Source: Williamsia muralis NBRC 105860 (lineage in GTDB: Bacteria > Actinomycetota > Actinomycetes > Mycobacteriales > Mycobacteriaceae). From it: DNA of 59,430 bases. Positions 1-59,430 of this stretch are shown piece by piece. The notes under the pieces were generated by a model, which did no database searches, had not been told where the DNA came from, and worked only from the letters and a program-made list of their open reading frames with translations. Every line of letters begins with the position of its first letter. The first letter of the stretch is position 1. The stretch is taken from the NCBI RefSeq assembly GCF_001598915.1, contig NZ_BDAP01000013.1:1-59430 (forward strand), written 5' to 3'. The position numbers were made by a program, and so were the translations under genes.

Positions 1-89
1 GGGGTGGTTTTGGGGTGGGACGGGACGCGACTGGGAGGGCGGTGGACGCTCCTATGGCGAAGGCCACCATGTGTTAGTGGTGGGCGGAA

Positions 90-1097
90 ATGGATGGCCT
101 GGACGAGCGTGTGCTCGCTATCGTGATCGGCGTGGAGCAGCAGTCGTCTGACGGAGTGATGGCTCGGCTGGGTGAACTGGCGGGCCTTGCCGAGGCGTGC
201 CGAACGGCCTTTCTCGCTGTCGGTTCGGCCTCGAACTGGGAACCAGCTCCAGGGTCTGATGGCGCCAAGGTCCGTGACGCACTGAATACCGTCGATCCCG
301 CAGTCACTGCAGACGGCACGGCCGCCGACGGCATTCCTGCGGGATTTGAACTGGTGCAAGACGTTGTCGTCACCTATCTCCAGGTCGCCGCCGGCCATCT
401 GGCAGGTCTTGCTGCCCTCTATCGCAGCGGCCAGGCAATGTTCCCGCCGATCCCTCTTATCCGGTCCATCGTCGAACTCAGCGCGCATGCGATGTGGGTC
501 ATCGGCGATGATCCGAATTTCGCACCGCAAGCCATGCTCGCGCGGGCATACCTCGAAGAGTTCGCCAGCTGCGAATCCGGAATGGACGCCGCCGCCAAAA
601 TGCACGGCAAAGAGTCGACTGCCTACCCAGTCGCCCGCACACGCTGGACCATCGTCCGCGATCGGGCAATGAGTACGTTCCCGGGAACCACTCCGTCCCA
701 TTTGGATCGAGGCAAGCACGCCCACATCAACGGGGGCGAGCCGGGGCGCACGATCGACGGGCAGGTCCTAGTGGGCCCAACGGCGGGCGTGGAATGGATG
801 TTTGATCTTCTCGAACGGTTCGGTGGCGGCTCCGTAGACAACAATCAGGCGAAAGGCATCTACGCATTCCTGTGTGCTGGCACGCATCCGTCGCTGTACC
901 AAGCTCGCCAGATGCGGCGCGGCGGGCTCCAGATCGAGTCTCTCGAACGACGGCTCAAGCTGGCAATTGTCGCGTACTACAAGGCACTTCGATTCACGAT
1001 GGATTTTCTTGGTAGCGACCTTGCGCCGCATGAGAAGTTGATTGCCGCCATTGATCGGGTGTTTCCCGGGTGGCTAGCGGATGGGCCAGCCGAGTAG
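90..1097 (+). CDS. hypothetical protein, 335 aa
   Basis: I do not recognise a named family. The protein is soluble and looks mostly helical, with no signal peptide and no convincing membrane segment. A central stretch (about residues 130-145, RSIVELSAHAMWVIGDD) resembles RAALESASRTIWLLSPTD in the 310-aa protein at 18775-19707. Both proteins also have a later Arg/His-rich segment (RGKHAHINGG here, RNLTHGMK there), so they may be distant relatives; a HEPN-like helical fold is possible but unproven. No clear Shine-Dalgarno precedes the ATG at the proper distance, so the start is the longest plausible one. It is the first gene of a plus-strand series (1143, 1699). Confidence 0.6.
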   Translation: MDGLDERVLAIVIGVEQQSSDGVMARLGELAGLAEACRTAFLAVGSASNWEPAPGSDGAKVRDALNTVDPAVTADGTAADGIPAGFELVQDVVVTYLQVAAGHLAGLAALYRSGQAMFPPIPLIRSIVELSAHAMWVIGDDPNFAPQAMLARAYLEEFASCESGMDAAAKMHGKESTAYPVARTRWTIVRDRAMSTFPGTTPSHLDRGKHAHINGGEPGRTIDGQVLVGPTAGVEWMFDLLERFGGGSVDNNQAKGIYAFLCAGTHPSLYQARQMRRGGLQIESLERRLKLAIVAYYKALRFTMDFLGSDLAPHEKLIAAIDRVFPGWLADGPAE

Positions 1098-1142
1098 CGA
1101 ACCCAGTGGGAACTATCGGCATTCGGCGCTACCCTGGCGGGT

Positions 1143-1649
1143 ATGGCGACCAGGAAGTTAACTAAGGAAGATGCACGGAGGCTAGCGCGAACGCGCCAAG
1201 CGGCAGTACAAGCGGAGGTGGAACGCAAAGAACGGGAACAGCGGGAGCTGCGTGAAGCTGAACGCAAGCAGCGACTCACGGCCAACGAAGAGGCCATGGT
1301 CTCGTTCTATCAACACGAGTCAGCGATCGAGGCGGCTGAACAACACCTCAAGGACGTGACCGCCGAATCCCAACACAAGATGGGGTTGGCGCTTGCGGAA
1401 ATCGTTGAGCGTGAAGGAAGTGTTAGTGCCGCTGCCAAGTTGCTCGGCATTTCTCCCTCGCGGGTGAAAGCACTTGTGCAGCTGGCTGACACCGCAGCAG
1501 CGGGCGCACCATCCGTAGAGGGCAATGCTCAACCCGCAGATCCGGCGGCCACCAGTACCGACCGGGACAACCGCGACGAGGTGAGCCAGGACGGCTCGGG
1601 CGAAGGGGCCTCGGCCTTGGGCAACTCCGAACCGGCCATGGCGTCGTAG
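1143..1649 (+). CDS. coiled-coil plus HTH protein, 168 aa
   Basis: The N-terminal third (about residues 1-50) is very rich in Lys, Arg, Glu and Ala and looks like a charged helix or coiled coil. Residues about 85-110 (VSAAAKLLGISPSRVKALVQLAD) read as a helix-turn-helix of the Fis/sigma-region-4 type, and the C-terminus is an acidic, disordered tail. It is probably a small DNA-binding protein of unknown target. A TACCCT hexamer ends 6 bases before the ATG, which would fit a leaderless transcript as is common in mycobacteria. Family assignment is not possible by eye. Confidence 0.6.
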   Translation: MATRKLTKEDARRLARTRQAAVQAEVERKEREQRELREAERKQRLTANEEAMVSFYQHESAIEAAEQHLKDVTAESQHKMGLALAEIVEREGSVSAAAKLLGISPSRVKALVQLADTAAAGAPSVEGNAQPADPAATSTDRDNRDEVSQDGSGEGASALGNSEPAMAS

Positions 1650-1698
1650 CCGCCGCGCTACCGCACCCTGTCGTAGGTGTGTGGTGCGCTGGTAGGCG

Positions 1699-2286
1699 AT
1701 GCGCGTAATGAATGACCATCAGTGGTCGCTGTTCGACATCAGCGACCTTGTCGCCACGGGCCGTGACGATTCAACAAGTCGCACGGTCCGTGGCGACCCA
1801 ACCCTGCTGCCTGATGCTGGAACCGAAGAACGGTTTTGGTCGCACGTGGTGCGTTCAACAGGGTGCTTCTTTTGGACAGGAGCGGTTAGCTCCCCCGATG
1901 GGTATGGGCGAATCACGTTTCGCCGCAACAACCGTCAACGGGCAATCTCTGCCCACAGATTCGCACTCTTGCTCAAATACCCCGAGCTGGGCGCGATCAC
2001 CGATGACACCGGGACATCGGCGCTGGAAACCATCGGCGAGCATCACTGCAACGAACCGTTGTGTGTTCGCGTCGATCCCGACCATGTCCAGCCTGGCACC
2101 CAGGCGACGAACTTGGCGTACGCGGTGATGCTCGGCCGGCACCGCGGACCGATCCCCACCGCTCTGCAATCGCGCGTCGCCCGCTCATTGGCTATCCGCG
2201 ACTATCTACGCGGTGGCGGGGACCCCGACCGCACGCATCTGTTGTTCGGCAGCGCTGCCCGTCTCGACCAGCTGCACCTGTTCTAA
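1699..2286 (+). CDS. HNH-family endonuclease-like protein
   Basis: The order of conserved residues matches the small HNH proteins common in actinophages and plasmids: GCFFWTGA (about 55-62), DGYGRITF (67-74), AHRFALLL (85-92), then GEHHCNEPLCVRVDPDHVQ (113-131) and GTQATN (133-138). C56, the HHC at 115-117, C122 and H129 are the likely zinc and catalytic positions. Such proteins act as metal-dependent nicking or cleaving endonucleases, though domesticated versions exist. The N-terminal 40 residues and the C-terminal LDQLHLF tail are not part of the domain. The start could instead be the ATG at 1708 (MNDHQ). It faces the minus-strand operon that ends at 2372. Confidence 0.7.
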   Translation: MRVMNDHQWSLFDISDLVATGRDDSTSRTVRGDPTLLPDAGTEERFWSHVVRSTGCFFWTGAVSSPDGYGRITFRRNNRQRAISAHRFALLLKYPELGAITDDTGTSALETIGEHHCNEPLCVRVDPDHVQPGTQATNLAYAVMLGRHRGPIPTALQSRVARSLAIRDYLRGGGDPDRTHLLFGSAARLDQLHLF

Positions 2287-2371
2287 CAGCTCGCCCGGCG
2301 AGGGGTCGACCGATGTAGGTCACGAAGGTGAGTCTGGTTTCGCGTTGTTGGGTGGTGCGAAATGAGCTGTG

Positions 2372-2578
2372 TCAGAACAATTCGAGTTGGTCTTGGCGCA
2401 TGGTGGCGGCTACGTGCTCGAGGTAGGCGGCTACGGCGCGTCGCACGTATGCCGGGGATGTTTCGCCGAGATCGGTGGTGATGGTGGACCAGTCACGTCC
2501 GAGTTCGCGTTGGTCTTGCGCGAGGCGGCCCACCTCGAGGTCGGCGGCGGCGGGTGCTGAGTGCGCGGTCGTGGTCAT
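2372..2578 (-). CDS. hypothetical small protein, 68 aa
   Basis: This is the last gene of the minus-strand operon running from 4537 to 2372. Its ATG overlaps the stop of the DnaB-N gene (ATGA), which indicates translational coupling. The protein is Ala-rich at the N-terminus, then has a charged helical part ending MRQDQLELF. No domain is recognised. The terminal QLELF resembles clamp-binding-like tails (compare LDQLHLF in the HNH-like protein at 1699-2286), so an interaction with the sliding clamp is possible; this is a weak inference. Confidence 0.6.
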   Translation of the reverse strand: MTTTAHSAPAAADLEVGRLAQDQRELGRDWSTITTDLGETSPAYVRRAVAAYLEHVAATMRQDQLELF

Positions 2579-3162
2579 CAGGTGTCCTCCAGCGGGTTGG
2601 CGCGGTGCAGGGTGTGGGCGATGGCGGCGATTCGATGGCGTGCAGCGTTGTGTGACCGGACCACTGAGGCGAAGTGGTAGGCCAGTTCGGTGTGGGTGTA
2701 GGTGTCAGCGGCGGCCAACATTGCGTGACCGGCTGATCGGTAGCCGCGTCGGTACGCGGCCACCACGACGGAGAGGGTGTGGTCGCTGACTGTGAGTGGG
2801 TCCGCGCCTGCGAGGGCGGCAGCGGCCAAGGCAGAGGCAAGTAGGTGGCCTTTGTGGCCGGCCAGCTCACCGGACTCCTGAAGGTGGGTCAGGACGGCCT
2901 CGGTGTCGGTCGGTGCTGATCGGTCCGCGAGATCGCGGATAGTGGTGAAGAGTTTGCCGTGGGTGGGTGAGAAGAAGTCGGTGTCGCGGAGTAGTCGGGT
3001 GTGTTCGCGGACGCGGTCTGGCGCGGTGTGGTTCCACAGCAGCGCGCACAACAACAGTTCTTCGGGTTCGGGCGCGTCGTCGTCCGAGGGCGCCCACCGC
3101 TGTTCGGGTTCGGGCAACGCAGACAGAGCCTCGCCGAGCGAGAAGGCATCGGTGGGGCTCAT
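2578..3162 (-). CDS. DnaB N-terminal-domain protein without helicase domain
   Basis: Residues about 30-110 (EELLLCALLWNHTAPDRVRE ... DFFSPTHGKLFTTIRDLADR ... DTEAVLTHLQESGEL) match the N-terminal, collar-forming domain of DnaB-type replicative helicases. The remaining 85 residues are helical and hold no Walker motif, so the RecA-like motor domain is absent; full DnaB is more than twice this length. In DnaB this domain forms dimers and contacts primase, so a stand-alone copy could act as a helicase-loading or interfering factor for the element; that role is inference. It is coupled to the 68-aa gene downstream and lies 6 bp after the stop of the 73-aa gene. Confidence 0.7.
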   Translation of the reverse strand: MSPTDAFSLGEALSALPEPEQRWAPSDDDAPEPEELLLCALLWNHTAPDRVREHTRLLRDTDFFSPTHGKLFTTIRDLADRSAPTDTEAVLTHLQESGELAGHKGHLLASALAAAALAGADPLTVSDHTLSVVVAAYRRGYRSAGHAMLAAADTYTHTELAYHFASVVRSHNAARHRIAAIAHTLHRANPLEDT

Positions 3163-3168
3163 CGCCGG

Positions 3169-3390
3169 TCAGCTCTTCGGGGCCGGGGCGAGTTCGTGGA
3201 CGTACTCCCAGCACGGTTGAACATCGCCGTCCCACACCACGGTGATCATGTCCGCGTCCGGCGGCGTGGTGGACAGATCGTTGGGCGTCCAGGCCGGTTC
3301 TGTGCCGTTGGTGACGGTGCCGTGCTTCGCGAACGCGCTGTCGTGCAGGTCCGCCCAAAGCACCCTGGTGCCTGGGTCCAACGCGCTCAC
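3169..3390 (-). CDS. hypothetical small protein, 73 aa
   Basis: The GTG at 3390-3388 overlaps the TGA of the preceding gene (GTGA), so I choose this start over a longer Arg-rich extension that is only a shadow of that gene. The product begins VSALDPGTRVLWADLHDSAF and contains WDGDVQPCWEYVHELAPAP. It is acidic and soluble and I cannot place it in a family. Position and overlap make it a member of the NrdH-to-68-aa operon. Confidence 0.55.
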   Translation of the reverse strand: MSALDPGTRVLWADLHDSAFAKHGTVTNGTEPAWTPNDLSTTPPDADMITVVWDGDVQPCWEYVHELAPAPKS

Positions 3391-3665
3391 CGCACGGCCT
3401 CCGCGTAGTCGTCGGCTTCGGCGTACGCGAGGTCGGCGTGGGGGCATTGCGGCGCGTGCGGGTCACTGATGTGTTCGCCGCATTCGACGCAGCAGTCGTC
3501 ATCGTCGTAGTCCCGTTCCACAACTGCCCGCAGCCACGGGCGGGTGATGTGGGCGTGTTCGGCGCGGGCTGCGAACACGGCGGCGTCGCAATTGCCGGAT
3601 TGTGCGCGGTAGTGGGCGGCACGATCTGCGTAGCTCGAACGGGTCAGGACGGTACTGGTGCTCAT
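3387..3665 (-). CDS. small zinc-ribbon-like protein, 92 aa
   Basis: The start MSTSTVLTRSSYADRAAHYR is preceded by GGAAGGA at good spacing, so longer upstream reading is rejected. The C-terminal half has CCVECGEHISDPHAPQCPH, a CxxC ... CxH arrangement typical of a small zinc ribbon. The N-terminal half is helical. It is probably a nucleic-acid- or protein-binding accessory protein of the operon; a precise role cannot be given. Confidence 0.6.
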   Translation of the reverse strand: MSTSTVLTRSSYADRAAHYRAQSGNCDAAVFAARAEHAHITRPWLRAVVERDYDDDDCCVECGEHISDPHAPQCPHADLAYAEADDYAEAVR

Positions 3666-3706
3666 GGGTTGGTGGTCCTTCCGGTTGGGGTTGCGGTGGT
3701 GGAGTT

Positions 3707-3979
3707 TTAGAGCTGGGCGTAGTCGCAGTCGGTCTTTCCGTCTTTCGTGCCGCCGCAGAGGTGGTCTCCGCAGTCGCAGAGGTCGCGGCCGCCTGCGTAG
3801 TCGGTGGTGCCGAGGTCGAGGTTGACGCACAGGGCGTTGGTGTTCTCCATGCGCGGGCAGCTGTAGTCACCGCAGCTACAGAACGGGCCGGCAAAGTGGT
3901 TGGTCGCCGCGGTGTGATCGAGGTCTACCAACCGGTCCTCGGCTGCCGCACTCATTGCGTGGGGGGCGGTGTTCGTCAT
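3707..3979 (-). CDS. Cys-rich small protein, 90 aa
   Basis: The protein starts MTNTAPHAMSAAAEDRLV and carries several Cys pairs: FCSCGDYSCPRM, ALCVNLD, DLCDCGDHLCGG and TDCDYAQL. The spacing of CxCG...C units suggests binding of one or two metal ions, most likely zinc. It follows the 92-aa gene upstream of it by 28 bp. Two neighbouring Cys-rich proteins behind a redoxin gene could share a redox or metal role, but no family is recognised. Confidence 0.55.
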   Translation of the reverse strand: MTNTAPHAMSAAAEDRLVDLDHTAATNHFAGPFCSCGDYSCPRMENTNALCVNLDLGTTDYAGGRDLCDCGDHLCGGTKDGKTDCDYAQL

Positions 3980-4007
3980 GGTGTGGTTCTCCAATCGAAA
4001 AGACTGC

Positions 4008-4286
4008 TCAGGGAAGGGAAGTGATGATGCGATAGGCGGCTCGGATGTTGCGTGCAGCGTCGTCGATGAACCGCTCTGCATCTTCGCTGCCAATGTCGTT
4101 GGTGTACTCGATGTCGTACAGGTGGCCCTCACCCAGCAACACGGTCAACCGCTCAGCGTGGTCGAGGTGTTCTTCCACCGCACGTAGAGCCGTCGCCAAC
4201 TCGTCACGGGTCGACGCGATGTACTGCTTGCGCCGCTCCTCGATCTCATCCCTCTCCGGTGCGAACTCGACAGTGTCAGCGCTCAT
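4008..4286 (-). CDS. hypothetical coiled-coil protein, 92 aa
   Basis: I choose MSADTVEFAPERDEIEERRK as start because GAGGGGGA lies just upstream. An ATG 18 bases earlier (4304) overlaps the nrdH stop as ATGA and is an alternative. The product is strongly charged and helical (EIEERRKQYIASTRDELATALRAVEEHLDHAERLTVLL), probably a small coiled coil, ending in AARNIRAAYRIITSLP. No family recognised. It lies between nrdH and the Cys-rich gene in the same operon. Confidence 0.6.
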   Translation of the reverse strand: MSADTVEFAPERDEIEERRKQYIASTRDELATALRAVEEHLDHAERLTVLLGEGHLYDIEYTNDIGSEDAERFIDDAARNIRAAYRIITSLP

Positions 4287-4300
4287 TTGCTTCCCCCTCT

Positions 4301-4537
4301 TCATGCCGCCACGTGAGCAGCGAGTGCCTTGATCCGATCTGGACGGAAACCGGACCAGTGGTCGTCGCCGGCCACCACAACCGGTGCCTGCAGGTAGCCC
4401 AGGCTCATCACGTATTCGCGAGCCTGGGTGCTCTCTGTGATATCCACGACCTCGTAGGCAATGCCATTCTTGTCGAGCGCTTTGTACGTGGCATTGCATT
4501 GCACGCAGGCGGGCTTGGTATAAACGGTGATAGTCAT
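4301..4537 (-). CDS. nrdH: NrdH-type glutaredoxin-like redoxin
   Basis: The 78-aa product begins MTITVYTKPACVQC, with the redox-active pair at C11 and C14. It has the NrdH signature in the C-terminal part (QAPVVVAGDDHWSGFRPDRI): cis-Pro in APVV and the WSGFRPD segment used for thioredoxin reductase recognition. NrdH proteins pass electrons from thioredoxin reductase to class Ib ribonucleotide reductase. No nrdI, nrdE or nrdF is present, so here it would serve the host enzyme or another disulfide; plasmids and phages often carry it alone. A TTG 12 bases upstream is a possible longer start. It is the first gene of the operon, with an AT-rich probable promoter region upstream. Confidence 0.88.
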   Translation of the reverse strand: MTITVYTKPACVQCNATYKALDKNGIAYEVVDITESTQAREYVMSLGYLQAPVVVAGDDHWSGFRPDRIKALAAHVAA

Positions 4538-4811
4538 TCTGGACGCCAATCTCGAATGGTTTAATTTACCCTTTTAGTATAGGCCATTCGCGCCGTAATA
4601 GCCAGTCTTACAACAGAATTCAGGTAACAAACCGATCACCTTTCAGGGCATTAATGCGGCGTCTAAAGAATGCGTTCACTTCGCGCAATAACACCCCCTT
4701 CTATTCAGCGCTCTTTAAACTATACGAAGCACGAGATAGCGGGGTTCGATACAAACAGTTGAAAGAACGAATTGCCTGAATGCAATAGGGTTCCGGAGAA
4801 CGAAATGAAGC

Positions 4812-4887
4812 CTGGCCCGTAGCACTCCGGGGGGAGGGAGTGCGTCACGCGGTCCAACAGGGGAGAAGTACCACGTGTACGGGCCAG
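4812..4887. repeat. nested inverted repeats, possible structured RNA or origin element
   Basis: A perfect 10-bp inverted repeat (CTGGCCCGTA at 4812-4821, its complement at 4878-4887) encloses a second perfect 7-bp hairpin stacked directly on it (GCACTCC 4822-4828 with GGAGTGC 4837-4843). A third, imperfect stem pairs ACGCGGT 4847-4853 with ACCACGT 4870-4876. The three stems together make a three-way-junction layout of 76 nt. It lacks tRNA invariant features. Function unknown. Confidence 0.5.
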
Positions 4888-4951
4888 ACTTCGGGTGGAA
4901 CGTTAGCAGCAGACACCGACATCTTCATGTCCGAACATCGGCCCGGGTCGA

Positions 4952-4981
4952 AGCGGGACAGGTTGTCTCACCTGTCCCGCT
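4952..4981 (-). terminator. hairpin terminator of the ParB-like gene
   Basis: A perfect 12-bp stem (AGCGGGACAGGT and its complement, 4952-4963 and 4970-4981) with a 6-nt loop lies 11 bp past the stop of the ParB-like gene. There is no strong U tract, as is usual for actinobacterial terminators. Confidence 0.7.
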
Positions 4982-4992
4982 GCGATCCTGGT

Positions 4993-6654
4993 TCAGCTGA
5001 TGTCGAGGTCGTCGGCGTTGATGTCGCCGGTGACGACCTTCTCGATGTCAGACAGGGCGTATCCGAACGCCTCGGTGAGGAATTGCAGGTATCGGGTACG
5101 CGCCTCACCGACGTTGCGGTAGTAGGCGTGGCCACCACGCCAGGCGTCTTTGGGCAGGTTGGCCTCGTGCGCGGCGCACGTGATCGCCAACGCGATCAGC
5201 TGGGCGCGTTCGGCGGCGGCTCCATCGAGCGCTTGCATGGGATCGGCACCGAGCAGCTCGCCAGCGATCTGCTTGGCGTTCGCGCCCTCGCGGGCCACGT
5301 CATACAGATCGGCGTTGCGCCACACCGTTGTTGCCAAGAACGCCGCGATAACAGCAGCCTTGCCCTTGGGCAAGGTTTTACGTGCGAACGTCTCGGTCAG
5401 CTTCTTGCGGCGCACGTTCTGCGCGGCCACACCCAATTTGTTGAGCGTGATGACTTTACGGCGCTCCTGCCTCTCAGCCTCTTCACGCTCCCGCTCACGC
5501 TCGGCCTGCTCACGCGCGATCCGATCGGCCCGCTCCTGCGCGCTCTCGTCGGCATTCTCGACCTCGGCGGGCGCATCATCGGTGAGCGCATCGGCGCGGC
5601 GTTGGCGGTGCTGGGCGCCGGTTTCCAGGCCGTCCACCGCCGGGTCGTTGTGGTACCAGGTGACGTAGTGGGTCCACACTTCCCGTTCGGTGAGAGTTCG
5701 CGGGTCGATCATTCCTTCGGCCGCAGCGACGTCGGGGGCCTCGTCTACGACGTCCCAATCGACGGCGTCATCGTTGACGGGCTGGCCGGCCGGGTCGACC
5801 AGCTCGGTGTGGCTCTCCACGCCGACGCGGGCCATGACGTGTTCGCGAGTCAGGGTGGGGACATCGTCGTCGACGATGTCTTCGCCGGTCTCGATCACTA
5901 CCAACCGGTAGATGCTGTGCCACGCACTGCTGGCACTGGGGGAAGTGTCAGTGACGTGGTAGCCCTGCTCGCGGTACAGAGCGAGCGCCGACCTCAACGC
6001 GGTGCGCTTGTCGGCGGTTTCGATCAGCTCGGCGTGTTTGTGCTCGAACCGCCCGTCGGCTGCGGCATCCAGGAGCTCGGTGACCGCGTCGGTGTCACCG
6101 TCTGCTTCGTATCCGGCGATGATCGCGCCCTGCTCGAGTGTGAGCAGGTCGTTGACCGCTGCCATCGCGTGTTGGGATCCGGCGATGGCCAGGGCCGCAT
6201 CCACCGTCCTTTTCGGCGTGTGGGTGGTCTTGGCGATCGCGGTCCGCGACAGCCCTAGGTCGAGCAACTGCTGAAACGCCGTGGCGCGGTCGGTGTTGTT
6301 CAACTGGGTGCGTTGCTCGTTGGTTTGGAGCTGGTCACTGATCCGCTCGATGGTCGCGGCGTCGTCGGCGGCCGCCGAACTGATCACGTAGACCGGGATG
6401 CTGGCAAGCTCAGCCTCACGCGCGGCGAGCGTACGCAGCTGCCCATCACGCACCCGCAGAGTGCCATTGGCATCTTGGGTGGCCAGGACCGGCAACAGCA
6501 CGCCCCTGGTAGCAATCGAGGCCACGAATGTGGCGTCAAGAGTGGCGTCGGTGCGCACGTTGTCATCGATGACCACCTCGGCCGGGTGGGCGTGCACCAG
6601 CTCGCCGGTGACGATCTCGCCGGCAGGGGTGATGGTCGCGGTGTTGTTTCCCAT
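4993..6654 (-). CDS. ParB-like N-domain protein, 553 aa
   Basis: Residues about 18-115 form a ParB/Spo0J/Srx-like N-terminal domain: DDNVR at 31-34, DGQLRTLAAR at 70-79 (in place of the usual GERR box), and TNEQRTQLNNTDRA at 111-124, which corresponds to the ENLQR box. A helix-turn-helix follows at about 130-155 (LLDLGLSRTAIAKTTHTPKR). The middle is acidic (about 270-365), then comes a Glu/Arg coiled coil (about 370-402) and a helical C-terminal domain. ParB proteins bind centromere sites and act with ParA; related proteins in actinophages and plasmids regulate transcription. It is long for a ParB, and no ParA gene is in the window. The start is supported by AGGAGA 8 nt upstream. Terminators flank it on both sides, so it is probably monocistronic. 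Confidence 0.82.
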   Translation of the reverse strand: MGNNTATITPAGEIVTGELVHAHPAEVVIDDNVRTDATLDATFVASIATRGVLLPVLATQDANGTLRVRDGQLRTLAAREAELASIPVYVISSAAADDAATIERISDQLQTNEQRTQLNNTDRATAFQQLLDLGLSRTAIAKTTHTPKRTVDAALAIAGSQHAMAAVNDLLTLEQGAIIAGYEADGDTDAVTELLDAAADGRFEHKHAELIETADKRTALRSALALYREQGYHVTDTSPSASSAWHSIYRLVVIETGEDIVDDDVPTLTREHVMARVGVESHTELVDPAGQPVNDDAVDWDVVDEAPDVAAAEGMIDPRTLTEREVWTHYVTWYHNDPAVDGLETGAQHRQRRADALTDDAPAEVENADESAQERADRIAREQAEREREREEAERQERRKVITLNKLGVAAQNVRRKKLTETFARKTLPKGKAAVIAAFLATTVWRNADLYDVAREGANAKQIAGELLGADPMQALDGAAAERAQLIALAITCAAHEANLPKDAWRGGHAYYRNVGEARTRYLQFLTEAFGYALSDIEKVVTGDINADDLDIS

Positions 6655-6685
6655 GGTGCTGTTCTCCTAAAGTTCGTAAGGGGGT

Positions 6686-6720
6686 GGCAACCGGGCCAGA
6701 TAGTCGCTGGCCCGGTTGCC
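6686..6720 (-). terminator. strong hairpin between 125-aa gene and parB-like gene
   Basis: A perfect 14-bp stem (GGCAACCGGGCCAG at 6686-6699 with its complement at 6707-6720) and a 7-nt loop. It follows the 125-aa gene by about 20 bp and precedes the ParB-like gene by about 30 bp, so it may end the upstream transcript or attenuate read-through. Confidence 0.7.
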
Positions 6721-6741
6721 TCCTTGTGGTGACTGGCCAGT

Positions 6742-7119
6742 TCAGTTGGCGGAGGTGCTGGGCGAAGCCGGGTGTTGAGTCCGACCGCACTCGATCGGGT
6801 TGTTGGCGCTGTCGGAAAGCATCTGCTCTGCGACCACTCGCGCATTGGCCAACCGTGCGACCTGGTCAAGATGGGTTTGAGCATTGGCAAAGAACCCGAT
6901 CTTCTGTCGGGTATCGGTAGCGTCCTCGGCCTGACTGATGTAGATCGCCGCCTCGGCCGAGTGCCGTTCGATCGAATCATCCAGCGCACCGCGCCATTCC
7001 GCGAGCTGGTCGACGAGCACCTGATGCACGCTGACACCTCGTAGGTCCGCGACCATACGAACAGCGGCCACATTGGGGGCGTGTTCAGCGAGCGCATCGA
7101 GTTCGTTACTAACGGGCAT
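6742..7119 (-). CDS. hypothetical helical protein, 125 aa
   Basis: The start MPVSNELDALAEHAP is chosen because AGGAG lies 5 nt upstream; earlier TTG/ATG starts (7158, 7146) lack good spacing. The protein is helical and Ala/Glu-rich (VHQVLVDQLAEWRGALDDSIERHSAEAAIY), with no transmembrane segment and no domain I recognise. It is divergent from the XRE regulator at 7266 and shares with it an intergenic dyad, so it is probably controlled by that regulator. Confidence 0.55.
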   Translation of the reverse strand: MPVSNELDALAEHAPNVAAVRMVADLRGVSVHQVLVDQLAEWRGALDDSIERHSAEAAIYISQAEDATDTRQKIGFFANAQTHLDQVARLANARVVAEQMLSDSANNPIECGRTQHPASPSTSAN

Positions 7120-7181
7120 CCCTGCTCCTGTGGTGTGAGTAAACATATTGCGTGACAACCTTTCTCATCAGTGGGTGTTAG

Positions 7182-7211
7182 ATATATCGTACATGCTAAT
7201 GTACGGTATAT
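7182..7211. promoter_or_regulatory. dyad operator between divergent genes
   Basis: A 13-bp inverted repeat with one mismatch (ATATATCGTACAT at 7182-7194, ATGTACGGTATAT at 7199-7211) and a 4-nt centre; three outer base pairs (7177-7179 with 7214-7216) extend it. Its place between the 125-aa gene and the XRE gene makes it the likely binding site of the XRE protein. Confidence 0.6.
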
Positions 7212-7265
7212 GCAACACCTGGCGGTGCCTCTTTTTGGCGCTATCGACGAGGAAGGGGAGGGGTT

Positions 7266-7535
7266 GTGAGTGAGCAGACAGCGCCCTATGACACCGAGCC
7301 CGACCGGCGTGCCTTCGGTCTGCGGATTCGACATATACGAGAAGGGCGCGGGGAAACACAGGCCTCGGTGGCACAAGCCCTCAAAGTCAGTCGGCCGTTC
7401 TACTCCCAGGTTGAACGCGGCGAGAACAACGTGTCCTTGGAGTACGTCTTTCGGTTGGCCAATCACTTCGGCGTTGCAGTAGCCGACCTGTTCGCCGAAC
7501 AGGATGCACCAAACACACCGAAACGCCCTTCGTAA
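7266..7535 (+). CDS. XRE-family HTH regulator, 89 aa
   Basis: Residues 17-70 form a classic XRE (Cro/C1) helix-turn-helix: RIRHIREGRGETQASVAQAL then KVSRPFYSQVERGENNVSLE, followed by VFRLANHFGVAVADLF. Such proteins are phage-type or plasmid-type repressors and antitoxins. The GTG start is preceded by GAGGGG. The dyad at 7182-7211 lies 55 bp upstream. The next gene (about 7573) has an uncertain start and may be co-transcribed. Confidence 0.85.
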   Translation: MSEQTAPYDTEPDRRAFGLRIRHIREGRGETQASVAQALKVSRPFYSQVERGENNVSLEYVFRLANHFGVAVADLFAEQDAPNTPKRPS

Positions 7536-7572
7536 CAGTGAGTCTCATCGAGCGCATTTCGGGGCTGGCGCT

Positions 7573-7974
7573 GTGACCTGGTACCGCATCGAACGCAAGG
7601 CGCTGGACTCGGATGTTCCGGTTCTTTGGCTCGACTTCGAGGATCTACCCGTGTTTCCCTCGGTCCTCGGTTTCGTGGAGTTCGGCCGGTCGGCGTTGCC
7701 ACACACGGTAATGAGTGCGCACATCACCTCGCCGACAACCATCGAGGTGTCGCAGATGTACGACCACCGGGGGCATCGTCATCGGCGGGCCCTGGCCTCA
7801 GCGGTGTTCCCCAACCCCCACTCCGCACAATGGCTCGCCGACGTGCACCACCGGGGCGTGATGTTGGTGCTCGTCGGCGACACCCTGCCCGTCGAGGCGT
7901 CCTACCCCTTTCCCGTGACGCAAGCAGAGGCCCTGGCCAACTGCATGGCTGGGCTCGTTCATCTCAGTGACTGA
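7573..7974 (+). CDS. hypothetical protein, 133 aa
   Basis: The reading frame is open from 7504, but its first 23 codons overlap the XRE gene and look non-native. The GTG at 7573 (VTWYRIERKALDSDVPV) is the more likely start. The protein is soluble and compact, with WLDFEDLPVFPSVLGFVEFG and LVLVGDTLPVEASYPFPVTQ. I do not recognise a family. It lies 37 bp after the XRE regulator and could be its partner, for example in a toxin-antitoxin arrangement; this rests only on position. Confidence 0.5.
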   Translation: MTWYRIERKALDSDVPVLWLDFEDLPVFPSVLGFVEFGRSALPHTVMSAHITSPTTIEVSQMYDHRGHRHRRALASAVFPNPHSAQWLADVHHRGVMLVLVGDTLPVEASYPFPVTQAEALANCMAGLVHLSD

Positions 7975-8080
7975 CCTGCGCTGCTACCGGGCCCCGATGT
8001 CCAAATCGGCTCCAGCAATGGCATACTGAGGTTCTACCGCCGCCGGGAGGGCGACGGCACCGGGGGAGGGGCAGCACGTG

Positions 8081-8323
8081 ATGAACACACAGATAGTGGT
8101 GGCGGCGATCATCGCTTTCGCCGTCGTGTTTGCGATCCAGCTTTTCCGGATCAGCCCCCGTGATGCCTGGGGCAAGCGCCACATCACCGGCCGGGCAGTG
8201 TTCTTCTCGGGGCTGTCGGCCGCACTGCTGTCGGTGTCGATCCTGTTCTTCATGATCACCGTCTTCATCGGCGTCCTGATGCTGTTCGTGCTGGTGTTCG
8301 GCCTGTTCGCCCGCGCCGCCTAA
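8081..8323 (+). CDS. small two-helix membrane protein, 80 aa
   Basis: There are two predicted membrane segments, about residues 3-22 (TQIVVAAIIAFAVVFAIQLF) and about 43-78 (GLSAALLSVSILFFMITVFI onward, long enough for one or two helices), joined by a basic loop (RISPRDAWGKRH). A GGAGGGG precedes the GTG ATG pair; either could start it. No family recognised. Its stop overlaps the stop of the convergent gene at 8320-8508. Confidence 0.6.
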   Translation: MNTQIVVAAIIAFAVVFAIQLFRISPRDAWGKRHITGRAVFFSGLSAALLSVSILFFMITVFIGVLMLFVLVFGLFARAA

Positions 8324-8508
8324 ATCAGGCCGTCCTGGGCTAGCGCCCACACACCCAGCTCCGTCTCCTGCACCTGGTCGTAGTGGCTGGCGCAGCGGCC
8401 GGCAAACTCCTCGAGGTCCACTGCCCGAGAGAAGTCGCCTTCGGCGCGGGCACTCTCGGCAGCACGCCGGAAGTGAACCGCCCGTTGCGGGTACGTTGTC
8501 GGTGCCAT
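8320..8508 (-). CDS. hypothetical protein, 62 aa
   Basis: The start MAPTTYPQRAVHFRRAAES (8508) has GGAGGG upstream. The product is a small helical protein with AESARAEGDFSRAVDLEEFAGRCASHY, which looks like a single helix-turn-helix repeat of TPR-like character. Function unknown. It is convergent with the membrane-protein gene, and the two stop codons overlap. Confidence 0.5.
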   Translation of the reverse strand: MAPTTYPQRAVHFRRAAESARAEGDFSRAVDLEEFAGRCASHYDQVQETELGVWALAQDGLI

Positions 8509-8745
8509 CACACATCCCTCCTTCGGTTCCAGGCCCATGATGCCGCCACCGACTGACATCGGTAGGCAGCTGCTCGAATGCCCTGCGGCACAGACGCTGC
8601 CTATCGAGCTCGTCCAGGTTCACGGCGCGCGCAACAGATCGGCTGATTGGCCGCATGCATCTACGGATCATTCGAGTCTCTAGCCGGTAGTGTTCTAGGT
8701 GGTAGACCATCTACCTGTCAGATTGGCGTCCGACACAAAAGAAGT

Positions 8746-8773
8746 CCACACCCATGTCTCCACATGGGTGTGG
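8746..8773. repeat. perfect 12-bp hairpin in leader of M15 peptidase gene
   Basis: CCACACCCATGT (8746-8757) and its complement (8762-8773) with a 4-nt loop lie 32 bp before the ATG at 8806. It could be a terminator for upstream transcription, a leader structure or an operator. Confidence 0.5.
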
Positions 8774-8805
8774 TCGTCATTGGTGTTTTATGGAAGGAAC
8801 TCGAA

Positions 8806-9327
8806 ATGTTCTCTGTCAGTAGACAACAAGGGGCCAAGATGACTGGCCTCGCAGTCGCCGCAGCAGTTGCTGCCTTATCCCTCGGCGGCGGTGTGGCCCA
8901 AGCAAGCCCGGAAACGACCATGAACGGGCACCCCGTCATTCCGCTCGAATCGACCATCCAGTGGAACGTCGAGGGCACCAACTTTTGGACCGCACCAGGC
9001 GATGCGACGACGATCCTCCAGGACTTCGTCTCGTGGTTCTCGTTGAACATCGAGTCACTCAATGAAGGCGGATTTGACGAATGGTCCTGGGCAGAACCTG
9101 AATTGGTCGGCCCTACCTACGCCTCCTACTCCAACCACGGTTCGGCGACCGCAGTCGACGTCAATGCCCAAAAGCATCCCCAGGGTGAACGCGGCACATT
9201 CAGCGACGCCCAAACCTCTGCCATCCGGGCCAAGGTCGCCCAAGCCGGAGGCCGACTGGTCTGGGGCGGCGACTGGGCCGACCTCCCCGACGAAACGCAC
9301 TTCGAACTAGCACCGCTACTGCGCTGA
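8806..9327 (+). CDS. secreted M15-family peptidase-like protein
   Basis: I choose MFSVSRQQGAKMTGLAVAAA because it has AAGGAA upstream and gives a clean Sec signal peptide (hydrophobic core about residues 12-31, likely cleavage after AQA). The mature part carries the zinc-peptidase signature of M15C L-Ala-D-Glu or D-Ala-D-Ala peptidases: SNHGSATAVDVN (109-120, H111 and D118), then VWGGDW and HFEL (H165). These enzymes cut peptidoglycan stem or cross-link peptides. The protein is small (173 aa) and has no separate cell-wall-binding domain. On a plasmid it may act in wall remodelling during transfer, or as a lytic effector; both are inference. Confidence 0.78.
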   Translation: MFSVSRQQGAKMTGLAVAAAVAALSLGGGVAQASPETTMNGHPVIPLESTIQWNVEGTNFWTAPGDATTILQDFVSWFSLNIESLNEGGFDEWSWAEPELVGPTYASYSNHGSATAVDVNAQKHPQGERGTFSDAQTSAIRAKVAQAGGRLVWGGDWADLPDETHFELAPLLR

Positions 9328-9387
9328 CTAACACACCGCCGCGTTCAGATAAACGCGCTGGACGACCAGGCACAACAGAAAGATTGA

Positions 9388-10071
9388 GTGAGCATGAAAC
9401 GAGCAAAAAGCTCTGCGCGGCTACTTCTCTCATCCGCTGCAGCCGTAACACTGCTAGCTACGGGTGGTGGACTGGCGGCCGCGGATCAGTCAATGCCGGT
9501 GCCAGCTGCTCCCGTGCAGGGTCCGACCTCTGCTCTAACAGCGTTAACTGATCGCAAGGACGACACGGGTCTGCCGGGGGAGCCGCTATACGGAGACGGG
9601 ATCCGCGATGCTCGGGGCACGTTGAGGGTCACCGATCTCCCAGTGGGCCCGGATGGGTTGAATCCCGAGAAGCCGCCGATCGACTGGGGCACCCCGCTCC
9701 AGGTGCTCGAGGACAGCGATGCCGGGGTAGTTGGCGCTTGGTCGGCAAACGTGTTGTCTCCCAATCCCACGACCGGTGATTCGAGCATCGGCATTCCGGC
9801 CGGAGGCGACGAGCTTACGGTCACTATTCAACGCCAGTACCGCCTAAAGGTTGACCGCGCAATCCCGATCCACTACTACGTCGTGGACAAGGGCGGCGTG
9901 AACTACCTTGCCGTGCAATATCGGTTCGACTACGCCCACCAGCGGATCACCCACGGAAACGTCAACGGCATACCCGCCGGCGACCTAGACCCCGACACCT
10001 GGCATGCGACCTCCCCTGATGAGCTCGAGTGGCTGGCACAACAGGGCGTCGAGATCCCACAGATCATCTAA
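9388..10071 (+). CDS. secreted protein of unknown function, 227 aa
   Basis: A Sec signal peptide is visible (MKRAKSSARLLLSSAAAVTL, likely cleaved near LAAA-DQ). The mature protein is Pro/Asp-rich at first, then has TVTIQRQYRLKVDRAIPIHY and NYLAVQYRFDYAHQRI, suggesting a beta-rich domain. No Cys, no anchor and no family recognised. The start is either the GTG at 9388 or the ATG at 9394. It follows the M15 peptidase gene by 60 bp on the same strand and may be co-transcribed with it. Confidence 0.6.
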   Translation: MSMKRAKSSARLLLSSAAAVTLLATGGGLAAADQSMPVPAAPVQGPTSALTALTDRKDDTGLPGEPLYGDGIRDARGTLRVTDLPVGPDGLNPEKPPIDWGTPLQVLEDSDAGVVGAWSANVLSPNPTTGDSSIGIPAGGDELTVTIQRQYRLKVDRAIPIHYYVVDKGGVNYLAVQYRFDYAHQRITHGNVNGIPAGDLDPDTWHATSPDELEWLAQQGVEIPQII

Positions 10072-10208
10072 CGGCGAGGCGCTACACCGCGCTGCAAAAG
10101 GCGGGTCACTTGCCACAGTGGCCCGCCGCGCAGAGACGGCGCAGAATTTCACTATTGCATTCACACGCAACAGAAGTCCTAGCCGCGGAATCTGGAAGGC
10201 TGTATCTC

Positions 10209-10580
10209 ATGTTCGGGGGCAAACGACGTGACCGCCAGTGCGCGGAACGGCTCGCTCAATTCGACGCCGTGGTTCACATGAATCGGCTTGACGTCTTACG
10301 CATCGACGCGGTCTACCAAAACGCGCAGCGGGGGATGAAAGTCATTCTCACCAATCTCACGCGGGGCCTGTCCGGCGACGCCTGGCTGTGGTGGTTCTAC
10401 TACCCGAACGTTGGCGACCTACTTGCAGCACCAGCGGGACCTGGGTGGGGACCACACAACACCCATCCAGTCCTGTACGTCGGCACCGAATATCGCTGTG
10501 GGGTCATGGACAGCGTGACTGCCGAGACCATCCGGCGCGCCTTGCGCCACCGCTCCCGCACCGAAGGCCCGACACGATGA
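10209..10580 (+). CDS. hypothetical protein, possible toxin partner, 123 aa
   Basis: The frame is open from 10029, but the ATG at 10209 (MFGGKRRDRQCAERL) has GGAAGG 9 nt upstream and excludes an Arg-rich, low-quality N-terminus. The protein has LSGDAWLWWFYYPNVGDLLA and HPVLYVGTEYRCGVMDSVTA. It does not contain a Fic motif. Its stop overlaps the start of the next gene (ATGA), whose product is VbhA-like, so it sits where a toxin would sit in a toxin-antitoxin pair. That role is inferred from position only. Confidence 0.5.
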   Translation: MFGGKRRDRQCAERLAQFDAVVHMNRLDVLRIDAVYQNAQRGMKVILTNLTRGLSGDAWLWWFYYPNVGDLLAAPAGPGWGPHNTHPVLYVGTEYRCGVMDSVTAETIRRALRHRSRTEGPTR

Positions 10581-10786
10581 CACTCCAACGCCCAACAGAA
10601 GAACAGATCTCCGCCCGCACCGAGGAACAGATCCTCGCCGCAGTAGCCGCCGGTCACGACATGGATGGCGTGCCGCTCACCGACGCCGACCGCGCCGCCA
10701 TACGACGTATCGCCCGCGGCGAAACCACCGCCAATCAGGAAGTGGCCACACTGCTCGCTGCAATCCGCGCACGCCCCAACCCGTAG
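10577..10786 (+). CDS. VbhA-like small antitoxin candidate, 69 aa
   Basis: ATGA overlap with the preceding gene supports this start. The product (EEQILAAVAAGHDMDGVPL, then DADRAAIRRIARGETTANQE) has the layout of the VbhA antitoxin domain: a first helix, a short linker with a Gly, then a helix ending in a GE(x)T motif and a last helix. VbhA proteins inhibit Fic-type AMP transferases. No Fic protein is encoded in the window. The family match is by eye and tentative. Confidence 0.5.
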   Translation: MTLQRPTEEQISARTEEQILAAVAAGHDMDGVPLTDADRAAIRRIARGETTANQEVATLLAAIRARPNP

Positions 10787-10824
10787 ATCGATACCGCACC
10801 CCGAGGAGAAAATACGGTGCTGAC

Positions 10825-11055
10825 ATGACTCCCGAACCCGAATGGGCGCAGTGCTACCCCGATCTGTTCGCCGGGTTGACCGATCAGCAAAAGTGGAACG
10901 TACACAACAACATCGCGAGCCACGTGATGGAAGGGTGGGAACCGACCCGAGGCAACGTCGCTGACCTCATCGCCCTGACTCGCGGCCTCATTACCCTCGA
11001 GGAGTTCGTGCGACGCGGCCGCGAGGCCCTGGCCGCCAAACGAACATCGACCTAG
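10825..11055 (+). CDS. VbhA-like small antitoxin candidate, 76 aa
   Basis: GLTDQQKWNVHNNIASHVME, GWEPTRGNVADLI and TRGLITLEEFVRRGREAL resemble the VbhA antitoxin domain more closely than the preceding gene does: the S..(L/M)EG.EP turn followed by a helix, a G(E/L)(I/L)T step and a last helix. A GAGGAGAAAA ribosome-binding region lies upstream. No Fic toxin is adjacent. It may neutralise a host Fic protein or belong with the unknown gene at 10209; both are inference. Confidence 0.55.
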   Translation: MTPEPEWAQCYPDLFAGLTDQQKWNVHNNIASHVMEGWEPTRGNVADLIALTRGLITLEEFVRRGREALAAKRTST

Positions 11056-11270
11056 TCGACCAACCCAAGGGACAGTAAGACTCGCGTGCCTCGCGCGATC
11101 TTCGCGGTAATCAAACCTGATGCGCCGTTCTCGTCGACCGCTAGCGAGACCCTCGTGCGCCTCGCTGTGCTACTTCTTCGACCAGGTCATCATGGCCCGC
11201 CACCGCCGACATCAGGTACTCCAATGGTCCTTCGTCGTCCGGCGGGCAGCCCCCCAACCCACACAAAGAA

Positions 11271-11303
11271 GAAGGCCCCCTGGCCACGAACCAGGGGGTC
11301 TTC
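11271..11303. terminator. terminator-like hairpin
   Basis: GAAGGCCCCCTGG (11271-11283) pairs with 11291-11303 over 13 bp with one G-T position and a 7-nt loop. It lies some 215 bp past the VbhA-like gene. Because it is symmetrical it could serve either strand. Confidence 0.55.
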
Positions 11304-11637
11304 GGGTCCGGTGGGTCGGCACGCGACCACCAGGGTGTTGGTAACAGTCCCGCTCGGAGCGGTACCGGTTGTCCGGCGTAAACGTCGGACAACGGTGAAT
11401 CTTACGCCGATCACCTGTGGAAAAGGCAAGATCTGCGGGCCAGCCCGTCGCGGCGTCAACGTGCAGCCCTCGCGGCAACTCATGTCCGTAACAATGTAAC
11501 CCTGCTGTAACAATACGGGCCGGTCTCGATGGGATAATTGAAGTTCTCCGGAACGACCACACTTCCTGCCATCGGACCACGAATCCGTTGGAGTACACGG
11601 GGAGTCGGCCACACCCGGGGATGTTGGTAACAAGGCC

Positions 11638-11668
11638 CGCCGGGCAGCAGCAAGTTAGCTGCCCGGCG
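11638..11668 (+). promoter_or_regulatory. leader hairpin before DUF2599 gene
   Basis: CGCCGGGCAGC (11638-11648) and its complement (11658-11668), 11 bp with a 9-nt loop, end 32 bp before the ATG at 11701. A TGTTGGTAACA dyad sits 6 bp upstream of it. Possible attenuator or mRNA-stability element. Confidence 0.45.
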
Positions 11669-11700
11669 AGGTCCCGTCTCTGCTGAAAGGTACCCACTAG

Positions 11701-12183
11701 ATGCGTCAACTCATTAAGCGTTCCCTCGTCTCCGCCGCCGTTCTGGCTTCGACCCTGGGCTTCGCCGGTACTGTGCCCGCACTTGCCACCGCCGACGTCG
11801 CCTCCCCGAGCGGCTGCGGCCAAAACGAGTACGTTCAAAGCGTTGATCCCGATCACCCGGACGAGCCTTACGCCCAGTACACCAAGATCGTCGTGACCCC
11901 AACGGAAGCAGCATGGCACAGGGTTGCAAACCGAGACGTGACTGTGAAGATGTGGCACTCCATCCAGGCATGCATTCCAGGGCTCTACGGCGACGTCGCG
12001 GACAGCATCTGGCAACAACTCATGTGTCACCAGGCATACCCCTTCAAGGGGCCGGCAGGCCCGACGTGGGATCTCGAGACGTACCACCCGCCGCTCAGCA
12101 ATCCCACCTGGGCTGCGCTCGCAGCAACCCGTTGCCTCAACGCACTTGAACCAGAGCAGGGAGGCGCCAGCGGCGGCTGGTGA
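11701..12183 (+). CDS. secreted DUF2599-type protein, 160 aa
   Basis: The signal peptide MRQLIKRSLVSAAVLASTLG ends near ALA-TADVA. The mature region matches the mycobacterial DUF2599 pattern: a Trp-containing N-terminal part (TEAAWHRVANRDVTVKMW), then SIWQQLMCHQAYPFKGPAGP, TWDLETYHPP and RCLNAL, with conserved Cys in the CH and RCLN positions that probably form a disulfide with C39 or C92. Members are secreted mycobacterial proteins of unknown function. A spacing-correct GAAAGG precedes the ATG, and a strong terminator follows (12214-12250), so it is a single-gene unit. Confidence 0.68.
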   Translation: MRQLIKRSLVSAAVLASTLGFAGTVPALATADVASPSGCGQNEYVQSVDPDHPDEPYAQYTKIVVTPTEAAWHRVANRDVTVKMWHSIQACIPGLYGDVADSIWQQLMCHQAYPFKGPAGPTWDLETYHPPLSNPTWAALAATRCLNALEPEQGGASGGW

Positions 12184-12213
12184 ATCAACGTCGACCATGG
12201 GCTGGCCAGCTCA

Positions 12214-12250
12214 CAATCAGCCTCTCGGCACCCTGCCGAGGGGCTGATTG
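12214..12250 (+). terminator. intrinsic terminator after DUF2599 gene
   Basis: A 17-bp stem with one mismatch (arms 12214-12230 and 12234-12250, first bases CAATCAGCCTC) and a 3-nt loop, followed by CTTCTT. It is one of the strongest hairpins in the window. Confidence 0.8.
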
Positions 12251-12301
12251 CTTCTTACGTTCTCGGTCGCGCGGAACGGTGGGCCACGGGATAATTCTGA
12301 G

Positions 12302-13489
12302 ATGGGCTTTACGAAGCGAATGGTGATGCAGACCGAGGAGCAGGGCTGGTCCTACTCCGATGCTGTCGTCTGTTCGCAGTGCCTCGAAGAGCCGATTCTC
12401 AAGCAGGCGGTCCATCACGCCGCTGACGCCTCGCTCGGACCGTGCACGTTCTGCGGTCGGGCACGAGACGCCGCGTCGCTCGATGTTGTCCTCGAGCTGG
12501 TCGTCGGCGGTCTGAGGGAGGAGTACACCGACCCGATCAACGAGGCTTTGTACGACTCCAGGGAGGGCGGGTATCAGGTCGCAACGCAGGACACCGAGGA
12601 ACTGCTCTACGAAAACGACGTCAGCAGCGATCATGCCGTCATTGAGGCGATCGCGCGGAGCATCCACACCACCGAGTGGTGCGACCGCGATCTCGCCGTG
12701 CCGCCGATGGGCATGGGCCTTGCGTGGAGCTGGGATCGGTTTCGTGAGGAGGTTCGCACGCGGCGCCGCTACACGTTCCTGCTGCCCGACCCTGCCGAGG
12801 AAGACGAGCCGGGGATGCATCTGGTGCACGAGGTTCCCGCCGCCGTCACCAAAGCCGTCCAACTCGCCGATCTGGTCATCGACCTACCCGCCGGTGGCAC
12901 CTGGTGGCGCGCACGGGTCGACGAGGAGGGGAAGACGTTCGCCACCGCACGCGACATCGGCCCACCGCCGTCCGACTACGCGCGCAACAATCGGATGACG
13001 GCAGTGGGGATCAGCGCGTTCTACGGCGCCTCGACGCATGCCGGTGCCGTCGAGGAGGTGAGCAAATACGCCGCGCCCGGAAGCGCGCTCAGCGTGGGTG
13101 AATTCGCTCTACACCGTGAACTTCAGGTACTCGATCTGCGAACACCTCCGCCCGTTCCGTCCCTGTTCAACGCCGTGCACAGGCACCGGAGGTCGGCGAC
13201 CGTGTTCCTACGGGAATTCATCGACTCAATCGGTGAACCCACCCGTCCGGGTGGCTCCGCGACTCAAAGTGAAATCACCTACATCCCGACCCAGATCATC
13301 ACGGAATTCCTGCGCTACGGCCTCCCCAATGGCCCCGTCGACGGCATCCTATGGCGTTCAACAGCGGTCGATGATGTCGACTGCTGTGTGCTGTTCGCGA
13401 CCCCCGAGCAGTGCGCGGACCGTGGGGGCGAAACGCCGGACACCTGGCTCGCACTCGACCGCAGGACAATCACCCACCGAACAGTCTGA
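12302..13489 (+). CDS. RES-domain protein with N-terminal zinc ribbon
   Basis: The ATG at 12302 (MGFTKRMVMQ) avoids overlap with the terminator. Residues 20-60 form a zinc ribbon (VCSQCLEEP ... GPCTFCGR), and residues about 60-190 are a helical region like the HEPN/RES N-terminal domain. From about 195 to the end is a RES domain: WWRARV, then PPPSDYARNNRM, FYGASTHAGAVEEV, YIPTQIITEFLR, GILWRSTA and CCVLF, which supply the Arg, Glu and Ser that name the family. RES toxins (for example MbcT, Rv1989c in M. tuberculosis) break down NAD+. The usual Xre/MbcA-type antitoxin is not adjacent, and the fused N-terminal domains suggest a self-contained, possibly triggered, defence effector. Full length at 395 aa. 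Confidence 0.75.
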   Translation: MGFTKRMVMQTEEQGWSYSDAVVCSQCLEEPILKQAVHHAADASLGPCTFCGRARDAASLDVVLELVVGGLREEYTDPINEALYDSREGGYQVATQDTEELLYENDVSSDHAVIEAIARSIHTTEWCDRDLAVPPMGMGLAWSWDRFREEVRTRRRYTFLLPDPAEEDEPGMHLVHEVPAAVTKAVQLADLVIDLPAGGTWWRARVDEEGKTFATARDIGPPPSDYARNNRMTAVGISAFYGASTHAGAVEEVSKYAAPGSALSVGEFALHRELQVLDLRTPPPVPSLFNAVHRHRRSATVFLREFIDSIGEPTRPGGSATQSEITYIPTQIITEFLRYGLPNGPVDGILWRSTAVDDVDCCVLFATPEQCADRGGETPDTWLALDRRTITHRTV

Positions 13490-13690
13490 CGACCGAACCC
13501 GCGCTGGAGAGTCCTTGGTGCGTCGGACCAAGGACCGATAGTTTCCCAGCGGAGAATCAGCCACTGCCGCATTAGCGCACGTCGGTGGCCATTCTGACAA
13601 AGTCCTGCGAGTTCGAACGGTGCGACCTGAAATTGTTTGCTACGCACACTGTTTCGTCTGCGCCGATCCGATCTCGGGTATGGTCGACCA

Positions 13691-14002
13691 ATGATGAAGA
13701 AGTGCCCTCTGGACGACTCCGACCACCCCGACCACCGAGAAGACTCAGAGCAGTACAACAGGTGCGAGGAGGCTCAGCGCCGGAAGATGCGCCAAGCCGA
13801 CGAAGAGGATCGTGCTCAATCGACCAGGGATGCATCAATCCACCGGCTGCTAGCCGCGCCGGCCGTTGTCGACGTACACAAGCCCGCCTCGCGCCGGGAC
13901 TCAATGGCCGAATGGGTGACGGAAGAGTCCGTCGTGGACAAACTGGCTAGATTGGCAAACTGTCCATCTCAGCGCACAAGCGGTCCGGGATTCGAGATGT
14001 AG
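13691..14002 (+). CDS. hypothetical small acidic protein, 103 aa
   Basis: MMKKCPLDDSDHPDHREDSE starts at 13691. The product is highly charged and probably disordered, with two Cys, and ends in a helical part (VVDKLARLANCPSQRTSGPG). Codon usage looks plausible but there is no homology I can name and no strong ribosome-binding site. It might be a small regulator. It is convergent with the 355-aa gene at 14066. Confidence 0.4.
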   Translation: MMKKCPLDDSDHPDHREDSEQYNRCEEAQRRKMRQADEEDRAQSTRDASIHRLLAAPAVVDVHKPASRRDSMAEWVTEESVVDKLARLANCPSQRTSGPGFEM

Positions 14003-14065
14003 CCCCCGCTACGCGGGTTGAATCTCTTTGTTCTAGAGATGGTTTGGATCGTAGCGGGTTTCTTG

Positions 14066-15133
14066 TCATGGCGTGCTCGCCGGTCCGCTGAGTATTTCGG
14101 TGACGGCCTCGATGCCAGCCCTGGTTGCCTCGACGTCGTCGATGAGTCGGCGGTAGTTATCTTTCGCCAGTTCATCGGCGCCGTACTGGGTGAATAGGGC
14201 GTCGAGCTCGCCACCGACTGTGGTGAGTCGTTCAAGCTGGTCGAGTGCTGTGATGCGCTCGGAGAGCTCGTCGAGCAGGGTCACATAGTGCTGAAGTGCG
14301 GCGACCCTCTCGATGAGGCTGTGGGTGAGAACGTCGAGCTGTCCGCGTTGGTAGTCCTGGTGGTGCCGCGCGGTGACGGCCTCGGCTCCGGCTCCGGTCA
14401 GAGGTGGGCAGATCTGGCTGTAGAAGTACGCCAGACGGCTGGCATGCTCGGTGATTTCGGCCAGCTCGCGCGCGGGATCAAACGTCGAGTGTGCGGTGTC
14501 GAGGTACGGGCTGTTCCATGCGCGGGTAGCGAGGAGCTGGCTGATGAGGCGGTGGGCGAGGTAGGCGATGCGTTCGTACGTATTGGCGCGCGGGACGTTC
14601 GAGATGTCCTCGGAGGAGAGCGTCACGGCCAGTTCGGTCTCAGAGGGGAGTGCGGCGGCCAGTTCAGTGCGGTCCTGCGGCGTGAACGGACCCTTGTCGG
14701 CGGCTGGCTGCTCACTGCGGCCGGGTCGGCGGAACACGCCCCATCGCCGCGGAGCGTCCCGGTCGGGCAGGCCACGGCGGGCGGTGAACCGGATGCGCCG
14801 TGAGAGCTCGCCCCCTCCTGCGTCGGCGCGGAGGTCGCTGGCTGGAAAGCGCACACCCAGTTCACCATTGGCGGTCGTGAACGAGTGCGACGGTAAGACA
14901 TAGCCTGCGTCGACAGCGAGCTGCAGGCGTGCGCGCAGGTCAGCGGACACCGGGAGGTGATTGACGTACGCGCGAGTTGCCGGCGGCGGGGGAAGCCGAG
15001 GAATGCTGTTGTGATCCTTGAGAGCTTCCAGGGCCTCGATTGCACCTGCGATGGCTGCTGCTTTGGTTGGTTCGGCCTCACGACTGAACACCGGAAGTGG
15101 GGCTGTCGGTGTTGGCCCGATCGTGTCAGTCAT
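14066..15133 (-). CDS. hypothetical helical protein, 355 aa
   Basis: I take MTDTIGPTPTAPLPVF (15133) as start; a longer frame runs into the preceding gene. Residues about 40-180 hold mixed structure (PATRAYVNHLPVSADLRARL, then VRFPASDLRADAGGGELSRR). Residues about 200-350 are a long helical region with coiled-coil character (DVLTHSLIERVAALQHYVTL, then LDELSERITALDQLERL). There is no membrane segment and no family is recognised. It is last of three minus-strand genes (15672, 15416, 15133). Confidence 0.6.
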   Translation of the reverse strand: MTDTIGPTPTAPLPVFSREAEPTKAAAIAGAIEALEALKDHNSIPRLPPPPATRAYVNHLPVSADLRARLQLAVDAGYVLPSHSFTTANGELGVRFPASDLRADAGGGELSRRIRFTARRGLPDRDAPRRWGVFRRPGRSEQPAADKGPFTPQDRTELAAALPSETELAVTLSSEDISNVPRANTYERIAYLAHRLISQLLATRAWNSPYLDTAHSTFDPARELAEITEHASRLAYFYSQICPPLTGAGAEAVTARHHQDYQRGQLDVLTHSLIERVAALQHYVTLLDELSERITALDQLERLTTVGGELDALFTQYGADELAKDNYRRLIDDVEATRAGIEAVTEILSGPASTP

Positions 15134-15170
15134 CGCGCTCGCACGACGTAGACGCTGCTGTGTTCGTAGC

Positions 15171-15416
15171 TCATCGGTGGTCCTGGAAGTTGTTGGGTAC
15201 GAGGTAATCAACCGCGATGCCGCCTACAAGGAGAGCGCCATCGGCCGCGTGGTGATCGGTGAACGTCATGAGGGTGCCTACGGGAAACGGTTCGGGACTT
15301 GCGAAAGTTCGGATGTCACCGTTAGGAAATTGCACCTTTTGAATTGAGAGATAGGTCGGGTCGGACGTCGGGACTGGGACATCGGCTGTTACATAGGGGA
15401 TGGGCAGTTCGGTCAT
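15171..15416 (-). CDS. hypothetical protein, 81 aa
   Basis: An ideal GGAGG stands 7 nt before the ATG at 15416. The product MTELPIPYVTADVPVPTSDP then has VQFPNGDIRTFASPEPFPVG and GGIAVDYLVPNN. It is small and probably beta-rich. No family recognised. It lies between the two-helix membrane gene and the 355-aa gene in a minus-strand operon. Confidence 0.6.
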   Translation of the reverse strand: MTELPIPYVTADVPVPTSDPTYLSIQKVQFPNGDIRTFASPEPFPVGTLMTFTDHHAADGALLVGGIAVDYLVPNNFQDHR

Positions 15417-15450
15417 CGTTTCCTCCGTAGTGGTGCAGTAGTCGGTTGCT

Positions 15451-15672
15451 TTAGGCGAGCCAGTTGGCGACGAGCCCGCATGCGCCCACGATGGCGGAGG
15501 CGGCTCCCAGGATCATCAGGCCCGTCATGATTGATCCGACGAGTCGGGCCGCGGTTGGGTTGCCGCTGGTGCGGGCTCGCTGGTGTCGTCGCTGGGTGTT
15601 CAATAGCGTTGCGCTGCTGATGATGATGGCCGCGCCACAGAGCAGGTATGAGATTGCGTGCTCGACAGTCAA
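15451..15672 (-). CDS. two-helix membrane protein, 73 aa
   Basis: I favour the TTG at 15672 (MTVEHAISYLLCGAAIIISS) because AAGGGGGA precedes it closely; a longer frame begins at 15768 but would run through the palindrome upstream. There are two membrane helices, about 6-24 and 48-70 (SIMTGLMILGAASAIVGACG), with a basic loop between. First gene of the small minus-strand operon; divergent from the RHH-like gene at 15822, with the operator pair between them. Confidence 0.55.
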   Translation of the reverse strand: MTVEHAISYLLCGAAIIISSATLLNTQRRHQRARTSGNPTAARLVGSIMTGLMILGAASAIVGACGLVANWLA

Positions 15673-15754
15673 AGTTCCCCCTTCGAAGTTTGCAACCCAA
15701 GTGTTCCATTTGGGCCCGACACCCCTTCTACTGCTGGCCATATGCACAGGTAGA

Positions 15755-15805
15755 AGGTGGCTAGCCACCTAGTGTAGGCGATGGGCTGGTGGGTGGCAAG
15801 CCACC
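15755..15805. promoter_or_regulatory. two tandem GGTGGC-NN-GCCACC operators
   Basis: Two copies of the same 14-bp palindrome, GGTGGC-TA-GCCACC at 15756-15769 (16 bp counting flanks) and GGTGGC-AA-GCCACC at 15792-15805, have centres 36 bp apart. They lie between the divergent membrane gene and the RHH-like gene. The second would overlap the -35 area of a leaderless promoter (GATACT at 15810-15815, ATG at 15822). Confidence 0.7.
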
Positions 15806-15821
15806 GTGCGATACTGACTAC

Positions 15822-16004
15822 ATGCCCAGCCAGCACCGCTTTCCCGCGATCACGCCTCGGCCTGATCCGGAGTTGAAGCGTCGTGCGCAAATAGCTGTGG
15901 CACAGGTGGATTCAGATTTGAATGCGCATGTCATCGCGTTCTTGCGGTGGCTGGTGCATGACACCGATGAGTTGCCGGCGCGGCCCAAAGAGCGACCGGA
16001 ATGA
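15822..16004 (+). CDS. small ribbon-helix-helix-like regulator, 60 aa
   Basis: The product MPSQHRFPAITPRPDPELKR continues RAQIAVAQVDSDLNAHVIAF and LRWLVHDTDEL. The strand-like RFPAITPR followed by two helices, with N in the turn (DSDLNAHV) and a hydrophobic second helix, is typical of Arc/MetJ or HicB-type RHH DNA-binding proteins. No Shine-Dalgarno is present, but a GATACT -10-like element ends 6 nt before the ATG, as in leaderless mycobacterial genes. The twin palindromes upstream are the natural target, so autoregulation is likely. Family match is by eye. Confidence 0.6.
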   Translation: MPSQHRFPAITPRPDPELKRRAQIAVAQVDSDLNAHVIAFLRWLVHDTDELPARPKERPE

Positions 16005-16039
16005 TCTAGAGTCGTCGTTGCTGTCGATCACCCCGGAGT

Positions 16040-16057
16040 CGTGAGTCCGGACTCACG
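16040..16057. repeat. perfect 18-bp palindrome
   Basis: CGTGAGTCC and its complement join with no spacer. It lies 36 bp past the RHH-like gene and about 150 bp before the next plus-strand gene. Possible operator or recombination site; too tight to fold as an efficient terminator. Confidence 0.55.
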
Positions 16058-16209
16058 CTGACCAGCGGACGAGCACCCGCCTGTGATTCGGCCCAGGGAC
16101 CAAGAGACGTGCCCCGCCTCCATTGGCGGTCTTGGTTCCCCACCACATCCGTAACCGCTGAGCAGTGCACGACCCGTCCGGTGATAGTCCGGCGGTCTAT
16201 CCTTACGCC

Positions 16210-16821
16210 GTGGCGCCATCGACGAACGTTTGGATCAGCCGTGGTGTAGATCTCGATCGGGCCGTGGAGGTGGTCGCGGCGTCGCTCGCTGACGCCGGCG
16301 AGAACTATGAGCGGCGTGGGCTAGTTGTTCCCCGGAAGGGGGATCTTAGACACCCGAGTCCTGCTGTTGAGCGGTTCATCGCGAACGGCAATGTGGGCAG
16401 TAGCGGCAGTTTGTCGGTTAGAACGGGTGGTCCGGTACTCGCTCTCGCTCCGACCTTGGAGCTCCTGGCGGACGCGGTCGGATTGGCAGACGGCAACGCT
16501 CTCGGTGTGGTCGAGCACGTCAGCGGCGAGGTTGCCGGATGGGCTGCGGCAGTCGGAGCGATCGATCTGACCACGGGCGCGCCTGCGCCTGAGGTGAATC
16601 CTGCGTTGCGTGAAGCGTTCGAGTCGATCCACGACGCTGGAAACAACGGATACTCGGTGTCGGATTCCTCCCTGAGACAGCGCATCGACGAGGACCTGAC
16701 GCTGCTCGTCCAGGAAGGTGTGTCCTTCACGTTCCTGGCCGGCTATCTCGTCGGCCTCGGCGCTGGCGGGCATCGGCTCGACGGCTTGAAACGGATCTAC
16801 GCAAAATACAACGGTCAGTGA
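16210..16821 (+). CDS. hypothetical protein, 203 aa
   Basis: The frame opens at 16165, but the GTG at 16210 (VAPSTNVWISRGVDLDRAVE) is preceded at 6 nt by TATCCT and begins the region with protein-like composition. The C-terminal part (EAFESIHDAGNNGYSVSDSS, then RQRIDEDLTLLVQEGVSFTF) is helical. The protein is soluble and I do not recognise a family. It is convergent with the TIR gene, and its position beside that gene may hint at a defence or regulatory role. Confidence 0.5.
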   Translation: MAPSTNVWISRGVDLDRAVEVVAASLADAGENYERRGLVVPRKGDLRHPSPAVERFIANGNVGSSGSLSVRTGGPVLALAPTLELLADAVGLADGNALGVVEHVSGEVAGWAAAVGAIDLTTGAPAPEVNPALREAFESIHDAGNNGYSVSDSSLRQRIDEDLTLLVQEGVSFTFLAGYLVGLGAGGHRLDGLKRIYAKYNGQ

Positions 16822-16896
16822 CTCGTTGCGGTCCGGATAGGGCAGGTGGTGCGCGCTTCTGCCACGAGTGCGTCAGGGGGCCTCGTGGCGTACCTG

Positions 16897-17619
16897 TCAG
16901 AACCTGATCGCACTGTTGATCCGTAGACCGTCAGCACGGAGCTCAGCAACGAACTTACGCAGATCCTCGCGGGTGGAGCGAGCACCACGTCTGCTGAGCG
17001 TGTGCCCGTCGTTCTTTCGGTTGGGAGGCACGAGGCGTAGCGTCGTCTCGTTGTTCTTTTTTACTGTCCATCCTTGTGCCTCAGCGTTGGCACACAAAAG
17101 CTCGATTTCAAGCTCCAGGAGTCGGACGTCTCGGCCCGCCTGTGATTGGCCGTCCTCGACTCTGGGTCCATGTTTTTTGACCAGTTGGCCAATCTCAAGT
17201 GCCGCCGCGCTCACCGCTGCGTGAAAATTCCCATCTGGTCGTGCTGAGTATGGCAGCCGCGTGAGTCCCAGGATGTCCGACGGCAACTTCATGTCGCGGG
17301 TGGTGGACAAAAGATAGGTCCGACGCCGGCCGAGCGCCCCTAAGAAGAGTCCGAACTCGAGAATTATGTTGTCTCGCACTGAGGATGTTGTGTTGCCGCG
17401 GCTCGTCGTGACGTCGTCCGGAGAGGCTATGAGAACCGCAAAGTCCGAGCTCTGAGCGCGTTCTTCCAATGTCTCGAGTGCATACCCGCCCGCGTCGAAC
17501 ACGCCTAGGTCCCATACATCGACGTCACATATCTTGCGGTCCTCTAAGACGACCTGTAAGTAGTGTGCGACATCGCGACCTTCGACAGACGAGCCAATAA
17601 AGAGCTTGGGAAGGGTCAC
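16897..17619 (-). CDS. TIR-like (CAP12/Pycsar type) domain protein
   Basis: Residues 4-150 match the predicted nucleotide-binding TIR-like domain found in CBASS Cap12 and Pycsar effectors: PKLFIGSSVEGRDVAHYLQV, DVDVWDLGVFDAGGYALETL, SDFAVLIASPDD, VRDNIILEFGLFLGALGRRR and LPSDILGLTRLPY. The ILEFGLF Glu is the expected NADase catalytic position. The C-terminal 80 residues (after the Cys-containing helix ELLCANAEAQGWTVKK, then DLRKFVAELRADGLRI) are unknown and do not look like a STING domain. Such proteins deplete NAD+ upon phage infection. No cyclase is nearby, so it would act alone or answer to a host signal. The GTG start has a weak ribosome-binding site. Confidence 0.75.
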   Translation of the reverse strand: MTLPKLFIGSSVEGRDVAHYLQVVLEDRKICDVDVWDLGVFDAGGYALETLEERAQSSDFAVLIASPDDVTTSRGNTTSSVRDNIILEFGLFLGALGRRRTYLLSTTRDMKLPSDILGLTRLPYSARPDGNFHAAVSAAALEIGQLVKKHGPRVEDGQSQAGRDVRLLELEIELLCANAEAQGWTVKKNNETTLRLVPPNRKNDGHTLSRRGARSTREDLRKFVAELRADGLRINSAIRF

Positions 17620-17794
17620 GGCCAGCTACTTTACCGAGGTCCATTGGGGTCTGGGTGTCGGCACGTCAGTGCTCGACGATTGAAGGATCACCCGGTCGGT
17701 GGGTGGCCTGCTTCCGGCGTACGCAGCAATCAAATGGATGGCCGCGGGAGCGGGCGACAGCAGTTCCTGAGTGGGACGAAACCTGCCCACTACA

Positions 17795-18298
17795 TCACTG
17801 CAGATCATCGAGGTGTCGGTCGAGTGCGGCTTCCCACAGATCGATCTCGTAGGCACTAAATAGATGCAGAGTGTCCTCGGTGAGGATGTAGCCAACGTCT
17901 TTACTGGCGAGGACTTTGGCCCTGATGACTGGGTCGTCGACGCCGTCGGCGAGTCGATCGAGCATCGAGTCGAACGCATCGGCGGACATCGGCGTCGGCA
18001 CGGTGGCGTCCGGGTCGACCAGCAGCGGATCATTCGGCCCGGGTTCGCGGCCGAACCGCTCCACGAAGTCCCGCTGCAGCGCGGCGAAAACATCGGCCAT
18101 CTCCGCGGCCTGGGGATGCTCCGGAGACATCGCCAAGGTGATATCACCCGATGACGGGTCGACGTCTCGTTGGACGTAGTGCGGATCGCCGTGGCGCTCG
18201 AGGACCAGCCGTGCGTGTTCTTCGCGCCGGCGTTCGTCGGCCGCAAGCCGCGCTTTGCGGGCACGGTTCTTGTCGGTACGGGATCTACTCACAGACAT
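17795..18298 (-). CDS. hypothetical protein, 167 aa
   Basis: The N-terminus is strongly basic (MSVSRSRTDKNRARKARLAA), followed by VLERHGDPHYVQRDVDPSSG and an acidic, helical C-terminal half (AEMADVFAALQRDFVERFGR, then DAFDSMLDRLADGVDD). No catalytic motif is evident and no family is recognised. It lies 175 bp upstream of the TIR gene on the same strand and may be in the same transcript. The upstream 475-bp gap contains a perfect dyad. Confidence 0.55.
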   Translation of the reverse strand: MSVSRSRTDKNRARKARLAADERRREEHARLVLERHGDPHYVQRDVDPSSGDITLAMSPEHPQAAEMADVFAALQRDFVERFGREPGPNDPLLVDPDATVPTPMSADAFDSMLDRLADGVDDPVIRAKVLASKDVGYILTEDTLHLFSAYEIDLWEAALDRHLDDLQ

Positions 18299-18774
18299 GA
18301 TGTTATCAAGAGCGGACTTGAATAGTGCTCTCTCCCAGCACTTTTTAGCCTCTACTTGACATAATTACTATTATCGGCGTAACGGGTTGCGCTGCAATAC
18401 GTTTCGTCACCAGTGACGAAACGTACCCGTGATGGCCCCCGGACAGCTCGGTCTTCTATCGAGCGACGACAGGTCTCAGGGTCTGGATAAGTACCAATGT
18501 GGGGTTACGACAATCCGATCACGCCATCGAGCATCGCCTCAGTCAGGTTCGCACCGCGGGGTTCATGCCGCGCAGGTTCGTGCCCGAACCTCGGCGTCTC
18601 TTTCAGCTACGTCCAGCACGCTTGCGGACTGACCAACGGCGATAACCAGCGGGAACCGGTCGACCATCTGTTGCTGCGCCTGTTGGAGCACTTACTCCAT
18701 CCGCGCGGAGAGTTCATCAGTAACCGTCAAGCGATGACGCCGAAGGTGTCGTACCGGGCTGCCAAACTTGGGGA
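18299..18774. other. intergenic region with large dyad
   Basis: The region between divergent genes is 476 bp long. The first part (about 18300-18400) is AT-rich and probably holds the promoter of the 167-aa gene. A perfect dyad is centred at 18411. The rest has weak open frames without protein features. Confidence 0.5.
18398..18425. repeat. perfect 13-bp-arm dyad
   Basis: Left arm TACGTTTCGTCAC (18398-18410), 2-nt centre, right arm its exact complement (18413-18425). The GTTTC...GAAAC halves recall parS centromere sites, though the spacing differs. Candidates are a ParB-binding site, an operator for the 167-aa gene, or a recombination site. Confidence 0.6.
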
Positions 18775-19707
18775 ATGACCAAACAGCGGCCACCCCTAAC
18801 ATCGGAAAACGAAGCACTGGCAGGGATCGGTGATGTCAGCCGTCGTATCGACTCCCGCGCCCAACGTGGGCTATTGCTTCAACGGTGGGGTTTGGGTGGG
18901 ACACGCGTACAACCGGGTAGCAGCCTCGATCAGGACGATAACGACTTCGCCCCCGAACTCAACTACAAAAACCTCGTCAGCAGCACTGCGCTGTTCCCCG
19001 CAATGGCAGCAACAGACAGTCTCGCCATCGCATGCACCAACGCCGGCGAACGACGTGACAGTCGGAATCTGCACACGGTCGCCAACCTCACCCTCTGCCG
19101 TGCAGCACTTGAGTCCGCCTCCCGCACAATTTGGCTGCTGTCCCCCACTGATCGTGAGGAACGCCGCAAACGATGCCTCGCAATCACCAAACACGAACTA
19201 GGTCAACAGAAGTACTTTGTCGGACAACTTGAGACTGAAAATGACGAGGGCAAAAGCCGCTATACCAACACAGATTACAACCCTCTGCTCGCGCACAAAA
19301 AGGACTTCGACGAGCGGCTTGCGTATTTAGACGCTATATCCGGCCTACCCGGAATTCAATTCCGCCCGATCATCACGGCCGCAGCCGACTGGATTGAACA
19401 GAACGTCCCGGCTCACGACCGGGGCGAAATTGCGAATCGCAATCTAACCCATGGAATGAAACTGTCTTACAGCCTCGGATCAAGCACCACCCATGGTATG
19501 AAATGGTTGACGGACTATCTCGGCGACCAACGAAATATCATGGGCATGATCGCCGACGGACTGGCGGCCTCGGTCAACATGACCGAATGTGCAGTCGCTC
19601 TGTTTGAAGCGCAGGCTAGCATCCCCCGTACCGCTGGCCGTGGCCACCCTTACCCCGAGCGGCTACGTTCGACCGTCTCCAAGTGGTCAAGAATGTATTC
19701 GGCCTAG
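18775..19707 (+). CDS. hypothetical helical protein, 310 aa
   Basis: The protein is helical and soluble. RAALESASRTIWLLSPTDRE (about 111-130) and RNLTHGMKLSYSLGSSTTHG later in the chain resemble parts of the 335-aa protein at 90-1097. The R-x3-H in RNLTH might be a HEPN-like catalytic pair, but this is speculative. The start ATG overlaps a GGGG run too close to serve as a good ribosome-binding site; internal ATGs are alternatives. It is convergent with hsdR, so it may belong to the restriction/defence block. Confidence 0.55.
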   Translation: MTKQRPPLTSENEALAGIGDVSRRIDSRAQRGLLLQRWGLGGTRVQPGSSLDQDDNDFAPELNYKNLVSSTALFPAMAATDSLAIACTNAGERRDSRNLHTVANLTLCRAALESASRTIWLLSPTDREERRKRCLAITKHELGQQKYFVGQLETENDEGKSRYTNTDYNPLLAHKKDFDERLAYLDAISGLPGIQFRPIITAAADWIEQNVPAHDRGEIANRNLTHGMKLSYSLGSSTTHGMKWLTDYLGDQRNIMGMIADGLAASVNMTECAVALFEAQASIPRTAGRGHPYPERLRSTVSKWSRMYSA

Positions 19708-19766
19708 GCGCGAGAACACCCTGCTTTTGGTTCATTTAGGGCGGCGGGGCTCCGACAGCTGACCAC

Positions 19767-22700
19767 TCACACATCCGATCCCTGATCGATTGCTGCCTCG
19801 TAGAAGGCGTCCGCGAGCGCCATGATGACAGCACTGATGCCCGGGCCGTCGCTGAAGAAGTAGTCGGCCATGGTGTTGTGAGCATCTTGATTGTCGACGA
19901 CGGCCTCGGTGACCGCCGCCTGGAAGTCCTGAGACTCGACGAACTGCTTCTTCGAGTTCACTCGTGTCTGATTGACCAAGTCCGGATTGGTCAACAGCTG
20001 GACCACCAGCCCCTGTACGAACTCACGGACCTGGGCCGCGGAGAACGCCTCGGCTCCGAACAGGTCGTTCATCTTGTCGATGACAACCTGCAGGGCAACG
20101 TATTTGGGATCTTTTCGGCTGCCGGTGCCGGCGGAGCCGATGCCTTTGAGCTCACCCTCGCCGGTCAGCGAGATGTCGACCGAGCCGACCTTGGTGTGCT
20201 TGACCCCGACCAACACCACGTCGGACAGGTCCACCTCCGCTGCCCACGACGAGTCCGCGATGAGCTTGTCGAGCAACCGCAAGAAGATCGACAGCATCTC
20301 CATGAACGGGTCGCCGTAGTCGACGATCTGGCTCATGAAGTCATACAGCCGGACGTAGGTGGCGACGTCCTTGCGGAAGAGATCGAGAGTGTTCAGCGCA
20401 ACAGTGTCGCCGGCCTGAATCGCTGCCGCGTAGCGGCGAGCGAAATCATCCTTGGCCGGTCTCATCGCCGCCGACAGCGCGCTGTTGCCCTTCCGGGTGA
20501 CCCATAGCTCAGCGACCTCACGGACCTGCTCAGGCGTGTACATCCCCGCCTGCGCAAGCTTGGTCGCCAGGTGCGCGACGACGTACGGGTCGGTCTCGGT
20601 CTCCAACGTGGCGCCCGCGAAGTACGGCTCGAACGAGCTCCGAATGTCCTCGGGTTCGTTCACGAAGTCGATTACAAACGTCTTGCGCTTGCGTTCTCCG
20701 CCCGCCGTGCGGTGGGTGCGGTTGAGCCGGGACAACGTCTGTACCGCCGTGACTCCGGAAAGCTTCTTGTCGACGTACATCGCGGTGAGCAGTGGCTGAT
20801 CGAATCCGGTCTGGAACTTGTTGGCGACCAGCATGATCTTGTAGGTCGTACCCTTGAAGGCTGCGGCCAGGTCGGAGCCGGCACCGGGGTTGAGGTTGGC
20901 TTCGGTGAACTCGTCGTCCTTGCTCGGCTGCTGCCCCCACTCCGGCGTCCAGGTCTCGTCTTGGTCCATCGTCACCGACCCCGAGAACGCCACCAGGGTG
21001 CGGTAGTTGTACGAGGCATCCTCGGCTGTCCGCTTGGCGATGTAGGCGTCAATCGCCTTCTTGTACTTAACCGCGGCCTTGCGAGAGTCGGTCACGACCA
21101 TCGCCTTGGCTCGGCCCTCGAGCAGGTGCGCGACGTTGGCGTGGAAGTGTTCCACGATGATCTGAACCTTCTGGCTGATGTTGGTGGGGTGCAGCCGCAC
21201 CCACCGCATCAAGCCCTTACGTGCGGCGGACTCCTCCACATCGCCGCCGTCGCCGCTTTCGGCTTTGCCGGCGATTTTCAAGGCGGTGTCGTAGGACTGG
21301 TAGCCCTTGAGCACGTCGAGGATGTACTCCTCCTCGATGGCCTGGCGCATCGAGTACAGATGGAACCTGACCTTTTTGCCATCGGGGCCCTGGCGGCCGA
21401 AGAGTTCTACGGTCTTGTTCTTGGGTGTCGCAGTGAACGCGAGGAAAGAGATGTTGTCCGACTCGGAGCGCTCCGCCATCTCCGCGGCCAGGATCGTCTC
21501 GACGTCGACGTCGGCGCCTTCCTCGATTTCCTTGGCCTCCTCGGCGGTCAGCACCGCTTTGAGCTTGGAGGAGATCTGACCGGACTGTGACGAATGCGCC
21601 TCGTCGGCGATGACCGCGAACCGCCGGCCCTTGAGCGAGGAATCCTTGCGGATCTCATCGAGCGCGAACGGGAAGGTCTGCACTGTCACCGCGATTATTA
21701 GCTCTTTGTTCTTGAGCGCCGTTGCCAGCAACCCGGATTTCGACTTCGCGCCCGCTTTGCGGACGTCTTCCGGGCTGATCGTGGCCACGATCTTGCCGGA
21801 CCCGTCGATCTGTCGTATCGCGTCCTGCAGTTGCCCATCGAGCACGGTGCGGTCCACCACGACGATCACCGAGTCGAAGACCTTCTTGGCGTCCACGTGC
21901 AGCCGCGCGAGGCGGTGCGCGGTCCAGGCGATGGTGTTGGTCTTGCCCGATCCTGCGGAGTGCTCGATCAGGTAGCGCTTGCCCACCCCTTCCTCGCGGA
22001 CTGCGGCCACCACGTTGGTCACTGCCTCCCACTGGTGGAATCGAGGGAACAGCATGCTGGTGCGGCGCAGCGACGTTCCGGTCGCCACGTCCCATTCCTG
22101 CTTGGTCTCCACGAGCATGAGCCGGCCGATGATGTTGAGCCAGGCGTCTTTGTCCCAGACCCGCTCCCACAGGTACGCCGTGGCCGACCGCCCGGCCTCG
22201 GGCGGCGGGTTCCCCGCGCCGTCTTTGTGGCCGACGTTGAACGGCAGAAAGTGCGTCTTCGGGCCTTCGAGCCGGGTGGTCATCGCGGCAAGGTCGTTGG
22301 AGACCGCGAAGTGAACCAGCGCCCGGTGCCCGAACGAGAGCAGCGGCTCCGGGCGCCCGTTGGTCATGGGGCCCCGGTCCATGCGGTATTGGTTGGTGGC
22401 GTCGTCAAGGGATTGCGTGAAGTCGGTCTTGAGTTCGACGGTGGCGACCGGAAGGCCGCTAATGAAGAAGACGAGGTCGATGCTGCGCTGGTCGGCGGTG
22501 GAGAAATGGACCTGCCGCATCACCCGTACCCGCATCGCGGCGTACTGCTCGTTGGTGGTGGCGTTCAGGCTGGTCTCGGGGCGGAACTGCGCGATTTTGA
22601 GCCGGCCGCCGCCGATGTACTGCACGCCGTTGCGCAGAATGTTCAGCGTCCCGCCGCCGTGCTCGAGGGGCTTATCGAGGGCTGCGGTCAGCACGTCGAG

Positions 22701-22904
22701 GAACTTGGCTTGCGACCCGGCAGCTTTCAGTGCCTTCTCGTAGGCCACCTGCTGGGTCTCCCGCAGCCACGCGAACAAGTCCTCGGGGAACAGCGCCCGC
22801 TCGCGGTCATAGCCAGTGTCTTTGGTCGAATACAGCCAGCCATGGGCATCCAGGTAGGCACAGATCTCAGACTCGAACACAACCTCGTGGTGATCGGCCA
22901 TCAC
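19767..22904 (-). CDS. hsdR: type I restriction enzyme R subunit
   Basis: The protein is full length (1045 aa). The N-terminal PD-(D/E)xK nuclease shows D143 (SIDLVFF) and E157/K159 (VELK). The SF2 translocase follows: Walker A SAGSGKT (316-322), motif II DEAH (434-437), motif III TAT (491-493) and later GFDQPLLT and SRLNRTHR. HsdR drives ATP-dependent translocation and cleavage, but only as part of an R2M2S complex. Its start overlaps the stop of the hsdS chimera, so the two are coupled. No hsdM is present in the window, so it is inactive unless a host M subunit and a working S subunit are supplied. Confidence 0.93.
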   Translation of the reverse strand: MMADHHEVVFESEICAYLDAHGWLYSTKDTGYDRERALFPEDLFAWLRETQQVAYEKALKAAGSQAKFLDVLTAALDKPLEHGGGTLNILRNGVQYIGGGRLKIAQFRPETSLNATTNEQYAAMRVRVMRQVHFSTADQRSIDLVFFISGLPVATVELKTDFTQSLDDATNQYRMDRGPMTNGRPEPLLSFGHRALVHFAVSNDLAAMTTRLEGPKTHFLPFNVGHKDGAGNPPPEAGRSATAYLWERVWDKDAWLNIIGRLMLVETKQEWDVATGTSLRRTSMLFPRFHQWEAVTNVVAAVREEGVGKRYLIEHSAGSGKTNTIAWTAHRLARLHVDAKKVFDSVIVVVDRTVLDGQLQDAIRQIDGSGKIVATISPEDVRKAGAKSKSGLLATALKNKELIIAVTVQTFPFALDEIRKDSSLKGRRFAVIADEAHSSQSGQISSKLKAVLTAEEAKEIEEGADVDVETILAAEMAERSESDNISFLAFTATPKNKTVELFGRQGPDGKKVRFHLYSMRQAIEEEYILDVLKGYQSYDTALKIAGKAESGDGGDVEESAARKGLMRWVRLHPTNISQKVQIIVEHFHANVAHLLEGRAKAMVVTDSRKAAVKYKKAIDAYIAKRTAEDASYNYRTLVAFSGSVTMDQDETWTPEWGQQPSKDDEFTEANLNPGAGSDLAAAFKGTTYKIMLVANKFQTGFDQPLLTAMYVDKKLSGVTAVQTLSRLNRTHRTAGGERKRKTFVIDFVNEPEDIRSSFEPYFAGATLETETDPYVVAHLATKLAQAGMYTPEQVREVAELWVTRKGNSALSAAMRPAKDDFARRYAAAIQAGDTVALNTLDLFRKDVATYVRLYDFMSQIVDYGDPFMEMLSIFLRLLDKLIADSSWAAEVDLSDVVLVGVKHTKVGSVDISLTGEGELKGIGSAGTGSRKDPKYVALQVVIDKMNDLFGAEAFSAAQVREFVQGLVVQLLTNPDLVNQTRVNSKKQFVESQDFQAAVTEAVVDNQDAHNTMADYFFSDGPGISAVIMALADAFYEAAIDQGSDV

Positions 22905-24340
22905 ACCATCTCCCGTACATCGAATTGCCCCGTGACCGCGGCCGTGATCAGCGCCGCGCGGCGTTCGCGAGCGAGTTCGATAAAGTGCTCCGATTCCGCG
23001 ATGAGAGTGTCGACTTTCGAGGTCTGCTGATCCAAGTAAGCTACAACATCGAGCTGCTCACCAAGCGGCGGAATTGGAAGCTCGAGGCGCGCGAGGTTAC
23101 CGACCGATAGCCGTGGCAGACCAGCGCCTCGCATCATGGAGGCCGCCTGCTCCCGCGCCGTCTTGGATGCGAAGACGTAAGCGAGGTACTTGGATACGAT
23201 CCGTTCACGATCCGGAGAGATAATTACCAGTGATGACGCGACAACAAATTGGTGCGTGCCACGAACCACAGCCGTCTCACCAACAGTGCCATCCTTCGAA
23301 AACAGCACATCACCATCGTATGGTTGGCAGCCAGTCTTGACCATGTATTCGTACGTGTCTCGAGTTGTCTTCAACGCGCCTTCGAAGTCGATAGATCCAC
23401 CGTCTAGATCCCGCGTCGATACGAAATCGAACTCCCCGCCATCTGTGTCAGGGGAGATATGAGCGCCGTCAGTTACGCGTGTCGCAACGGATTTGACACG
23501 CGCTCGCCCCCAACCGACCGGAAGGCTTGGGTACCAACCGCTTTTGCTGGCAACCCGATTCGTCGTCGAGGCACCTTCCACAGTCTCGGTGATCACCGCA
23601 AGGCGTCGCTCGCGGAGCATCTCGATCAGGCGCTGCTGCTCCTCGATGAGCGTGTCGATGCGGGCGGTCTCGCGGTCGAGGTAGTCAGCAATAGCGTGCT
23701 GCTCTGAAAGGGGCGGTACCGGTATCGATAGCACATTTATCTGCGCCGTTCCGATGCCTGGCTGCGCGGCCGCTTGAGAGTACTGGCCGAATGAGTAGCC
23801 GGTGACTGCAACCTTGATCTGTGCGGTCTCAAAGCGTGACAGCTCATGTTGGAGGGTGCGTGCCACCATGGCCCGGTCGGCCATGTCACCGTCGATACCG
23901 ACCAGCCCGACAGCTACACCACGGTCATTCGGCGACACCATCTGTTCCCCACCGACGTCGTAGGGACTAGTCACCTCGCGCGCACCCTCCACCGAGCGAG
24001 CTGCCGCGACCGCCTGGTCGACAACCTGACGGAACTCAGGGCTATCCACAGACACGCCGGCACCGTCGTAGACGATGACATCCTGCTCGGCTCCCAACTG
24101 AGGAAAATGCTGCGCCAAGACCGCGTCGACGTGTTCGGACTCAGACCCGGCAATCCCGAAATCCATTGCCGTCAAGCGCCGCTCCAATGGCGCAAACGCC
24201 ATGGCGCAGACCACGATGATCAACGCCCAGCTCACCAGGACCGGCCACCGCCGCCGGCTCACCCATCTGCCCCACCGAGACAACACCGAGCCAGGGGCTA
24301 GACCGATGCGTGGCCGCGTCGCCACTGTGACTTTCACCAT
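22901..24340 (-). CDS. in-frame chimera: MmpL N-terminus fused to HsdS C-terminal part
   Basis: Residues 1 to about 182 are the start of an MmpL/RND lipid transporter: WGRWVSRRRWPVLVSWALI with its first membrane helix, then the periplasmic segment with FGIAGSESEHVDAVLAQHFP and VGIDGDMADRAMVARTL. From about residue 183 the protein is HsdS: end of the first target domain (QAAAQPGIGTAQINVLSIPV), the conserved PPLSEQHAIADYLDRETARI spacer, a complete second target domain, and PPLGEQLDVVAYLDQQTSKV. The junction lies near 23790-23800. HsdS normally has two target domains; half is lost along with hsdM. The MmpL promoter and start are retained beside cmtR. This looks like a deletion or recombination join. 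The product would be a membrane-targeted, non-functional S fragment; its translation may still feed hsdR. Confidence 0.85.
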   Translation of the reverse strand: MVKVTVATRPRIGLAPGSVLSRWGRWVSRRRWPVLVSWALIIVVCAMAFAPLERRLTAMDFGIAGSESEHVDAVLAQHFPQLGAEQDVIVYDGAGVSVDSPEFRQVVDQAVAAARSVEGAREVTSPYDVGGEQMVSPNDRGVAVGLVGIDGDMADRAMVARTLQHELSRFETAQIKVAVTGYSFGQYSQAAAQPGIGTAQINVLSIPVPPLSEQHAIADYLDRETARIDTLIEEQQRLIEMLRERRLAVITETVEGASTTNRVASKSGWYPSLPVGWGRARVKSVATRVTDGAHISPDTDGGEFDFVSTRDLDGGSIDFEGALKTTRDTYEYMVKTGCQPYDGDVLFSKDGTVGETAVVRGTHQFVVASSLVIISPDRERIVSKYLAYVFASKTAREQAASMMRGAGLPRLSVGNLARLELPIPPLGEQLDVVAYLDQQTSKVDTLIAESEHFIELARERRAALITAAVTGQFDVREMV

Positions 24341-24363
24341 ATTCGGACGATAACATCGAATAT
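24339..24363. promoter_or_regulatory. ATATTCG-N11-CGAATAT operator between mmpL' and cmtR
   Basis: A perfect 7-bp inverted repeat (24339-24345 and 24357-24363) overlaps the start codon of the MmpL fragment and lies 50 bp upstream of the CmtR-like gene. It is a likely binding site for that ArsR-family sensor. A TATCAT -10-like box (24403-24408) ends 6 nt before the cmtR ATG, suggesting a leaderless transcript. Confidence 0.6.
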
Positions 24364-24414
24364 CAACGATGAATAGACCTTTTGAAGATCGGTGACAACG
24401 GCTATCATCGTCGC

Positions 24415-24798
24415 ATGGCGATTAAAAGTGAGGGGTGTGTGCCGGCTACAGGAGGCGCGGACTCAAGTGTCGATGCAGCAGTTGCGCTGTTCCATAGTCT
24501 CTCGGACGCAACACGTTTGGCTATCGTGCGGCAACTGGCCGGCGGGGAGGCCCGGGTGGCTGACTTGGTGGCCGAGCTCGGTTTGGCGCAGTCGACGGTG
24601 TCAGCGCACGTGGGGTGTTTACGTGATTGCGGCCTCGTACAGGGCCGGCCGCAGGGCCGTCAGGTGTTCTATTCACTCTCGCGCCCTGAACTGATGGATC
24701 TGCTGGCGTCAGCGGAAACCTTGCTGGCAGCAACGGGTAATGCGGTCACGTTGTGCCCGAATTACGGTATTGCATCTGGGGTGGTCGGCGATGAGTGA
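24415..24798 (+). CDS. cmtR: ArsR/SmtB-family Cd/Pb sensor, CmtR-like
   Basis: The protein is a winged-helix ArsR repressor: LFHSLSDATRLAIVRQLAGG, then the recognition helix LAQSTVSAHVGCLRDCGLV and wing GRPQGRQVFYSL. C68 and C72 in the recognition helix plus C114 near the C-terminus (TLCPNYG) reproduce the three-Cys Cd(II)/Pb(II) site known for M. tuberculosis CmtR. Metal binding releases DNA. Start at 24415 fits a leaderless transcript. It overlaps the P-type ATPase gene by 8 bp, forming an operon with it and lspA. Specificity for Cd/Pb rather than Zn is inferred from the Cys set. Confidence 0.85.
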   Translation: MAIKSEGCVPATGGADSSVDAAVALFHSLSDATRLAIVRQLAGGEARVADLVAELGLAQSTVSAHVGCLRDCGLVQGRPQGRQVFYSLSRPELMDLLASAETLLAATGNAVTLCPNYGIASGVVGDE

Positions 24799-26749
24799 TG
24801 CGTGCGGCTGCGGCCATGACGAAGCCCCCGATGACGATGGAGCAGAAGCCGACCTCGCGCGGTGGTGGCAGGTCGTAGAGATCAGAGCTGCGATCGTTGC
24901 CGGGGCACTGCTCGTGGCAGCTTTGATCAGCAGCGTGGCCGAGGGACCGCAGTATGTGGAGCTGGGACTGCAAGTAGGTGCGCTGGTCATCGCCGGCTAT
25001 ACCTTTGTGCCTTCAACACTGCGCCGACTAGCCCGAGGCAAGATCGGGGTCGGCACCTTGATGACCATCGCCGCGGTCGGGGCGGTCGTGCTCGGGGAAG
25101 TCGGCGAGGCGGCCATGCTCGCTTTTCTGTTCGCGATCAGCGAAGGACTCGAGGAATACGCCGTTACCAGGACCCGCCGCGGCTTGCGGGCACTGCTCTC
25201 GCTGGTGCCTGACACCGCCACCGTGCGACGCGGTGGCCGTGAACTTGTCGTGTCCCCCACCGACCTCGTGGTCGGCGACACCATGATCGTCAAACCCGGT
25301 GAACGCCTTGCCACGGACGGCACGATCAGTTCCGGGCACACTGCGCTCGACACCTCGGCGATCACCGGTGAGTCGGTTCCAACCGAAGCGGGACCCGGTA
25401 GCGAGGTCTACGCCGGTTTCATCAATGGCACCGGCGTCCTGGAAGTGACGGTCACTGCTGCTGCACGCGACAATTCTCTGGCCAAGATTGTGCGGATCGT
25501 CGAGGCCGAACAGTCCCGCAAAGGCCAGGCCCAGCGGTTGGCCGACAAGATCGCCCGCCCGTTGGTTCCCTCAGTGATGATCGCTGCCGGTGTCATCGCC
25601 GGGGTTGGCAGTGCGCTCGGAGACCCGCGAGTGTGGGTTGAACGGGCCCTGGTGGTGCTGGTCGCTGCCTCGCCGTGCGCGCTGGCAATCGCCATACCAG
25701 TGACCGTGGTCGCCGCGATCGGGGCCGCCTCCAAACTCGGTGTCTTGATCAAGGGGGGCGCCGCCCTCGAGGCGCTCGGCCGAATCCGTACCGTTGCGCT
25801 CGACAAAACCGGCACCCTGACCCGCAATCAACCCTCAGTCGTCGAGATCGCAACCACCGGTGGTGCCTCACGCGCCGAGGTACTTACCGTCGCTGCGGCG
25901 CTCGAAGCGCGCAGTGAACATCCCCTCGCCCGGGCGATTTTGGCCGCCGCTGACCCGGTCACTCCCGCCGACGACGTCGACGCGGTCACCGGCGCCGGCC
26001 TCGTCGGATCTGTCGAGGGCCACCCTGTTCGGCTGGGACGGCCCGGCTGGATCGAGGCTGGCGCCTTGACCGATGACATCGATCGCATGCAACGAGCAGG
26101 TGCCACCGCCGTACTCATCGAACGCGACGGCACCGTCATCGGCGCCATTGCCGTGCGCGATGAACTTCGGCCCGAAGCACCCACCGTGGTTGCTGGTCTA
26201 CGCCGCGATGGCTACTCGGTGGCCATGCTCACCGGCGACAACGCGCGCACCGCCGCCGCGCTGGCCGAACAAGCCGGCATTGAGAACGTGCACGCCGATC
26301 TACGGCCAGAGGACAAAGCCCGCATCATCAACACGCTGCGCGCCCACCAACCCACCGCCATGGTGGGCGACGGCGTCAACGACGCCCCCGCTCTGGCCAC
26401 CGCCGATTTGGGCATCGCCATGGGCGCCATGGGCACCGACGTCGCGATCGAAACCGCAGACGTCGCACTGATGGGCGAGGATCTACGTCATCTGCCTTCA
26501 GCTCTTACCCACGCCCGCCGATCACGCACCATCATGCTGCAAAATGTGGGCCTCTCCCTGGCCATCATCACCGTCCTGATGCCCCTGGCCCTGTTCGGTG
26601 TCCTAGGCCTTGCCGCGGTTGTCCTCGTTCATGAAATCGCCGAGATCGTCGTCATCGGCAACGGGGTGCGCGCGGGACGCACCACACGTCTGCACCTGCC
26701 CGACAACTCGACGACCACCGACCGCCCACTAGCAAAGACCACACAATGA
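24791..26749 (+). CDS. heavy-metal P1B-type ATPase (Cd/Zn/Pb exporter)
   Basis: The 652-aa protein has the full P1B set: actuator TGES (192-195), the metal-binding SPC in membrane helix 6 (S294-P295-C296), phosphorylation motif DKTGTLT (338-344), HPLA in the nucleotide-binding domain, and the hinge GDGVNDAP (526-533). SPC with a C-terminal HEIAEIVVIGNG segment fits Zn/Cd/Pb pumps such as CadA or mycobacterial CtpG. The N-terminus has no CxxC heavy-metal domain, only a short CGCGHDE motif that may bind metal. ATG overlaps the cmtR stop, and its own stop overlaps lspA (ATGA), so the three genes form one metal-induced operon. Confidence 0.93.
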   Translation: MSDACGCGHDEAPDDDGAEADLARWWQVVEIRAAIVAGALLVAALISSVAEGPQYVELGLQVGALVIAGYTFVPSTLRRLARGKIGVGTLMTIAAVGAVVLGEVGEAAMLAFLFAISEGLEEYAVTRTRRGLRALLSLVPDTATVRRGGRELVVSPTDLVVGDTMIVKPGERLATDGTISSGHTALDTSAITGESVPTEAGPGSEVYAGFINGTGVLEVTVTAAARDNSLAKIVRIVEAEQSRKGQAQRLADKIARPLVPSVMIAAGVIAGVGSALGDPRVWVERALVVLVAASPCALAIAIPVTVVAAIGAASKLGVLIKGGAALEALGRIRTVALDKTGTLTRNQPSVVEIATTGGASRAEVLTVAAALEARSEHPLARAILAAADPVTPADDVDAVTGAGLVGSVEGHPVRLGRPGWIEAGALTDDIDRMQRAGATAVLIERDGTVIGAIAVRDELRPEAPTVVAGLRRDGYSVAMLTGDNARTAAALAEQAGIENVHADLRPEDKARIINTLRAHQPTAMVGDGVNDAPALATADLGIAMGAMGTDVAIETADVALMGEDLRHLPSALTHARRSRTIMLQNVGLSLAIITVLMPLALFGVLGLAAVVLVHEIAEIVVIGNGVRAGRTTRLHLPDNSTTTDRPLAKTTQ

Positions 26750-27273
26750 ACATTGACGACAACGCCGCCGACCACGATCAGTCGATCGTCACCGCATCAG
26801 CACAACGGCGGCGAGTCCTGGTCGCGGTCACTGCCACCTTGGCCGCCGTCGCACTCATCCTCGATCCCATCGCCCGCAACACCCTGTCCGACGGCCGAAC
26901 CGTTGACCTCGGGTTGCTCCAACTCGACCTCGCCTACAACACCGGGGTCGCTTTCAGCCTCGGCAACCAGCTGCCCACCGCGGTGATCCTCGCCCTCACC
27001 AGCCTCATCACCCTCGGCTTTGCCATCTATGCCTGGCGCACCGCATCTGAGCAACGAACGCTGCAGACCGTCAGCTTCGCCGCCATTGTCGCTGGCGCCG
27101 CCGCCAACGTCATCGACCGTCTCCTCGACGGCAAAGTCACCGACTACTTCCATACCGGGTGGTGGCCCACCTTCAACCTCGCCGACACTTACATCACCTG
27201 CGGCGTAGTCGTCCTGGTCCTCACTGTTCTGTTCGAACCCGGCGCTACCCGCATGTCCGAGAACAACAACTAA
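26746..27273 (+). CDS. lspA: lipoprotein signal peptidase II
   Basis: The four-helix membrane aspartic protease has its motifs intact: NTGVAFS (65-71), GAAANVIDRLLDGKVTDYF with catalytic D124, and FNLADTYI with catalytic D147. It removes signal peptides from prolipoproteins. At 175 aa it is of normal length. An lspA gene in a cmtR-cadA operon is a common arrangement on metal-resistance elements (compare pbrABC/cadA islands); its role in metal resistance is not settled. A degraded copy of this gene's last bases lies near 34000-34044. Confidence 0.92.
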   Translation: MNIDDNAADHDQSIVTASAQRRRVLVAVTATLAAVALILDPIARNTLSDGRTVDLGLLQLDLAYNTGVAFSLGNQLPTAVILALTSLITLGFAIYAWRTASEQRTLQTVSFAAIVAGAAANVIDRLLDGKVTDYFHTGWWPTFNLADTYITCGVVVLVLTVLFEPGATRMSENNN

Positions 27274-27300
27274 ATCGCTACTGGCCCACCACCTGGAGGG

Positions 27301-28476
27301 TCAGTGCGCCGCACCAGTGTTGTTCTGGCGGCGAATGAATTCGGCCATACCCGGAACGGTGAATGCCACAACTCCGCGTTCAGGCGCCCAGATCAGGCCT
27401 TTTTTGATACAGGCGTCGCGGTGCGGTGCCACCGACTGCATGGAGCTGCCCAGCGCTGTGGCGATCGCAGACGACCGCGGTTGATCGGTGCCGCTCACCG
27501 CCATGGCGTGTAAATACCGCCGTTCGGTCTCGGTCGCACGAAGCCACCGCGAGCTATAAAACCCGGCATCAAGAGAGGCGTGGCCGGTGCTCACCGCATC
27601 TTCGGCTTCAAGCAGCCTGAACGGTGATTCTGTTGCCGCACGCCACAATTCGTAGCCAAAGACTTGCAGGAAATACGGGTAGCCGGCACTGGCAGTGACC
27701 ACATAATCAGCGGCCTCGTCGGAAACGGCCTGACCCAGCCGAGAAATCGGTGCGACGATGGCCGCCCGCGCCTCATCGTTGGACACAGGTCCGATGGTGC
27801 GGTAGTCAAATTGGCGTTCGGCGTAGGACCGTGCATCAGCTAGCACCTGGGGGAGGTTCGGAAGTCCCGCACCGACCACGAAGAACGGCCAGCCCCGTTG
27901 CGCGGCACGGTGCTGGGTTGCTAGCAACACTTGTAGCAGCGGCGCCTCGAGCTCCTGCATCTCGTCGACGAACAACCCGAATGCGTTGCCCTCCTTGCGG
28001 AGTTCATCGCACAACTCTTCGACGAGATCTTCGAACTCGACTCCCAATGATGCCTGCGACGGTGGTGCGGCTTTCGACACACTGACCCCGGTGCCGAATG
28101 CAGTCGCCGACACCGAAAACTCCTCGGTCATCGCCCGAAGCCGATCTGCAATTGCCCGTGCGAACTTGCGGCGCCTAAGCGCCCGGGTGACGTCTTTAGA
28201 AATCCGCCTACGCAGCGCTTCGGCGCCTTCCTGACTCGTCTGCGCTTCGACCTCCACAACGACCCAATCGTTGCGCCGCGCTTGGTCAGCCATGGTCGCC
28301 AGCAACGTGGTCTTGCCGACTCCCCGCAGTCCTTGCAACATCAGCCCCCGGTCATAGTGGCGTTGCTTGGCCCGGGCGACCAGCAGATCGAAACGCTCCA
28401 ACTCCCGGGCACGACCCACCAGCTCAGGCGGACGAGTACCCGACCCGGGCGTGAAGGGATTGAGACCAGATTCCAC
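27301..28476 (-). CDS. AAA-type ATPase, 391 aa
   Basis: Walker A is LQGLRGVGKTTLL (about 47-59) and Walker B is GLFVDEMQE (167-175), inside an AAA_16/ORC-like module. The C-terminal third reads as a winged-helix-like domain (AVSGTDQPRSSAIATALGSS, then GLIWAPERGVVAFTVPGMAE). Such stand-alone ATPases are frequent in actinobacterial mobile elements; their function is unknown and may lie in DNA or stress control. It is convergent with lspA, only 27 bp apart. A frameshifted remnant of its 3' end is present at 34045-34250. Confidence 0.85.
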   Translation of the reverse strand: MESGLNPFTPGSGTRPPELVGRARELERFDLLVARAKQRHYDRGLMLQGLRGVGKTTLLATMADQARRNDWVVVEVEAQTSQEGAEALRRRISKDVTRALRRRKFARAIADRLRAMTEEFSVSATAFGTGVSVSKAAPPSQASLGVEFEDLVEELCDELRKEGNAFGLFVDEMQELEAPLLQVLLATQHRAAQRGWPFFVVGAGLPNLPQVLADARSYAERQFDYRTIGPVSNDEARAAIVAPISRLGQAVSDEAADYVVTASAGYPYFLQVFGYELWRAATESPFRLLEAEDAVSTGHASLDAGFYSSRWLRATETERRYLHAMAVSGTDQPRSSAIATALGSSMQSVAPHRDACIKKGLIWAPERGVVAFTVPGMAEFIRRQNNTGAAH

Positions 28477-28493
28477 CAGCAGACACTAGCAAA

Positions 28494-28534
28494 GTATCGG
28501 GGTGTATAACGCGGATTCTTATACGAGCCGATAC
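28494..28534. promoter_or_regulatory. 41-bp nested dyad upstream of AAA gene
   Basis: Two concentric inverted repeats share one axis: GTATCGG/CCGATAC (28494-28500, 28528-28534) and GTATAA/TTATAC (28504-28509, 28519-28524). The block lies 18 bp before the AAA start. Probable operator. Confidence 0.5.
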
Positions 28535-28609
28535 GGCCTTAGCGTCCGCCCGCCCGCTTGCAGTACGTACCGGGCCGCCACCGCCGACATAAATCCTCCG
28601 CGCGGCAAC

Positions 28610-28642
28610 TTCGGCTGGCCGAATATATAGTTTCGGCTAGCC
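28610..28642. promoter_or_regulatory. repeated TTCGGCTxGCC motif before Nramp gene
   Basis: TTCGG-CTGG-CCGAA (28610-28623) and TTCGGCTAGCC (28632-28642) lie just before the Nramp gene. GGCTAGCC cores resemble DtxR/MntR-type boxes, which would make sense for a manganese transporter. No regulator gene of that type is in the window. Confidence 0.4.
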
Positions 28643-28675
28643 ATTAGACTGCGGGGCATCGAACAGGAGGGCGCT

Positions 28676-29917
28676 GTGGTGGCAACGAGTGGAGTGCGTC
28701 CCCGGCTGGCCCGGGTTCGGGTGAGTTCCACGCTGCTCGGGCCTGCTTTCGTCGCGGCAATCGCCTATGTCGATCCCGGCAACGTCGCATCGAACATCAG
28801 CGCTGGCGCAGAGTTCGGGTATTTGCTGGTGTGGGTCATCGTGGCCGCGAATGTGATGGCCGGGCTGGTGCAGTATCTGTCGGCGAAGTTGGGTGTGGTC
28901 ACGGGCATGTCGTTGCCCGAAGCGGTGCGCGGCCGCTCTTCTCGTTCGACTCGGCTCGGGTATTGGGTACAGGCCGAGCTGGTGGCGATGGCGACCGATT
29001 TGGCCGAAGTGGTCGGCGGCGCCATTGCGTTGAACCTGTTGTTCGATCTGCCGTTGCTGGTAGGTGGGGTGATCACCGGGCTGGTCTCGATGGGGCTGTT
29101 GCTGGTGCAAGACCGCAGCGGCCAACGCCCGTTCGAGCGGGTCATCATTGGGTTGTTGGCAGTCATCGCGATTGGGTTCCTCACCAGTGTGGTCGTTGAA
29201 CCACCATCGCCGGCAGCGGCAGCTGAGGGCCTCATTCCACGTTTCGAAGGAACCGAGAGCGTGATGCTGGCAGCGGCGATGCTCGGTGCCACGGTCATGC
29301 CGCATGCTGTGTATCTGCATTCGGGACTGGTACGGGACCGCCACGGTGTCAACGGGCCTGGACCACTGCGGCGACGACTGCTCCGGGTGACCCGCGTCGA
29401 TGTGGCACTGGCCATGCTCTTGGCAGGAGCAGTCAACATGTCGATGCTCCTGCTAGCAGCAACCAACCTGCAAGGCAGAGACGACGTCGACACCATCGAA
29501 GGCGCCCACGAGGCCATCGGGGACACCCTCGGACCAGTCGTGGCATTGCTATTCGCATTGGGTCTTCTTGCTTCTGGACTGGCATCGACATCTGTCGGCG
29601 CCTATGCCGGCGCCATGATCATGGACGGGTTGCTGCAGCGCCGGATACCGATCGTGGTGCGGCGGCTGGTCACCTTGATTCCCGCCATCGCCATCCTTGC
29701 CGTGGGCATCGACCCCACCCAGGCCCTGATCGTGTCTCAGGTCATCTTGTCGTTCGGCATCCCCTTCGCCTTAGTTCCCCTGGTGCGATTTACCAGTGAC
29801 CGCGCACTGATGGGTGAGGACACCAATCACCACGTCACCAGCTCACTCGCCTGGCTCACCGCGGCGGTGATCATTGTCTTGAATGTTGCCTTGATCTATC
29901 TCACTGTCCTGGGCTAA
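28676..29917 (+). CDS. Nramp-family divalent metal ion transporter
   Basis: The protein has 413 aa and about eleven membrane helices. DPGNVASN near residue 33 is the metal-binding motif of transmembrane helix 1, and VMPHAVYLHSG (about 205) is the matching MPH motif of helix 6. Nramp/MntH proteins import Mn2+ or Fe2+ with protons. The GTG start has AGGAGG upstream. Similar DtxR-like motifs precede it. A fragment of a second Nramp gene (its last 60 codons) is found at 45453-45650. Confidence 0.9.
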   Translation: MVATSGVRPRLARVRVSSTLLGPAFVAAIAYVDPGNVASNISAGAEFGYLLVWVIVAANVMAGLVQYLSAKLGVVTGMSLPEAVRGRSSRSTRLGYWVQAELVAMATDLAEVVGGAIALNLLFDLPLLVGGVITGLVSMGLLLVQDRSGQRPFERVIIGLLAVIAIGFLTSVVVEPPSPAAAAEGLIPRFEGTESVMLAAAMLGATVMPHAVYLHSGLVRDRHGVNGPGPLRRRLLRVTRVDVALAMLLAGAVNMSMLLLAATNLQGRDDVDTIEGAHEAIGDTLGPVVALLFALGLLASGLASTSVGAYAGAMIMDGLLQRRIPIVVRRLVTLIPAIAILAVGIDPTQALIVSQVILSFGIPFALVPLVRFTSDRALMGEDTNHHVTSSLAWLTAAVIIVLNVALIYLTVLG

Positions 29918-30076
29918 AGCAGCGATCGCTACCGCTCGACCACCGTGCACGGTTGCCGTGGCAGCAGCCCGCCTTCGCCCACACTGACGCTCCTGCACCG
30001 CCACTCCCGATGCTCGACCATCGGCGTCGACCATCGGCGATTTCTCCAGGTTCGCCCCGGTGCCTACGCTGATGGG

Positions 30077-32182
30077 ATGAGCACACCGCCGGCCGATTCG
30101 ATCAACGTTCGACGCGCGGCAGCAGCGAGCATCGGATGGGCGCTGGCCTGGGTCGGGGCCGCTGTGGCCATTGCGGTAACGGCCATTTCTGCCAGTACCG
30201 TCCTGGATCTAGTGGGGGTCGGCGATCCCGGCATTCTGACTCGCTACGGGCTGCCCGCGGTGCAGACCATCGGTGAGATCGGTGCAGTGGTCGCTGTCGG
30301 TGGAACACTGTTCGCCGCGTTCTTCGTCCCCCCACAATCAAACGGAATCCTCGACGTCGGCGGCTACCGCGCGCTGCGGTCTGCTGCTGTGGGCGCGATG
30401 GTGTGGATGGTGTGCGCACTGCTGATGGTCCCGTTGACCGTCTCGGACACGACCGGCTTCGCGATATCGGAAGTGGTGTCGGTGGACCGGCTGATCACAG
30501 CGGTCGGCCAGGTCGCCGACGCCCGATCCTGGCTCTGGACAGCGCTGTTCGCCCTGATGTGCGCGGTTGTTGCCCGGATCACGCTGCGCTGGACGTGGAC
30601 GCTGGTCGCGTTCCCGCTGGCTCTGCTGACCCTGATGCCCACAGCCCTGGCCGGCCACTCCTCGACCGGCGGCAGCCACGACATCGCGACCAATAGCCTG
30701 ATCCTGCACATCGTGGGCGCATGCATCTGGATGGGCGGTCTGTTCGCCGTCCTCGTTTATGCTCGCGGACACGGCCACTTCACCGCACTCGCGGTCCGGC
30801 GCTACTCCCGAATTGCCCTGTGGTGCCTGGTCGTCGTCGGAGCCAGTGGAGTCATCAACGCACTCATCCGGGTACACCTGGACCAATTGTTCAGCACCAC
30901 CTACGGGCAGCTGATCCTGGTGAAAGTCGCAGCGCTGCTCCTACTGGGTGGTTGTGGTGCCTGGCACCGGCGCACCACTATCCCGGCGGTGACCAGCAAC
31001 GGGGGTGACCGTCAACCATTGATCCGCTTCGCCGTCGTCGAACTGCTGATCTTCGCAGCGACCTTCGGGATCGCGGTCGGGTTGTCGCGGACACCGCCGC
31101 CAGAGAATGTGAATCCCGCAGACATGCCGGCGACCGAACTGATCCTCGGGTACAGCCTCGACCGAGCACCCACGTTCGGGGAGATCGTCGTCGGTTGGCG
31201 CTTCGATCTGCTGTTCGGCACCCTCGCGATCGTGATGGCCGCCCTGTACCTGCGGGGGGTCTACCGGCTCCGCACACGCGGTGATGCCTGGCCGGTGGGA
31301 CGCACCATCGCATGGCTGCTGGGTTGTGCCGCAGTGCTCTTCGCGACCTCTTCAGGCCTGGGCAAGTATGCTCCGGCACTGTTCAGCATTCACATGATCG
31401 CGCACATGATGTTGTCGATGCTGGCGCCGGTGCTCCTGGTCCTCGGCGGCCCGGTGACGCTGGCGCTGCGGGCCATTGCGCCGGCTGGCCGGTCCTCTCC
31501 CCCGGGCCCACGCGAGTGGATCCTGTCCCTGCTGCACAGCCCGTTCTCGCGGTTTCTGACCCATCCTTTGGTGGCGTCGGTGCTGTTCGTCGGTAGCTAT
31601 TACGTGCTGTACCTCGGTGGGCTGTTCGACGTCCTCACCGAATACCATGCGGCGCACGTCGCGATGAATCTGCATTTTCTGCTCAGCGGTTACCTGTTCT
31701 ACTGGGTGGTGATCGGGATCGACCCTGCCCCGCGGAGGCTTTCCCCGGTCGCAAAACTGGCGATGGTGTTCGGCTCGTTGCCTTTTCACGCTTTCTTCGG
31801 TGTTGCGTTGATGAGTACCGACAGCGTCATTGCCCGCACCTACTACAACAGTCTGATGTTGCCGTGGAACCCGGATCTGATGAGCGATCAGCGTTTAGGT
31901 GGAGGTATCGCATGGGCGGCCGGTGAAATCCCTTTGGTGCTCGTGATGTTGGCGTTGCTGGTCCAGTGGTCTCGCCAGGATCAGCGCCAGGCCACCGGCT
32001 TTGATCGCCGCGAGGATCGCGAGGGCGATGCGCAATTGGTCAGCTACAACGCGATGCTGGCGCAGATGGCCGGTACCTCAGCCGGCCCGGCGACCGTAAC
32101 GGATTCGGCCGCTACCGCCGCTGCCACAGCGCCGCAGAGCCCGCCAGCGGCCACGCAGTCAGAAACCCCTGAGCGTCGCTAG
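30077..32182 (+). CDS. CopD - CtaG fusion membrane protein
   Basis: The ATG at 30077 follows TACGCT at leaderless spacing. The N-terminal half is a CopD copper-resistance domain with a signal-like first helix, then HSSTGGSHDIATNSLILHIV and GACIWMGGLFAVLVY. The C-terminal half (about 370-680) is a caa3-type CtaG oxidase-assembly domain (SIHMIAHMMLSMLAPVLLVL, then HAAHVAMNLHFLLSGYLFYW). His and Met residues on the outer side probably bind copper. The fused form is typical of mycobacteria (compare Rv0102). It is predicted to move copper across the membrane and supply Cu for cytochrome oxidase. A separate CtaG lies at 47855. Confidence 0.88.
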   Translation: MSTPPADSINVRRAAAASIGWALAWVGAAVAIAVTAISASTVLDLVGVGDPGILTRYGLPAVQTIGEIGAVVAVGGTLFAAFFVPPQSNGILDVGGYRALRSAAVGAMVWMVCALLMVPLTVSDTTGFAISEVVSVDRLITAVGQVADARSWLWTALFALMCAVVARITLRWTWTLVAFPLALLTLMPTALAGHSSTGGSHDIATNSLILHIVGACIWMGGLFAVLVYARGHGHFTALAVRRYSRIALWCLVVVGASGVINALIRVHLDQLFSTTYGQLILVKVAALLLLGGCGAWHRRTTIPAVTSNGGDRQPLIRFAVVELLIFAATFGIAVGLSRTPPPENVNPADMPATELILGYSLDRAPTFGEIVVGWRFDLLFGTLAIVMAALYLRGVYRLRTRGDAWPVGRTIAWLLGCAAVLFATSSGLGKYAPALFSIHMIAHMMLSMLAPVLLVLGGPVTLALRAIAPAGRSSPPGPREWILSLLHSPFSRFLTHPLVASVLFVGSYYVLYLGGLFDVLTEYHAAHVAMNLHFLLSGYLFYWVVIGIDPAPRRLSPVAKLAMVFGSLPFHAFFGVALMSTDSVIARTYYNSLMLPWNPDLMSDQRLGGGIAWAAGEIPLVLVMLALLVQWSRQDQRQATGFDRREDREGDAQLVSYNAMLAQMAGTSAGPATVTDSAATAAATAPQSPPAATQSETPERR

Positions 32183-32830
32183 AGTTGTAGGCCCAAGTGT
32201 TTGTCAACCACGTCGGCGAGTTCGTCGGTTGATTCGAAGACCTGCGGCAGGACTGCGGCCACGGTTCCATCGGCGCGTACCAGCACGGTGCAGGGATAAA
32301 CCCGATCCCGACAGGGCCGCCGCGAGTCGGGCGTCGGTATCGACGACAGTCGGTAGGTGTACGCCGGTCTCGATCAGTAAATTCAGTGACAGCAGCGGGT
32401 TTTGGGAACCCTCCTGTCCCTGGACGGTGAGCACTTGCAGGCGGTCGCCGGCTCGGGCGGCGAAGTCGGCAACCACCGGCAGCTCGGTGCGGCACGGTCC
32501 GCACCAGTGCGCCCAGATGTTGATCAGTAGCGGTTGCCCGGCTGTGGCGCCGCCGAGGTCCACGGTGGCGCCGTCGGCCAGACAGGACAGGACGATCCCG
32601 GTCAACACCGACCCCGGCGCGGGCGGGGTGCCATCACCGACTGGGCAGGGTTGCAGAGCCGCCCGCTCGCGGGCCTGGGCCATGTCCTGCGCGCTGACGT
32701 CCGCGTTGATGCCCGGCAGTGGCGCACTGGGGTTGACTCCCGGATCGACTGGCTCAGAGGCAGTCTCAGAAGCTCGCGGCCAAATCGCCACAATCATCGC
32801 CACAACGATGATGAGCGCCGCGATCGATGG
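32179..32830 (-). pseudogene. frameshifted TlpA-like thioredoxin remnant
   Basis: The frame has LINIWAHWCGPCRTELPVVA and VLTVQGQEGSQNPLLSLNLL, clearly paralogous to the intact thioredoxin at 36872-37561. After DARLAAAL the frame breaks (near 32305-32320); the rest continues in another frame as RVYPCTVLVRADGTVAAVLP to the expected end at 32179. The 5' end also lacks a start: an in-frame TGA precedes the first membrane helix. Two lesions make a decayed copy rather than a sequencing slip more likely. Confidence 0.8.
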
Positions 32831-32890
32831 CCGCAGGCATGACGATCATGTCCGCTGTTACGCTCTGAGCGGCGGAGGAGATGCCGCCAA

Positions 32891-32910
32891 GGGTAAGGGT
32901 AAGGGTAAGG
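32891..32910. repeat. (GGGTAA)3 microsatellite
   Basis: Three tandem GGGTAA units in otherwise gene-poor, decayed sequence between the thioredoxin and zf-HC2 remnants. Confidence 0.7.
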
Positions 32911-33149
32911 CGGGTCCGGCGACCCTCGACGCACTCGACGAGATTGCCGGGCCCGTCGTCTCTGCCCCAGGCCACCACATCGCAAAGAACCACGGTGCTG
33001 CGCACGCTAGGTCGGACCCCTCAGGCGGCCGAACCATCAGTCGGCCACAGATGCCCGCGCGGCGCCGACCACGACGGGCAGTGCCGAGCAATTCGATCTC
33101 CCCATCGGCCTCACTTGTGGCAGCAACCGCCGACGACGGTGGCATCTGA

Positions 33150-33800
33150 TCACTGCGCTCGCCGAAACACCACCACGGCAAGAATCAGACCAGCTAGCAC
33201 CGGCAGATGACTGAGCATCCGTCCCACCGTCACCTGCCCCGCACTCGCATCGACGATGACATAACCCCCAAGAACCAACCCGAAAATACCCAGCACCGCG
33301 CACAGGCCCGCCGCAGCGATCGGCCAGATCCCGGCCACAATCATCCCCACAACCCAAAGCACCCGACCATGCCGTGGACTCGTTAAAGAAATGAGCCCCC
33401 GACATCACAGGCATGTGATGCCCGGCCGGCATCATCCCGAAATCGACACCAGCGACCTGGACCGCCGCAAGACCGGTCTGAATAGCGCCCACGGCCACCA
33501 AATCCATCCGCGCCCACTTGTTGATCGGGGCCCACGCCAACGAACGCCGCAGCGAGGTCGAGCGATGGCAGGGTATCAGGCCCGCGGCCGCCATAACAGC
33601 TGCGGCCGCACGCGGGTCAGGCTCGGCGAACGTTGCCCGCCGCAGCCGACGGACCTGGTCGTCAGCCAGGATGTACCAGGCACAGCACTGACGGCACGTT
33701 TCCAGGTGCTCATCGACCCGAACCGCAGGGACCGGCTCTCCCGCTCACCATCGAGCCGAGCTGATAGCGCCTCACGCGCCACATCACAATCCACCCCCAT
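33150..33800 (-). pseudogene. zf-HC2 anti-sigma-like membrane protein, two frameshifts
   Basis: Reading three frames in turn restores one protein: MGVDCDVAREALSARLDGER (start 33800), shift near 33740, then VDEHLETCRQCCAWYILADD with the HxxxCxxC zinc site and ALRRSLAWAPINKWARMDL-like sequence, VGAIQTGLAAVQVAGVDFGM and HFFNESTAWSGALG, shift near 33375, then VGMIVAGIWPIAAAGLCAVL to FRRAQ at 33150. Intact relatives are anti-sigma-like membrane proteins of mycobacteria. Just upstream (about 33801-33950) SAPVWARARLGAIM may be the tail of a sigma-C-like factor with a deletion. The unit is clearly non-functional. Confidence 0.72.
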
Positions 33801-33999
33801 GATCGCCCCTAACCGCGCCCGTGCCCACACCGGGGCGCTGACGACACCGACTGCCGGCGGTGACATACGTGTGAAACAGCGCGTAGTTGTGAGACTCAGC
33901 CCGACGACCCTCACACACGGCGATACTTCGCCGAGTGACATGCCCGGCATGGATACAAAGGGCTCGTCCTCACCGCTCTGCTGGATCGCGGCATCACCC

Positions 34000-34250
34000 G
34001 CGTCTCCGACGAATCAACTAACCGCTTCTGGCCTACCCTGTGGGGGTCAGTGCGCCGCACCAGTTTGTTCTGGCGGCAAATAAAATCGGCCGTGCCTGGG
34101 ACGGTAAAGGCCACGACCCCGCGTTCAGGCGCCCTCAGATGAGGCCTTTCTTGATACCGGCGTCGCGGTGCGGTGCGCCGACTGCATGCATGGAGCGCCC
34201 GGCGATCGCGGAAGACGCGGTTTATCGGTGCCACGGGCATTGGAGGGAAT
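34000..34250. pseudogene. degraded duplicate of the lspA-AAA junction
   Basis: From about 34000 to 34250 the DNA follows the intact region 27255-27510: the end of lspA, the short spacer, and the 3' end of the AAA gene on the minus strand (APERGVVAFTVPGTADFICR, compare APERGVVAFTVPGMAEFIRR). A 1-nt deletion after CGCACCAG and further indels destroy the frame. Confidence 0.8.
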
Positions 34251-34266
34251 AACGCTCGCCTCTATA

Positions 34267-34286
34267 CATGGGTCAAATAACCCATG
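34267..34286. repeat. CATGGGT hairpin downstream of copC
   Basis: A 7-bp perfect inverted repeat with a 6-nt loop, about 120 bp past the first copC stop. Weak terminator candidate. Confidence 0.35.
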
Positions 34287-34405
34287 CCACGATATCGCCT
34301 CGGCCCTCGCGCGCGCGGACGCCGCCAGCACCCCGTCTCCATGGGAAGTGAACCATGGGAACGCTGGCCCAGCCTGGTGACTCTTCCAGCGGCTTAAACG
34401 TTAGG

Positions 34406-35005
34406 TTAGCGGTTCTTTCGAGCGCTGATTACTCGATACATCCCTATGCCCGTTGCCAACACGACGATGGCAAAGGCCATGGAGCCCCAGAGCCATGCAC
34501 ATTTTAAACCGTCAGAGCCGATGTGAGTCGGTGTCGACACATCTGCCAGTACCAAGTCAGAGGCAGACGGATCGCCGGTACGGCGCTGCCCCTCAACGGG
34601 TTGGCTCGTACCTTCTGACCCCAACTCCGCCACACTAAAGGTGAACTCCCCTGCTACAGACTCTCCAGCGGCTGAGTCGACACCATAGGTGACAGTGTAT
34701 GCGCCGGGCTCGAGCTTTGAACGTACTTGAACAGTGACGAACGACTTATTGACCGCAGGCACCGAGATCTCGAGATTGCGCCCGACGGAGTCACTCAGCG
34801 TGATAACCGGCAGCCAGTGGCCTGATACTTCCTGGTCGAAGGCGAAATCAATCGATGACGGCGCCCGGTCAAGAACCGCGTTGGGTTGCGGATTAGTTGC
34901 CACGATCGAACTGTGCGCCGAAGCCGAGCCTGCATTAACAATGCAAACCAGAAGCGCGACCGCAGTGACCACCACACTCCGCTTGACCACCCATGAGAAG
35001 ATCAC
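34406..35005 (-). CDS. copC: CopC-domain copper-binding protein 1
   Basis: The signal peptide ends in SAS-AHSS, leaving the N-terminal His that supplies the copper ligand in CopC proteins. The body is a CopC beta-sandwich (SSIVATNPQPNAVLDRAPSS, FDQEVSGHWLPVITLSDSVG, VQVRSKLEPGAYTVTYGVDS, GESVAGEFTFSV), followed by a linker and a C-terminal membrane helix with a basic tail (RVISARKNR). CopC binds Cu(II) outside the membrane and works with CopD. At 199 aa it is shorter than the second CopC (261 aa). A TACTA-N7-TAGTA dyad begins 8 bp upstream of the ATG, so BlaI-type control is likely. Confidence 0.88.
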   Translation of the reverse strand: MIFSWVVKRSVVVTAVALLVCIVNAGSASAHSSIVATNPQPNAVLDRAPSSIDFAFDQEVSGHWLPVITLSDSVGRNLEISVPAVNKSFVTVQVRSKLEPGAYTVTYGVDSAAGESVAGEFTFSVAELGSEGTSQPVEGQRRTGDPSASDLVLADVSTPTHIGSDGLKCAWLWGSMAFAIVVLATGIGMYRVISARKNR

Positions 35006-35012
35006 GAACTCA

Positions 35013-35035
35013 AAATACTACGCCTGATAGTATTT
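35013..35035. promoter_or_regulatory. BlaI-like operator at copC1
   Basis: AAATACTA-CGCCTGA-TAGTATTT; the TACTA-N7-TAGTA core is 35016-35032 and the arms are 8 bp. It lies 8-30 bp upstream of the copC start and would overlap the -10 region. Confidence 0.75.
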
Positions 35036-35198
35036 GCGACAATCGGTGACCCTTCTCACTCAAAGATTCGTGAGACCGATGACCACCTCCGCAACTGCTG
35101 GCTTTGCATGACTGAATTGTCGCTCGCCTGCGACCAAGGGAGGCCACCATTGGGGTAGGTCGAGGGCGCGGCCTTGCAGTTTGAATGCTGAAGGCTGT

Positions 35199-36875
35199 CT
35201 AGGTGGGCAGTTGGTTCGGTAGTGCCTTGTCGGCTGGTCCGTCGACAAGAGCGTCCACCATCCGGGTGAAGTTTTCGCCCCATCCGGCTTGGTCGGTTCG
35301 GGCCAGCCCGGCCATTTCGACGGTGCATCGAGGATGCTCGGGTCCGGGTGTGGGTGTGATTCGGGCCCAGATCCGTCGGCGTTTGATCAGCAGGGAGATC
35401 AGCAGGCCGCCGAGCATGGCGATCGAGGACGCCAGCACCCATTTCTGGGCGGGATCGTGCGATACCTGCAGCGATACCCAGCGTTGGTAGCCGTCGAATT
35501 GGACGACTGTTCCGTCCGGCAGGCGGGTGTCTTGGCCGGCGAGGAGGTTGACGCGTTCTATTTTGAGGAGCCGGCCTTGGTTGATCATGTCGACGTTGAG
35601 GCTGTAAACATTTTGCGGTCTGCCGGTGTCGAGTCCGGTGTCGCCCTGATAGATGTCGATGGCCACAGCCGGGTTGTCCGGGATCGGCCACGCCGAGGTC
35701 ATCAAGCCGCCGTTGAAGACTGCGGTGGGTGCGAACAGTCCTTCCACGGCGATCTGTTTTGTCCGCCGCTCGTCCTCGTCGGGATACAGGCCAGCTGGCG
35801 TGTCGAAACGTGCGGCTCCACTAGACATCATTGTTTGCAGTTCGTCGGGCTGAAACGGGACGGTCTGGGTGCGGGTGCGGCCGTCAGGGAAAGTGACGGT
35901 GAACGTGGGCGCGAAGCCGTGGCCTAACAGGTAGACCCGATCGCCGGCCACGCGCAGTGGGTCGTTGACCTGGAGCGCTCGCTCGTTCCATTCATTCTTC
36001 GAGATCTCGTTGCCGCTCTGATATTTCAGGGTGGCGGTGTACATGTCGGGTTGTCCGGTCTCGAGGTAGCTGGCTTCAAACGCCTGCACCTGAATGCAGA
36101 ACTCGTTGAGGCTGGTGCCGTCGACGAGATTGCCGGCTCGGAACGAGTCGTACACGGCAGTGGAGGTGTTGCACAAGCCTTCTTGCCCGTCGGCAACCAA
36201 GATGCGGGTGCCCTCGTAGCCGAACATCTTGCCCGCGGCGATCGCCACGAGCAGGGCGAGCAACGAAAAGTGAAAGACGAGGTTGCCGAACTCCCGCAGG
36301 TACCCTTTCTCGGCCGACACTTCCACTACAGTGACCGAACCACGCTCTGAGCCAGGCCCGTGCACCGTGCGCACCGTTGTGCGCCACCCTTTTAGCCGTT
36401 GTTGGATTAGGGCTGCGGTCTGCTCGGGTGTGCCATCGGTGTCGCGAACTTCGTGCCGTGGCATCCGTGCAAGGTTGCGAGGTGCGGCGACCGGCCGAGC
36501 CCGTAGCGACTTGGCATGTTCGGCGATGCGGGGGGTCAGGCATCCCACCAGTGAGATGAACAGCAAAGCGTAGATGGAGGTGAACCAGATGCTGGAGAAG
36601 ACATCGAACATCTGAAGTCTGTCTAGAACGTCACCCACGGCGCCGTTGTCGGCGATGTACTGGGTGGTCTTCGTAGCGTTGAGGTCTCGCTGCGGCAGCA
36701 GGGCCCCGGGTACAGCAGCAATAGCGAGCAAGAACAGCAGTGCTAGGGCGGTGCGCATGGAGGTCAGTGACCGCCACAGGTTCCGGGCGGGCCAGAACAG
36801 GTAACGCTGCAAGTGCCGGGTCGCACGCTGGCGATCTGGCCGAGGCTTAATCAGTGTCGGCGTTGTCGTACTCAC
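35199..36875 (-). CDS. resB: ResB/Ccs1-family cytochrome c biogenesis protein
   Basis: The 558-aa protein has the ResB layout: membrane helices near residues 41-62 (TALALLFLLAIAAVPGALLP), 92-115 (SSIWFTSIYALLFISLVGCL) and 201-219 (GNLVFHFSLLALLVAIAAGK), a large extracytoplasmic domain, and a last helix near 500 (VLASSIAMLGGLLISLLIKR). ResB with CcsA forms the system II cytochrome c synthase. No ccsA is in the window, so it must use the host partner or act otherwise. It overlaps the thioredoxin gene upstream by 4 bp (ATGA). Clearly intact. Confidence 0.9.
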   Translation of the reverse strand: MSTTTPTLIKPRPDRQRATRHLQRYLFWPARNLWRSLTSMRTALALLFLLAIAAVPGALLPQRDLNATKTTQYIADNGAVGDVLDRLQMFDVFSSIWFTSIYALLFISLVGCLTPRIAEHAKSLRARPVAAPRNLARMPRHEVRDTDGTPEQTAALIQQRLKGWRTTVRTVHGPGSERGSVTVVEVSAEKGYLREFGNLVFHFSLLALLVAIAAGKMFGYEGTRILVADGQEGLCNTSTAVYDSFRAGNLVDGTSLNEFCIQVQAFEASYLETGQPDMYTATLKYQSGNEISKNEWNERALQVNDPLRVAGDRVYLLGHGFAPTFTVTFPDGRTRTQTVPFQPDELQTMMSSGAARFDTPAGLYPDEDERRTKQIAVEGLFAPTAVFNGGLMTSAWPIPDNPAVAIDIYQGDTGLDTGRPQNVYSLNVDMINQGRLLKIERVNLLAGQDTRLPDGTVVQFDGYQRWVSLQVSHDPAQKWVLASSIAMLGGLLISLLIKRRRIWARITPTPGPEHPRCTVEMAGLARTDQAGWGENFTRMVDALVDGPADKALPNQLPT

Positions 36876-37561
36876 AGCGTGAGTCCGAGATGGGTATTGA
36901 CTGCTTGGATCAACTCGTCCGTGGAGGCGAAGACCTGGGGCAGAACGGCAGCGACCGAACCATCAGCGCGCACAAGGACCGTCGAAGGATAGACGCGGGG
37001 AACACCCAGTGCGGCGGCCATCGCTGCGTCGGTGTCCACCACGGTGGGTAGATCCACACCAATGTCAATCAGCAAGTTCAGTGAAAGAAACGGATTCTGC
37101 GCGCCGTCGCTGCCTTGCACAGTTAGAACGTTGACGCGATCACCAGCAACGCGATCGAATTCGGCGAAGATCGGCAGCTCCTTGCGGCAGGGCGCGCACC
37201 AGTAGGCCCAAAAATTGATCACCCACATGGCGCCCGCGGTCGCGTTTCCGAGATCAACGTCCGAACCGTCCGACAAGCAGGGCACCCTCACACCTGCCAA
37301 GACCGAACTCGGGCGGGGTGTCTCGGTGCCCGATGGGCACGGGCTAAGGGCGGCCTTTTCTCGAGCGGCAGCCAGCTCTTCTGTGGGCACCTCAGCCTGC
37401 TCGCCGGGGAAAGCCTCCAAGGATTTAGTGCTGCCCGGGTTCGCCGCCGGACCCGGGTCTGTTGCATCACGCGGCCAAATCGCTGCTATCAATGCGAGCA
37501 CCACAATTAGAGCGGCAACTGTCCACCGAGTTGATGAAGACGTTGCGAGCCTTTGTCGCAT
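36872..37561 (-). CDS. membrane-anchored TlpA/ResA-like thioredoxin
   Basis: There is one N-terminal signal anchor (about 13-29, WTVAALIVVLALIAAIW), a linker, and a thioredoxin fold with WCAPC (C122 and C125) in VINFWAYWCAPCRKELPIF. Two more Cys (C75, C95) lie in the linker part and may form a second disulfide. TlpA-type proteins keep apocytochrome haem-binding Cys reduced or deliver copper to oxidase. It sits directly upstream of resB (ATGA overlap) and 5 bp after ctaD, so the order ctaD - tlpA - resB is one operon. A frameshifted paralogue lies at 32179-32830. Confidence 0.88.
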   Translation of the reverse strand: MRQRLATSSSTRWTVAALIVVLALIAAIWPRDATDPGPAANPGSTKSLEAFPGEQAEVPTEELAAAREKAALSPCPSGTETPRPSSVLAGVRVPCLSDGSDVDLGNATAGAMWVINFWAYWCAPCRKELPIFAEFDRVAGDRVNVLTVQGSDGAQNPFLSLNLLIDIGVDLPTVVDTDAAMAAALGVPRVYPSTVLVRADGSVAAVLPQVFASTDELIQAVNTHLGLTL

Positions 37562-37566
37562 TACTT

Positions 37567-39336
37567 TTACGTATTCGGGTCGGTTGACGATTCGTGAGTG
37601 CCAACCGTGAGCGGTTCGCGGCGAGCCTCTTCTGTCTTCTTGCTGCCGTGTCCCTTACCGACGTGGGCTTCAGCGCGCATACGGTCGACCATGTGCGGGT
37701 AGTGCAGCTCGAATGCGGGACGCTCGGAACGGATTCGGGGCAGTTCGGTGAAGTTGTGGCGTGGCGGTGGGCAGCTGGTCGCCCACTCTAGCGAGTTACC
37801 GAATCCCCAGGGGTCATCGACGGTAACGACCTCACCATATCGGTAGCTACGAAACACATTCCACAGGAATGGCAGCGTCGATGCGCCGAGAATAAATGCA
37901 CCGACGGAGGAGACTATATTCAGTGCGGTGAATCCGTCCGAGGCCAGGTAGTCGGCGTAGCGGCGTGGCATGCCTTCGTTGCCGAGCCAGTGCTGCACGA
38001 GGAATGTGGTATGGAACCCGATGAAGGTGAGCCAGAAATGGATCTTTCCAAGCTTTTCATCGAGCATGCGTCCGGTGATCTTGGGGAACCAGAAGTATAT
38101 ACCTGCGTAAGTAGCGAACACGATGGTGCCGAATAGGACGTAGTGGAAGTGCGCGACCACGAAGTAACTGTCCGAGAGCTGAAAGTCCAATGGTGGGCTG
38201 GCTAGCAGCACGCCGGTCAAGCCGCCGAACAGGAAGGTGACCAGGAACCCGATCGAGAACAGCATGGGGGCTTCGAAGGTGAGGTTTCCTTTCCACAGGG
38301 TGCCGATCCAGTTGAAGAACTTCACCCCGGTGGGTACTGCGATGAGGAAGGTCATGAACGAGAAGAACGGCAGCAATACCGCTCCCGTGGCGTACATGTG
38401 GTGGGCCCACACCGCCACTGACAGTGCCGCGATCGCCAGGGTGGCGTAGATCAATCCGGTGTACCCGAAGATCGGTTTGCGGGCGAAGACGGGGAAGATC
38501 TCTGAGACGATTCCGAAAAATGGCAGGGCGATGATGTACACCTCGGGGTGGCCGAAGAACCAGAACAAGTGCTGCCACAGAAGCGCGCCGCCGTTGGCGG
38601 GATCGAAGATGTTGCCGTCGAATTGCCGATCGAACTCCAGGGCCAGCAATGCCGCTGTCAACAGCGGAAACGCCAGCAAGATCAGCACACTGGTCACCAA
38701 GATGTTCCAGGTGAAGATCGGCATCCGGAACATCGTCATACCCGGCGCTCGTAGACACACCACCGTGGTGATCATGTTGACTGCCCCCAGGATGGTGCCC
38801 AACCCCGAAACCACAAGCCCCAAGATCCACATATCAGCACCAGGGCCCGGCGAGTGCACAGCGTCGGTCAACGGGGTGTAAGCGGTCCAGCCGAAGTCCG
38901 CAGCGCCGCCCGGGGTCATAAAGCCGGCCAACGCGACACTCGATCCGAACACGAAAAGCCAGAAGCTCATCGCGTTGAGGCGCGGAAACGCAACATCAGG
39001 GGCGCCGATTTGCAACGGCAGCACGACGTTCGCGAAGCCGATGACGATCGGGGTCGCATACATCAAGAGCATCACGGTGCCGTGCATGGTGAACATCTGG
39101 TTGTACTGCTCAGTGGACAGGAACTGCAACCCCGGTGCAGCTAGTTCGGTCCGAATCAACAGAGCCATCAATCCGCCGATGAGGAAGAACGCGAAGCACA
39201 CCACCAGGTACATCACGCCTAGCGTCTTGTGATCGGTGGTGGTGAGCATCTTGTAGATGAACGACCCTTTCGGGCCGGTACGAGCCGGGAACGGCCGCGC
39301 CGGTTCCACTTTCGCTGGTTCGTCCAAAAGACTCAT
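37567..39336 (-). CDS. ctaD: cytochrome c oxidase subunit I
   Basis: The start [16 protein letters not shown] (39336) is chosen over 39363. This is a full aa3-type subunit [15 protein letters not shown] near the start, [20 protein letters not shown] with the Cu(B) His and cross-linked Tyr, and [12 protein letters not shown] carrying haem and Cu(B) ligands. It reduces O2 and pumps protons with subunits II-III, which are not encoded here, so it would join the host's other subunits. Two BlaI-like dyads (39380-39396 and 39457-39473) lie upstream. It leads the operon with tlpA and resB, which fits coordinated haem/copper maturation. Confidence 0.94.
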
Positions 39337-39379
39337 ATGATCACCCAACTCACCGAGAACCAATCAACCGTCACACAGA

Positions 39380-39396
39380 TACTATGCAGCATAGTA
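39380..39396. promoter_or_regulatory. BlaI-like operator at ctaD, proximal
   Basis: TACTATGCAGCATAGTA, a perfect 17-bp dyad with the TACTA-N7-TAGTA core, 44 bp upstream of the ctaD start. Confidence 0.75.
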
Positions 39397-39456
39397 GTTA
39401 GGTGTACCAGCTCGGGGCAGGATCCAGACTGCATGGCCATCCCTAGTGAGGCTAAC

Positions 39457-39484
39457 TACTAGCCCGGATAGTATCCGGGCTAGT
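39457..39484. promoter_or_regulatory. BlaI-like operator overlapping a hairpin, distal at ctaD
   Basis: The core TACTA-GCCCGGA-TAGTA occupies 39457-39473. The same bases form the left arm and loop of a perfect 11-bp hairpin (39458-39468 with 39474-39484). It lies past the end of the DUF4229 gene, so it may also be that gene's terminator. Confidence 0.65.
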
Positions 39485-39595
39485 CCACCCAGTACCACGT
39501 TCGCGGACGGCACCGAACAGCTGGACCGCATTGTTGCTCTGTGCGTGACCTGAAGGCGACTGCTGTGGATGTAGGGAGAACCACATTGAAGGTCA

Positions 39596-39874
39596 CTACT
39601 GGAGGAAGGAGTCGCGCACGTTGCGTTCGGCGTCCACCGCAGCTATACCGTCATTGACCCGCTTGCGTAGGGGACGCAGAACGGATGCTGAAGCAGCAAG
39701 TGCGACGCCGAGTCCGCACATCATAGAAACGAAGAGGGGCACATCCACTCCCACCAGACGGCCACCGAAATAGACTATGGCCACCGTTAGGGCAACTGCA
39801 CCCAACCGGGCACCGTTAAGAACGATGACGTCGCGGATCAGCCGACTAGAGGCAAAGTCATACACGCCGCACAT
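39596..39874 (-). CDS. DUF4229-type small membrane protein, 92 aa
   Basis: The start MCGVYDFASSRLIRDVIVLN (39874) abuts a BlaI-like dyad, so a leaderless transcript is likely. It has two membrane helices (about 20-42 and 46-65) and then VLRPLRKRVNDGIAAVDAER, the charged C-terminal helix typical of DUF4229 proteins of actinobacteria. Function unknown. It precedes ctaD on the same strand by 260 bp. Confidence 0.65.
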   Translation of the reverse strand: MCGVYDFASSRLIRDVIVLNGARLGAVALTVAIVYFGGRLVGVDVPLFVSMMCGLGVALAASASVLRPLRKRVNDGIAAVDAERNVRDSFLQ

Positions 39875-39875
39875 A

Positions 39876-39894
39876 CTACTATCTACTATAGTAG
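39876..39894. promoter_or_regulatory. BlaI-like operator at DUF4229 gene
   Basis: CTACTAT-N5-ATAGTAG; the TACTA-N7-TAGTA core is 39877-39893. It starts 2 bp from the ATG and must overlap the promoter. Confidence 0.75.
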
Positions 39895-40172
39895 CAACGT
39901 GCCAGCCCAGGCCCAGCAGGTGCCGGGCGCGCCACCACGACGCGAAAGGCACTTTCCCTCACTGGTATGGGTCTTGAAACCGAAGCTACCCGAGGGTGTC
40001 GGTGTTCGAGTTGCAACCCAGTTCTGGCCGTCTGATACACCTCTTCAGACCTGAAGCACGAGTTAACAGTGCCTGTTGATCTACCGCCAGCCGAAGTAGC
40101 AGTCTCGTCTGACATCGATTAGCGGCCTTGACGTCGGCCGAGGCGTCCCACACAACCACTACGGCCTGTAAT

Positions 40173-40189
40173 TACTATGCGAAATAGTA
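40173..40189. promoter_or_regulatory. BlaI-like operator at acyltransferase gene
   Basis: TACTATGCGAAATAGTA, the TACTA-N7-TAGTA dyad, 75 bp upstream of the GTG start. Confidence 0.72.
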
Positions 40190-40264
40190 TTATTCCGCGT
40201 TGCGATCGCGTCGAACTACCACGGCCAGCGCAGACGAGCAGCACAACGGAGAGTAGGGCAGCTA

Positions 40265-42463
40265 GTGGCACAACCGGGGACGGGCACCGCGCCGGCTACA
40301 ACCGTGAAGCAAGACCTGGCCGTTCCCGTCGAGTCTCACCGCCTCGATCTTGACGGGCTGCGCGGGGTTGCGATCATGCTGGTCGCGTGCTTTCACATCT
40401 GGTTAGGCCGTGTCTCAGGCGGTGTTGATGTCTTCTTGGTGTTGTCGGGCTACTTTTTTGTCGGATCACTCCTGCGGCATGTCACTGCCAGCCAGGCGCC
40501 CTCCGCCGGCTGGTGGTTCACGATTTCGCCAATCCCACGTCTGATCCGGTTGGTCCGCCGGTTAGTGCCGGCCTTGGCTGTGGTCCTGATCGCGGTCGTC
40601 ATCGGAACTGTAGTCGTCTTCCCTCAGACGCGATGGCTCACTACAGGGCGTGAGGTTGTGGCCAGTGCGCTGTACTACCAGAATTGGTATCTGGCCTTCA
40701 GGTCCCAGGACTACACCGCTGCAAGTTCGGTCAACAGCCCGTTGCAGCACGTGTGGTCCATGGCAGTGCAGGGCCAGTATTTTGTTGTCACATTGGTCAC
40801 GGGACTTTGTATCGGCGCTCTGCTCAAGCTCGCCGCCCGTAAAGTCTCGGCTGCGGCACATCCAGCGGTTTTACGCGTAATGGTAGGCATTGCGATCACT
40901 GGTGTGGCGGCGGTGTCGCTGTATTGGGCGACGATGCGGATGGAGGTCAACCAGCCGTTCAACTACTACGACACCGTTGCCCGAACCTGGGAACCGCTGG
41001 CCGGCGGTCTCATGGCTGTCTGGGCTCCGACGATCAAGTCTTGCCGGCTGCGCAGCGCGATGGCATTCACCGGCCTAGGGCTAATTCTGACCAGCGGCTG
41101 GTGGATAGACGGACTGCGAAGCTATCCTGGGCCCTGGGCCCTGGTCCCGGTCTTGGCCACGATGGCGCTAATTCTGTCCGGGAGCGTGAGTCGCGCGGCC
41201 GCAGGCAGTACAGGTACTCCCGTTAACCGGCTACTGGCAACCGCTGTCCCAGTCTGGTTGGGATCGATCGCCTACGCGATGTACTTATGGCACTGGCCGC
41301 TGCTGATATTTTATTTGTCCTGGAGCAAGTCCAATCATGCCGGCGTTGTTGGCGGCCTATTCGTTCTGAGCACGTCGATCGCTCTGGCATGGGGAACCTG
41401 CCGGTTTATCGAGCAACCCCTACGCGCGGGCTCGCACACCGCGCTTTCGACTGCGTCGTGCGACGTCACTGAGCAGGGTGGCCAGCTACGTCGTCGCAGA
41501 CCCATGACGTACACGAGCGTCACCGTAAGTCTGCTGCTCGTCGGAGTGCTGGCCTGCGGCGTTGCTATCAAAGTTTGGGACCATCATGTCAGTAGCCTTC
41601 GCGTCGACACTGCAAATCTCGACCCGACAATTTACCCTGGAGCTCGCGCCCTGCTCGACGGCATGCCAGTGGCACCCGTCGATCCGCAACCGTCGCCGCT
41701 CGAAGTGGTCAAAGACCTCCCCATCACATCGCTGCGGGGAGAAATTAGCGATTTCGCCGACCCGGAGGTCCGCGTGGGCACTTACGGAGATACCACCGCC
41801 AGCCGCACGATCGCGCTGGCCGGCGGGTCGCACTCCGAATTTTGGATTACTGCACTCGATGAGTTGGGAAAGAGAAACAATTTTAAGGTCACCACTTATC
41901 TCAAAATGGGATGCCCACTGTCAACCGACCCTATGCCCACCCAGCGGGGCGTTCCCTACCCCGGCTGTTTCGATTGGGTTCAACGAGCCATGCAACAGAT
42001 CATCGCGGATCGTCCAGACGCTGTCTTCACCACCACGACCCGACCTCGCGACACTGCTCCGGGAGACTGGGTTCCCCCGACCTATTTGCCAATCTTCGCC
42101 CGATTCGCCGCTGCGGGCATCCCCGTACTCGGCATGCGCGATACTGTCTGGCCGCACAACGACGACGGTCTCATCGATACCCCAACGTGTTTGGCCGAAG
42201 GCGGCAGCGCAAACGACTGCGGCACCCCACGATCGCTCGCGCTCGAACCGACCAATCCAACATTGGCGATCCTCGCCTCCAACCCCAACGTGTTGCCGCT
42301 AGACCTATCTGAAGGTTTATGCAATAAGAGCATGTGCCCCGCTGTGATCGGCAACATTGTCGTATACCACGACTGGCACCATCTCAGCGCAACCTTCGTG
42401 CGGAGTCTGACACCAGAGTTGTGGCGACAGATGCGTACATCCGTGCCGTGGCTTACGCCGTGA
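40265..42463 (+). CDS. OafA/OatA-like acyltransferase with SGNH domain
   Basis: The 732-aa protein has an N-terminal acyltransferase-3 membrane domain (DLDGLRGVAIMLVACFHIWL with the catalytic His in CFH, then GGVDVFLVLSGYFFVGSLL) with about ten or eleven helices. After a last helix near 430 comes an extracytoplasmic SGNH hydrolase-like domain (TIALAGGSHSEFWITALDEL, later YHDWHHLSATF carrying the Asp/His pair). Such proteins O-acetylate cell-wall sugars, for example peptidoglycan MurNAc in OatA. A BlaI-like dyad lies upstream. This supports a link of the regulon to the cell wall. The first catalytic residue of SGNH (GGSHS) is Ser. Confidence 0.85.
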   Translation: MAQPGTGTAPATTVKQDLAVPVESHRLDLDGLRGVAIMLVACFHIWLGRVSGGVDVFLVLSGYFFVGSLLRHVTASQAPSAGWWFTISPIPRLIRLVRRLVPALAVVLIAVVIGTVVVFPQTRWLTTGREVVASALYYQNWYLAFRSQDYTAASSVNSPLQHVWSMAVQGQYFVVTLVTGLCIGALLKLAARKVSAAAHPAVLRVMVGIAITGVAAVSLYWATMRMEVNQPFNYYDTVARTWEPLAGGLMAVWAPTIKSCRLRSAMAFTGLGLILTSGWWIDGLRSYPGPWALVPVLATMALILSGSVSRAAAGSTGTPVNRLLATAVPVWLGSIAYAMYLWHWPLLIFYLSWSKSNHAGVVGGLFVLSTSIALAWGTCRFIEQPLRAGSHTALSTASCDVTEQGGQLRRRRPMTYTSVTVSLLLVGVLACGVAIKVWDHHVSSLRVDTANLDPTIYPGARALLDGMPVAPVDPQPSPLEVVKDLPITSLRGEISDFADPEVRVGTYGDTTASRTIALAGGSHSEFWITALDELGKRNNFKVTTYLKMGCPLSTDPMPTQRGVPYPGCFDWVQRAMQQIIADRPDAVFTTTTRPRDTAPGDWVPPTYLPIFARFAAAGIPVLGMRDTVWPHNDDGLIDTPTCLAEGGSANDCGTPRSLALEPTNPTLAILASNPNVLPLDLSEGLCNKSMCPAVIGNIVVYHDWHHLSATFVRSLTPELWRQMRTSVPWLTP

Positions 42464-42828
42464 AAGGGCGGATGAGGCATCGAAGAAAGAAGCCTGGCGG
42501 GCCCAGCGGTGGTGCTCTAAACACGGCCCTCGGGCGAGTCGAGTGGACGACATGGCTGTTGACCGTCTTCGTCATCACGACTCATCAGGAGGTAAACCCG
42601 GGCAACGTCCTTCGCTGGGCGGTCACCACCATTCTCGCATGGCCCGGCAACACCCGACGCCCATGATCGATCGCGCCACTTGCCTCTGACCTGCCCAGAA
42701 CAAACGACACGGTTCCCCGTTCCGACACCGCCGCTGAACAACTAGCCAGGATAGTAGTAACCTGTCCGTGCTCTCCTCGATATCAAACCGTTTCCATCCT
42801 GCCCGCCGTTGGACTGAAGGACATTTCC
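42464..42828. other. intergenic region with BlaI-like operator
   Basis: This 365-bp gap has short frames without protein features. The only signal I see is a BlaI-like dyad with one mismatch (42740-42756) 72 bp before the TTG start of the M23 gene. Confidence 0.5.
42740..42756. promoter_or_regulatory. BlaI-like operator at M23 gene (one mismatch)
   Basis: AACTA-GCCAGGA-TAGTA, one mismatch from TACTA-N7-TAGTA, at the promoter position of the M23 peptidase. Confidence 0.55.
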
Positions 42829-44010
42829 TTGGCACGACACCGCAGAACCGATCCGACACTGCCCGTTCCTGGCATGCTTGATCTTCGACCCGCCCGTGTG
42901 GTGGCCGCGCCGGCCCCCCTCGCCACCAGATCGAGGCGGTCACAGCAGACAGTCGCGCTGGTCCAACCTGGACGGCATCGACTGCCGGGCCCTTCCGAGC
43001 CACTTGCGCCCACTCAGATTAAAACTGTCATGCCACCACACGCGTTGCGCTCTCGATCGACGAAAGCGCCCTCTGCGTTGACCTTTGCGACCCCGCCCGC
43101 CCGTCGCCATGCTGCCAGCCCTGACTATCAAGACTTCGCGCCGAGGCCTCGCCCACAGCACCCGATCATCGCCAATTATGGTTCAACCGCCCTGACACCC
43201 CTTGCCCCCTGGGAGCGGTCGCTGTGTGACGAGGCTGCTAGAGGCTGCGAGCTCGCGACAGCTAGTTTTTTGGAGCGGCTTGACAACAAGGACCTGCCGG
43301 GCACGTCGGCTCGATCGACCACTGCTGCCGGCATCAGCGGCTCCCTCGTTGCCGCTGTGGTTTTGCTCGCGGCTGGGGGCACGGCGGCTACTGCACTCGC
43401 TGATCGACCCGATCTCGCAATCACCCCGGTGGCCCAGACCATCAGCGAGCCCGTCACCGGCCAGCCCGTCACCTCGCCGCAGCCTTTCGCTGCCGCAAAC
43501 ACCCAAGAAGGCTCCCCCACGTCGCCGCCGATACCGCCGCTCGATGAGCTGACCACAGCCATGCGGGACCTAGTCGAGCCAAAACAAGGGCTACCTCCCG
43601 AGCCGCCCGCGCCGCCGCGGCCGCGCTCAGCCGCACCCACCTACGGAACCTTGACATCGAGCTATGGGTCGCGCTGGAACACTACACACTACGGTCTTGA
43701 CATAGCCAATACCATTGGCACACCGGTGGTTTCGACCAGCGACGGTGAAATTATCGATTCAGGGCCCGCCGATGGCTTTGGGTTATGGATTCGCGTCCTC
43801 CAGGACGACGGAACGATCGGCGTGTATGGGCACATCAACGAGACATTGGTGAGTGTTGGACAACGGGTCTTGGCTGGCGAACAGATAGCGACGGTGGGAA
43901 ACCGTGGCAATTCCACCGGTCCGCACCTGCACTTTGAGGTTTGGCAGCAAGACGGACTCAAACTCGACCCCGCACAGTGGCTAAGCAACCGGGGAATCGT
44001 AATCGAGTAG
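42829..44010 (+). CDS. M23-family peptidoglycan endopeptidase
   Basis: The TTG start has AAGGA 8 nt upstream. The N-terminal 150 residues are a basic, Pro-rich cytoplasmic part. A single membrane helix lies near 165-190 (SGSLVAAVVLLAAGGTAATA). After a Pro-rich linker comes a LytM domain with HYGLDIANTIGTPVVST (H and D zinc ligands), YGHINETL, and STGPHLHFEVW (catalytic and metal His). All zinc ligands are present, so it should be an active endopeptidase cutting cross-bridges. A near-consensus BlaI dyad precedes it, and BlaI/M56 genes follow directly. Confidence 0.88.
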   Translation: MARHRRTDPTLPVPGMLDLRPARVVAAPAPLATRSRRSQQTVALVQPGRHRLPGPSEPLAPTQIKTVMPPHALRSRSTKAPSALTFATPPARRHAASPDYQDFAPRPRPQHPIIANYGSTALTPLAPWERSLCDEAARGCELATASFLERLDNKDLPGTSARSTTAAGISGSLVAAVVLLAAGGTAATALADRPDLAITPVAQTISEPVTGQPVTSPQPFAAANTQEGSPTSPPIPPLDELTTAMRDLVEPKQGLPPEPPAPPRPRSAAPTYGTLTSSYGSRWNTTHYGLDIANTIGTPVVSTSDGEIIDSGPADGFGLWIRVLQDDGTIGVYGHINETLVSVGQRVLAGEQIATVGNRGNSTGPHLHFEVWQQDGLKLDPAQWLSNRGIVIE

Positions 44011-44028
44011 TCCACTAAGCGGGACTAC
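44007..44028. promoter_or_regulatory. GTAGTCC dyad before blaI1
   Basis: GTAGTCC (44007-44013) and GGACTAC (44022-44028) with an 8-nt spacer lie 25 bp before the blaI1 ATG. This differs from the TACTA-N7-TAGTA motif but may be an autoregulatory site. Confidence 0.4.
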
Positions 44029-44052
44029 ACACGATTGTGGGGCTTTAGTGGT

Positions 44053-44415
44053 ATGAAGCAATTGGGCACCCTGGAGGGTGACGTCATGAACGCCGTCTGG
44101 AATGGCGCTCCTGAAGCGCTGTCAGTGCACGACATCCTAGCCGTCTTGACCGACCGACAACTGGCGTACACCACCGTCTCGACCGTTATGACCAATCTCT
44201 ACGGCAAGGGCTTCCTGACCCGCAAAAAATTCGGCCGGGCATATCGATACTGCGCGACGTACAGCCGTGAAGAGGTGACCGCGCAAATCTTGCGCGGCAT
44301 ACTCCATTCCAGCGACGACCCCACAGCAGTCCTAGTTCACTTCGCACAAACCGCCTCCTCCGAAGAGACCGAGGCGCTACGCGATGGTCTGCCTGGAAAA
44401 CGGCTCCGCCAATGA
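44053..44415 (+). CDS. blaI: BlaI/MecI-family repressor 1
   Basis: The 120-aa winged-helix repressor starts MKQLGTLEGDVMNAVWNGAP. The family pattern is clear: LEGDVMNAVW, LSVHDILAVLTDRQLAYTTV, STVMTNLYGKGFLTRKKFGR, YSREEVTAQILRGIL. BlaI-type repressors dimerise on dyads and are cut, or released, when the cognate M56 sensor protease is activated. Its stop overlaps the M56 gene (ATGA). It is about 60-70 percent similar by eye to blaI2 at 52817. The repressor is the best candidate to bind the TACTA-N7-TAGTA sites nearby. Confidence 0.9.
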   Translation: MKQLGTLEGDVMNAVWNGAPEALSVHDILAVLTDRQLAYTTVSTVMTNLYGKGFLTRKKFGRAYRYCATYSREEVTAQILRGILHSSDDPTAVLVHFAQTASSEETEALRDGLPGKRLRQ

Positions 44416-45389
44416 CCCTTGCAGTGACGCTGGCCCTGGCGGCGGCCCTCATCGGGGTGACTATGCCCCGACTCCTAACATTTCACCAAACCACCGCGTC
44501 GCCGCGTCTCATGATTATCTGCTGGCTAGCTAGTATCGCCGCATTTGTGTTTTTGGCACTGTCGGCGGTGGTGGTGGCCGCCTGGCCCGACCACGCTCCC
44601 GCCGAGAACGTCACCGATATTTGGATCCGATGCCTAAGCTCGGCGCAACATACAATGTCGCCTTGGGTATCCGAGATCGCGTTAGGCGCAGCCTCTTTCG
44701 TCGCAGTGTTTTTGTCGGGCAAGTTCACTGCTGCCGGGCGACGGCTACACCGTTCCCGAATGAAAGTCCGCAATTACCACGACGATGTACTTACAGTCAT
44801 CGCCCGCATCAAACCCGATCCCGACAGTCGATACCCGGTTTTGTGGCTCGACCATCCCCTACCATTTGCCTACAGTATTGCCGGTAGCCCCGGGCTGGTC
44901 ATAGCGACTGAGGGCCTAAATACGTTCTTGACGCCCACAGAAGCGGCCGCCGTCCTCGAACATGAGCGCGCCCATCTACACAGTCGCCATCACGACATCC
45001 TGGCGATCTGTGCTGTGCTGGCACGTACGGCACCTATCGTCCCTTTGTTCAGCCGCGCTCCGGCGGCGATATCCATACTCGTCGAACTCGACGCCGACCG
45101 CGTCGCCGCGCGTAAGACCAGCCCTGCCAACGTTCACTCAGCCCTATGTCGAGTCCTTGAGGTTCAAGGTGGCGAACCCTCTGTTGAGGCCATGGGCTAC
45201 ACATCTACCGCACCTGACCTCAAAACCACCAACGACCGACGATTACACGTTCTGAGCGCCGCCACCTTACCGACCCCACACCACCTCATCTACGCCGCTG
45301 CGGCACTCCTGCCCCTGGCGACAGCGGCCATCTCCGCGATCGTAGCGATGGCCACCCTGTCGGCGGCGTACTGTTTCTTCGCTTCCTAG
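44412..45389 (+). CDS. M56-family membrane metalloprotease 1 (BlaR1-like, no sensor domain)
   Basis: The protein has four or five membrane helices (about 1-20, 36-57, 85-105, 205-222, 295-322). The zinc protease motif is HERAH (184-188), with ELDADR (about 225) giving the third ligand. The penicillin-binding sensor domain of BlaR1 is absent, as in mycobacterial BlaR homologues such as Rv1845c. It should cleave or trigger loss of BlaI1 upon an envelope signal of unknown nature. It is translationally coupled to blaI1. Confidence 0.88.
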   Translation: MTLAVTLALAAALIGVTMPRLLTFHQTTASPRLMIICWLASIAAFVFLALSAVVVAAWPDHAPAENVTDIWIRCLSSAQHTMSPWVSEIALGAASFVAVFLSGKFTAAGRRLHRSRMKVRNYHDDVLTVIARIKPDPDSRYPVLWLDHPLPFAYSIAGSPGLVIATEGLNTFLTPTEAAAVLEHERAHLHSRHHDILAICAVLARTAPIVPLFSRAPAAISILVELDADRVAARKTSPANVHSALCRVLEVQGGEPSVEAMGYTSTAPDLKTTNDRRLHVLSAATLPTPHHLIYAAAALLPLATAAISAIVAMATLSAAYCFFAS

Positions 45390-45452
45390 CCTGCTACGCC
45401 ACTCTTTGCGTAACTCGGCACTCGAACGTCCTATCGTCTGAACTTTTTTGTG

Positions 45453-45650
45453 CAAGCGAACCACCTGTCGCAGGTCATGTTGTCGTTTGGAATACCGTTT
45501 GCGCTGATTCCTCTGGTGCGGTTAACCAGCGATCGCACGCTAATGGGACGGGACACCAATCATCGCGTCACAAGTGCCATGGCGTGGCTAACCGCGGTGG
45601 TCATCATCGTTTTGAATGTGGCGTTGATCTATCCCACCGTAGTCGGCTAG
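45453..45650 (+). pseudogene. 3' fragment of a second Nramp transporter gene
   Basis: Codons LSQVMLSFGIPFALIPLVRL, then TSDRTLMGRDTNHRVTSAMA and VIIVLNVALIYPTVVG align directly with the last 60 residues of the Nramp protein at 28676-29917. There is no start and no upstream part. It marks the end of a duplicated and largely deleted segment. Confidence 0.85.
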
Positions 45651-45926
45651 GTCTGCTTCGACAGTCCGTCGGAAATCGCTTGCAAGACAGTGGTCCTGCT
45701 GCGAGCACGCGGCGGGTTGGTACGCTTCCGCTGATCCGAATCCCGGACCGACGAGCCGGAGCGTCGGCTATCGCCAATCGGCTTCGTCGACGGCGCATAG
45801 CTTTGATGCCTCCACCCCGTTGGCTGTCTAAGTTGAGACCGCCCACACTACGAACATGTCTTGCGAGCCGACCCGCAACCAGGCCATACTTGCACGCATG
45901 CGCATACGACTACGTAACGAGTTTTG

Positions 45927-46850
45927 ATGGGGGCCGGACACTCGCACAGTGGCATTGAGCCCGGGGGTGCGGCCAGTGCATCTGGACGCCATGTTCGTCG
46001 CCTGTGGATGGCGTTGGGGCTGGGTCTCATTACCCTGCTGGCTCAGGTGATTGTGGGTTTGGCGACGTCGTCGCTGGCGTTGCTTTCTGATTCGGCGCAT
46101 GTGTTCACCGACGTGCTCGGGGTGTCGATGGCGTTGGTGGCGGTGATGGTGGCTCAGCGGGCCGCTGCTCGAGCTGATCGCACGTTCGGGTTGTACCGGG
46201 CCGAGGTGTTCGCAGCGTTGTTCAATGCGGTGCTGTTGTTTGCGGTCGCCGCCTGGATCTTGTACGAGGCATCCCAGCGGCTCTCCGATCCGCCCGAAGT
46301 TCCGGGAGTCCCGGTCATCGCGGTCGCGGTGGTGGGGCTGGTGATGAACGTAACCGCGTTCGCGCTGTTGCGATCTGGCGCCAAAGAGAGTCTCAATGTT
46401 CGGGGTGCTTACCTCGAGGTGATGGCCGACATGATCGGGTCGTTCGGCGTGCTGGTCAGTGGGGTGCTCACGGTGCTGTTTGGGTGGCGGTACGCCGATC
46501 CGCTCATCGGGGTCGGTATTGCCCTGTTCGTGTTGCCGCGAGCATTCACCCTCGCTCGTGGGGCGCTGCGTATCTTGCTTCAGCATGCCCCGGCAGGCAT
46601 CGATGTCGACGCGGTGCGCGCGGATGTGGTCGCCGTGGAAGGAGTGGTGCAGGTACACGATCTGCATGTGTGGACGCTGACCTCGGGCATGGAGGTGGCC
46701 TCGGCTCATGTGGTGATCACACCCGATGCCGACTCTGCTGTGGTGCTCGCTGCTGTCCAGCACATGTTGGCTGCCCGGCACGGTCTCGAGCACGCCACCG
46801 TGCAGGTCGAACCCGCGCAGGGGTCGGGCTGCCACGACTTGTCGTGGTGA
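45927..46850 (+). CDS. cation diffusion facilitator (CDF) metal exporter
   Basis: Start at ATG 45927 (MGAGHSHSG), with a short His motif. Six membrane helices: the second carries SDSAHVFTDVLG and the fifth EVMADMIGSFG, giving the H/D transport site of Zn/Cd/Co CDF proteins (CzcD type). The C-terminal cytoplasmic domain has VVQVHDLHVWTLTSGMEVAS and HGLEHATVQVEP. It expels divalent metals using the proton gradient. No BlaI-like box precedes it; it is separate from the regulon by sequence evidence. Confidence 0.9.
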   Translation: MGAGHSHSGIEPGGAASASGRHVRRLWMALGLGLITLLAQVIVGLATSSLALLSDSAHVFTDVLGVSMALVAVMVAQRAAARADRTFGLYRAEVFAALFNAVLLFAVAAWILYEASQRLSDPPEVPGVPVIAVAVVGLVMNVTAFALLRSGAKESLNVRGAYLEVMADMIGSFGVLVSGVLTVLFGWRYADPLIGVGIALFVLPRAFTLARGALRILLQHAPAGIDVDAVRADVVAVEGVVQVHDLHVWTLTSGMEVASAHVVITPDADSAVVLAAVQHMLAARHGLEHATVQVEPAQGSGCHDLSW

Positions 46851-46923
46851 GTGAGCAGCCCTCTGCCCCACCGGGCGCCGGCGGACTTTGCATACACCTG
46901 CACGGGTGGCCGCCCGCACGGGG

Positions 46924-47220
46924 TCAGCTGATGTCGGGGACTCCGAGTGCGACCAGCATGGTCATGAGCAGCAGCCAGCCGATGCCTTGCCAAATCGGCC
47001 AGGTGCCGCCGCGCTTCCAGACGCGGTAGGTCTGGGCCAATGCGCCCAGCCCGCCGAGGAAGAAGATGGCCGGCGCCCCGAAACCCCAGATGGGCCAGCC
47101 GGTCTTGTTGTACAAGATCACCGCGGCCAGACCTGCGGCCATGACGGTCGCGAGGTAGGCGCCGCCTGTGCGTAGGGCGGTGGGATCATTCCACGACTTG
47201 CTGACGTCGTCATCGTTCAC
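46924..47220 (-). CDS. small membrane protein, 98 aa
   Basis: Three membrane helices, about residues 20-37, 44-62 and 76-94 (WQGIGWLLLMTMLVALGVPD). I do not know the family. It follows the TlpA lipoprotein gene by 23 bp on the same strand, so the order ctaG - tlpA - this gene is probably an operon with a role in oxidase assembly. Confidence 0.65.
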   Translation of the reverse strand: MNDDDVSKSWNDPTALRTGGAYLATVMAAGLAAVILYNKTGWPIWGFGAPAIFFLGGLGALAQTYRVWKRGGTWPIWQGIGWLLLMTMLVALGVPDIS

Positions 47221-47243
47221 AGCAGAGGGCCTTTCACAGTGGG

Positions 47244-47858
47244 TCAGGTTTCGTCGGCCAGGCGTTGCACGACGGGCAAGAGATCCGCGGCGGTGACCGC
47301 CCGCAAAAACACCGCCGCCGCTCGGTGCTGGCGGTCCAAGACAACGGTGGTGGGTACCACTGACGTTGGGGTTCCCAGCGCGGCGAGGGTGCGTCCGTCG
47401 TAGTCGTAGATCGACGGGTAGGTCACCGCGCGGTCGACCACGAAATCGCGGGCTGTTTCTTTGCGGTCTCGAAAGTCGATCCCCAAGAACGCAACTCCGC
47501 GTTCTTTGGTTTGGGCGTAGACCTCTTCGAGTACCGGGGCCTCAGCGCGGCAGGGTCCGCACCATGAGCCCCACACGTTGATCACGACCACTTGCCCGGT
47601 GTAGTCGTCCAGGCGAATGGTCTTCTGATCAGCGAACAGATCGGGGCCACGCAGCGCGGCAACCTTCTGGCGACTGGCGGGCGGATCGTAGAAGATGACA
47701 GTTTGCCCGTTCGGGGAAACGAACTCGAACGAATCGCCTTGGCGGACCGCATCATCGCCGGTACCGCACCCAGCGAGGGCCAGTGTGAGGGCCGCCACCA
47801 CCGCGATGGCCCATCGCCACCTGGGGCGCGACGGTGGTGACGATGTCGTGGTGGTCAT
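47244..47858 (-). CDS. TlpA/ResA-like thioredoxin lipoprotein
   Basis: A lipobox LALAGC (C31) follows a Sec signal peptide. The thioredoxin fold has WGSWCGPCRAEAPVLEEVYA (C100 and C103) and the cis-Pro region PTSVVPTTVVLD. Likely roles are reduction of apocytochrome c or CuA-site Cys, or copper delivery with CtaG. It overlaps ctaG by 4 bp (ATGA) and follows it. It is not close to the TlpA-like protein of module 1, which has a different linker and two extra Cys. Confidence 0.9.
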   Translation of the reverse strand: MTTTTSSPPSRPRWRWAIAVVAALTLALAGCGTGDDAVRQGDSFEFVSPNGQTVIFYDPPASRQKVAALRGPDLFADQKTIRLDDYTGQVVVINVWGSWCGPCRAEAPVLEEVYAQTKERGVAFLGIDFRDRKETARDFVVDRAVTYPSIYDYDGRTLAALGTPTSVVPTTVVLDRQHRAAAVFLRAVTAADLLPVVQRLADET

Positions 47859-48799
47859 CGGCTGCTTCCCAACTGACGAAGAAAACGGTTGTAGGACTCG
47901 AGCTCGTCGTCGTGCTGCGCGGTCTGGGCCGCGGTGGCAGCAGAGGACATCTTTTCTTCATCGCGGCGCCACCGGGAGGCGAAGACCAGCACGATCAGCA
48001 ACGCCACTGGCTCGCCGTAGGACCACGCCAGCGCTCCGGCGATGGACTGGTCCTCGACCGGATCGATGCCCCACTGCGGCGGTGGGTCAGCGAAGCTGGC
48101 TACCAGGACGGTCGGCGACATCATGAACACCACTCCGAAGAACACGTGTAGCGGCATCTCCAAGAAGATGTCGAGGAGCCGTCCGATGTTCGATTGTCGT
48201 CGCGGCAGCGGACCGATCGAGAGAATCGGGATGATGAACAGCAGACCGCTGACGAGGAAGAACACTTCCATGGCGGTGTGGCCGACCCAGGTGGTGTTGA
48301 GGGCATCGAAGATCGGTGACAGATACAGACCGTAGAAACTGAACAAGAACACCGGGATCGCGAAACCCGGGTGCAGCAGCACCCGGCTCGGCAGTGACCT
48401 GGCCGCGCGGAGGATGGCTCGCCGGATACTTCTGCCCGTGCCCTGGTTCGGTACCACGGCAAAGAGCAGCAACCCGGGTGAGCCCAGGACCAGTAGCGGG
48501 GGGACCAGGGTGGATAGGGTCATGTGCTGGAACATGAAGGCGCTGAACAGTCCGAGACCATAGCTTTCGATGGCCAGCCCGGTGACCGCGATCAGGATGA
48601 GGCACCCGGCCAGAAAACTCACCGAACGATGCCACGGCCATCGTCGACCCTGCCGGCGTAGCCGCAGCAAGGCCGCACAGTAAGCAGCTCCAAGCACAGC
48701 GCCCACCGCGGGCAACAGCGGAATCGCGGGCAGGTCCCATCCGACCATCGCCAGGAGGTTCGGCGGCGCCTGGGGCAAGTCCATCAACGCAACGCCCAT
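47855..48799 (-). CDS. CtaG-type cytochrome c oxidase assembly protein
   Basis: The 314-aa membrane protein is of the caa3_CtaG family. Several helices are visible, with QHMTLSTLVPPLLVLGSPGL, VGHTAMEVFFLVSGLLFIIP and LEMPLHVFFGVVFMM. The His in these helices are the likely copper ligands. It corresponds to the C-terminal half of the CopD-CtaG fusion at 30077. It is divergent from the dsbA-like gene with a BlaI-like dyad (48874-48892) between, 75 bp from its start (MDLPQAPPN at 48784 is an alternative start). Confidence 0.87.
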   Translation of the reverse strand: MGVALMDLPQAPPNLLAMVGWDLPAIPLLPAVGAVLGAAYCAALLRLRRQGRRWPWHRSVSFLAGCLILIAVTGLAIESYGLGLFSAFMFQHMTLSTLVPPLLVLGSPGLLLFAVVPNQGTGRSIRRAILRAARSLPSRVLLHPGFAIPVFLFSFYGLYLSPIFDALNTTWVGHTAMEVFFLVSGLLFIIPILSIGPLPRRQSNIGRLLDIFLEMPLHVFFGVVFMMSPTVLVASFADPPPQWGIDPVEDQSIAGALAWSYGEPVALLIVLVFASRWRRDEEKMSSAATAAQTAQHDDELESYNRFLRQLGSSR

Positions 48800-48873
48800 C
48801 GCTTTATACCGCCATCCTTTCGCTTACTCGCCATCGACTACCGGCCGCTGACCCGGCGGCCACACCACGTAAA

Positions 48874-48892
48874 CTACTAAGCATCGTAGTAG
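48874..48892. promoter_or_regulatory. BlaI-like operator between ctaG and dsbA-like gene
   Basis: CTACTA-AGCATCG-TAGTAG; the core is 48875-48891. It lies between two divergent genes and could control both. Confidence 0.75.
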
Positions 48893-48957
48893 CACGAAGT
48901 GAGGAGCGATGACTTGACTGTGTACCGCGGTGGTGTTGCTGTGACCGGGGCCTGCTG

Positions 48958-49596
48958 ATGAGCCGTAGCGTTAAGGTCACCTTGGGGGTGGTGTTTGCAT
49001 TCTGCCTGGCTTTGACCGCAGTGTTCGTGGTGACCCGGGCCGGTGACACCGCTACCGAGTCCGACGGCGCGGTGGTGCGTTCGGACTCGCAACGGTTGAC
49101 CTCGCCGGCGGACTCTGAGGCCACGTTCGTCGAGTTCCTAGACTTTGAATGTGAGGCGTGTGGGGCCATGTACCCCGCCGTGGAGCAACTGCGCCAAACG
49201 TACGGTGACAGGGTCACGTTCGTGGTTCGATACTTTCCGTTGCCGGGCCATTTCAACGCCGACCGGGCGGCGCGGGCGGTGGTCGCGGCTGCGAACCAGG
49301 GCCGGTTTGAGGCGATGTACCGGAAGATGTTCGACAGCCAAAAACAGTGGGGTGAACAGCAGGTGCCGTTGGATGATTTGTTCGCGTCCTACGCCGCCGA
49401 CCTCGGCCTGGACATGACTCAGTTCCAGGCCGACTACACATCCTCGGCCACACGGGCGCGCATCGATGCCGACCTGCGCGACGGCGCCGAACTGGGGGTC
49501 CGCGGCACCCCAACCTTCTTCATTGACGACGCTGAGGTGGAGGCCGGCAGCTACGATCAACTCAAGGCCGCATTGAACGACGCTCTGGCACAGTGA
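48958..49596 (+). CDS. DsbA-like thiol-disulfide oxidoreductase
   Basis: An N-terminal signal anchor (about 5-27, VKVTLGVVFAFCLALTAVFV) precedes a DsbA/thioredoxin_4 domain with CEAC (C65 and C68) in FVEFLDFECEACGAMYPAVE and the cis-Pro loop GVRGTPTFFIDD. It should insert disulfides into exported proteins. The next gene encodes VKOR and overlaps (GTGA), giving the complete DsbA-VKOR oxidising pair of actinobacteria. A BlaI-like dyad lies 66 bp upstream. Confidence 0.9.
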   Translation: MSRSVKVTLGVVFAFCLALTAVFVVTRAGDTATESDGAVVRSDSQRLTSPADSEATFVEFLDFECEACGAMYPAVEQLRQTYGDRVTFVVRYFPLPGHFNADRAARAVVAAANQGRFEAMYRKMFDSQKQWGEQQVPLDDLFASYAADLGLDMTQFQADYTSSATRARIDADLRDGAELGVRGTPTFFIDDAEVEAGSYDQLKAALNDALAQ

Positions 49597-50243
49597 CTTC
49601 GATGTCGTCGCACCTGTCCGGCACCGGTGATGATCCAGGTGTGCGGAACGATCCTGGGGGACGCGCTGTGCTGTTTCCGCGGTTGCTTCGGTGGGTGCTG
49701 GGCGTGTGCGGGGTCATCGGCCTGATCGCAGCGTTCACGCTGACGGTGGAAAAGTTCGAGCTGGCCACCGACCCGGACTACACCCCCACCTGCAGCCTCA
49801 ACCCCATTGTGAACTGCGGGTCGATCATGGATACCCCGCAGGCTGCGGTGTTCGGTTTTCCCAATTCTCTGCTGGGTATCGCCGGGTTCACCGCTGTCCT
49901 CGCGATCGCAGTGCTGCTCACCCCCGCCACTCCCGCCTGGATATGGATCAGCACCCAGGTGGGGTTGAGCGCGGCCGTGGTGTTCGTCCATTGGCTGATC
50001 GTGCAGAGCTTGTACGAGATCGGGGCGCTGTGCCCGTATTGCATGGCGGTATGGATCGTGGTGGTGGTGGCGTTCTGGTACGTCACCCTGCGCAACCTTG
50101 ACCAGATGATCGTCAGGGGCCGGGCACGGCGTCTGGTCGATGCATTGATCAGTGTGCACTCGGTGGTCCCGGTCGTGTGGGCGCTGAGCATCCTCACGCT
50201 CATCATCATCGAGTTCTGGTGGTACTGGTCCACTCTGGGCTGA
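49593..50243 (+). CDS. vitamin K epoxide reductase (VKOR)-like protein
   Basis: The five-helix membrane protein has the two Cys pairs of VKOR: CSLNPIVNCGS in the loop after helix 1 and CPYC (C147-C150) in helix 4. The Ser in CGS before helix 2 is also conserved. It re-oxidises DsbA and passes electrons to quinone. GTG start overlaps the dsbA-like stop; an ATG 9 bp further on is an alternative. At 216 aa it is of normal length and without a fused thioredoxin domain. Confidence 0.92.
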   Translation: MTSMSSHLSGTGDDPGVRNDPGGRAVLFPRLLRWVLGVCGVIGLIAAFTLTVEKFELATDPDYTPTCSLNPIVNCGSIMDTPQAAVFGFPNSLLGIAGFTAVLAIAVLLTPATPAWIWISTQVGLSAAVVFVHWLIVQSLYEIGALCPYCMAVWIVVVVAFWYVTLRNLDQMIVRGRARRLVDALISVHSVVPVVWALSILTLIIIEFWWYWSTLG

Positions 50244-50283
50244 CCTCGTACTCCTCACCGACGCACGCGCGCCTGGGGTGGGG

Positions 50284-51090
50284 TTAGATCGGCAGGGTGG
50301 TGTCGGTGATGAACATGTCCCGGACCCACACCACAAAGTGGTCCCAGATGCCGGTGATCAGCGCGATACCCACCGCCACCATCAGCAGCCCGCCCACTAT
50401 CTGGATGCGCCGCGAATTGCGCCGCAACACGCCCACAGCCCGCACCGCCCACGCCGAGCCAAACGCCATCGCCACGAACGGCAGCCCCAAACCCAGGCAG
50501 TACGCCACGATCATCGCCACCCCCCGAGCCGCGGTGGTGTCAGCGGTACCGCTGGCGGTGGCGATGATCGCCGCCAGCGTCGGCCCCAGACACGGGGTCC
50601 ACCCCAAAGCGAACACCCCGCCCAACAGCGGGGCACCCACCAGGTGCGATACCTGACGAGGATGAAACCGCGCCTCCCGTTGCAGGACAGGAAAAGCACC
50701 GATAAACACCAGCCCCATCACAATGGTGATGACGCCACCGACGCGCTGAAGAATCTCGCGATTGACGATCAACGTCGAGGTGACACCAAAAATGGTGGCG
50801 GTGGCCAACACGAACACCACAGTGAACCCGGCGACAAACAATAGTGCAGCACCGGCCACCCGGAACCGCCGAATACCCTGCAGCGCATGACCGTCCGCCT
50901 CCGGGGAGTTTCCGCCTGCGGAAATGCCGACGAGATAGGACACATACCCGGGCACGAGCGGAATGACACAGGGTGAGGCGAACGAGATGAGTCCGGCCGC
51001 CAGGCATGCACCCAGCGCCAGAAGCAGCGGCCCACCGGCCGCTGCGGTCGAGAACGCCTCGCCTACCCCGGCCACCGCAAAGTCGGACAC
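50284..51090 (-). CDS. ccdA: CcdA-family thiol-reducing electron carrier
   Basis: I pick the GTG at 51090 ([17 protein letters not shown]) because AGGAGG lies 6 nt upstream; the longer reading (51117) has no such site. Six helices; [19 protein letters not shown] (Cys in helix 1) and [14 protein letters not shown] (Cys in helix 4) are the CcdA redox pair. CcdA brings reducing power to periplasmic thioredoxins such as TlpA/ResA and thus serves cytochrome c maturation. A strong BlaI-like dyad lies upstream. It is convergent with the VKOR gene: oxidising and reducing paths face each other. Confidence 0.93.
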
Positions 51091-51137
51091 CTGCGCCCTC
51101 CTCGCTGTTTCGTGCACACACCGGACACGACCACCCT

Positions 51138-51160
51138 AACTACTACGCACAATAGTAGTT
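51138..51160. promoter_or_regulatory. BlaI-like operator at ccdA
   Basis: AACTACTA-CGCACAA-TAGTAGTT; 8-bp arms, core 51141-51157. It lies 48 bp before the chosen ccdA start. Confidence 0.78.
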
Positions 51161-51219
51161 TTGTTCGGGGTGTATTCACACCCACGGACAGACGGCGTGC
51201 CCGCGCGGAGCGGCACGAA

Positions 51220-52491
51220 TTAGAGCGCGCTGCCGGCTACCCAGGTGTCCCAGGGCACGCTCCAGTCGCCGTTTTGCCACAGTTCCAAGGCAGGCCCGCC
51301 GGTGTTGCGCACTTCCACAACGTCGCCGGTGACCGAGAAGTCGTAGAACCACCGGGCGTTGTCGGGGTTGAGGTTCAGACAGCCGGCGGACATGTTGGTA
51401 TTGCCTTGCTGGGCAATGGTATCGACGAGCTCGTGCAAGTAGATACCGTCGTTGCTGATGCGGGTGGCGTAGTTGATCGATTGGCGATATCCGAGTCGAG
51501 AGTTCACCGGTAGCCCGTAGGTGGAGGAGTCCATGATGACCGGATTGGCCTTGTCCAGGACGGTGTAGATGCCCGGCTGAGTCCAAAAGTGGATGGTGCG
51601 GCCGTTCACCGTTTCGGTGCCGCCGCGGCCCATCGAGGTCGGCATGGTGCGCACCAGTTCCCCGTTGGCGTACACCGATACCTGCTTGGTGGTGTCATCG
51701 GCAATCGAGACGTGGGCATCGCCGATCGTGAAGGACACGCGCACGTCTTCTTGGCCGTATAGTCCGTTGCCCAGGTCCACTCCGTAGACGTCGGCTGCCA
51801 CGGTGACCGCGGTGCCCGGTGCGTAGTAGTCGCGGGGCCGGTAGTGCGCGGTCTGATCATCGATCCAGTTCCATTGCCCTTCGACCGCCGGCTCGGTCTG
51901 CACTGACAGCGCTCGTTGGGCCGCGGCCCGGTCGGTGATCGGCTCATCGAACCGTACGGCCACCACCAGCCCTACCCCGTAGGCGCGTCCGGAACTGAGC
52001 GTGCCGCCGCCAGTCGTCAACAGCGACGGTTGCGTCAGGTTGTTCGGTGCGACCGTGGTGAACGCACTGGTGTGGTCGGCGGTCCGGCCTTGGGCGTCGG
52101 TACTTGTTGCGACCAGCTCATAGGTTTTGTTGTAGCCCAACGGCGTATCGGGTTTCCATGTCAGCCGGTCGGGGGTCATGATCCCTGGGATGAGGCGACC
52201 GTCGTCGTTGGTCATCACCACCTCCGCCAGGGTGCCGCCGGTGACGGTCACCATCACCGCGGTGAGCGGGTCGACATCGCGGGCACCGGGCGCGGGAGCA
52301 AATGTCACGGCGGGCGCGTCCACCGATGCCGACGCCCCCGAACGCGACGGCGGTGAGGAGGATCCCCCGTTACTGGAAGAGCACGCTGCTGCCACGCCAG
52401 TGATCAGCGCGCCGGCCCCGGCCACGAGCACACTCCGGCGATTGAGCTGCACCCCATTCCACCCAGACCGCTGCGTCGGCACTAAGAACAC
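51220..52491 (-). CDS. L,D-transpeptidase lipoprotein (LdtMt2-like)
   Basis: A twin-arginine-like signal with lipobox (NRRSVLVAGAGALITGVAAA, then C) anchors the protein. Two Ig-like domains follow (about 60-260), then a YkuD catalytic domain with YLHELVDTIAQQGNTN and SAGCLNL, nucleophile about C371. This is the layout of mycobacterial LdtMt2. It makes 3-3 peptidoglycan cross-links and is little affected by most penicillins. A perfect BlaI-like dyad lies 13 bp upstream of the GTG start (52491), and blaI2 is divergent from it. That puts a beta-lactam-relevant wall enzyme under likely BlaI control. Confidence 0.9.
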   Translation of the reverse strand: MFLVPTQRSGWNGVQLNRRSVLVAGAGALITGVAAACSSSNGGSSSPPSRSGASASVDAPAVTFAPAPGARDVDPLTAVMVTVTGGTLAEVVMTNDDGRLIPGIMTPDRLTWKPDTPLGYNKTYELVATSTDAQGRTADHTSAFTTVAPNNLTQPSLLTTGGGTLSSGRAYGVGLVVAVRFDEPITDRAAAQRALSVQTEPAVEGQWNWIDDQTAHYRPRDYYAPGTAVTVAADVYGVDLGNGLYGQEDVRVSFTIGDAHVSIADDTTKQVSVYANGELVRTMPTSMGRGGTETVNGRTIHFWTQPGIYTVLDKANPVIMDSSTYGLPVNSRLGYRQSINYATRISNDGIYLHELVDTIAQQGNTNMSAGCLNLNPDNARWFYDFSVTGDVVEVRNTGGPALELWQNGDWSVPWDTWVAGSAL

Positions 52492-52503
52492 TCCTCCGTC
52501 GTG

Positions 52504-52524
52504 ACTACTAGGACGATTAGTAGT
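52504..52524. promoter_or_regulatory. BlaI-like operator at L,D-transpeptidase gene
   Basis: ACTACTA-GGACGAT-TAGTAGT; core 52506-52522. It starts 13 bp upstream of the L,D-transpeptidase start and lies about 300 bp from blaI2. Confidence 0.76.
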
Positions 52525-52816
52525 TTACGGAACCAGAGCGGACATACCGGACACCGACGAAAACATTCGACAGGCCACGTTACGGGATCTCAACCCTGAT
52601 TGAACCAAGGTCGGGAATTGCCGGCTATCCACTTGCGGTAACGAGACGGTGCGCCACCGCACCACGCGGTGGTGGGAGTTTGCCGTCGGGTGCGGCAGTG
52701 GAACCGATGGAGGGCGGCACAGAAAACTCGATCCGGTGCAATGGTTAGGCAGCTGCGGCGTCGAGGTCGGATGAGCCTCGGTGGACGGGCCCCGACGTGG
52801 CAGAGACAATAAAGGT

Positions 52817-53179
52817 ATGAAACGGCTGGGAGCACTCGAAGCGGACGTCATGGACGTCCTGTGGAGCGCCGGACCGCAACCGCAGTCGGTGCACGATATC
52901 CTCGATGCTCTTGCGGATCGGCAGTTGGCGTACACCACCATCTTGACCGTCGTGACGAACCTGCACACCAAGGGTTTCCTCAACCGCGTCAAGGTGAGCC
53001 GTGCGTACCTGTACTCACCGGTGCAGACCAGGGAAGAAGCCACCTCCCAGGCCCTGCGAGACATCCTCGATCGCAGTGACGATTCGGCGGCGGTGCTGAT
53101 GCATTTCGCCCAAACCGCCACCCCCGCAGAACAAGACGCTCTACGGAAAAGTCTTCGCACCAAGCAGGCTCGGCGGTGA
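52817..53179 (+). CDS. blaI: BlaI/MecI-family repressor 2
   Basis: The protein has 120 aa, starting MKRLGALEADVMDVLWSAGP. It has the same pattern as blaI1: PQSVHDILDALADRQLAYTT, TVVTNLHTKGFLNRVKVSRA, and QTREEATSQALRDILDRS. The recognition region (LAYTTILTVVTNLHTKGFL) is nearly that of blaI1 (LAYTTVSTVMTNLYGKGFL), so both may bind the same dyads. GTGA overlap couples it to the M56 gene. The 290 bp upstream contain no TACTA dyad except the one at the L,D-transpeptidase promoter. Confidence 0.9.
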   Translation: MKRLGALEADVMDVLWSAGPQPQSVHDILDALADRQLAYTTILTVVTNLHTKGFLNRVKVSRAYLYSPVQTREEATSQALRDILDRSDDSAAVLMHFAQTATPAEQDALRKSLRTKQARR

Positions 53180-54147
53180 CCCTGGCCCTCACCCTGGGAC
53201 TGGCCGCGGCACTGATCGCAGTGCTGATGCCGCGGCTGTTGCTGCGTCCCCTGGCGACCACCGCGCCCAGGTCGATGGTCGCGCTCTGGCTGGGCAGTAT
53301 CGCCGCGTTCTTCCTCCTCGCCGTCTCGGCGGTGGTCGTGGCCGCCTGGCCCCGCCACGCTCCCGGAGAAAGCCTCACCGACGTGTGGATCCGCTGTTTG
53401 AGCTCAGCGCAACACACCATGCGTCCCTGGGTCACCGAGATCATCATCTCGGTCGCAGTGGCCGTGGCTTCCTATATCGCGGTTCGGGTCGCGATCGTCA
53501 GCAGTCGCCACCGTCGCTCGCGCCTTCAACTATTGGACTATCACCACGACATCGTGACCGTGCTGGCGCGCACCGGCCAGCAGGACGGGCCGTACCCGAT
53601 CCTGTGGCTCGATCATCCATTGCCCTTCGCCTACAGCATCGCCGGCAACCCCGGATTCGTCGTCGCCACCGAAGGCCTGAAAAAGTGTTTGACCTCCTCA
53701 GAGGCTCAAGCCGTACTCGACCACGAAAGGGCCCACCTCAACGGCCGCCACCACCGCATCCTCGCAGTCTGCGAAGTGCTGGCCAGCGCGCTGCCGTTCG
53801 TGCCGTTGATGACCCAAGCGCCGACCGCGATCGCGGCCCTGGTCGAACTCGACGCCGATCAGACCGCCGCCACCGCCAGTGGCGCCGCAGTCCTACGGTC
53901 AGCGTTGAGCCGGGTTATCGAACAACAACAAAGCACAATCACCCCCCGCCCCAGCCAGGGCTGCGCCACGCACAGAGCCCACACCACCACCGACCGCCGA
54001 CTACGCACCCTGGGTGCTCCCCTCACCCCACACCCGACCGCGCTGACCTACACCGCGTACGCCGTGATGCCCGCGGCCATCGCGGCCACCGCCGCAGTGG
54101 CGACCATGGCCGCGCTCTCAGCCCTCTTCTGCACCATCGTGTCCTGA
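53176..54147 (+). CDS. M56-family membrane metalloprotease 2 (BlaR1-like, no sensor domain)
   Basis: GTG start overlapping the blaI2 stop. HERAH (183-187) and VELDADQ (about 224) are the zinc ligands. The membrane helices and the conserved block YPILWLDHPLPFAYSIAGNP match the module 1 protein closely. As there, no penicillin-binding domain is present, so the signal must be sensed otherwise. The 3' end overlaps that of the convergent copC2 by 30 bp. Confidence 0.88.
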   Translation: MTLALTLGLAAALIAVLMPRLLLRPLATTAPRSMVALWLGSIAAFFLLAVSAVVVAAWPRHAPGESLTDVWIRCLSSAQHTMRPWVTEIIISVAVAVASYIAVRVAIVSSRHRRSRLQLLDYHHDIVTVLARTGQQDGPYPILWLDHPLPFAYSIAGNPGFVVATEGLKKCLTSSEAQAVLDHERAHLNGRHHRILAVCEVLASALPFVPLMTQAPTAIAALVELDADQTAATASGAAVLRSALSRVIEQQQSTITPRPSQGCATHRAHTTTDRRLRTLGAPLTPHPTALTYTAYAVMPAAIAATAAVATMAALSALFCTIVS

Positions 54148-54903
54148 CCTATCGCCCTTCGGAGGCTGATCAGAGTCAGGAGTTGGCGATGCCGGGGGTT
54201 GCGGCGTCGTCGCTGAAGGCTCCGCCGGCGGCGGCACTGCCTTGTTGTGGTCATCCTTGTCGTGGTCATCGCGGGAGTGCAGCACCAACAGCAGCGCAAT
54301 CGCGCCCAACCCCGCCACGACCAGAACGATCACCACCATCACCACCCAGTTATCTGCCAGCTTGCCCTCGGGATCATCGCCGGGATGCAAACCTGTTGAC
54401 GGACTTGTCGACGCCGGCACACCCGTCACCGTGCCCGCTGGCGGTGGCGGTTCAACACCTGTCGCCGAGGGCACCGACGCGGTCGGCGCTGACGACGACG
54501 GGGCCACCGAAAAAGCGACCTGGCCCGTGATCGGATGTCCGTCCGCAGAGACCACCCGGTAATTCACGGTGTAGGCACCCGAACCCAGAGCGGTTTGCAC
54601 CTTGACACTGACCTGCGCTCCGGTGACCGCCGGGGCAGATACCTGCACCGGCTCGCCCTCAGTGCTCAGGACCGCTACCTCGGCAAAATTTTTGGAGATG
54701 GACTGGTTGAACACCAAATCAATCGTTGCCGGAGCCTGTTCCAGGACCGCCCCATCGGTCGGGGTCGACGATGTCAGCGCACTATGCGCCGACGCCTGCC
54801 CCACACCCAGCAGCAACGTGCCCACTGCGGCGAGCGCGGCAATCGCGACCAGCCTTCCTACAGTCACCAGCCATGACGCGCGTCCAGATTCGTGTTGTCC
54901 CAC
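54118..54903 (-). CDS. copC: CopC-domain copper-binding protein 2
   Basis: Signal peptide ending QASA-HSAL, again leaving the ligand His at the mature N-terminus. CopC core (SSTPTDGAVLEQAPATIDLV, FNQSISKNFAEVAVLSTEGE, TALGSGAYTVNYRVVSADGH), then a long Pro/Thr linker, a membrane helix (about 185-207) and a His/Asp-rich tail (HSRDDHDKDDHNK) that may bind metal on the inner side. It is 261 aa, longer than copC1. A perfect BlaI-like dyad lies 8 bp upstream of the start. Confidence 0.88.
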   Translation of the reverse strand: MGQHESGRASWLVTVGRLVAIAALAAVGTLLLGVGQASAHSALTSSTPTDGAVLEQAPATIDLVFNQSISKNFAEVAVLSTEGEPVQVSAPAVTGAQVSVKVQTALGSGAYTVNYRVVSADGHPITGQVAFSVAPSSSAPTASVPSATGVEPPPPAGTVTGVPASTSPSTGLHPGDDPEGKLADNWVVMVVIVLVVAGLGAIALLLVLHSRDDHDKDDHNKAVPPPAEPSATTPQPPASPTPDSDQPPKGDRSGHDGAEEG

Positions 54904-54910
54904 GCCGCGA

Positions 54911-54933
54911 AACTACTATACGAAGTAGTAGTT
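54911..54933. promoter_or_regulatory. BlaI-like operator at copC2
   Basis: AACTACTA-TACGAAG-TAGTAGTT; 8-bp arms, core 54914-54930, at the same distance from the start (8 bp) as in copC1. Confidence 0.78.
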
Positions 54934-55087
54934 AGCCGAAGGCGGTACACCCTCAGGCCTCGCTGCGGTGGGGGTCTGCGCATAGCTCAGTGACGCTCTC
55001 TGATCTGATGAACTCCCCTGTTTCCGGTAGGTCACCGCCCACGTCGCCCGTGGGGCGCACACTGAAGCGGGCGAGGAGTTCTCTTCG

Positions 55088-55309
55088 TTGGCTATCAACG
55101 GACAGGACCCCATGGACGGCGATGAGGTTCGCGCGGCCCTCGAGGTCAGTTGCACGATCGCAGTCGCCGTCGGCATGCTGATGGAATACAACAACGCGTC
55201 CTCCACCGAAGGCCTCGAGCTGCTGCACGCCATGGCGATTAGTTCGAAGATCAGCGTGCCCGACGCAGCGTGGGTGGTCATGACCACGGCCCCGATGGGC
55301 CGCCCCTGA
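55088..55309 (+). CDS. ANTAR-domain ORF, possibly truncated
   Basis: RAALEVSCTIAVAVGMLMEY and SSTEGLELLHAMAISSKISV then PDAAWVV fit the three-helix ANTAR RNA-binding domain (A-x-GMLM and the LxxxA pattern). ANTAR proteins act as antiterminators, usually fused to GAF, PAS or response-regulator domains. Here nothing precedes the domain: an in-frame TAG lies about 60 bp upstream, and only a TTG (55088) can start it. It may be a truncated gene or a small stand-alone ANTAR protein. Confidence 0.5.
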   Translation: MAINGQDPMDGDEVRAALEVSCTIAVAVGMLMEYNNASSTEGLELLHAMAISSKISVPDAAWVVMTTAPMGRP

Positions 55310-55491
55310 CGTGAGCAATACTGGGCTTTACCTATGCCGCTCCGATCACTTTCACCACCACCGTCATGCCACTGGTCCAACGCGGTTCTGCGCCAACATG
55401 ATGCCGAGGAGGCGAACGGGCATGCCGGGTCAACAGAACGTGACTGCGCTCGTAGGTACTCCTCAGATCGCGGACTGCTAGATGTGTTTGC

Positions 55492-55902
55492 TCACGCGGA
55501 GGCTATGGCTTCCAATGCGGCGATAGTGGCCGAGAGTTTGGCGGACGCATCGGTGGCCACCGGCGCAAGTTCGGCGACCCCGGAGACCTCGACCATCAGG
55601 TCGGGATTCATCGCTTCGACGACCGAGTTCGATGGATTGGTGGGGTCGGTGCGGACCACGACGTTGCAGGGCAACAGCAGGCCGATCTGCCGGCTGACCC
55701 CCAGTGCGCGATGGGCCAAAGATGGATTACAGGCGCCCAGGATCAGGTAATTTTCCATGTCCACATCGATCTTTGTTTTCAGAGTGTCTTTGACGTTGAT
55801 CTCGGTGAGGATCCCAAAACCTTGGTCGGACAGTGCGGCGCGGGTTCGTGCGACTGCCTCGTCGAACGGGAGGCTGAGAACGGTGGAGATGGACAGTGCC
55901 AT
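55492..55902 (-). CDS. DUF302-domain protein, 136 aa
   Basis: Start MALSISTVLSLPFDEAVART has GGAAGGA upstream. The DUF302 pattern is clear: FDEAVARTRAALSDQGFGIL, EINVKDTLKTKIDVDMENYL, ILGACNPSLAHRAL, GLLLPCNVVVRTD and AMNPDLM. The conserved Cys in GACNP and LPCNV are present. DUF302 proteins often accompany sulfur, thiol or metal-stress genes, but no activity is established. It follows DUF2892 and MMPL genes on the same strand, probably as one CsoR-family-controlled operon. Confidence 0.82.
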   Translation of the reverse strand: MALSISTVLSLPFDEAVARTRAALSDQGFGILTEINVKDTLKTKIDVDMENYLILGACNPSLAHRALGVSRQIGLLLPCNVVVRTDPTNPSNSVVEAMNPDLMVEVSGVAELAPVATDASAKLSATIAALEAIASA

Positions 55903-55940
55903 AATAGTTTTCCTTCCGGGCGGGGTGTACTTGATCGGAT

Positions 55941-56171
55941 TCAGCGGAGTTCGGTGCAGCGTGGCAGTCCCAGGCGGTGCATCAGCAGGCTGGCCGGGCA
56001 CCAGCCAACAGCGGCGAAGAGCAGCAGGTTCACCGCTACGAAGGCGGTCAGCAGCAGCCACCAGGTCGACAATCCAGTAGCCAGGGCCAGGCTCACGAGA
56101 ATCATGAATCCTGCCAGAAGTGGCACTGCTCGGTCGACCGTCCACCTAGCGGAAGTTGTTCGAGTGTTCAT
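55941..56171 (-). CDS. DUF2892 (YgaP C-domain-like) membrane protein, 76 aa
   Basis: Start MNTRTTSARWTVDRAVPLLA. Two membrane helices (about 14-29 and 33-53), then the conserved WCPASLLMHRLGLPRC. This is the membrane part of the YgaP rhodanese; in many bacteria it goes with persulfide-handling genes. The two Cys in WCPAS and PRC are kept. It lies between the MMPL and DUF302 genes. Confidence 0.82.
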   Translation of the reverse strand: MNTRTTSARWTVDRAVPLLAGFMILVSLALATGLSTWWLLLTAFVAVNLLLFAAVGWCPASLLMHRLGLPRCTELR

Positions 56172-56197
56172 CGGGTAGAGGCCTTTCTGGTGGGTGC

Positions 56198-58351
56198 TTA
56201 GTGGGAAAACGAGATCGCGGGCAAGACCTTTCGAAGCCAGATCGGTGACCACCATGCTGCCCGCCCGGTCAGGCGTAGCAGAGCCGGTAGGAGCATCAGC
56301 CTGATCAGGACTGCGTCGAGCAGAACGGCAACACCGAGGATGATGCCCATCTCTTTGGGCGGCAACGGGTCCGCCAGTGCGAAGGTGAAGAACACCGCGA
56401 CCATCACCGCTGCCGCGGCGAAGATGATGCGTCCCGAATGCGCCATGCCGTCGATCTGCGCAGTATCGGCATCGCCGGTGCGTTCAAAGTGTTCTTTGGC
56501 CGTGGCGAGCAGGAAGACGGTGTAGTCCATGGCAATCGCGAAAATCATGGCGAAGAAGAACACCGGCCCCCAACCGTCGAGGAAACCTTGCGGAGTGAAT
56601 CCGAGCAGTCCGGACAAGTGTCCGTCCTGAAAGATCAGCTTGGCGACACCGAACGCTGCTCCGGTCGACAGGAGGCTGACGACGGTGCCGATCAGCGCAA
56701 TCAGCGGGGCTTGCAGTGAGACCAACAGCAAGGTGAACCCGAGAACCAGGATGATGCCGACAATCAGCGGGAAGTAGTCGTTGAGGGCCTGTTGCAAATC
56801 AACGTTCTCGGCCGGCGCACCGCCGACCAGCGCATCAGCGGGCAGAACGTTGCGGAGGTCATCGACGATGGTGCCGAGCTCGGCATCGGAGGGATCAACC
56901 GCAGGCAGTGCTTGCATCAACACGTAGTTGGTGCCGTCGAGCGCCGGTAGCGGAGGGGTGATCATGCTGATGCCAGGGGTTTGTGCCGCCGTCGTGGCAG
57001 CCTGCTGCGCCTGTGCCGAGGGGGTCACGATCTGGAGCATGCCAGGAGCACCGTCCCCCATCTGCTGCTGAACCAGTTCATAACCCTGACGCACTGGTGC
57101 CTCCTCGGGGACCACCGAGATCGACGGCATAGCCACTTTGAGGCCGATGACCGGAATAGCCAGCGCGATCAACACCGCCAGCGAGCCGATCGCGAACGGC
57201 CACGGGTGGTTGTGCAAGATCGTGCCCCACCGTTCGAACAACGGCGAACGATGTTGCTGGCGTTGGGCGTACGGGAGCGAAGCAGCGTTCACCTTCGGAC
57301 CCAGTGCGCCTAGGGTGGCCGGGAGCAACGTCAACGTAGCCGCGAGAACAAAGGTCACCGCGAGCATGATGCCCACAGCCATCGTCCGCACCGCCGGAGC
57401 CGGCACCAACAACACCGCCGATAAACTCACCAACACGGTCAAGCCCGACAGCACCACAGCTTTACCGGCGGTATCCATCGTTTCGGCGACCGCATGGGCC
57501 TTGCTGGTGTGATGTCTGAGAGCGTCCCGGAATCGGGAGACGATGAACAGTGCATAATCGATGCCCAACGCGAGGGCGAACATCATCGCAAAGTTCATGG
57601 CCCACACCGAGATCGGCGTCACCTGATTGAGCACAACGAGGCCACCGGCCGACGCGATCAGACCCGCGATGGTGAGCAGCAACGGCAGCCCCGCGGCCAC
57701 AAGCGAACCGAAAGCCAAGACCATGATCGCCAGAGTGACCGGCCACGAGAACAATTCGGCCTTGATCATCGCGTCATGGTTGGCCTTATTGAAATCGCTC
57801 CACAAGGCCGAGGCCCCTGTGGGATACACATCGACACCATCGCCGGACAGTCCGGTGAGCTCCGCCTTGACCTCGTCGACAGCCCGCACCATGTCGTCGG
57901 TGTTCGCATTCGCGCCGGCGATCAAGATGCCGGTGTGCTGATCCGGACTGATCGTCATCCCCGGTTGTGGGGGCACCACCGCTCCGAAGCGGGAGTCACC
58001 GCCGAACACCGCTGTCGCATCCGAGATCGTTTCTTGCATCACCGGGCTGTTGATGGTGTCGCGGTCAGAATGGATGACGACCTGCACCGCAGCCGACGAG
58101 TTCCCGCCGAAGTGCTGCTGCGCCAGCTCCCGCACCTGCACGGACTCAGACCCGTTGGCCTGCCATCCGGCACCGGCCAAGGAAGAAAACACCGACGGCG
58201 CGGCCGCCCCGAGACCGACGAGCACCAACAACCAGACACCGAAGACCCAGCGCGATCGCCCAGCCATCGCCGCACCCCACCGGCCCAGCAGACCAGGCGC
58301 TGAGCTCGGTGGCGAACTGGGCTCTTGTTCGGTGGTCGAGATGCCGGGCAT
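56198..58351 (-). CDS. MMPL/RND-family transporter, 717 aa
   Basis: Two repeats of the RND fold, with the N-terminal helix (about 34-50) and five-helix bundles at about 190-350 and 530-700. ALGIDYALFIVSRFRD (about 275) and AIAMDYTVFLLATAKEHFE (about 622) carry the Asp-Tyr pairs for proton coupling. It is intact and typical of the short MMPL exporters of actinobacteria, substrate unknown. A CsoR-type ATACCCC box lies 33 bp upstream of the ATG, linking it to the regulator at 58517. Confidence 0.88.
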   Translation of the reverse strand: MPGISTTEQEPSSPPSSAPGLLGRWGAAMAGRSRWVFGVWLLVLVGLGAAAPSVFSSLAGAGWQANGSESVQVRELAQQHFGGNSSAAVQVVIHSDRDTINSPVMQETISDATAVFGGDSRFGAVVPPQPGMTISPDQHTGILIAGANANTDDMVRAVDEVKAELTGLSGDGVDVYPTGASALWSDFNKANHDAMIKAELFSWPVTLAIMVLAFGSLVAAGLPLLLTIAGLIASAGGLVVLNQVTPISVWAMNFAMMFALALGIDYALFIVSRFRDALRHHTSKAHAVAETMDTAGKAVVLSGLTVLVSLSAVLLVPAPAVRTMAVGIMLAVTFVLAATLTLLPATLGALGPKVNAASLPYAQRQQHRSPLFERWGTILHNHPWPFAIGSLAVLIALAIPVIGLKVAMPSISVVPEEAPVRQGYELVQQQMGDGAPGMLQIVTPSAQAQQAATTAAQTPGISMITPPLPALDGTNYVLMQALPAVDPSDAELGTIVDDLRNVLPADALVGGAPAENVDLQQALNDYFPLIVGIILVLGFTLLLVSLQAPLIALIGTVVSLLSTGAAFGVAKLIFQDGHLSGLLGFTPQGFLDGWGPVFFFAMIFAIAMDYTVFLLATAKEHFERTGDADTAQIDGMAHSGRIIFAAAAVMVAVFFTFALADPLPPKEMGIILGVAVLLDAVLIRLMLLPALLRLTGRAAWWSPIWLRKVLPAISFSH

Positions 58352-58383
58352 GGAGACGATCCTTCTTTCTAGGTGAAGACTTA

Positions 58384-58399
58384 ATACCCCCTGGGGTAT
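58384..58399. promoter_or_regulatory. CsoR/CstR-type box 1
   Basis: ATACCCCCTGGGGTAT, a perfect family consensus, 33 bp upstream of the MMPL gene. Confidence 0.82.
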
Positions 58400-58415
58400 G
58401 TACGCCAGCCCGACG

Positions 58416-58431
58416 GTACCCCCCGGGGTAT
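58416..58431. promoter_or_regulatory. CsoR/CstR-type box 2
   Basis: GTACCCCCCGGGGTAT, between the divergent MMPL and regulator genes. Confidence 0.78.
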
Positions 58432-58464
58432 CATTGGGTCAACCCTCGATCGGACCGCGTTCCC

Positions 58465-58480
58465 ATACCCCCTGGGGTAC
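58465..58480. promoter_or_regulatory. CsoR/CstR-type box 3
   Basis: ATACCCCCTGGGGTAC, 37 bp upstream of the regulator gene, probably autoregulatory. Confidence 0.8.
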
Positions 58481-58513
58481 CCTGACAGTTGTTACACAGA
58501 CAGAGAGGCATGA

Positions 58514-58783
<270 letters not shown>

Positions 58784-58919
58784 CACCCTTACCAAACATC
58801 AGAGCTGTTGTGCGGACCAAGATACGAAGTCCTCGGACGGACTCACCTATCGACAGCGGGCCGCAAGAAGGCAATAGTCAGCAGTACGATCACCGCATCC
58901 GCCTATGCGCGATCCACAC

Positions 58920-59160
58920 AATCGCCAACCGCTGCGGCCTCAACACACTACCCGTGGCGCAGAACGCATTTCAGCACCGACCAGGCCCGTTCGGCGTGGA
59001 CGATGACCGGTTACACGCTCGCCCTGGCCGCGCGGTCATCCCGCTGTCGAGCTGGCCGCCGCACGTTTCGGCACCAAGAAGGTTTAGTTTCGGCACCAAG
59101 AAGGTCTATCTGACATCGCTGGTGCTGTTCGTCCTGGGCTCGGTCACCAACCGAGAGCTG
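58920..59160 (+). pseudogene. frameshifted MFS (DHA2-type) exporter fragment
   Basis: In one frame WTMTGYTLALAA (about 59002-59037) and in another FGTKKVYLTSLVLFVLGS match helices 2-3 and the linker of EmrB/QacA-like exporters (typical pattern: W...GY.LALA..IPL.G...DRFG.KKVYL..L.LF..GS). The 5' part is worn and the rest of the gene is missing. A 22-bp tandem duplication (59065-59086, 59087-59108) inside the KKVYL region adds to the frame shift. It probably lost its 3' end to the IS element to the right. Confidence 0.72.
59065..59108. repeat. 22-bp tandem duplication in MFS fragment
   Basis: Two adjacent 22-nt units, beginning GTTTCGGCACC, differ by one base (GGTTTA versus GGTCTA). 22 is not a multiple of three, so the copy shifts the reading frame. 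Confidence 0.85.
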
Positions 59161-59326
59161 ACCTGAAACACGCACACGTGTCCGTTGCAGTAGAGACCGT
59201 GCGACCGTTCCTTTCACCACTACGCCGACAGTGACGTCGTACTGGGTTTCGGGACCAGCCCCGACAGAGAGCGCGGCGACCGTTACGGGAGTGTCCGATT
59301 AACGGTGGATCCGACCTTGATGTCGG

Positions 59327-59430
59327 TTAGTTACCGTTCGGGGTGATGCGTCCTTCGAAGGTGATCGCGAACGCATTCAGCGCGGGCTTCCACCTCATTG
59401 CCCATCGTGCCTTACCTTTCCCTGTCGGGT
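59327..59430 (-). CDS. IS256-family transposase, C-terminal end (partial)
   Basis: Reading leftward from the window edge, the frame gives PTGKGKARWAMRWKPALNAF, then AITFEGRITPNGN and a stop at 59327. The RWKPALNAFAITFEGR tail is diagnostic for IS256-type mutator transposases of actinobacteria. The rest lies outside the window. The IS end should be within the 160 bp to the left (59167-59326); GTGTCCGATTAACGG at 59291 is a candidate terminal repeat, unproven. Confidence 0.8.
   Translation of the reverse strand, partial: PTGKGKARWAMRWKPALNAFAITFEGRITPNGN

Follow-up and report, generated by a model that had tools for sequence, protein, structure and literature searches.

We have analyzed a gene cluster of Williamsia muralis NBRC 105860 in which two BlaI-M56 pairs quite probably repress a spare set of cytochrome aa3, copper, disulfide and envelope genes, by way of a dyad, TACTA-N7-TAGTA, that the cluster has in common with the bd oxidase and ATP synthase genes of the host. 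The cluster lies in a stretch of 59,430 nucleotides, referred to below as the window (assembly GCF_001598915.1, contig NZ_BDAP01000013.1, positions 1-59,430). Its genes and predicted operators are listed in Table 1. The cluster is accessory, since a close relative (genome G108) lacks it together with the extra BlaI genes and keeps only the two chromosomal sites and the chromosomal BlaI. The window contig has a ParB-like match below the cut-off and a DnaB N-terminal domain; its ends do not overlap. Related clusters in other genomes lie on plasmids, among them pROB01 of the laboratory strain Rhodococcus opacus B4. A second copy of ctaD, 90% identical to that of the window, runs off the end of another contig (C12).

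Table 1. Genes and predicted BlaI-type operators of the cluster, in window positions
Feature	Position	Strand	Support
copC1	34406..35005	-	Pfam CopC PF04234
predicted BlaI-type operator of copC1, 10 bp ahead of its start	35016..35032		exact match
resB, cytochrome c biogenesis	35199..36875	-	Pfam ResB PF05140
TlpA/ResA-like thioredoxin	36872..37561	-	Pfam Redoxin
ctaD, cytochrome aa3 subunit I, extra copy	37567..39336	-	Pfam COX1
predicted operator 1 of ctaD-tlpA-resB	39380..39396		exact match
predicted operator 2 of ctaD-tlpA-resB	39457..39473		exact match
DUF4229	39596..39829	-	Pfam PF14012
predicted operator upstream of DUF4229 gene (if later start)	39877..39893		exact match
predicted operator of acyltransferase-SGNH gene	40173..40189		exact match
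acyltransferase-3 with SGNH domain	40265..42463	+	Pfam
predicted operator of M23-blaI1-M56-1	42740..42756		1 mismatch
M23 peptidase	42829..44010	+	Pfam PF01551
blaI1 repressor	44053..44415	+	Pfam PF03965 E 4.6e-22; 2g9w nearest in sequence among solved structures
M56-1, BlaR1-like membrane protease lacking a penicillin-binding domain	44412..45389	+	Pfam M48 match
TlpA2	47244..47858	-	Pfam AhpC-TSA/Redoxin
ctaG, oxidase assembly	47855..48799	-	Pfam Caa3_CtaG
predicted operator between divergent ctaG-tlpA2 and dsbA-VKOR	48875..48891		exact match
DsbA-like thioredoxin	48958..49596	+	Pfam Thioredoxin_4/DSBA
VKOR	49593..50243	+	Pfam PF07884
ccdA	50284..51117	-	Pfam DsbD_TM
predicted operator of ccdA	51141..51157		exact match
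L,D-transpeptidase with Ig domain	51220..52491	-	Pfam Big_10 + YkuD
predicted operator of L,D-transpeptidase, intergenic region shared with blaI2	52506..52522		exact match
blaI2 repressor	52811..53179	+	57-58% identical to blaI1
M56-2 protease	53176..54147	+	Pfam M48 match; 55% identical to M56-1
copC2	54118..54903	-	Pfam CopC
predicted operator of copC2	54914..54930		exact match

The dyad in the window and in the genome

The window contains nine exact copies of the dyad, all between 35016 and 54930, with none in 1-34000 or 56000-59430, and a tenth copy with one mismatch at 42740. An earlier note, made from the sequence alone, had given these ten coordinates correctly and had found no copy elsewhere in the window, which holds for exact matches. 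A further one-mismatch copy at 40673, within the acyltransferase reading frame, had gone unmentioned. Start codons lie shortly downstream of the dyads, as expected from the note's claim that every copy is on the promoter side; the copy at 39877 is the exception, being internal to the DUF4229 reading frame at its greatest length, so that only a later start would place it upstream. The copy at 42740 is likely to serve the autoregulation of M23-blaI1-M56-1. The sole dyad for blaI2 is the one at 52506, in the intergenic region common with the divergent L,D-transpeptidase gene; no other was found for it at up to three mismatches, nor was any found at this tolerance for the CDF gene and the CopD-CtaG gene of the window. 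The extended consensus of the window dyads is AACTACTA-N7-TAGTAGTT.

With its nine copies, TACTA-N7-TAGTA tops all 21,504 pentamer dyads (1024 half-sites at 21 spacings), the runner-up having 5; among the 630 dyads with the same half-site composition the runner-up has 3. At up to two mismatches the window holds 17 copies, where shuffles predict 1.88. Throughout the 5.54-Mb genome the exact dyad is found at 11 places. The cluster accounts for nine; one of the remaining two lies upstream of cydAB and one upstream of the ATP synthase operon (atpI-atpB). For 9 of 11 exact sites to fall inside ~20 kb the binomial probability is 5e-21, for a region picked post hoc. This genome-wide count had been set in the earlier note as a test, and the idea that the motif is equally common at random sites fails it. 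The same pattern read backward, used as a control, is found exactly at 10 places as against 11 for the dyad, and at up to one mismatch the numbers are 205 and 19, respectively. GC content is near-equal inside and outside the cluster (0.627, 0.618, 0.619). Chance and base composition were rejected as explanations on the strength of the permuted dyads, the backward pattern at up to one mismatch and the near-equal GC outside the cluster. Six one-mismatch sites are chromosomal. One of them shortly precedes a gene of the UbiA family resembling ctaB, for heme O synthase; the other five, inspected by eye, are in reading frames or have no obvious link. No dyad was found at the host chromosomal blaI at up to three mismatches.

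Conservation of the dyad among relatives

Sites of the same kind precede the same types of genes in related loci. In 88 such loci, not counting the window and its near-copy L118 and considering labelled genes only, a site (up to one mismatch, up to 300 bp upstream) is found at 215 of 666 genes, where permuted dyads average 1; loci were counted regardless of kinship. Among these other loci a site is present for CtaD (19/23), ResB (7/9), CopC (14/20), DsbA (12/20) and M23 (27/48), and it is absent from genes that are normally second in an operon, M56 (0/89) and VKOR (0/11). Of 80 named BlaI loci, 43 have exact sites, 100 altogether, to which L118 contributes 8; 29 permuted half-sites give 2 in total. 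When the window and L118 are included, 29 of 128 exact sites have no labelled gene. On plasmids of the Mycolicibacterium type, whose BlaI belongs to another clade, exact sites are few (0, 1, 1 and 2 in L024, L025, L022 and L029), and a Tsukamurella plasmid stretch (L026) with ctaD and no annotated BlaI has no site at up to one mismatch.

The two chromosomal sites are conserved in part. For cydA the 30 best loci of 84 genomes with a match were taken and our own excluded; 22 of the remaining 29, in 7 genera, have a site at up to one mismatch within 200 bp (13 exact) and 7 have none, the permuted half-sites averaging 0.03 at the same tolerance (highest 1). For atpB, matched in 28 of 61 genomes, 23 loci remained after our own, G108 and the weak loci L115-L117 were left out; a site at up to one mismatch lies 200-900 bp upstream in 12 (8 exact) and is missing in 11, against an average of 0.14 and a maximum of 3 for permuted half-sites. 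Two of the weak loci left out also have exact sites.

The dyad is almost certainly an operator of BlaI-family repressors, an assignment made in the earlier note and supported by the gene types above, by the distance of sites to blaI and by co-occurrence. At least 10 of 47 entered blaI genes have a site, and in at least 8 of them, from 8 genomes and 5 genera, it lies upstream at a gap of 43-45 bp. The exact motif is found in 47 of 53 genomes with a BlaI over the cut-off, leaving 6 that lack it, and in 1 of 8 genomes without such a BlaI (61 genomes; p = 3e-5, kinship ignored; G131, which has only a sub-threshold PF03965 match, was placed in the group without). The genomes without BlaI are mostly small, which is a confounder; the backward control is not depleted in them (40 versus 1).

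Repressors, proteases and the nature of the signal

The PF03965 Penicillinase_R winged-helix domain is over the cut-off in both BlaI1 and BlaI2 and matches the chromosomal BlaI with an E-value of 8.7e-27. The solved structure 2g9w, the best such match of BlaI1, is that of Rv1846c. We propose that M23-blaI1-M56-1 and blaI2-M56-2 provide two pairs that would keep a dispersed set of genes repressed: ctaD along with TlpA and ResB, ctaG, DsbA-VKOR, ccdA, both copC genes, and the L,D-transpeptidase, M23, acyltransferase and DUF4229 genes. BlaI dimers would cover the -10 or start region and so act by occlusion. Activation of M56 at the outer face would inactivate BlaI, presumably by cleavage, and allow expression of the genes, which may serve to replace or repair cytochrome aa3 and those envelope proteins that depend on cysteines or on copper. 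Because the operator is identical to that of the host cydAB and ATP synthase genes, the BlaI proteins of cluster and host probably have sites in common, at which cross-talk would occur.

M56-1 and M56-2 (323-325 aa) match only M48 in Pfam, in agreement with the earlier note that they lack a penicillin-binding domain. The chromosomal BlaR matches the Pfam M56 profile PF05569, whereas the two cluster proteins reach M48 but not M56 at E 0.001; in NCBIfam only HtpX models appear, far below the cut-off. The HExxH zinc site and distal Glu (H184, E185, H188, E225) are invariant in 66 sequences. The AF2 model of M56-1 (mean pLDDT 88.8) has long hydrophobic helices, and its top fold matches include BlaR1 8exp (Foldseek probability 1.00, E 0.01) and Ste24, all with E-values of 0.01-0.04 that do not reach 0.001 and with low TM-scores. 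The cluster M56 proteins have a conserved His-Cys-His loop, made up in M56-1 of His64, Cys77 and His83 and absent from the host chromosomal M56 protein; on our reading of charges and helices this loop is extracytoplasmic. Confidence in this loop is low in M56-1 (pLDDT 53 for residues 61-70 and 60 for 71-80), so that ligand geometry cannot be judged. Loci whose M56 proteins have the loop tend to contain copper-related genes (p = 2.6e-4, for a loose pattern with several proteins per locus and no phylogenetic correction), and the loop makes copper, some other soft metal or the thiol state a candidate signal. Taken jointly, an excess of copper or another soft metal, a shortage of copper, or disulfide stress is a reasonably likely trigger, although we regard this as a guess. 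It is unlikely that the whole of a bolder version holds, in which mobile elements of actinomycetes carry a portable respiratory rescue regulon, the loop senses copper, another soft metal or thiol state directly, and the repressors also act on the promoters of bd oxidase and ATP synthase in the host, whose respiration is thereby rewired by a plasmid or island.

The sites might instead be read mainly by the chromosomal BlaI, with BlaI1 and BlaI2 having other targets or a fine-tuning role. The exact dyads at cydA and atp in G108, whose only BlaI is chromosomal, and the lack of a site for blaI2 alone are in line with this. However, the chromosomal protein reads LAYTTVMTVLQRLAKK where the window BlaIs read LAYTT(V/I)xTV(M/V)TNL, and in many species site clusters go with BlaI genes of the cluster type, so that we consider this reading rather improbable. 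The half-sites also differ, with cydA sites tending to TACTAC-N5-GTAGTA and cluster sites to TACTAT, but atp sites read TACTAT too, which makes this a weak argument. A role as sigma-factor promoter elements, with TACTAT or TAGTAT as -10 boxes, is very improbable. Of 56 oriented sites, 46 do have TACTAT in the gene-distal half and 33 have it in the mirror half (Fisher p = 0.012), which lends modest support to the earlier suggestion that half-sites overlap -10 boxes. Yet no position is clearly enriched at the expected -35 place, the palindromy is full with an AAC...GTT extension at a fixed N7, and the dyad co-occurs with BlaI genes; a sigma-factor element is therefore not favoured.

As to the signal, there is little probability that the regulon answers beta-lactams or peptidoglycan damage as in the classical BlaI-BlaR1 systems, with the oxidase genes secondary. 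M23, RipC and L,D-transpeptidase genes do carry sites, and M. tuberculosis blaI-blaR and cydAB are reported to rise under amoxicillin-clavulanate (PMC5473688). Against this, the labelled genes with sites, besides BlaI, belong mostly to oxidase, copper or metal handling, disulfides and lipoprotein maturation, M23 and RipC being the main exceptions, in a label set that held no beta-lactamases; no site lies near the three serine hydrolase genes annotated for L022, L024 and L025. Classical beta-lactam sensing was rejected because the M56 proteins lack the sensor domain in Pfam.

Comparison with known systems

With some ten predicted target promoters and a conserved candidate ligand site, this accessory and hence removable system makes it testable by reporter assays what a sensor-less actinobacterial BlaR senses. 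A further suggestion from the cluster is that reserve machinery for oxidase, copper and disulfide functions travels on mobile elements, controlled by a switch that ties into the respiratory regulon of the host. A literature search that covered few subscription papers had no mobile BlaI regulon of this kind among the matches listed.

The system shares its repressor family (1sd4, 1okr) with BlaI/MecI-BlaR1 of Staphylococcus aureus, and the protease folds match weakly (8exp), but the cluster M56 proteins are without the penicillin-binding sensor domain, and targets of the beta-lactamase or PBP2a type, though not systematically sought, were not seen. PetR-PetP of Synechocystis likewise combines a BlaI-family factor with a copper-dependent BlaR1-family protease and matches electron carriers to copper supply; a commentary states that it controls four proteins in this cyanobacterium (PMC7896320), whereas the regulon predicted here, in actinomycetes, is a larger accessory one of respiratory and envelope genes. 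BlaI-BlaR of M. tuberculosis (Rv1846c-Rv1845c) has the same repressor family, a membrane protease without sensor domain, already known for mycobacterial BlaR, and targets at cydAB and ATP synthase, here recognized as sites by sequence only. Its BlaI is reported to bind the cydAB and ATP synthase promoters (PMC5473688) and, by gel shift, to bind at Rv1303, which is co-transcribed with the ATP synthase genes (PMC12565901). The Williamsia system differs in having the site at ~10 promoters of accessory genes, among them ctaD, copC, ccdA, dsbA, resB and wall genes, in its two extra BlaI-M56 pairs, and in the putatively extracytoplasmic His-Cys-His loop of the cluster M56 proteins.

Occurrence of the dyad and its link to BlaI

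All ten positions at which the earlier note placed the dyad TACTA-N7-TAGTA are correct, nine of them exact and one, at 42740, with a single mismatch. The dyad ranks first among 1024 x 21 pentamer dyads in the window, with 9 copies against 5 for the next; among 630 dyads of equal half-site composition the runner-up has 3 copies. With its flanks included, the consensus reads AACTACTA-N7-TAGTAGTT. The host genome is a 5.54-Mb draft in 22 contigs, one of which (C13) is the window in full. The genome-wide search that the earlier note called for found 11 exact places, against 10 for the backward control (the pattern reversed), and 19 against 205 at up to one mismatch. Nine of the 11 exact places fall within 20 kb (p = 5e-21).

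Among 80 named BlaI loci (1.49 Mb) there are 100 exact dyads, spread over 43 loci, 8 of them from L118, a near-copy of the window; 29 permuted half-sites gave 2 exact matches altogether over the same loci. In at least 8 genomes of 5 genera, an exact dyad lies 43–45 bp upstream of the aligned blaI start. Co-occurrence was assessed over 61 genomes of the family: the motif is found in 47 of the 53 with a PF03965 match above cut-off and in 1 of the 8 without (p = 2.8e-5). These eight genomes are small (1.9–3.7 Mb) and contain 40 control patterns vs 1 motif, the other 53 having 410 vs 170. Overall, the results support the earlier reading of the dyad as a putative BlaI operator.

Sites were also counted at labelled genes in 88 loci (9 plasmid stretches and 79 named loci; window and L118 excluded). 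With at most one mismatch and within 300 bp upstream, 215 of 666 genes have a dyad (110 exact), against a mean of 1.0 and a maximum of 4 for permuted half-sites. Sites precede oxidase, cytochrome and disulfide genes (CtaD 19/23, ResB 7/9, DsbA 12/20, TlpA 7/21, CcdA 5/17, CtaG 5/20), copper and metal genes (CopC 14/20, CDF 14/25, CopD-CtaG 12/24), others (DUF3105 8/11, LspA 6/9, Lnt 11/17, RipC 9/14, M23 27/48, L,D-transpeptidase 5/11) and BlaI itself (30/99). They are seldom found at DUF305 (1/39), Cu ATPase (3/33) or CcsB (1/14), and by the same count never at M56 (0/89), VKOR (0/11), Zn/Cd ATPase (0/7) or Rieske (0/12) genes. Since the plasmids differ in gene order, the sites track genes and not a single conserved block.

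Repressor, protease and candidate signal

BlaI1 of the cluster is a PF03965 member, with 2g9w as the nearest solved structure by sequence. Both cluster proteases, M56-1 and M56-2, have HExxH and a distal Glu, invariant among 66 aligned sequences, and a Pfam scan bears out that they have no penicillin-binding domain. The M56-1 model (mean pLDDT 88.8) matched by Foldseek, in order, the Zn peptidase 3c37 (E 0.004), BlaR1 8exp (probability 1.00, E 0.01, TM 0.34) and Ste24 proteins, none reaching E 0.001. From the family we infer BlaI binding, proteolysis and induction. Among 56 gene-oriented sites the upstream half is TACTAT in 46 and the mirror half in 33 (p = 0.012), a bias that fits the proposal of an operator overlying a -10 box.

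In M56-1, long helices two and three are connected by a loop, most of it poorly modelled, that holds His64, Cys77 and His83. Of 91 M56 rows (some loci having several proteins), 50 show a loosely defined His-Cys-His pattern: 42/61 from loci with a copper-related gene vs 8/30 without (p = 2.6e-4, ignoring ancestry). It is absent from the host chromosomal M56 and from all 7 rows of loci with cydA; 6 of 29 CtaD-linked rows lack it. This association and the copper precedent for a BlaI/BlaR1-type pair in Synechocystis PetR-PetP, as given in part of a commentary (PMC7896320), make copper, in shortage or excess alike, our leading guess for the signal that M56 would sense. Disulfide or wall stress may be the signal instead.

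Accessory nature of the cluster

The close relative G108, which shares 97.3% identity with the host across the cydA locus and 95.7% across the atp locus, has only the two chromosomal dyads and a single BlaI, of chromosomal type; the close relative behind the L118 record has the cluster. Related clusters lie on Rhodococcus, Gordonia and Mycolicibacterium plasmids, and the nearest named relatives of BlaI1, L118 aside, are from Williamsia, so that the host probably belongs in or close to that genus. The cluster ctaD is an additional copy: another ctaD, with 90% identity to it, is cut off by the end of contig C12. Among the literature matches listed, no earlier description of a mobile copper-oxidase-disulfide-envelope BlaI regulon was found.

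L118 (NZ_JNYV01000010.1) is titled Kitasatospora arboriphila NRRL B-24581. Over 20,365 bases its sequence shares 99.56% identity with the window, and its AtpB start equals that of the host over 150 aa; probably either the organism name of the record is in error or the culture was mixed.

Chromosomal sites at cydAB and ATP synthase

Features located in the host genome and at the chromosomal blaI
Coordinates	Feature	Remarks
C1:1028809	Exact dyad	23 bp upstream of cydA start (Pfam Cyt_bd_oxida_I); cydB next (translation read by eye)
C6:336867	Exact dyad	Between glycosyltransferase-like frame (by eye) and atpI-atpB (Pfam ATP-synt_I, ATP-synt_A) of ATP synthase operon
C3:388807 (L228:1508)	One-mismatch dyad	About 95 bp upstream of UbiA-family gene whose sequence looks like heme O synthase
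Window 22901-24340	Single frame	MMPL-like N-terminus, type I restriction specificity-like C-terminus (by eye); apparently a fusion at a rearrangement
Window 24740-32182	Zn/Cd-type P-type ATPase, LspA and Nramp (both by eye), CopD-CtaG fusion	Metal-related genes; zero exact dyads here
Window 32204-32803	TlpA-like frame beside CopD-CtaG gene	C-terminus truncated or frameshifted by appearance (by eye)
L018:2944-2960	Chromosomal blaI promoter	Contains TGTAGGCTAGCCTTACC

The chromosomal BlaI-M56 pair of the host adjoins gnd-like and urease-like genes (by eye), surroundings also known from the Rv1846c region. The sequence tabulated for its blaI promoter resembles an IdeR iron box. A section of PMC7924339 places blaI in the IdeR regulon.

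Both chromosomal sites recur among relatives of the same taxonomic order. Within 200 bp upstream of cydA, at up to one mismatch, the dyad is found in 22 of the 29 best-matching loci (13 exact; 7 genera; permuted half-sites, mean 0.03, highest 1), and 200–900 bp upstream of atpB in 12 of 23 (8 exact; permuted, mean 0.14, highest 3). Four of the named loci have a cydA-like gene that is divergent from blaI and starts right next to it (L186 Fodinicola, L190 Catenulispora, L191 Nocardioides and L197 Actinospica). BlaI at respiratory promoters is already published for M. tuberculosis: an excerpt of PMC5473688 reports it at the cydAB and ATP synthase promoters, and one of PMC12565901 reports repression and gel-shift binding at Rv1303, which shares a transcript with the ATP synthase genes. 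As the two exact dyads outside the cluster lie at cydAB and atp, the motif of the accessory cluster leads to two host chromosomal promoters with an independent tie to BlaI, and this link to bd oxidase and ATP synthase extends the earlier interpretation.
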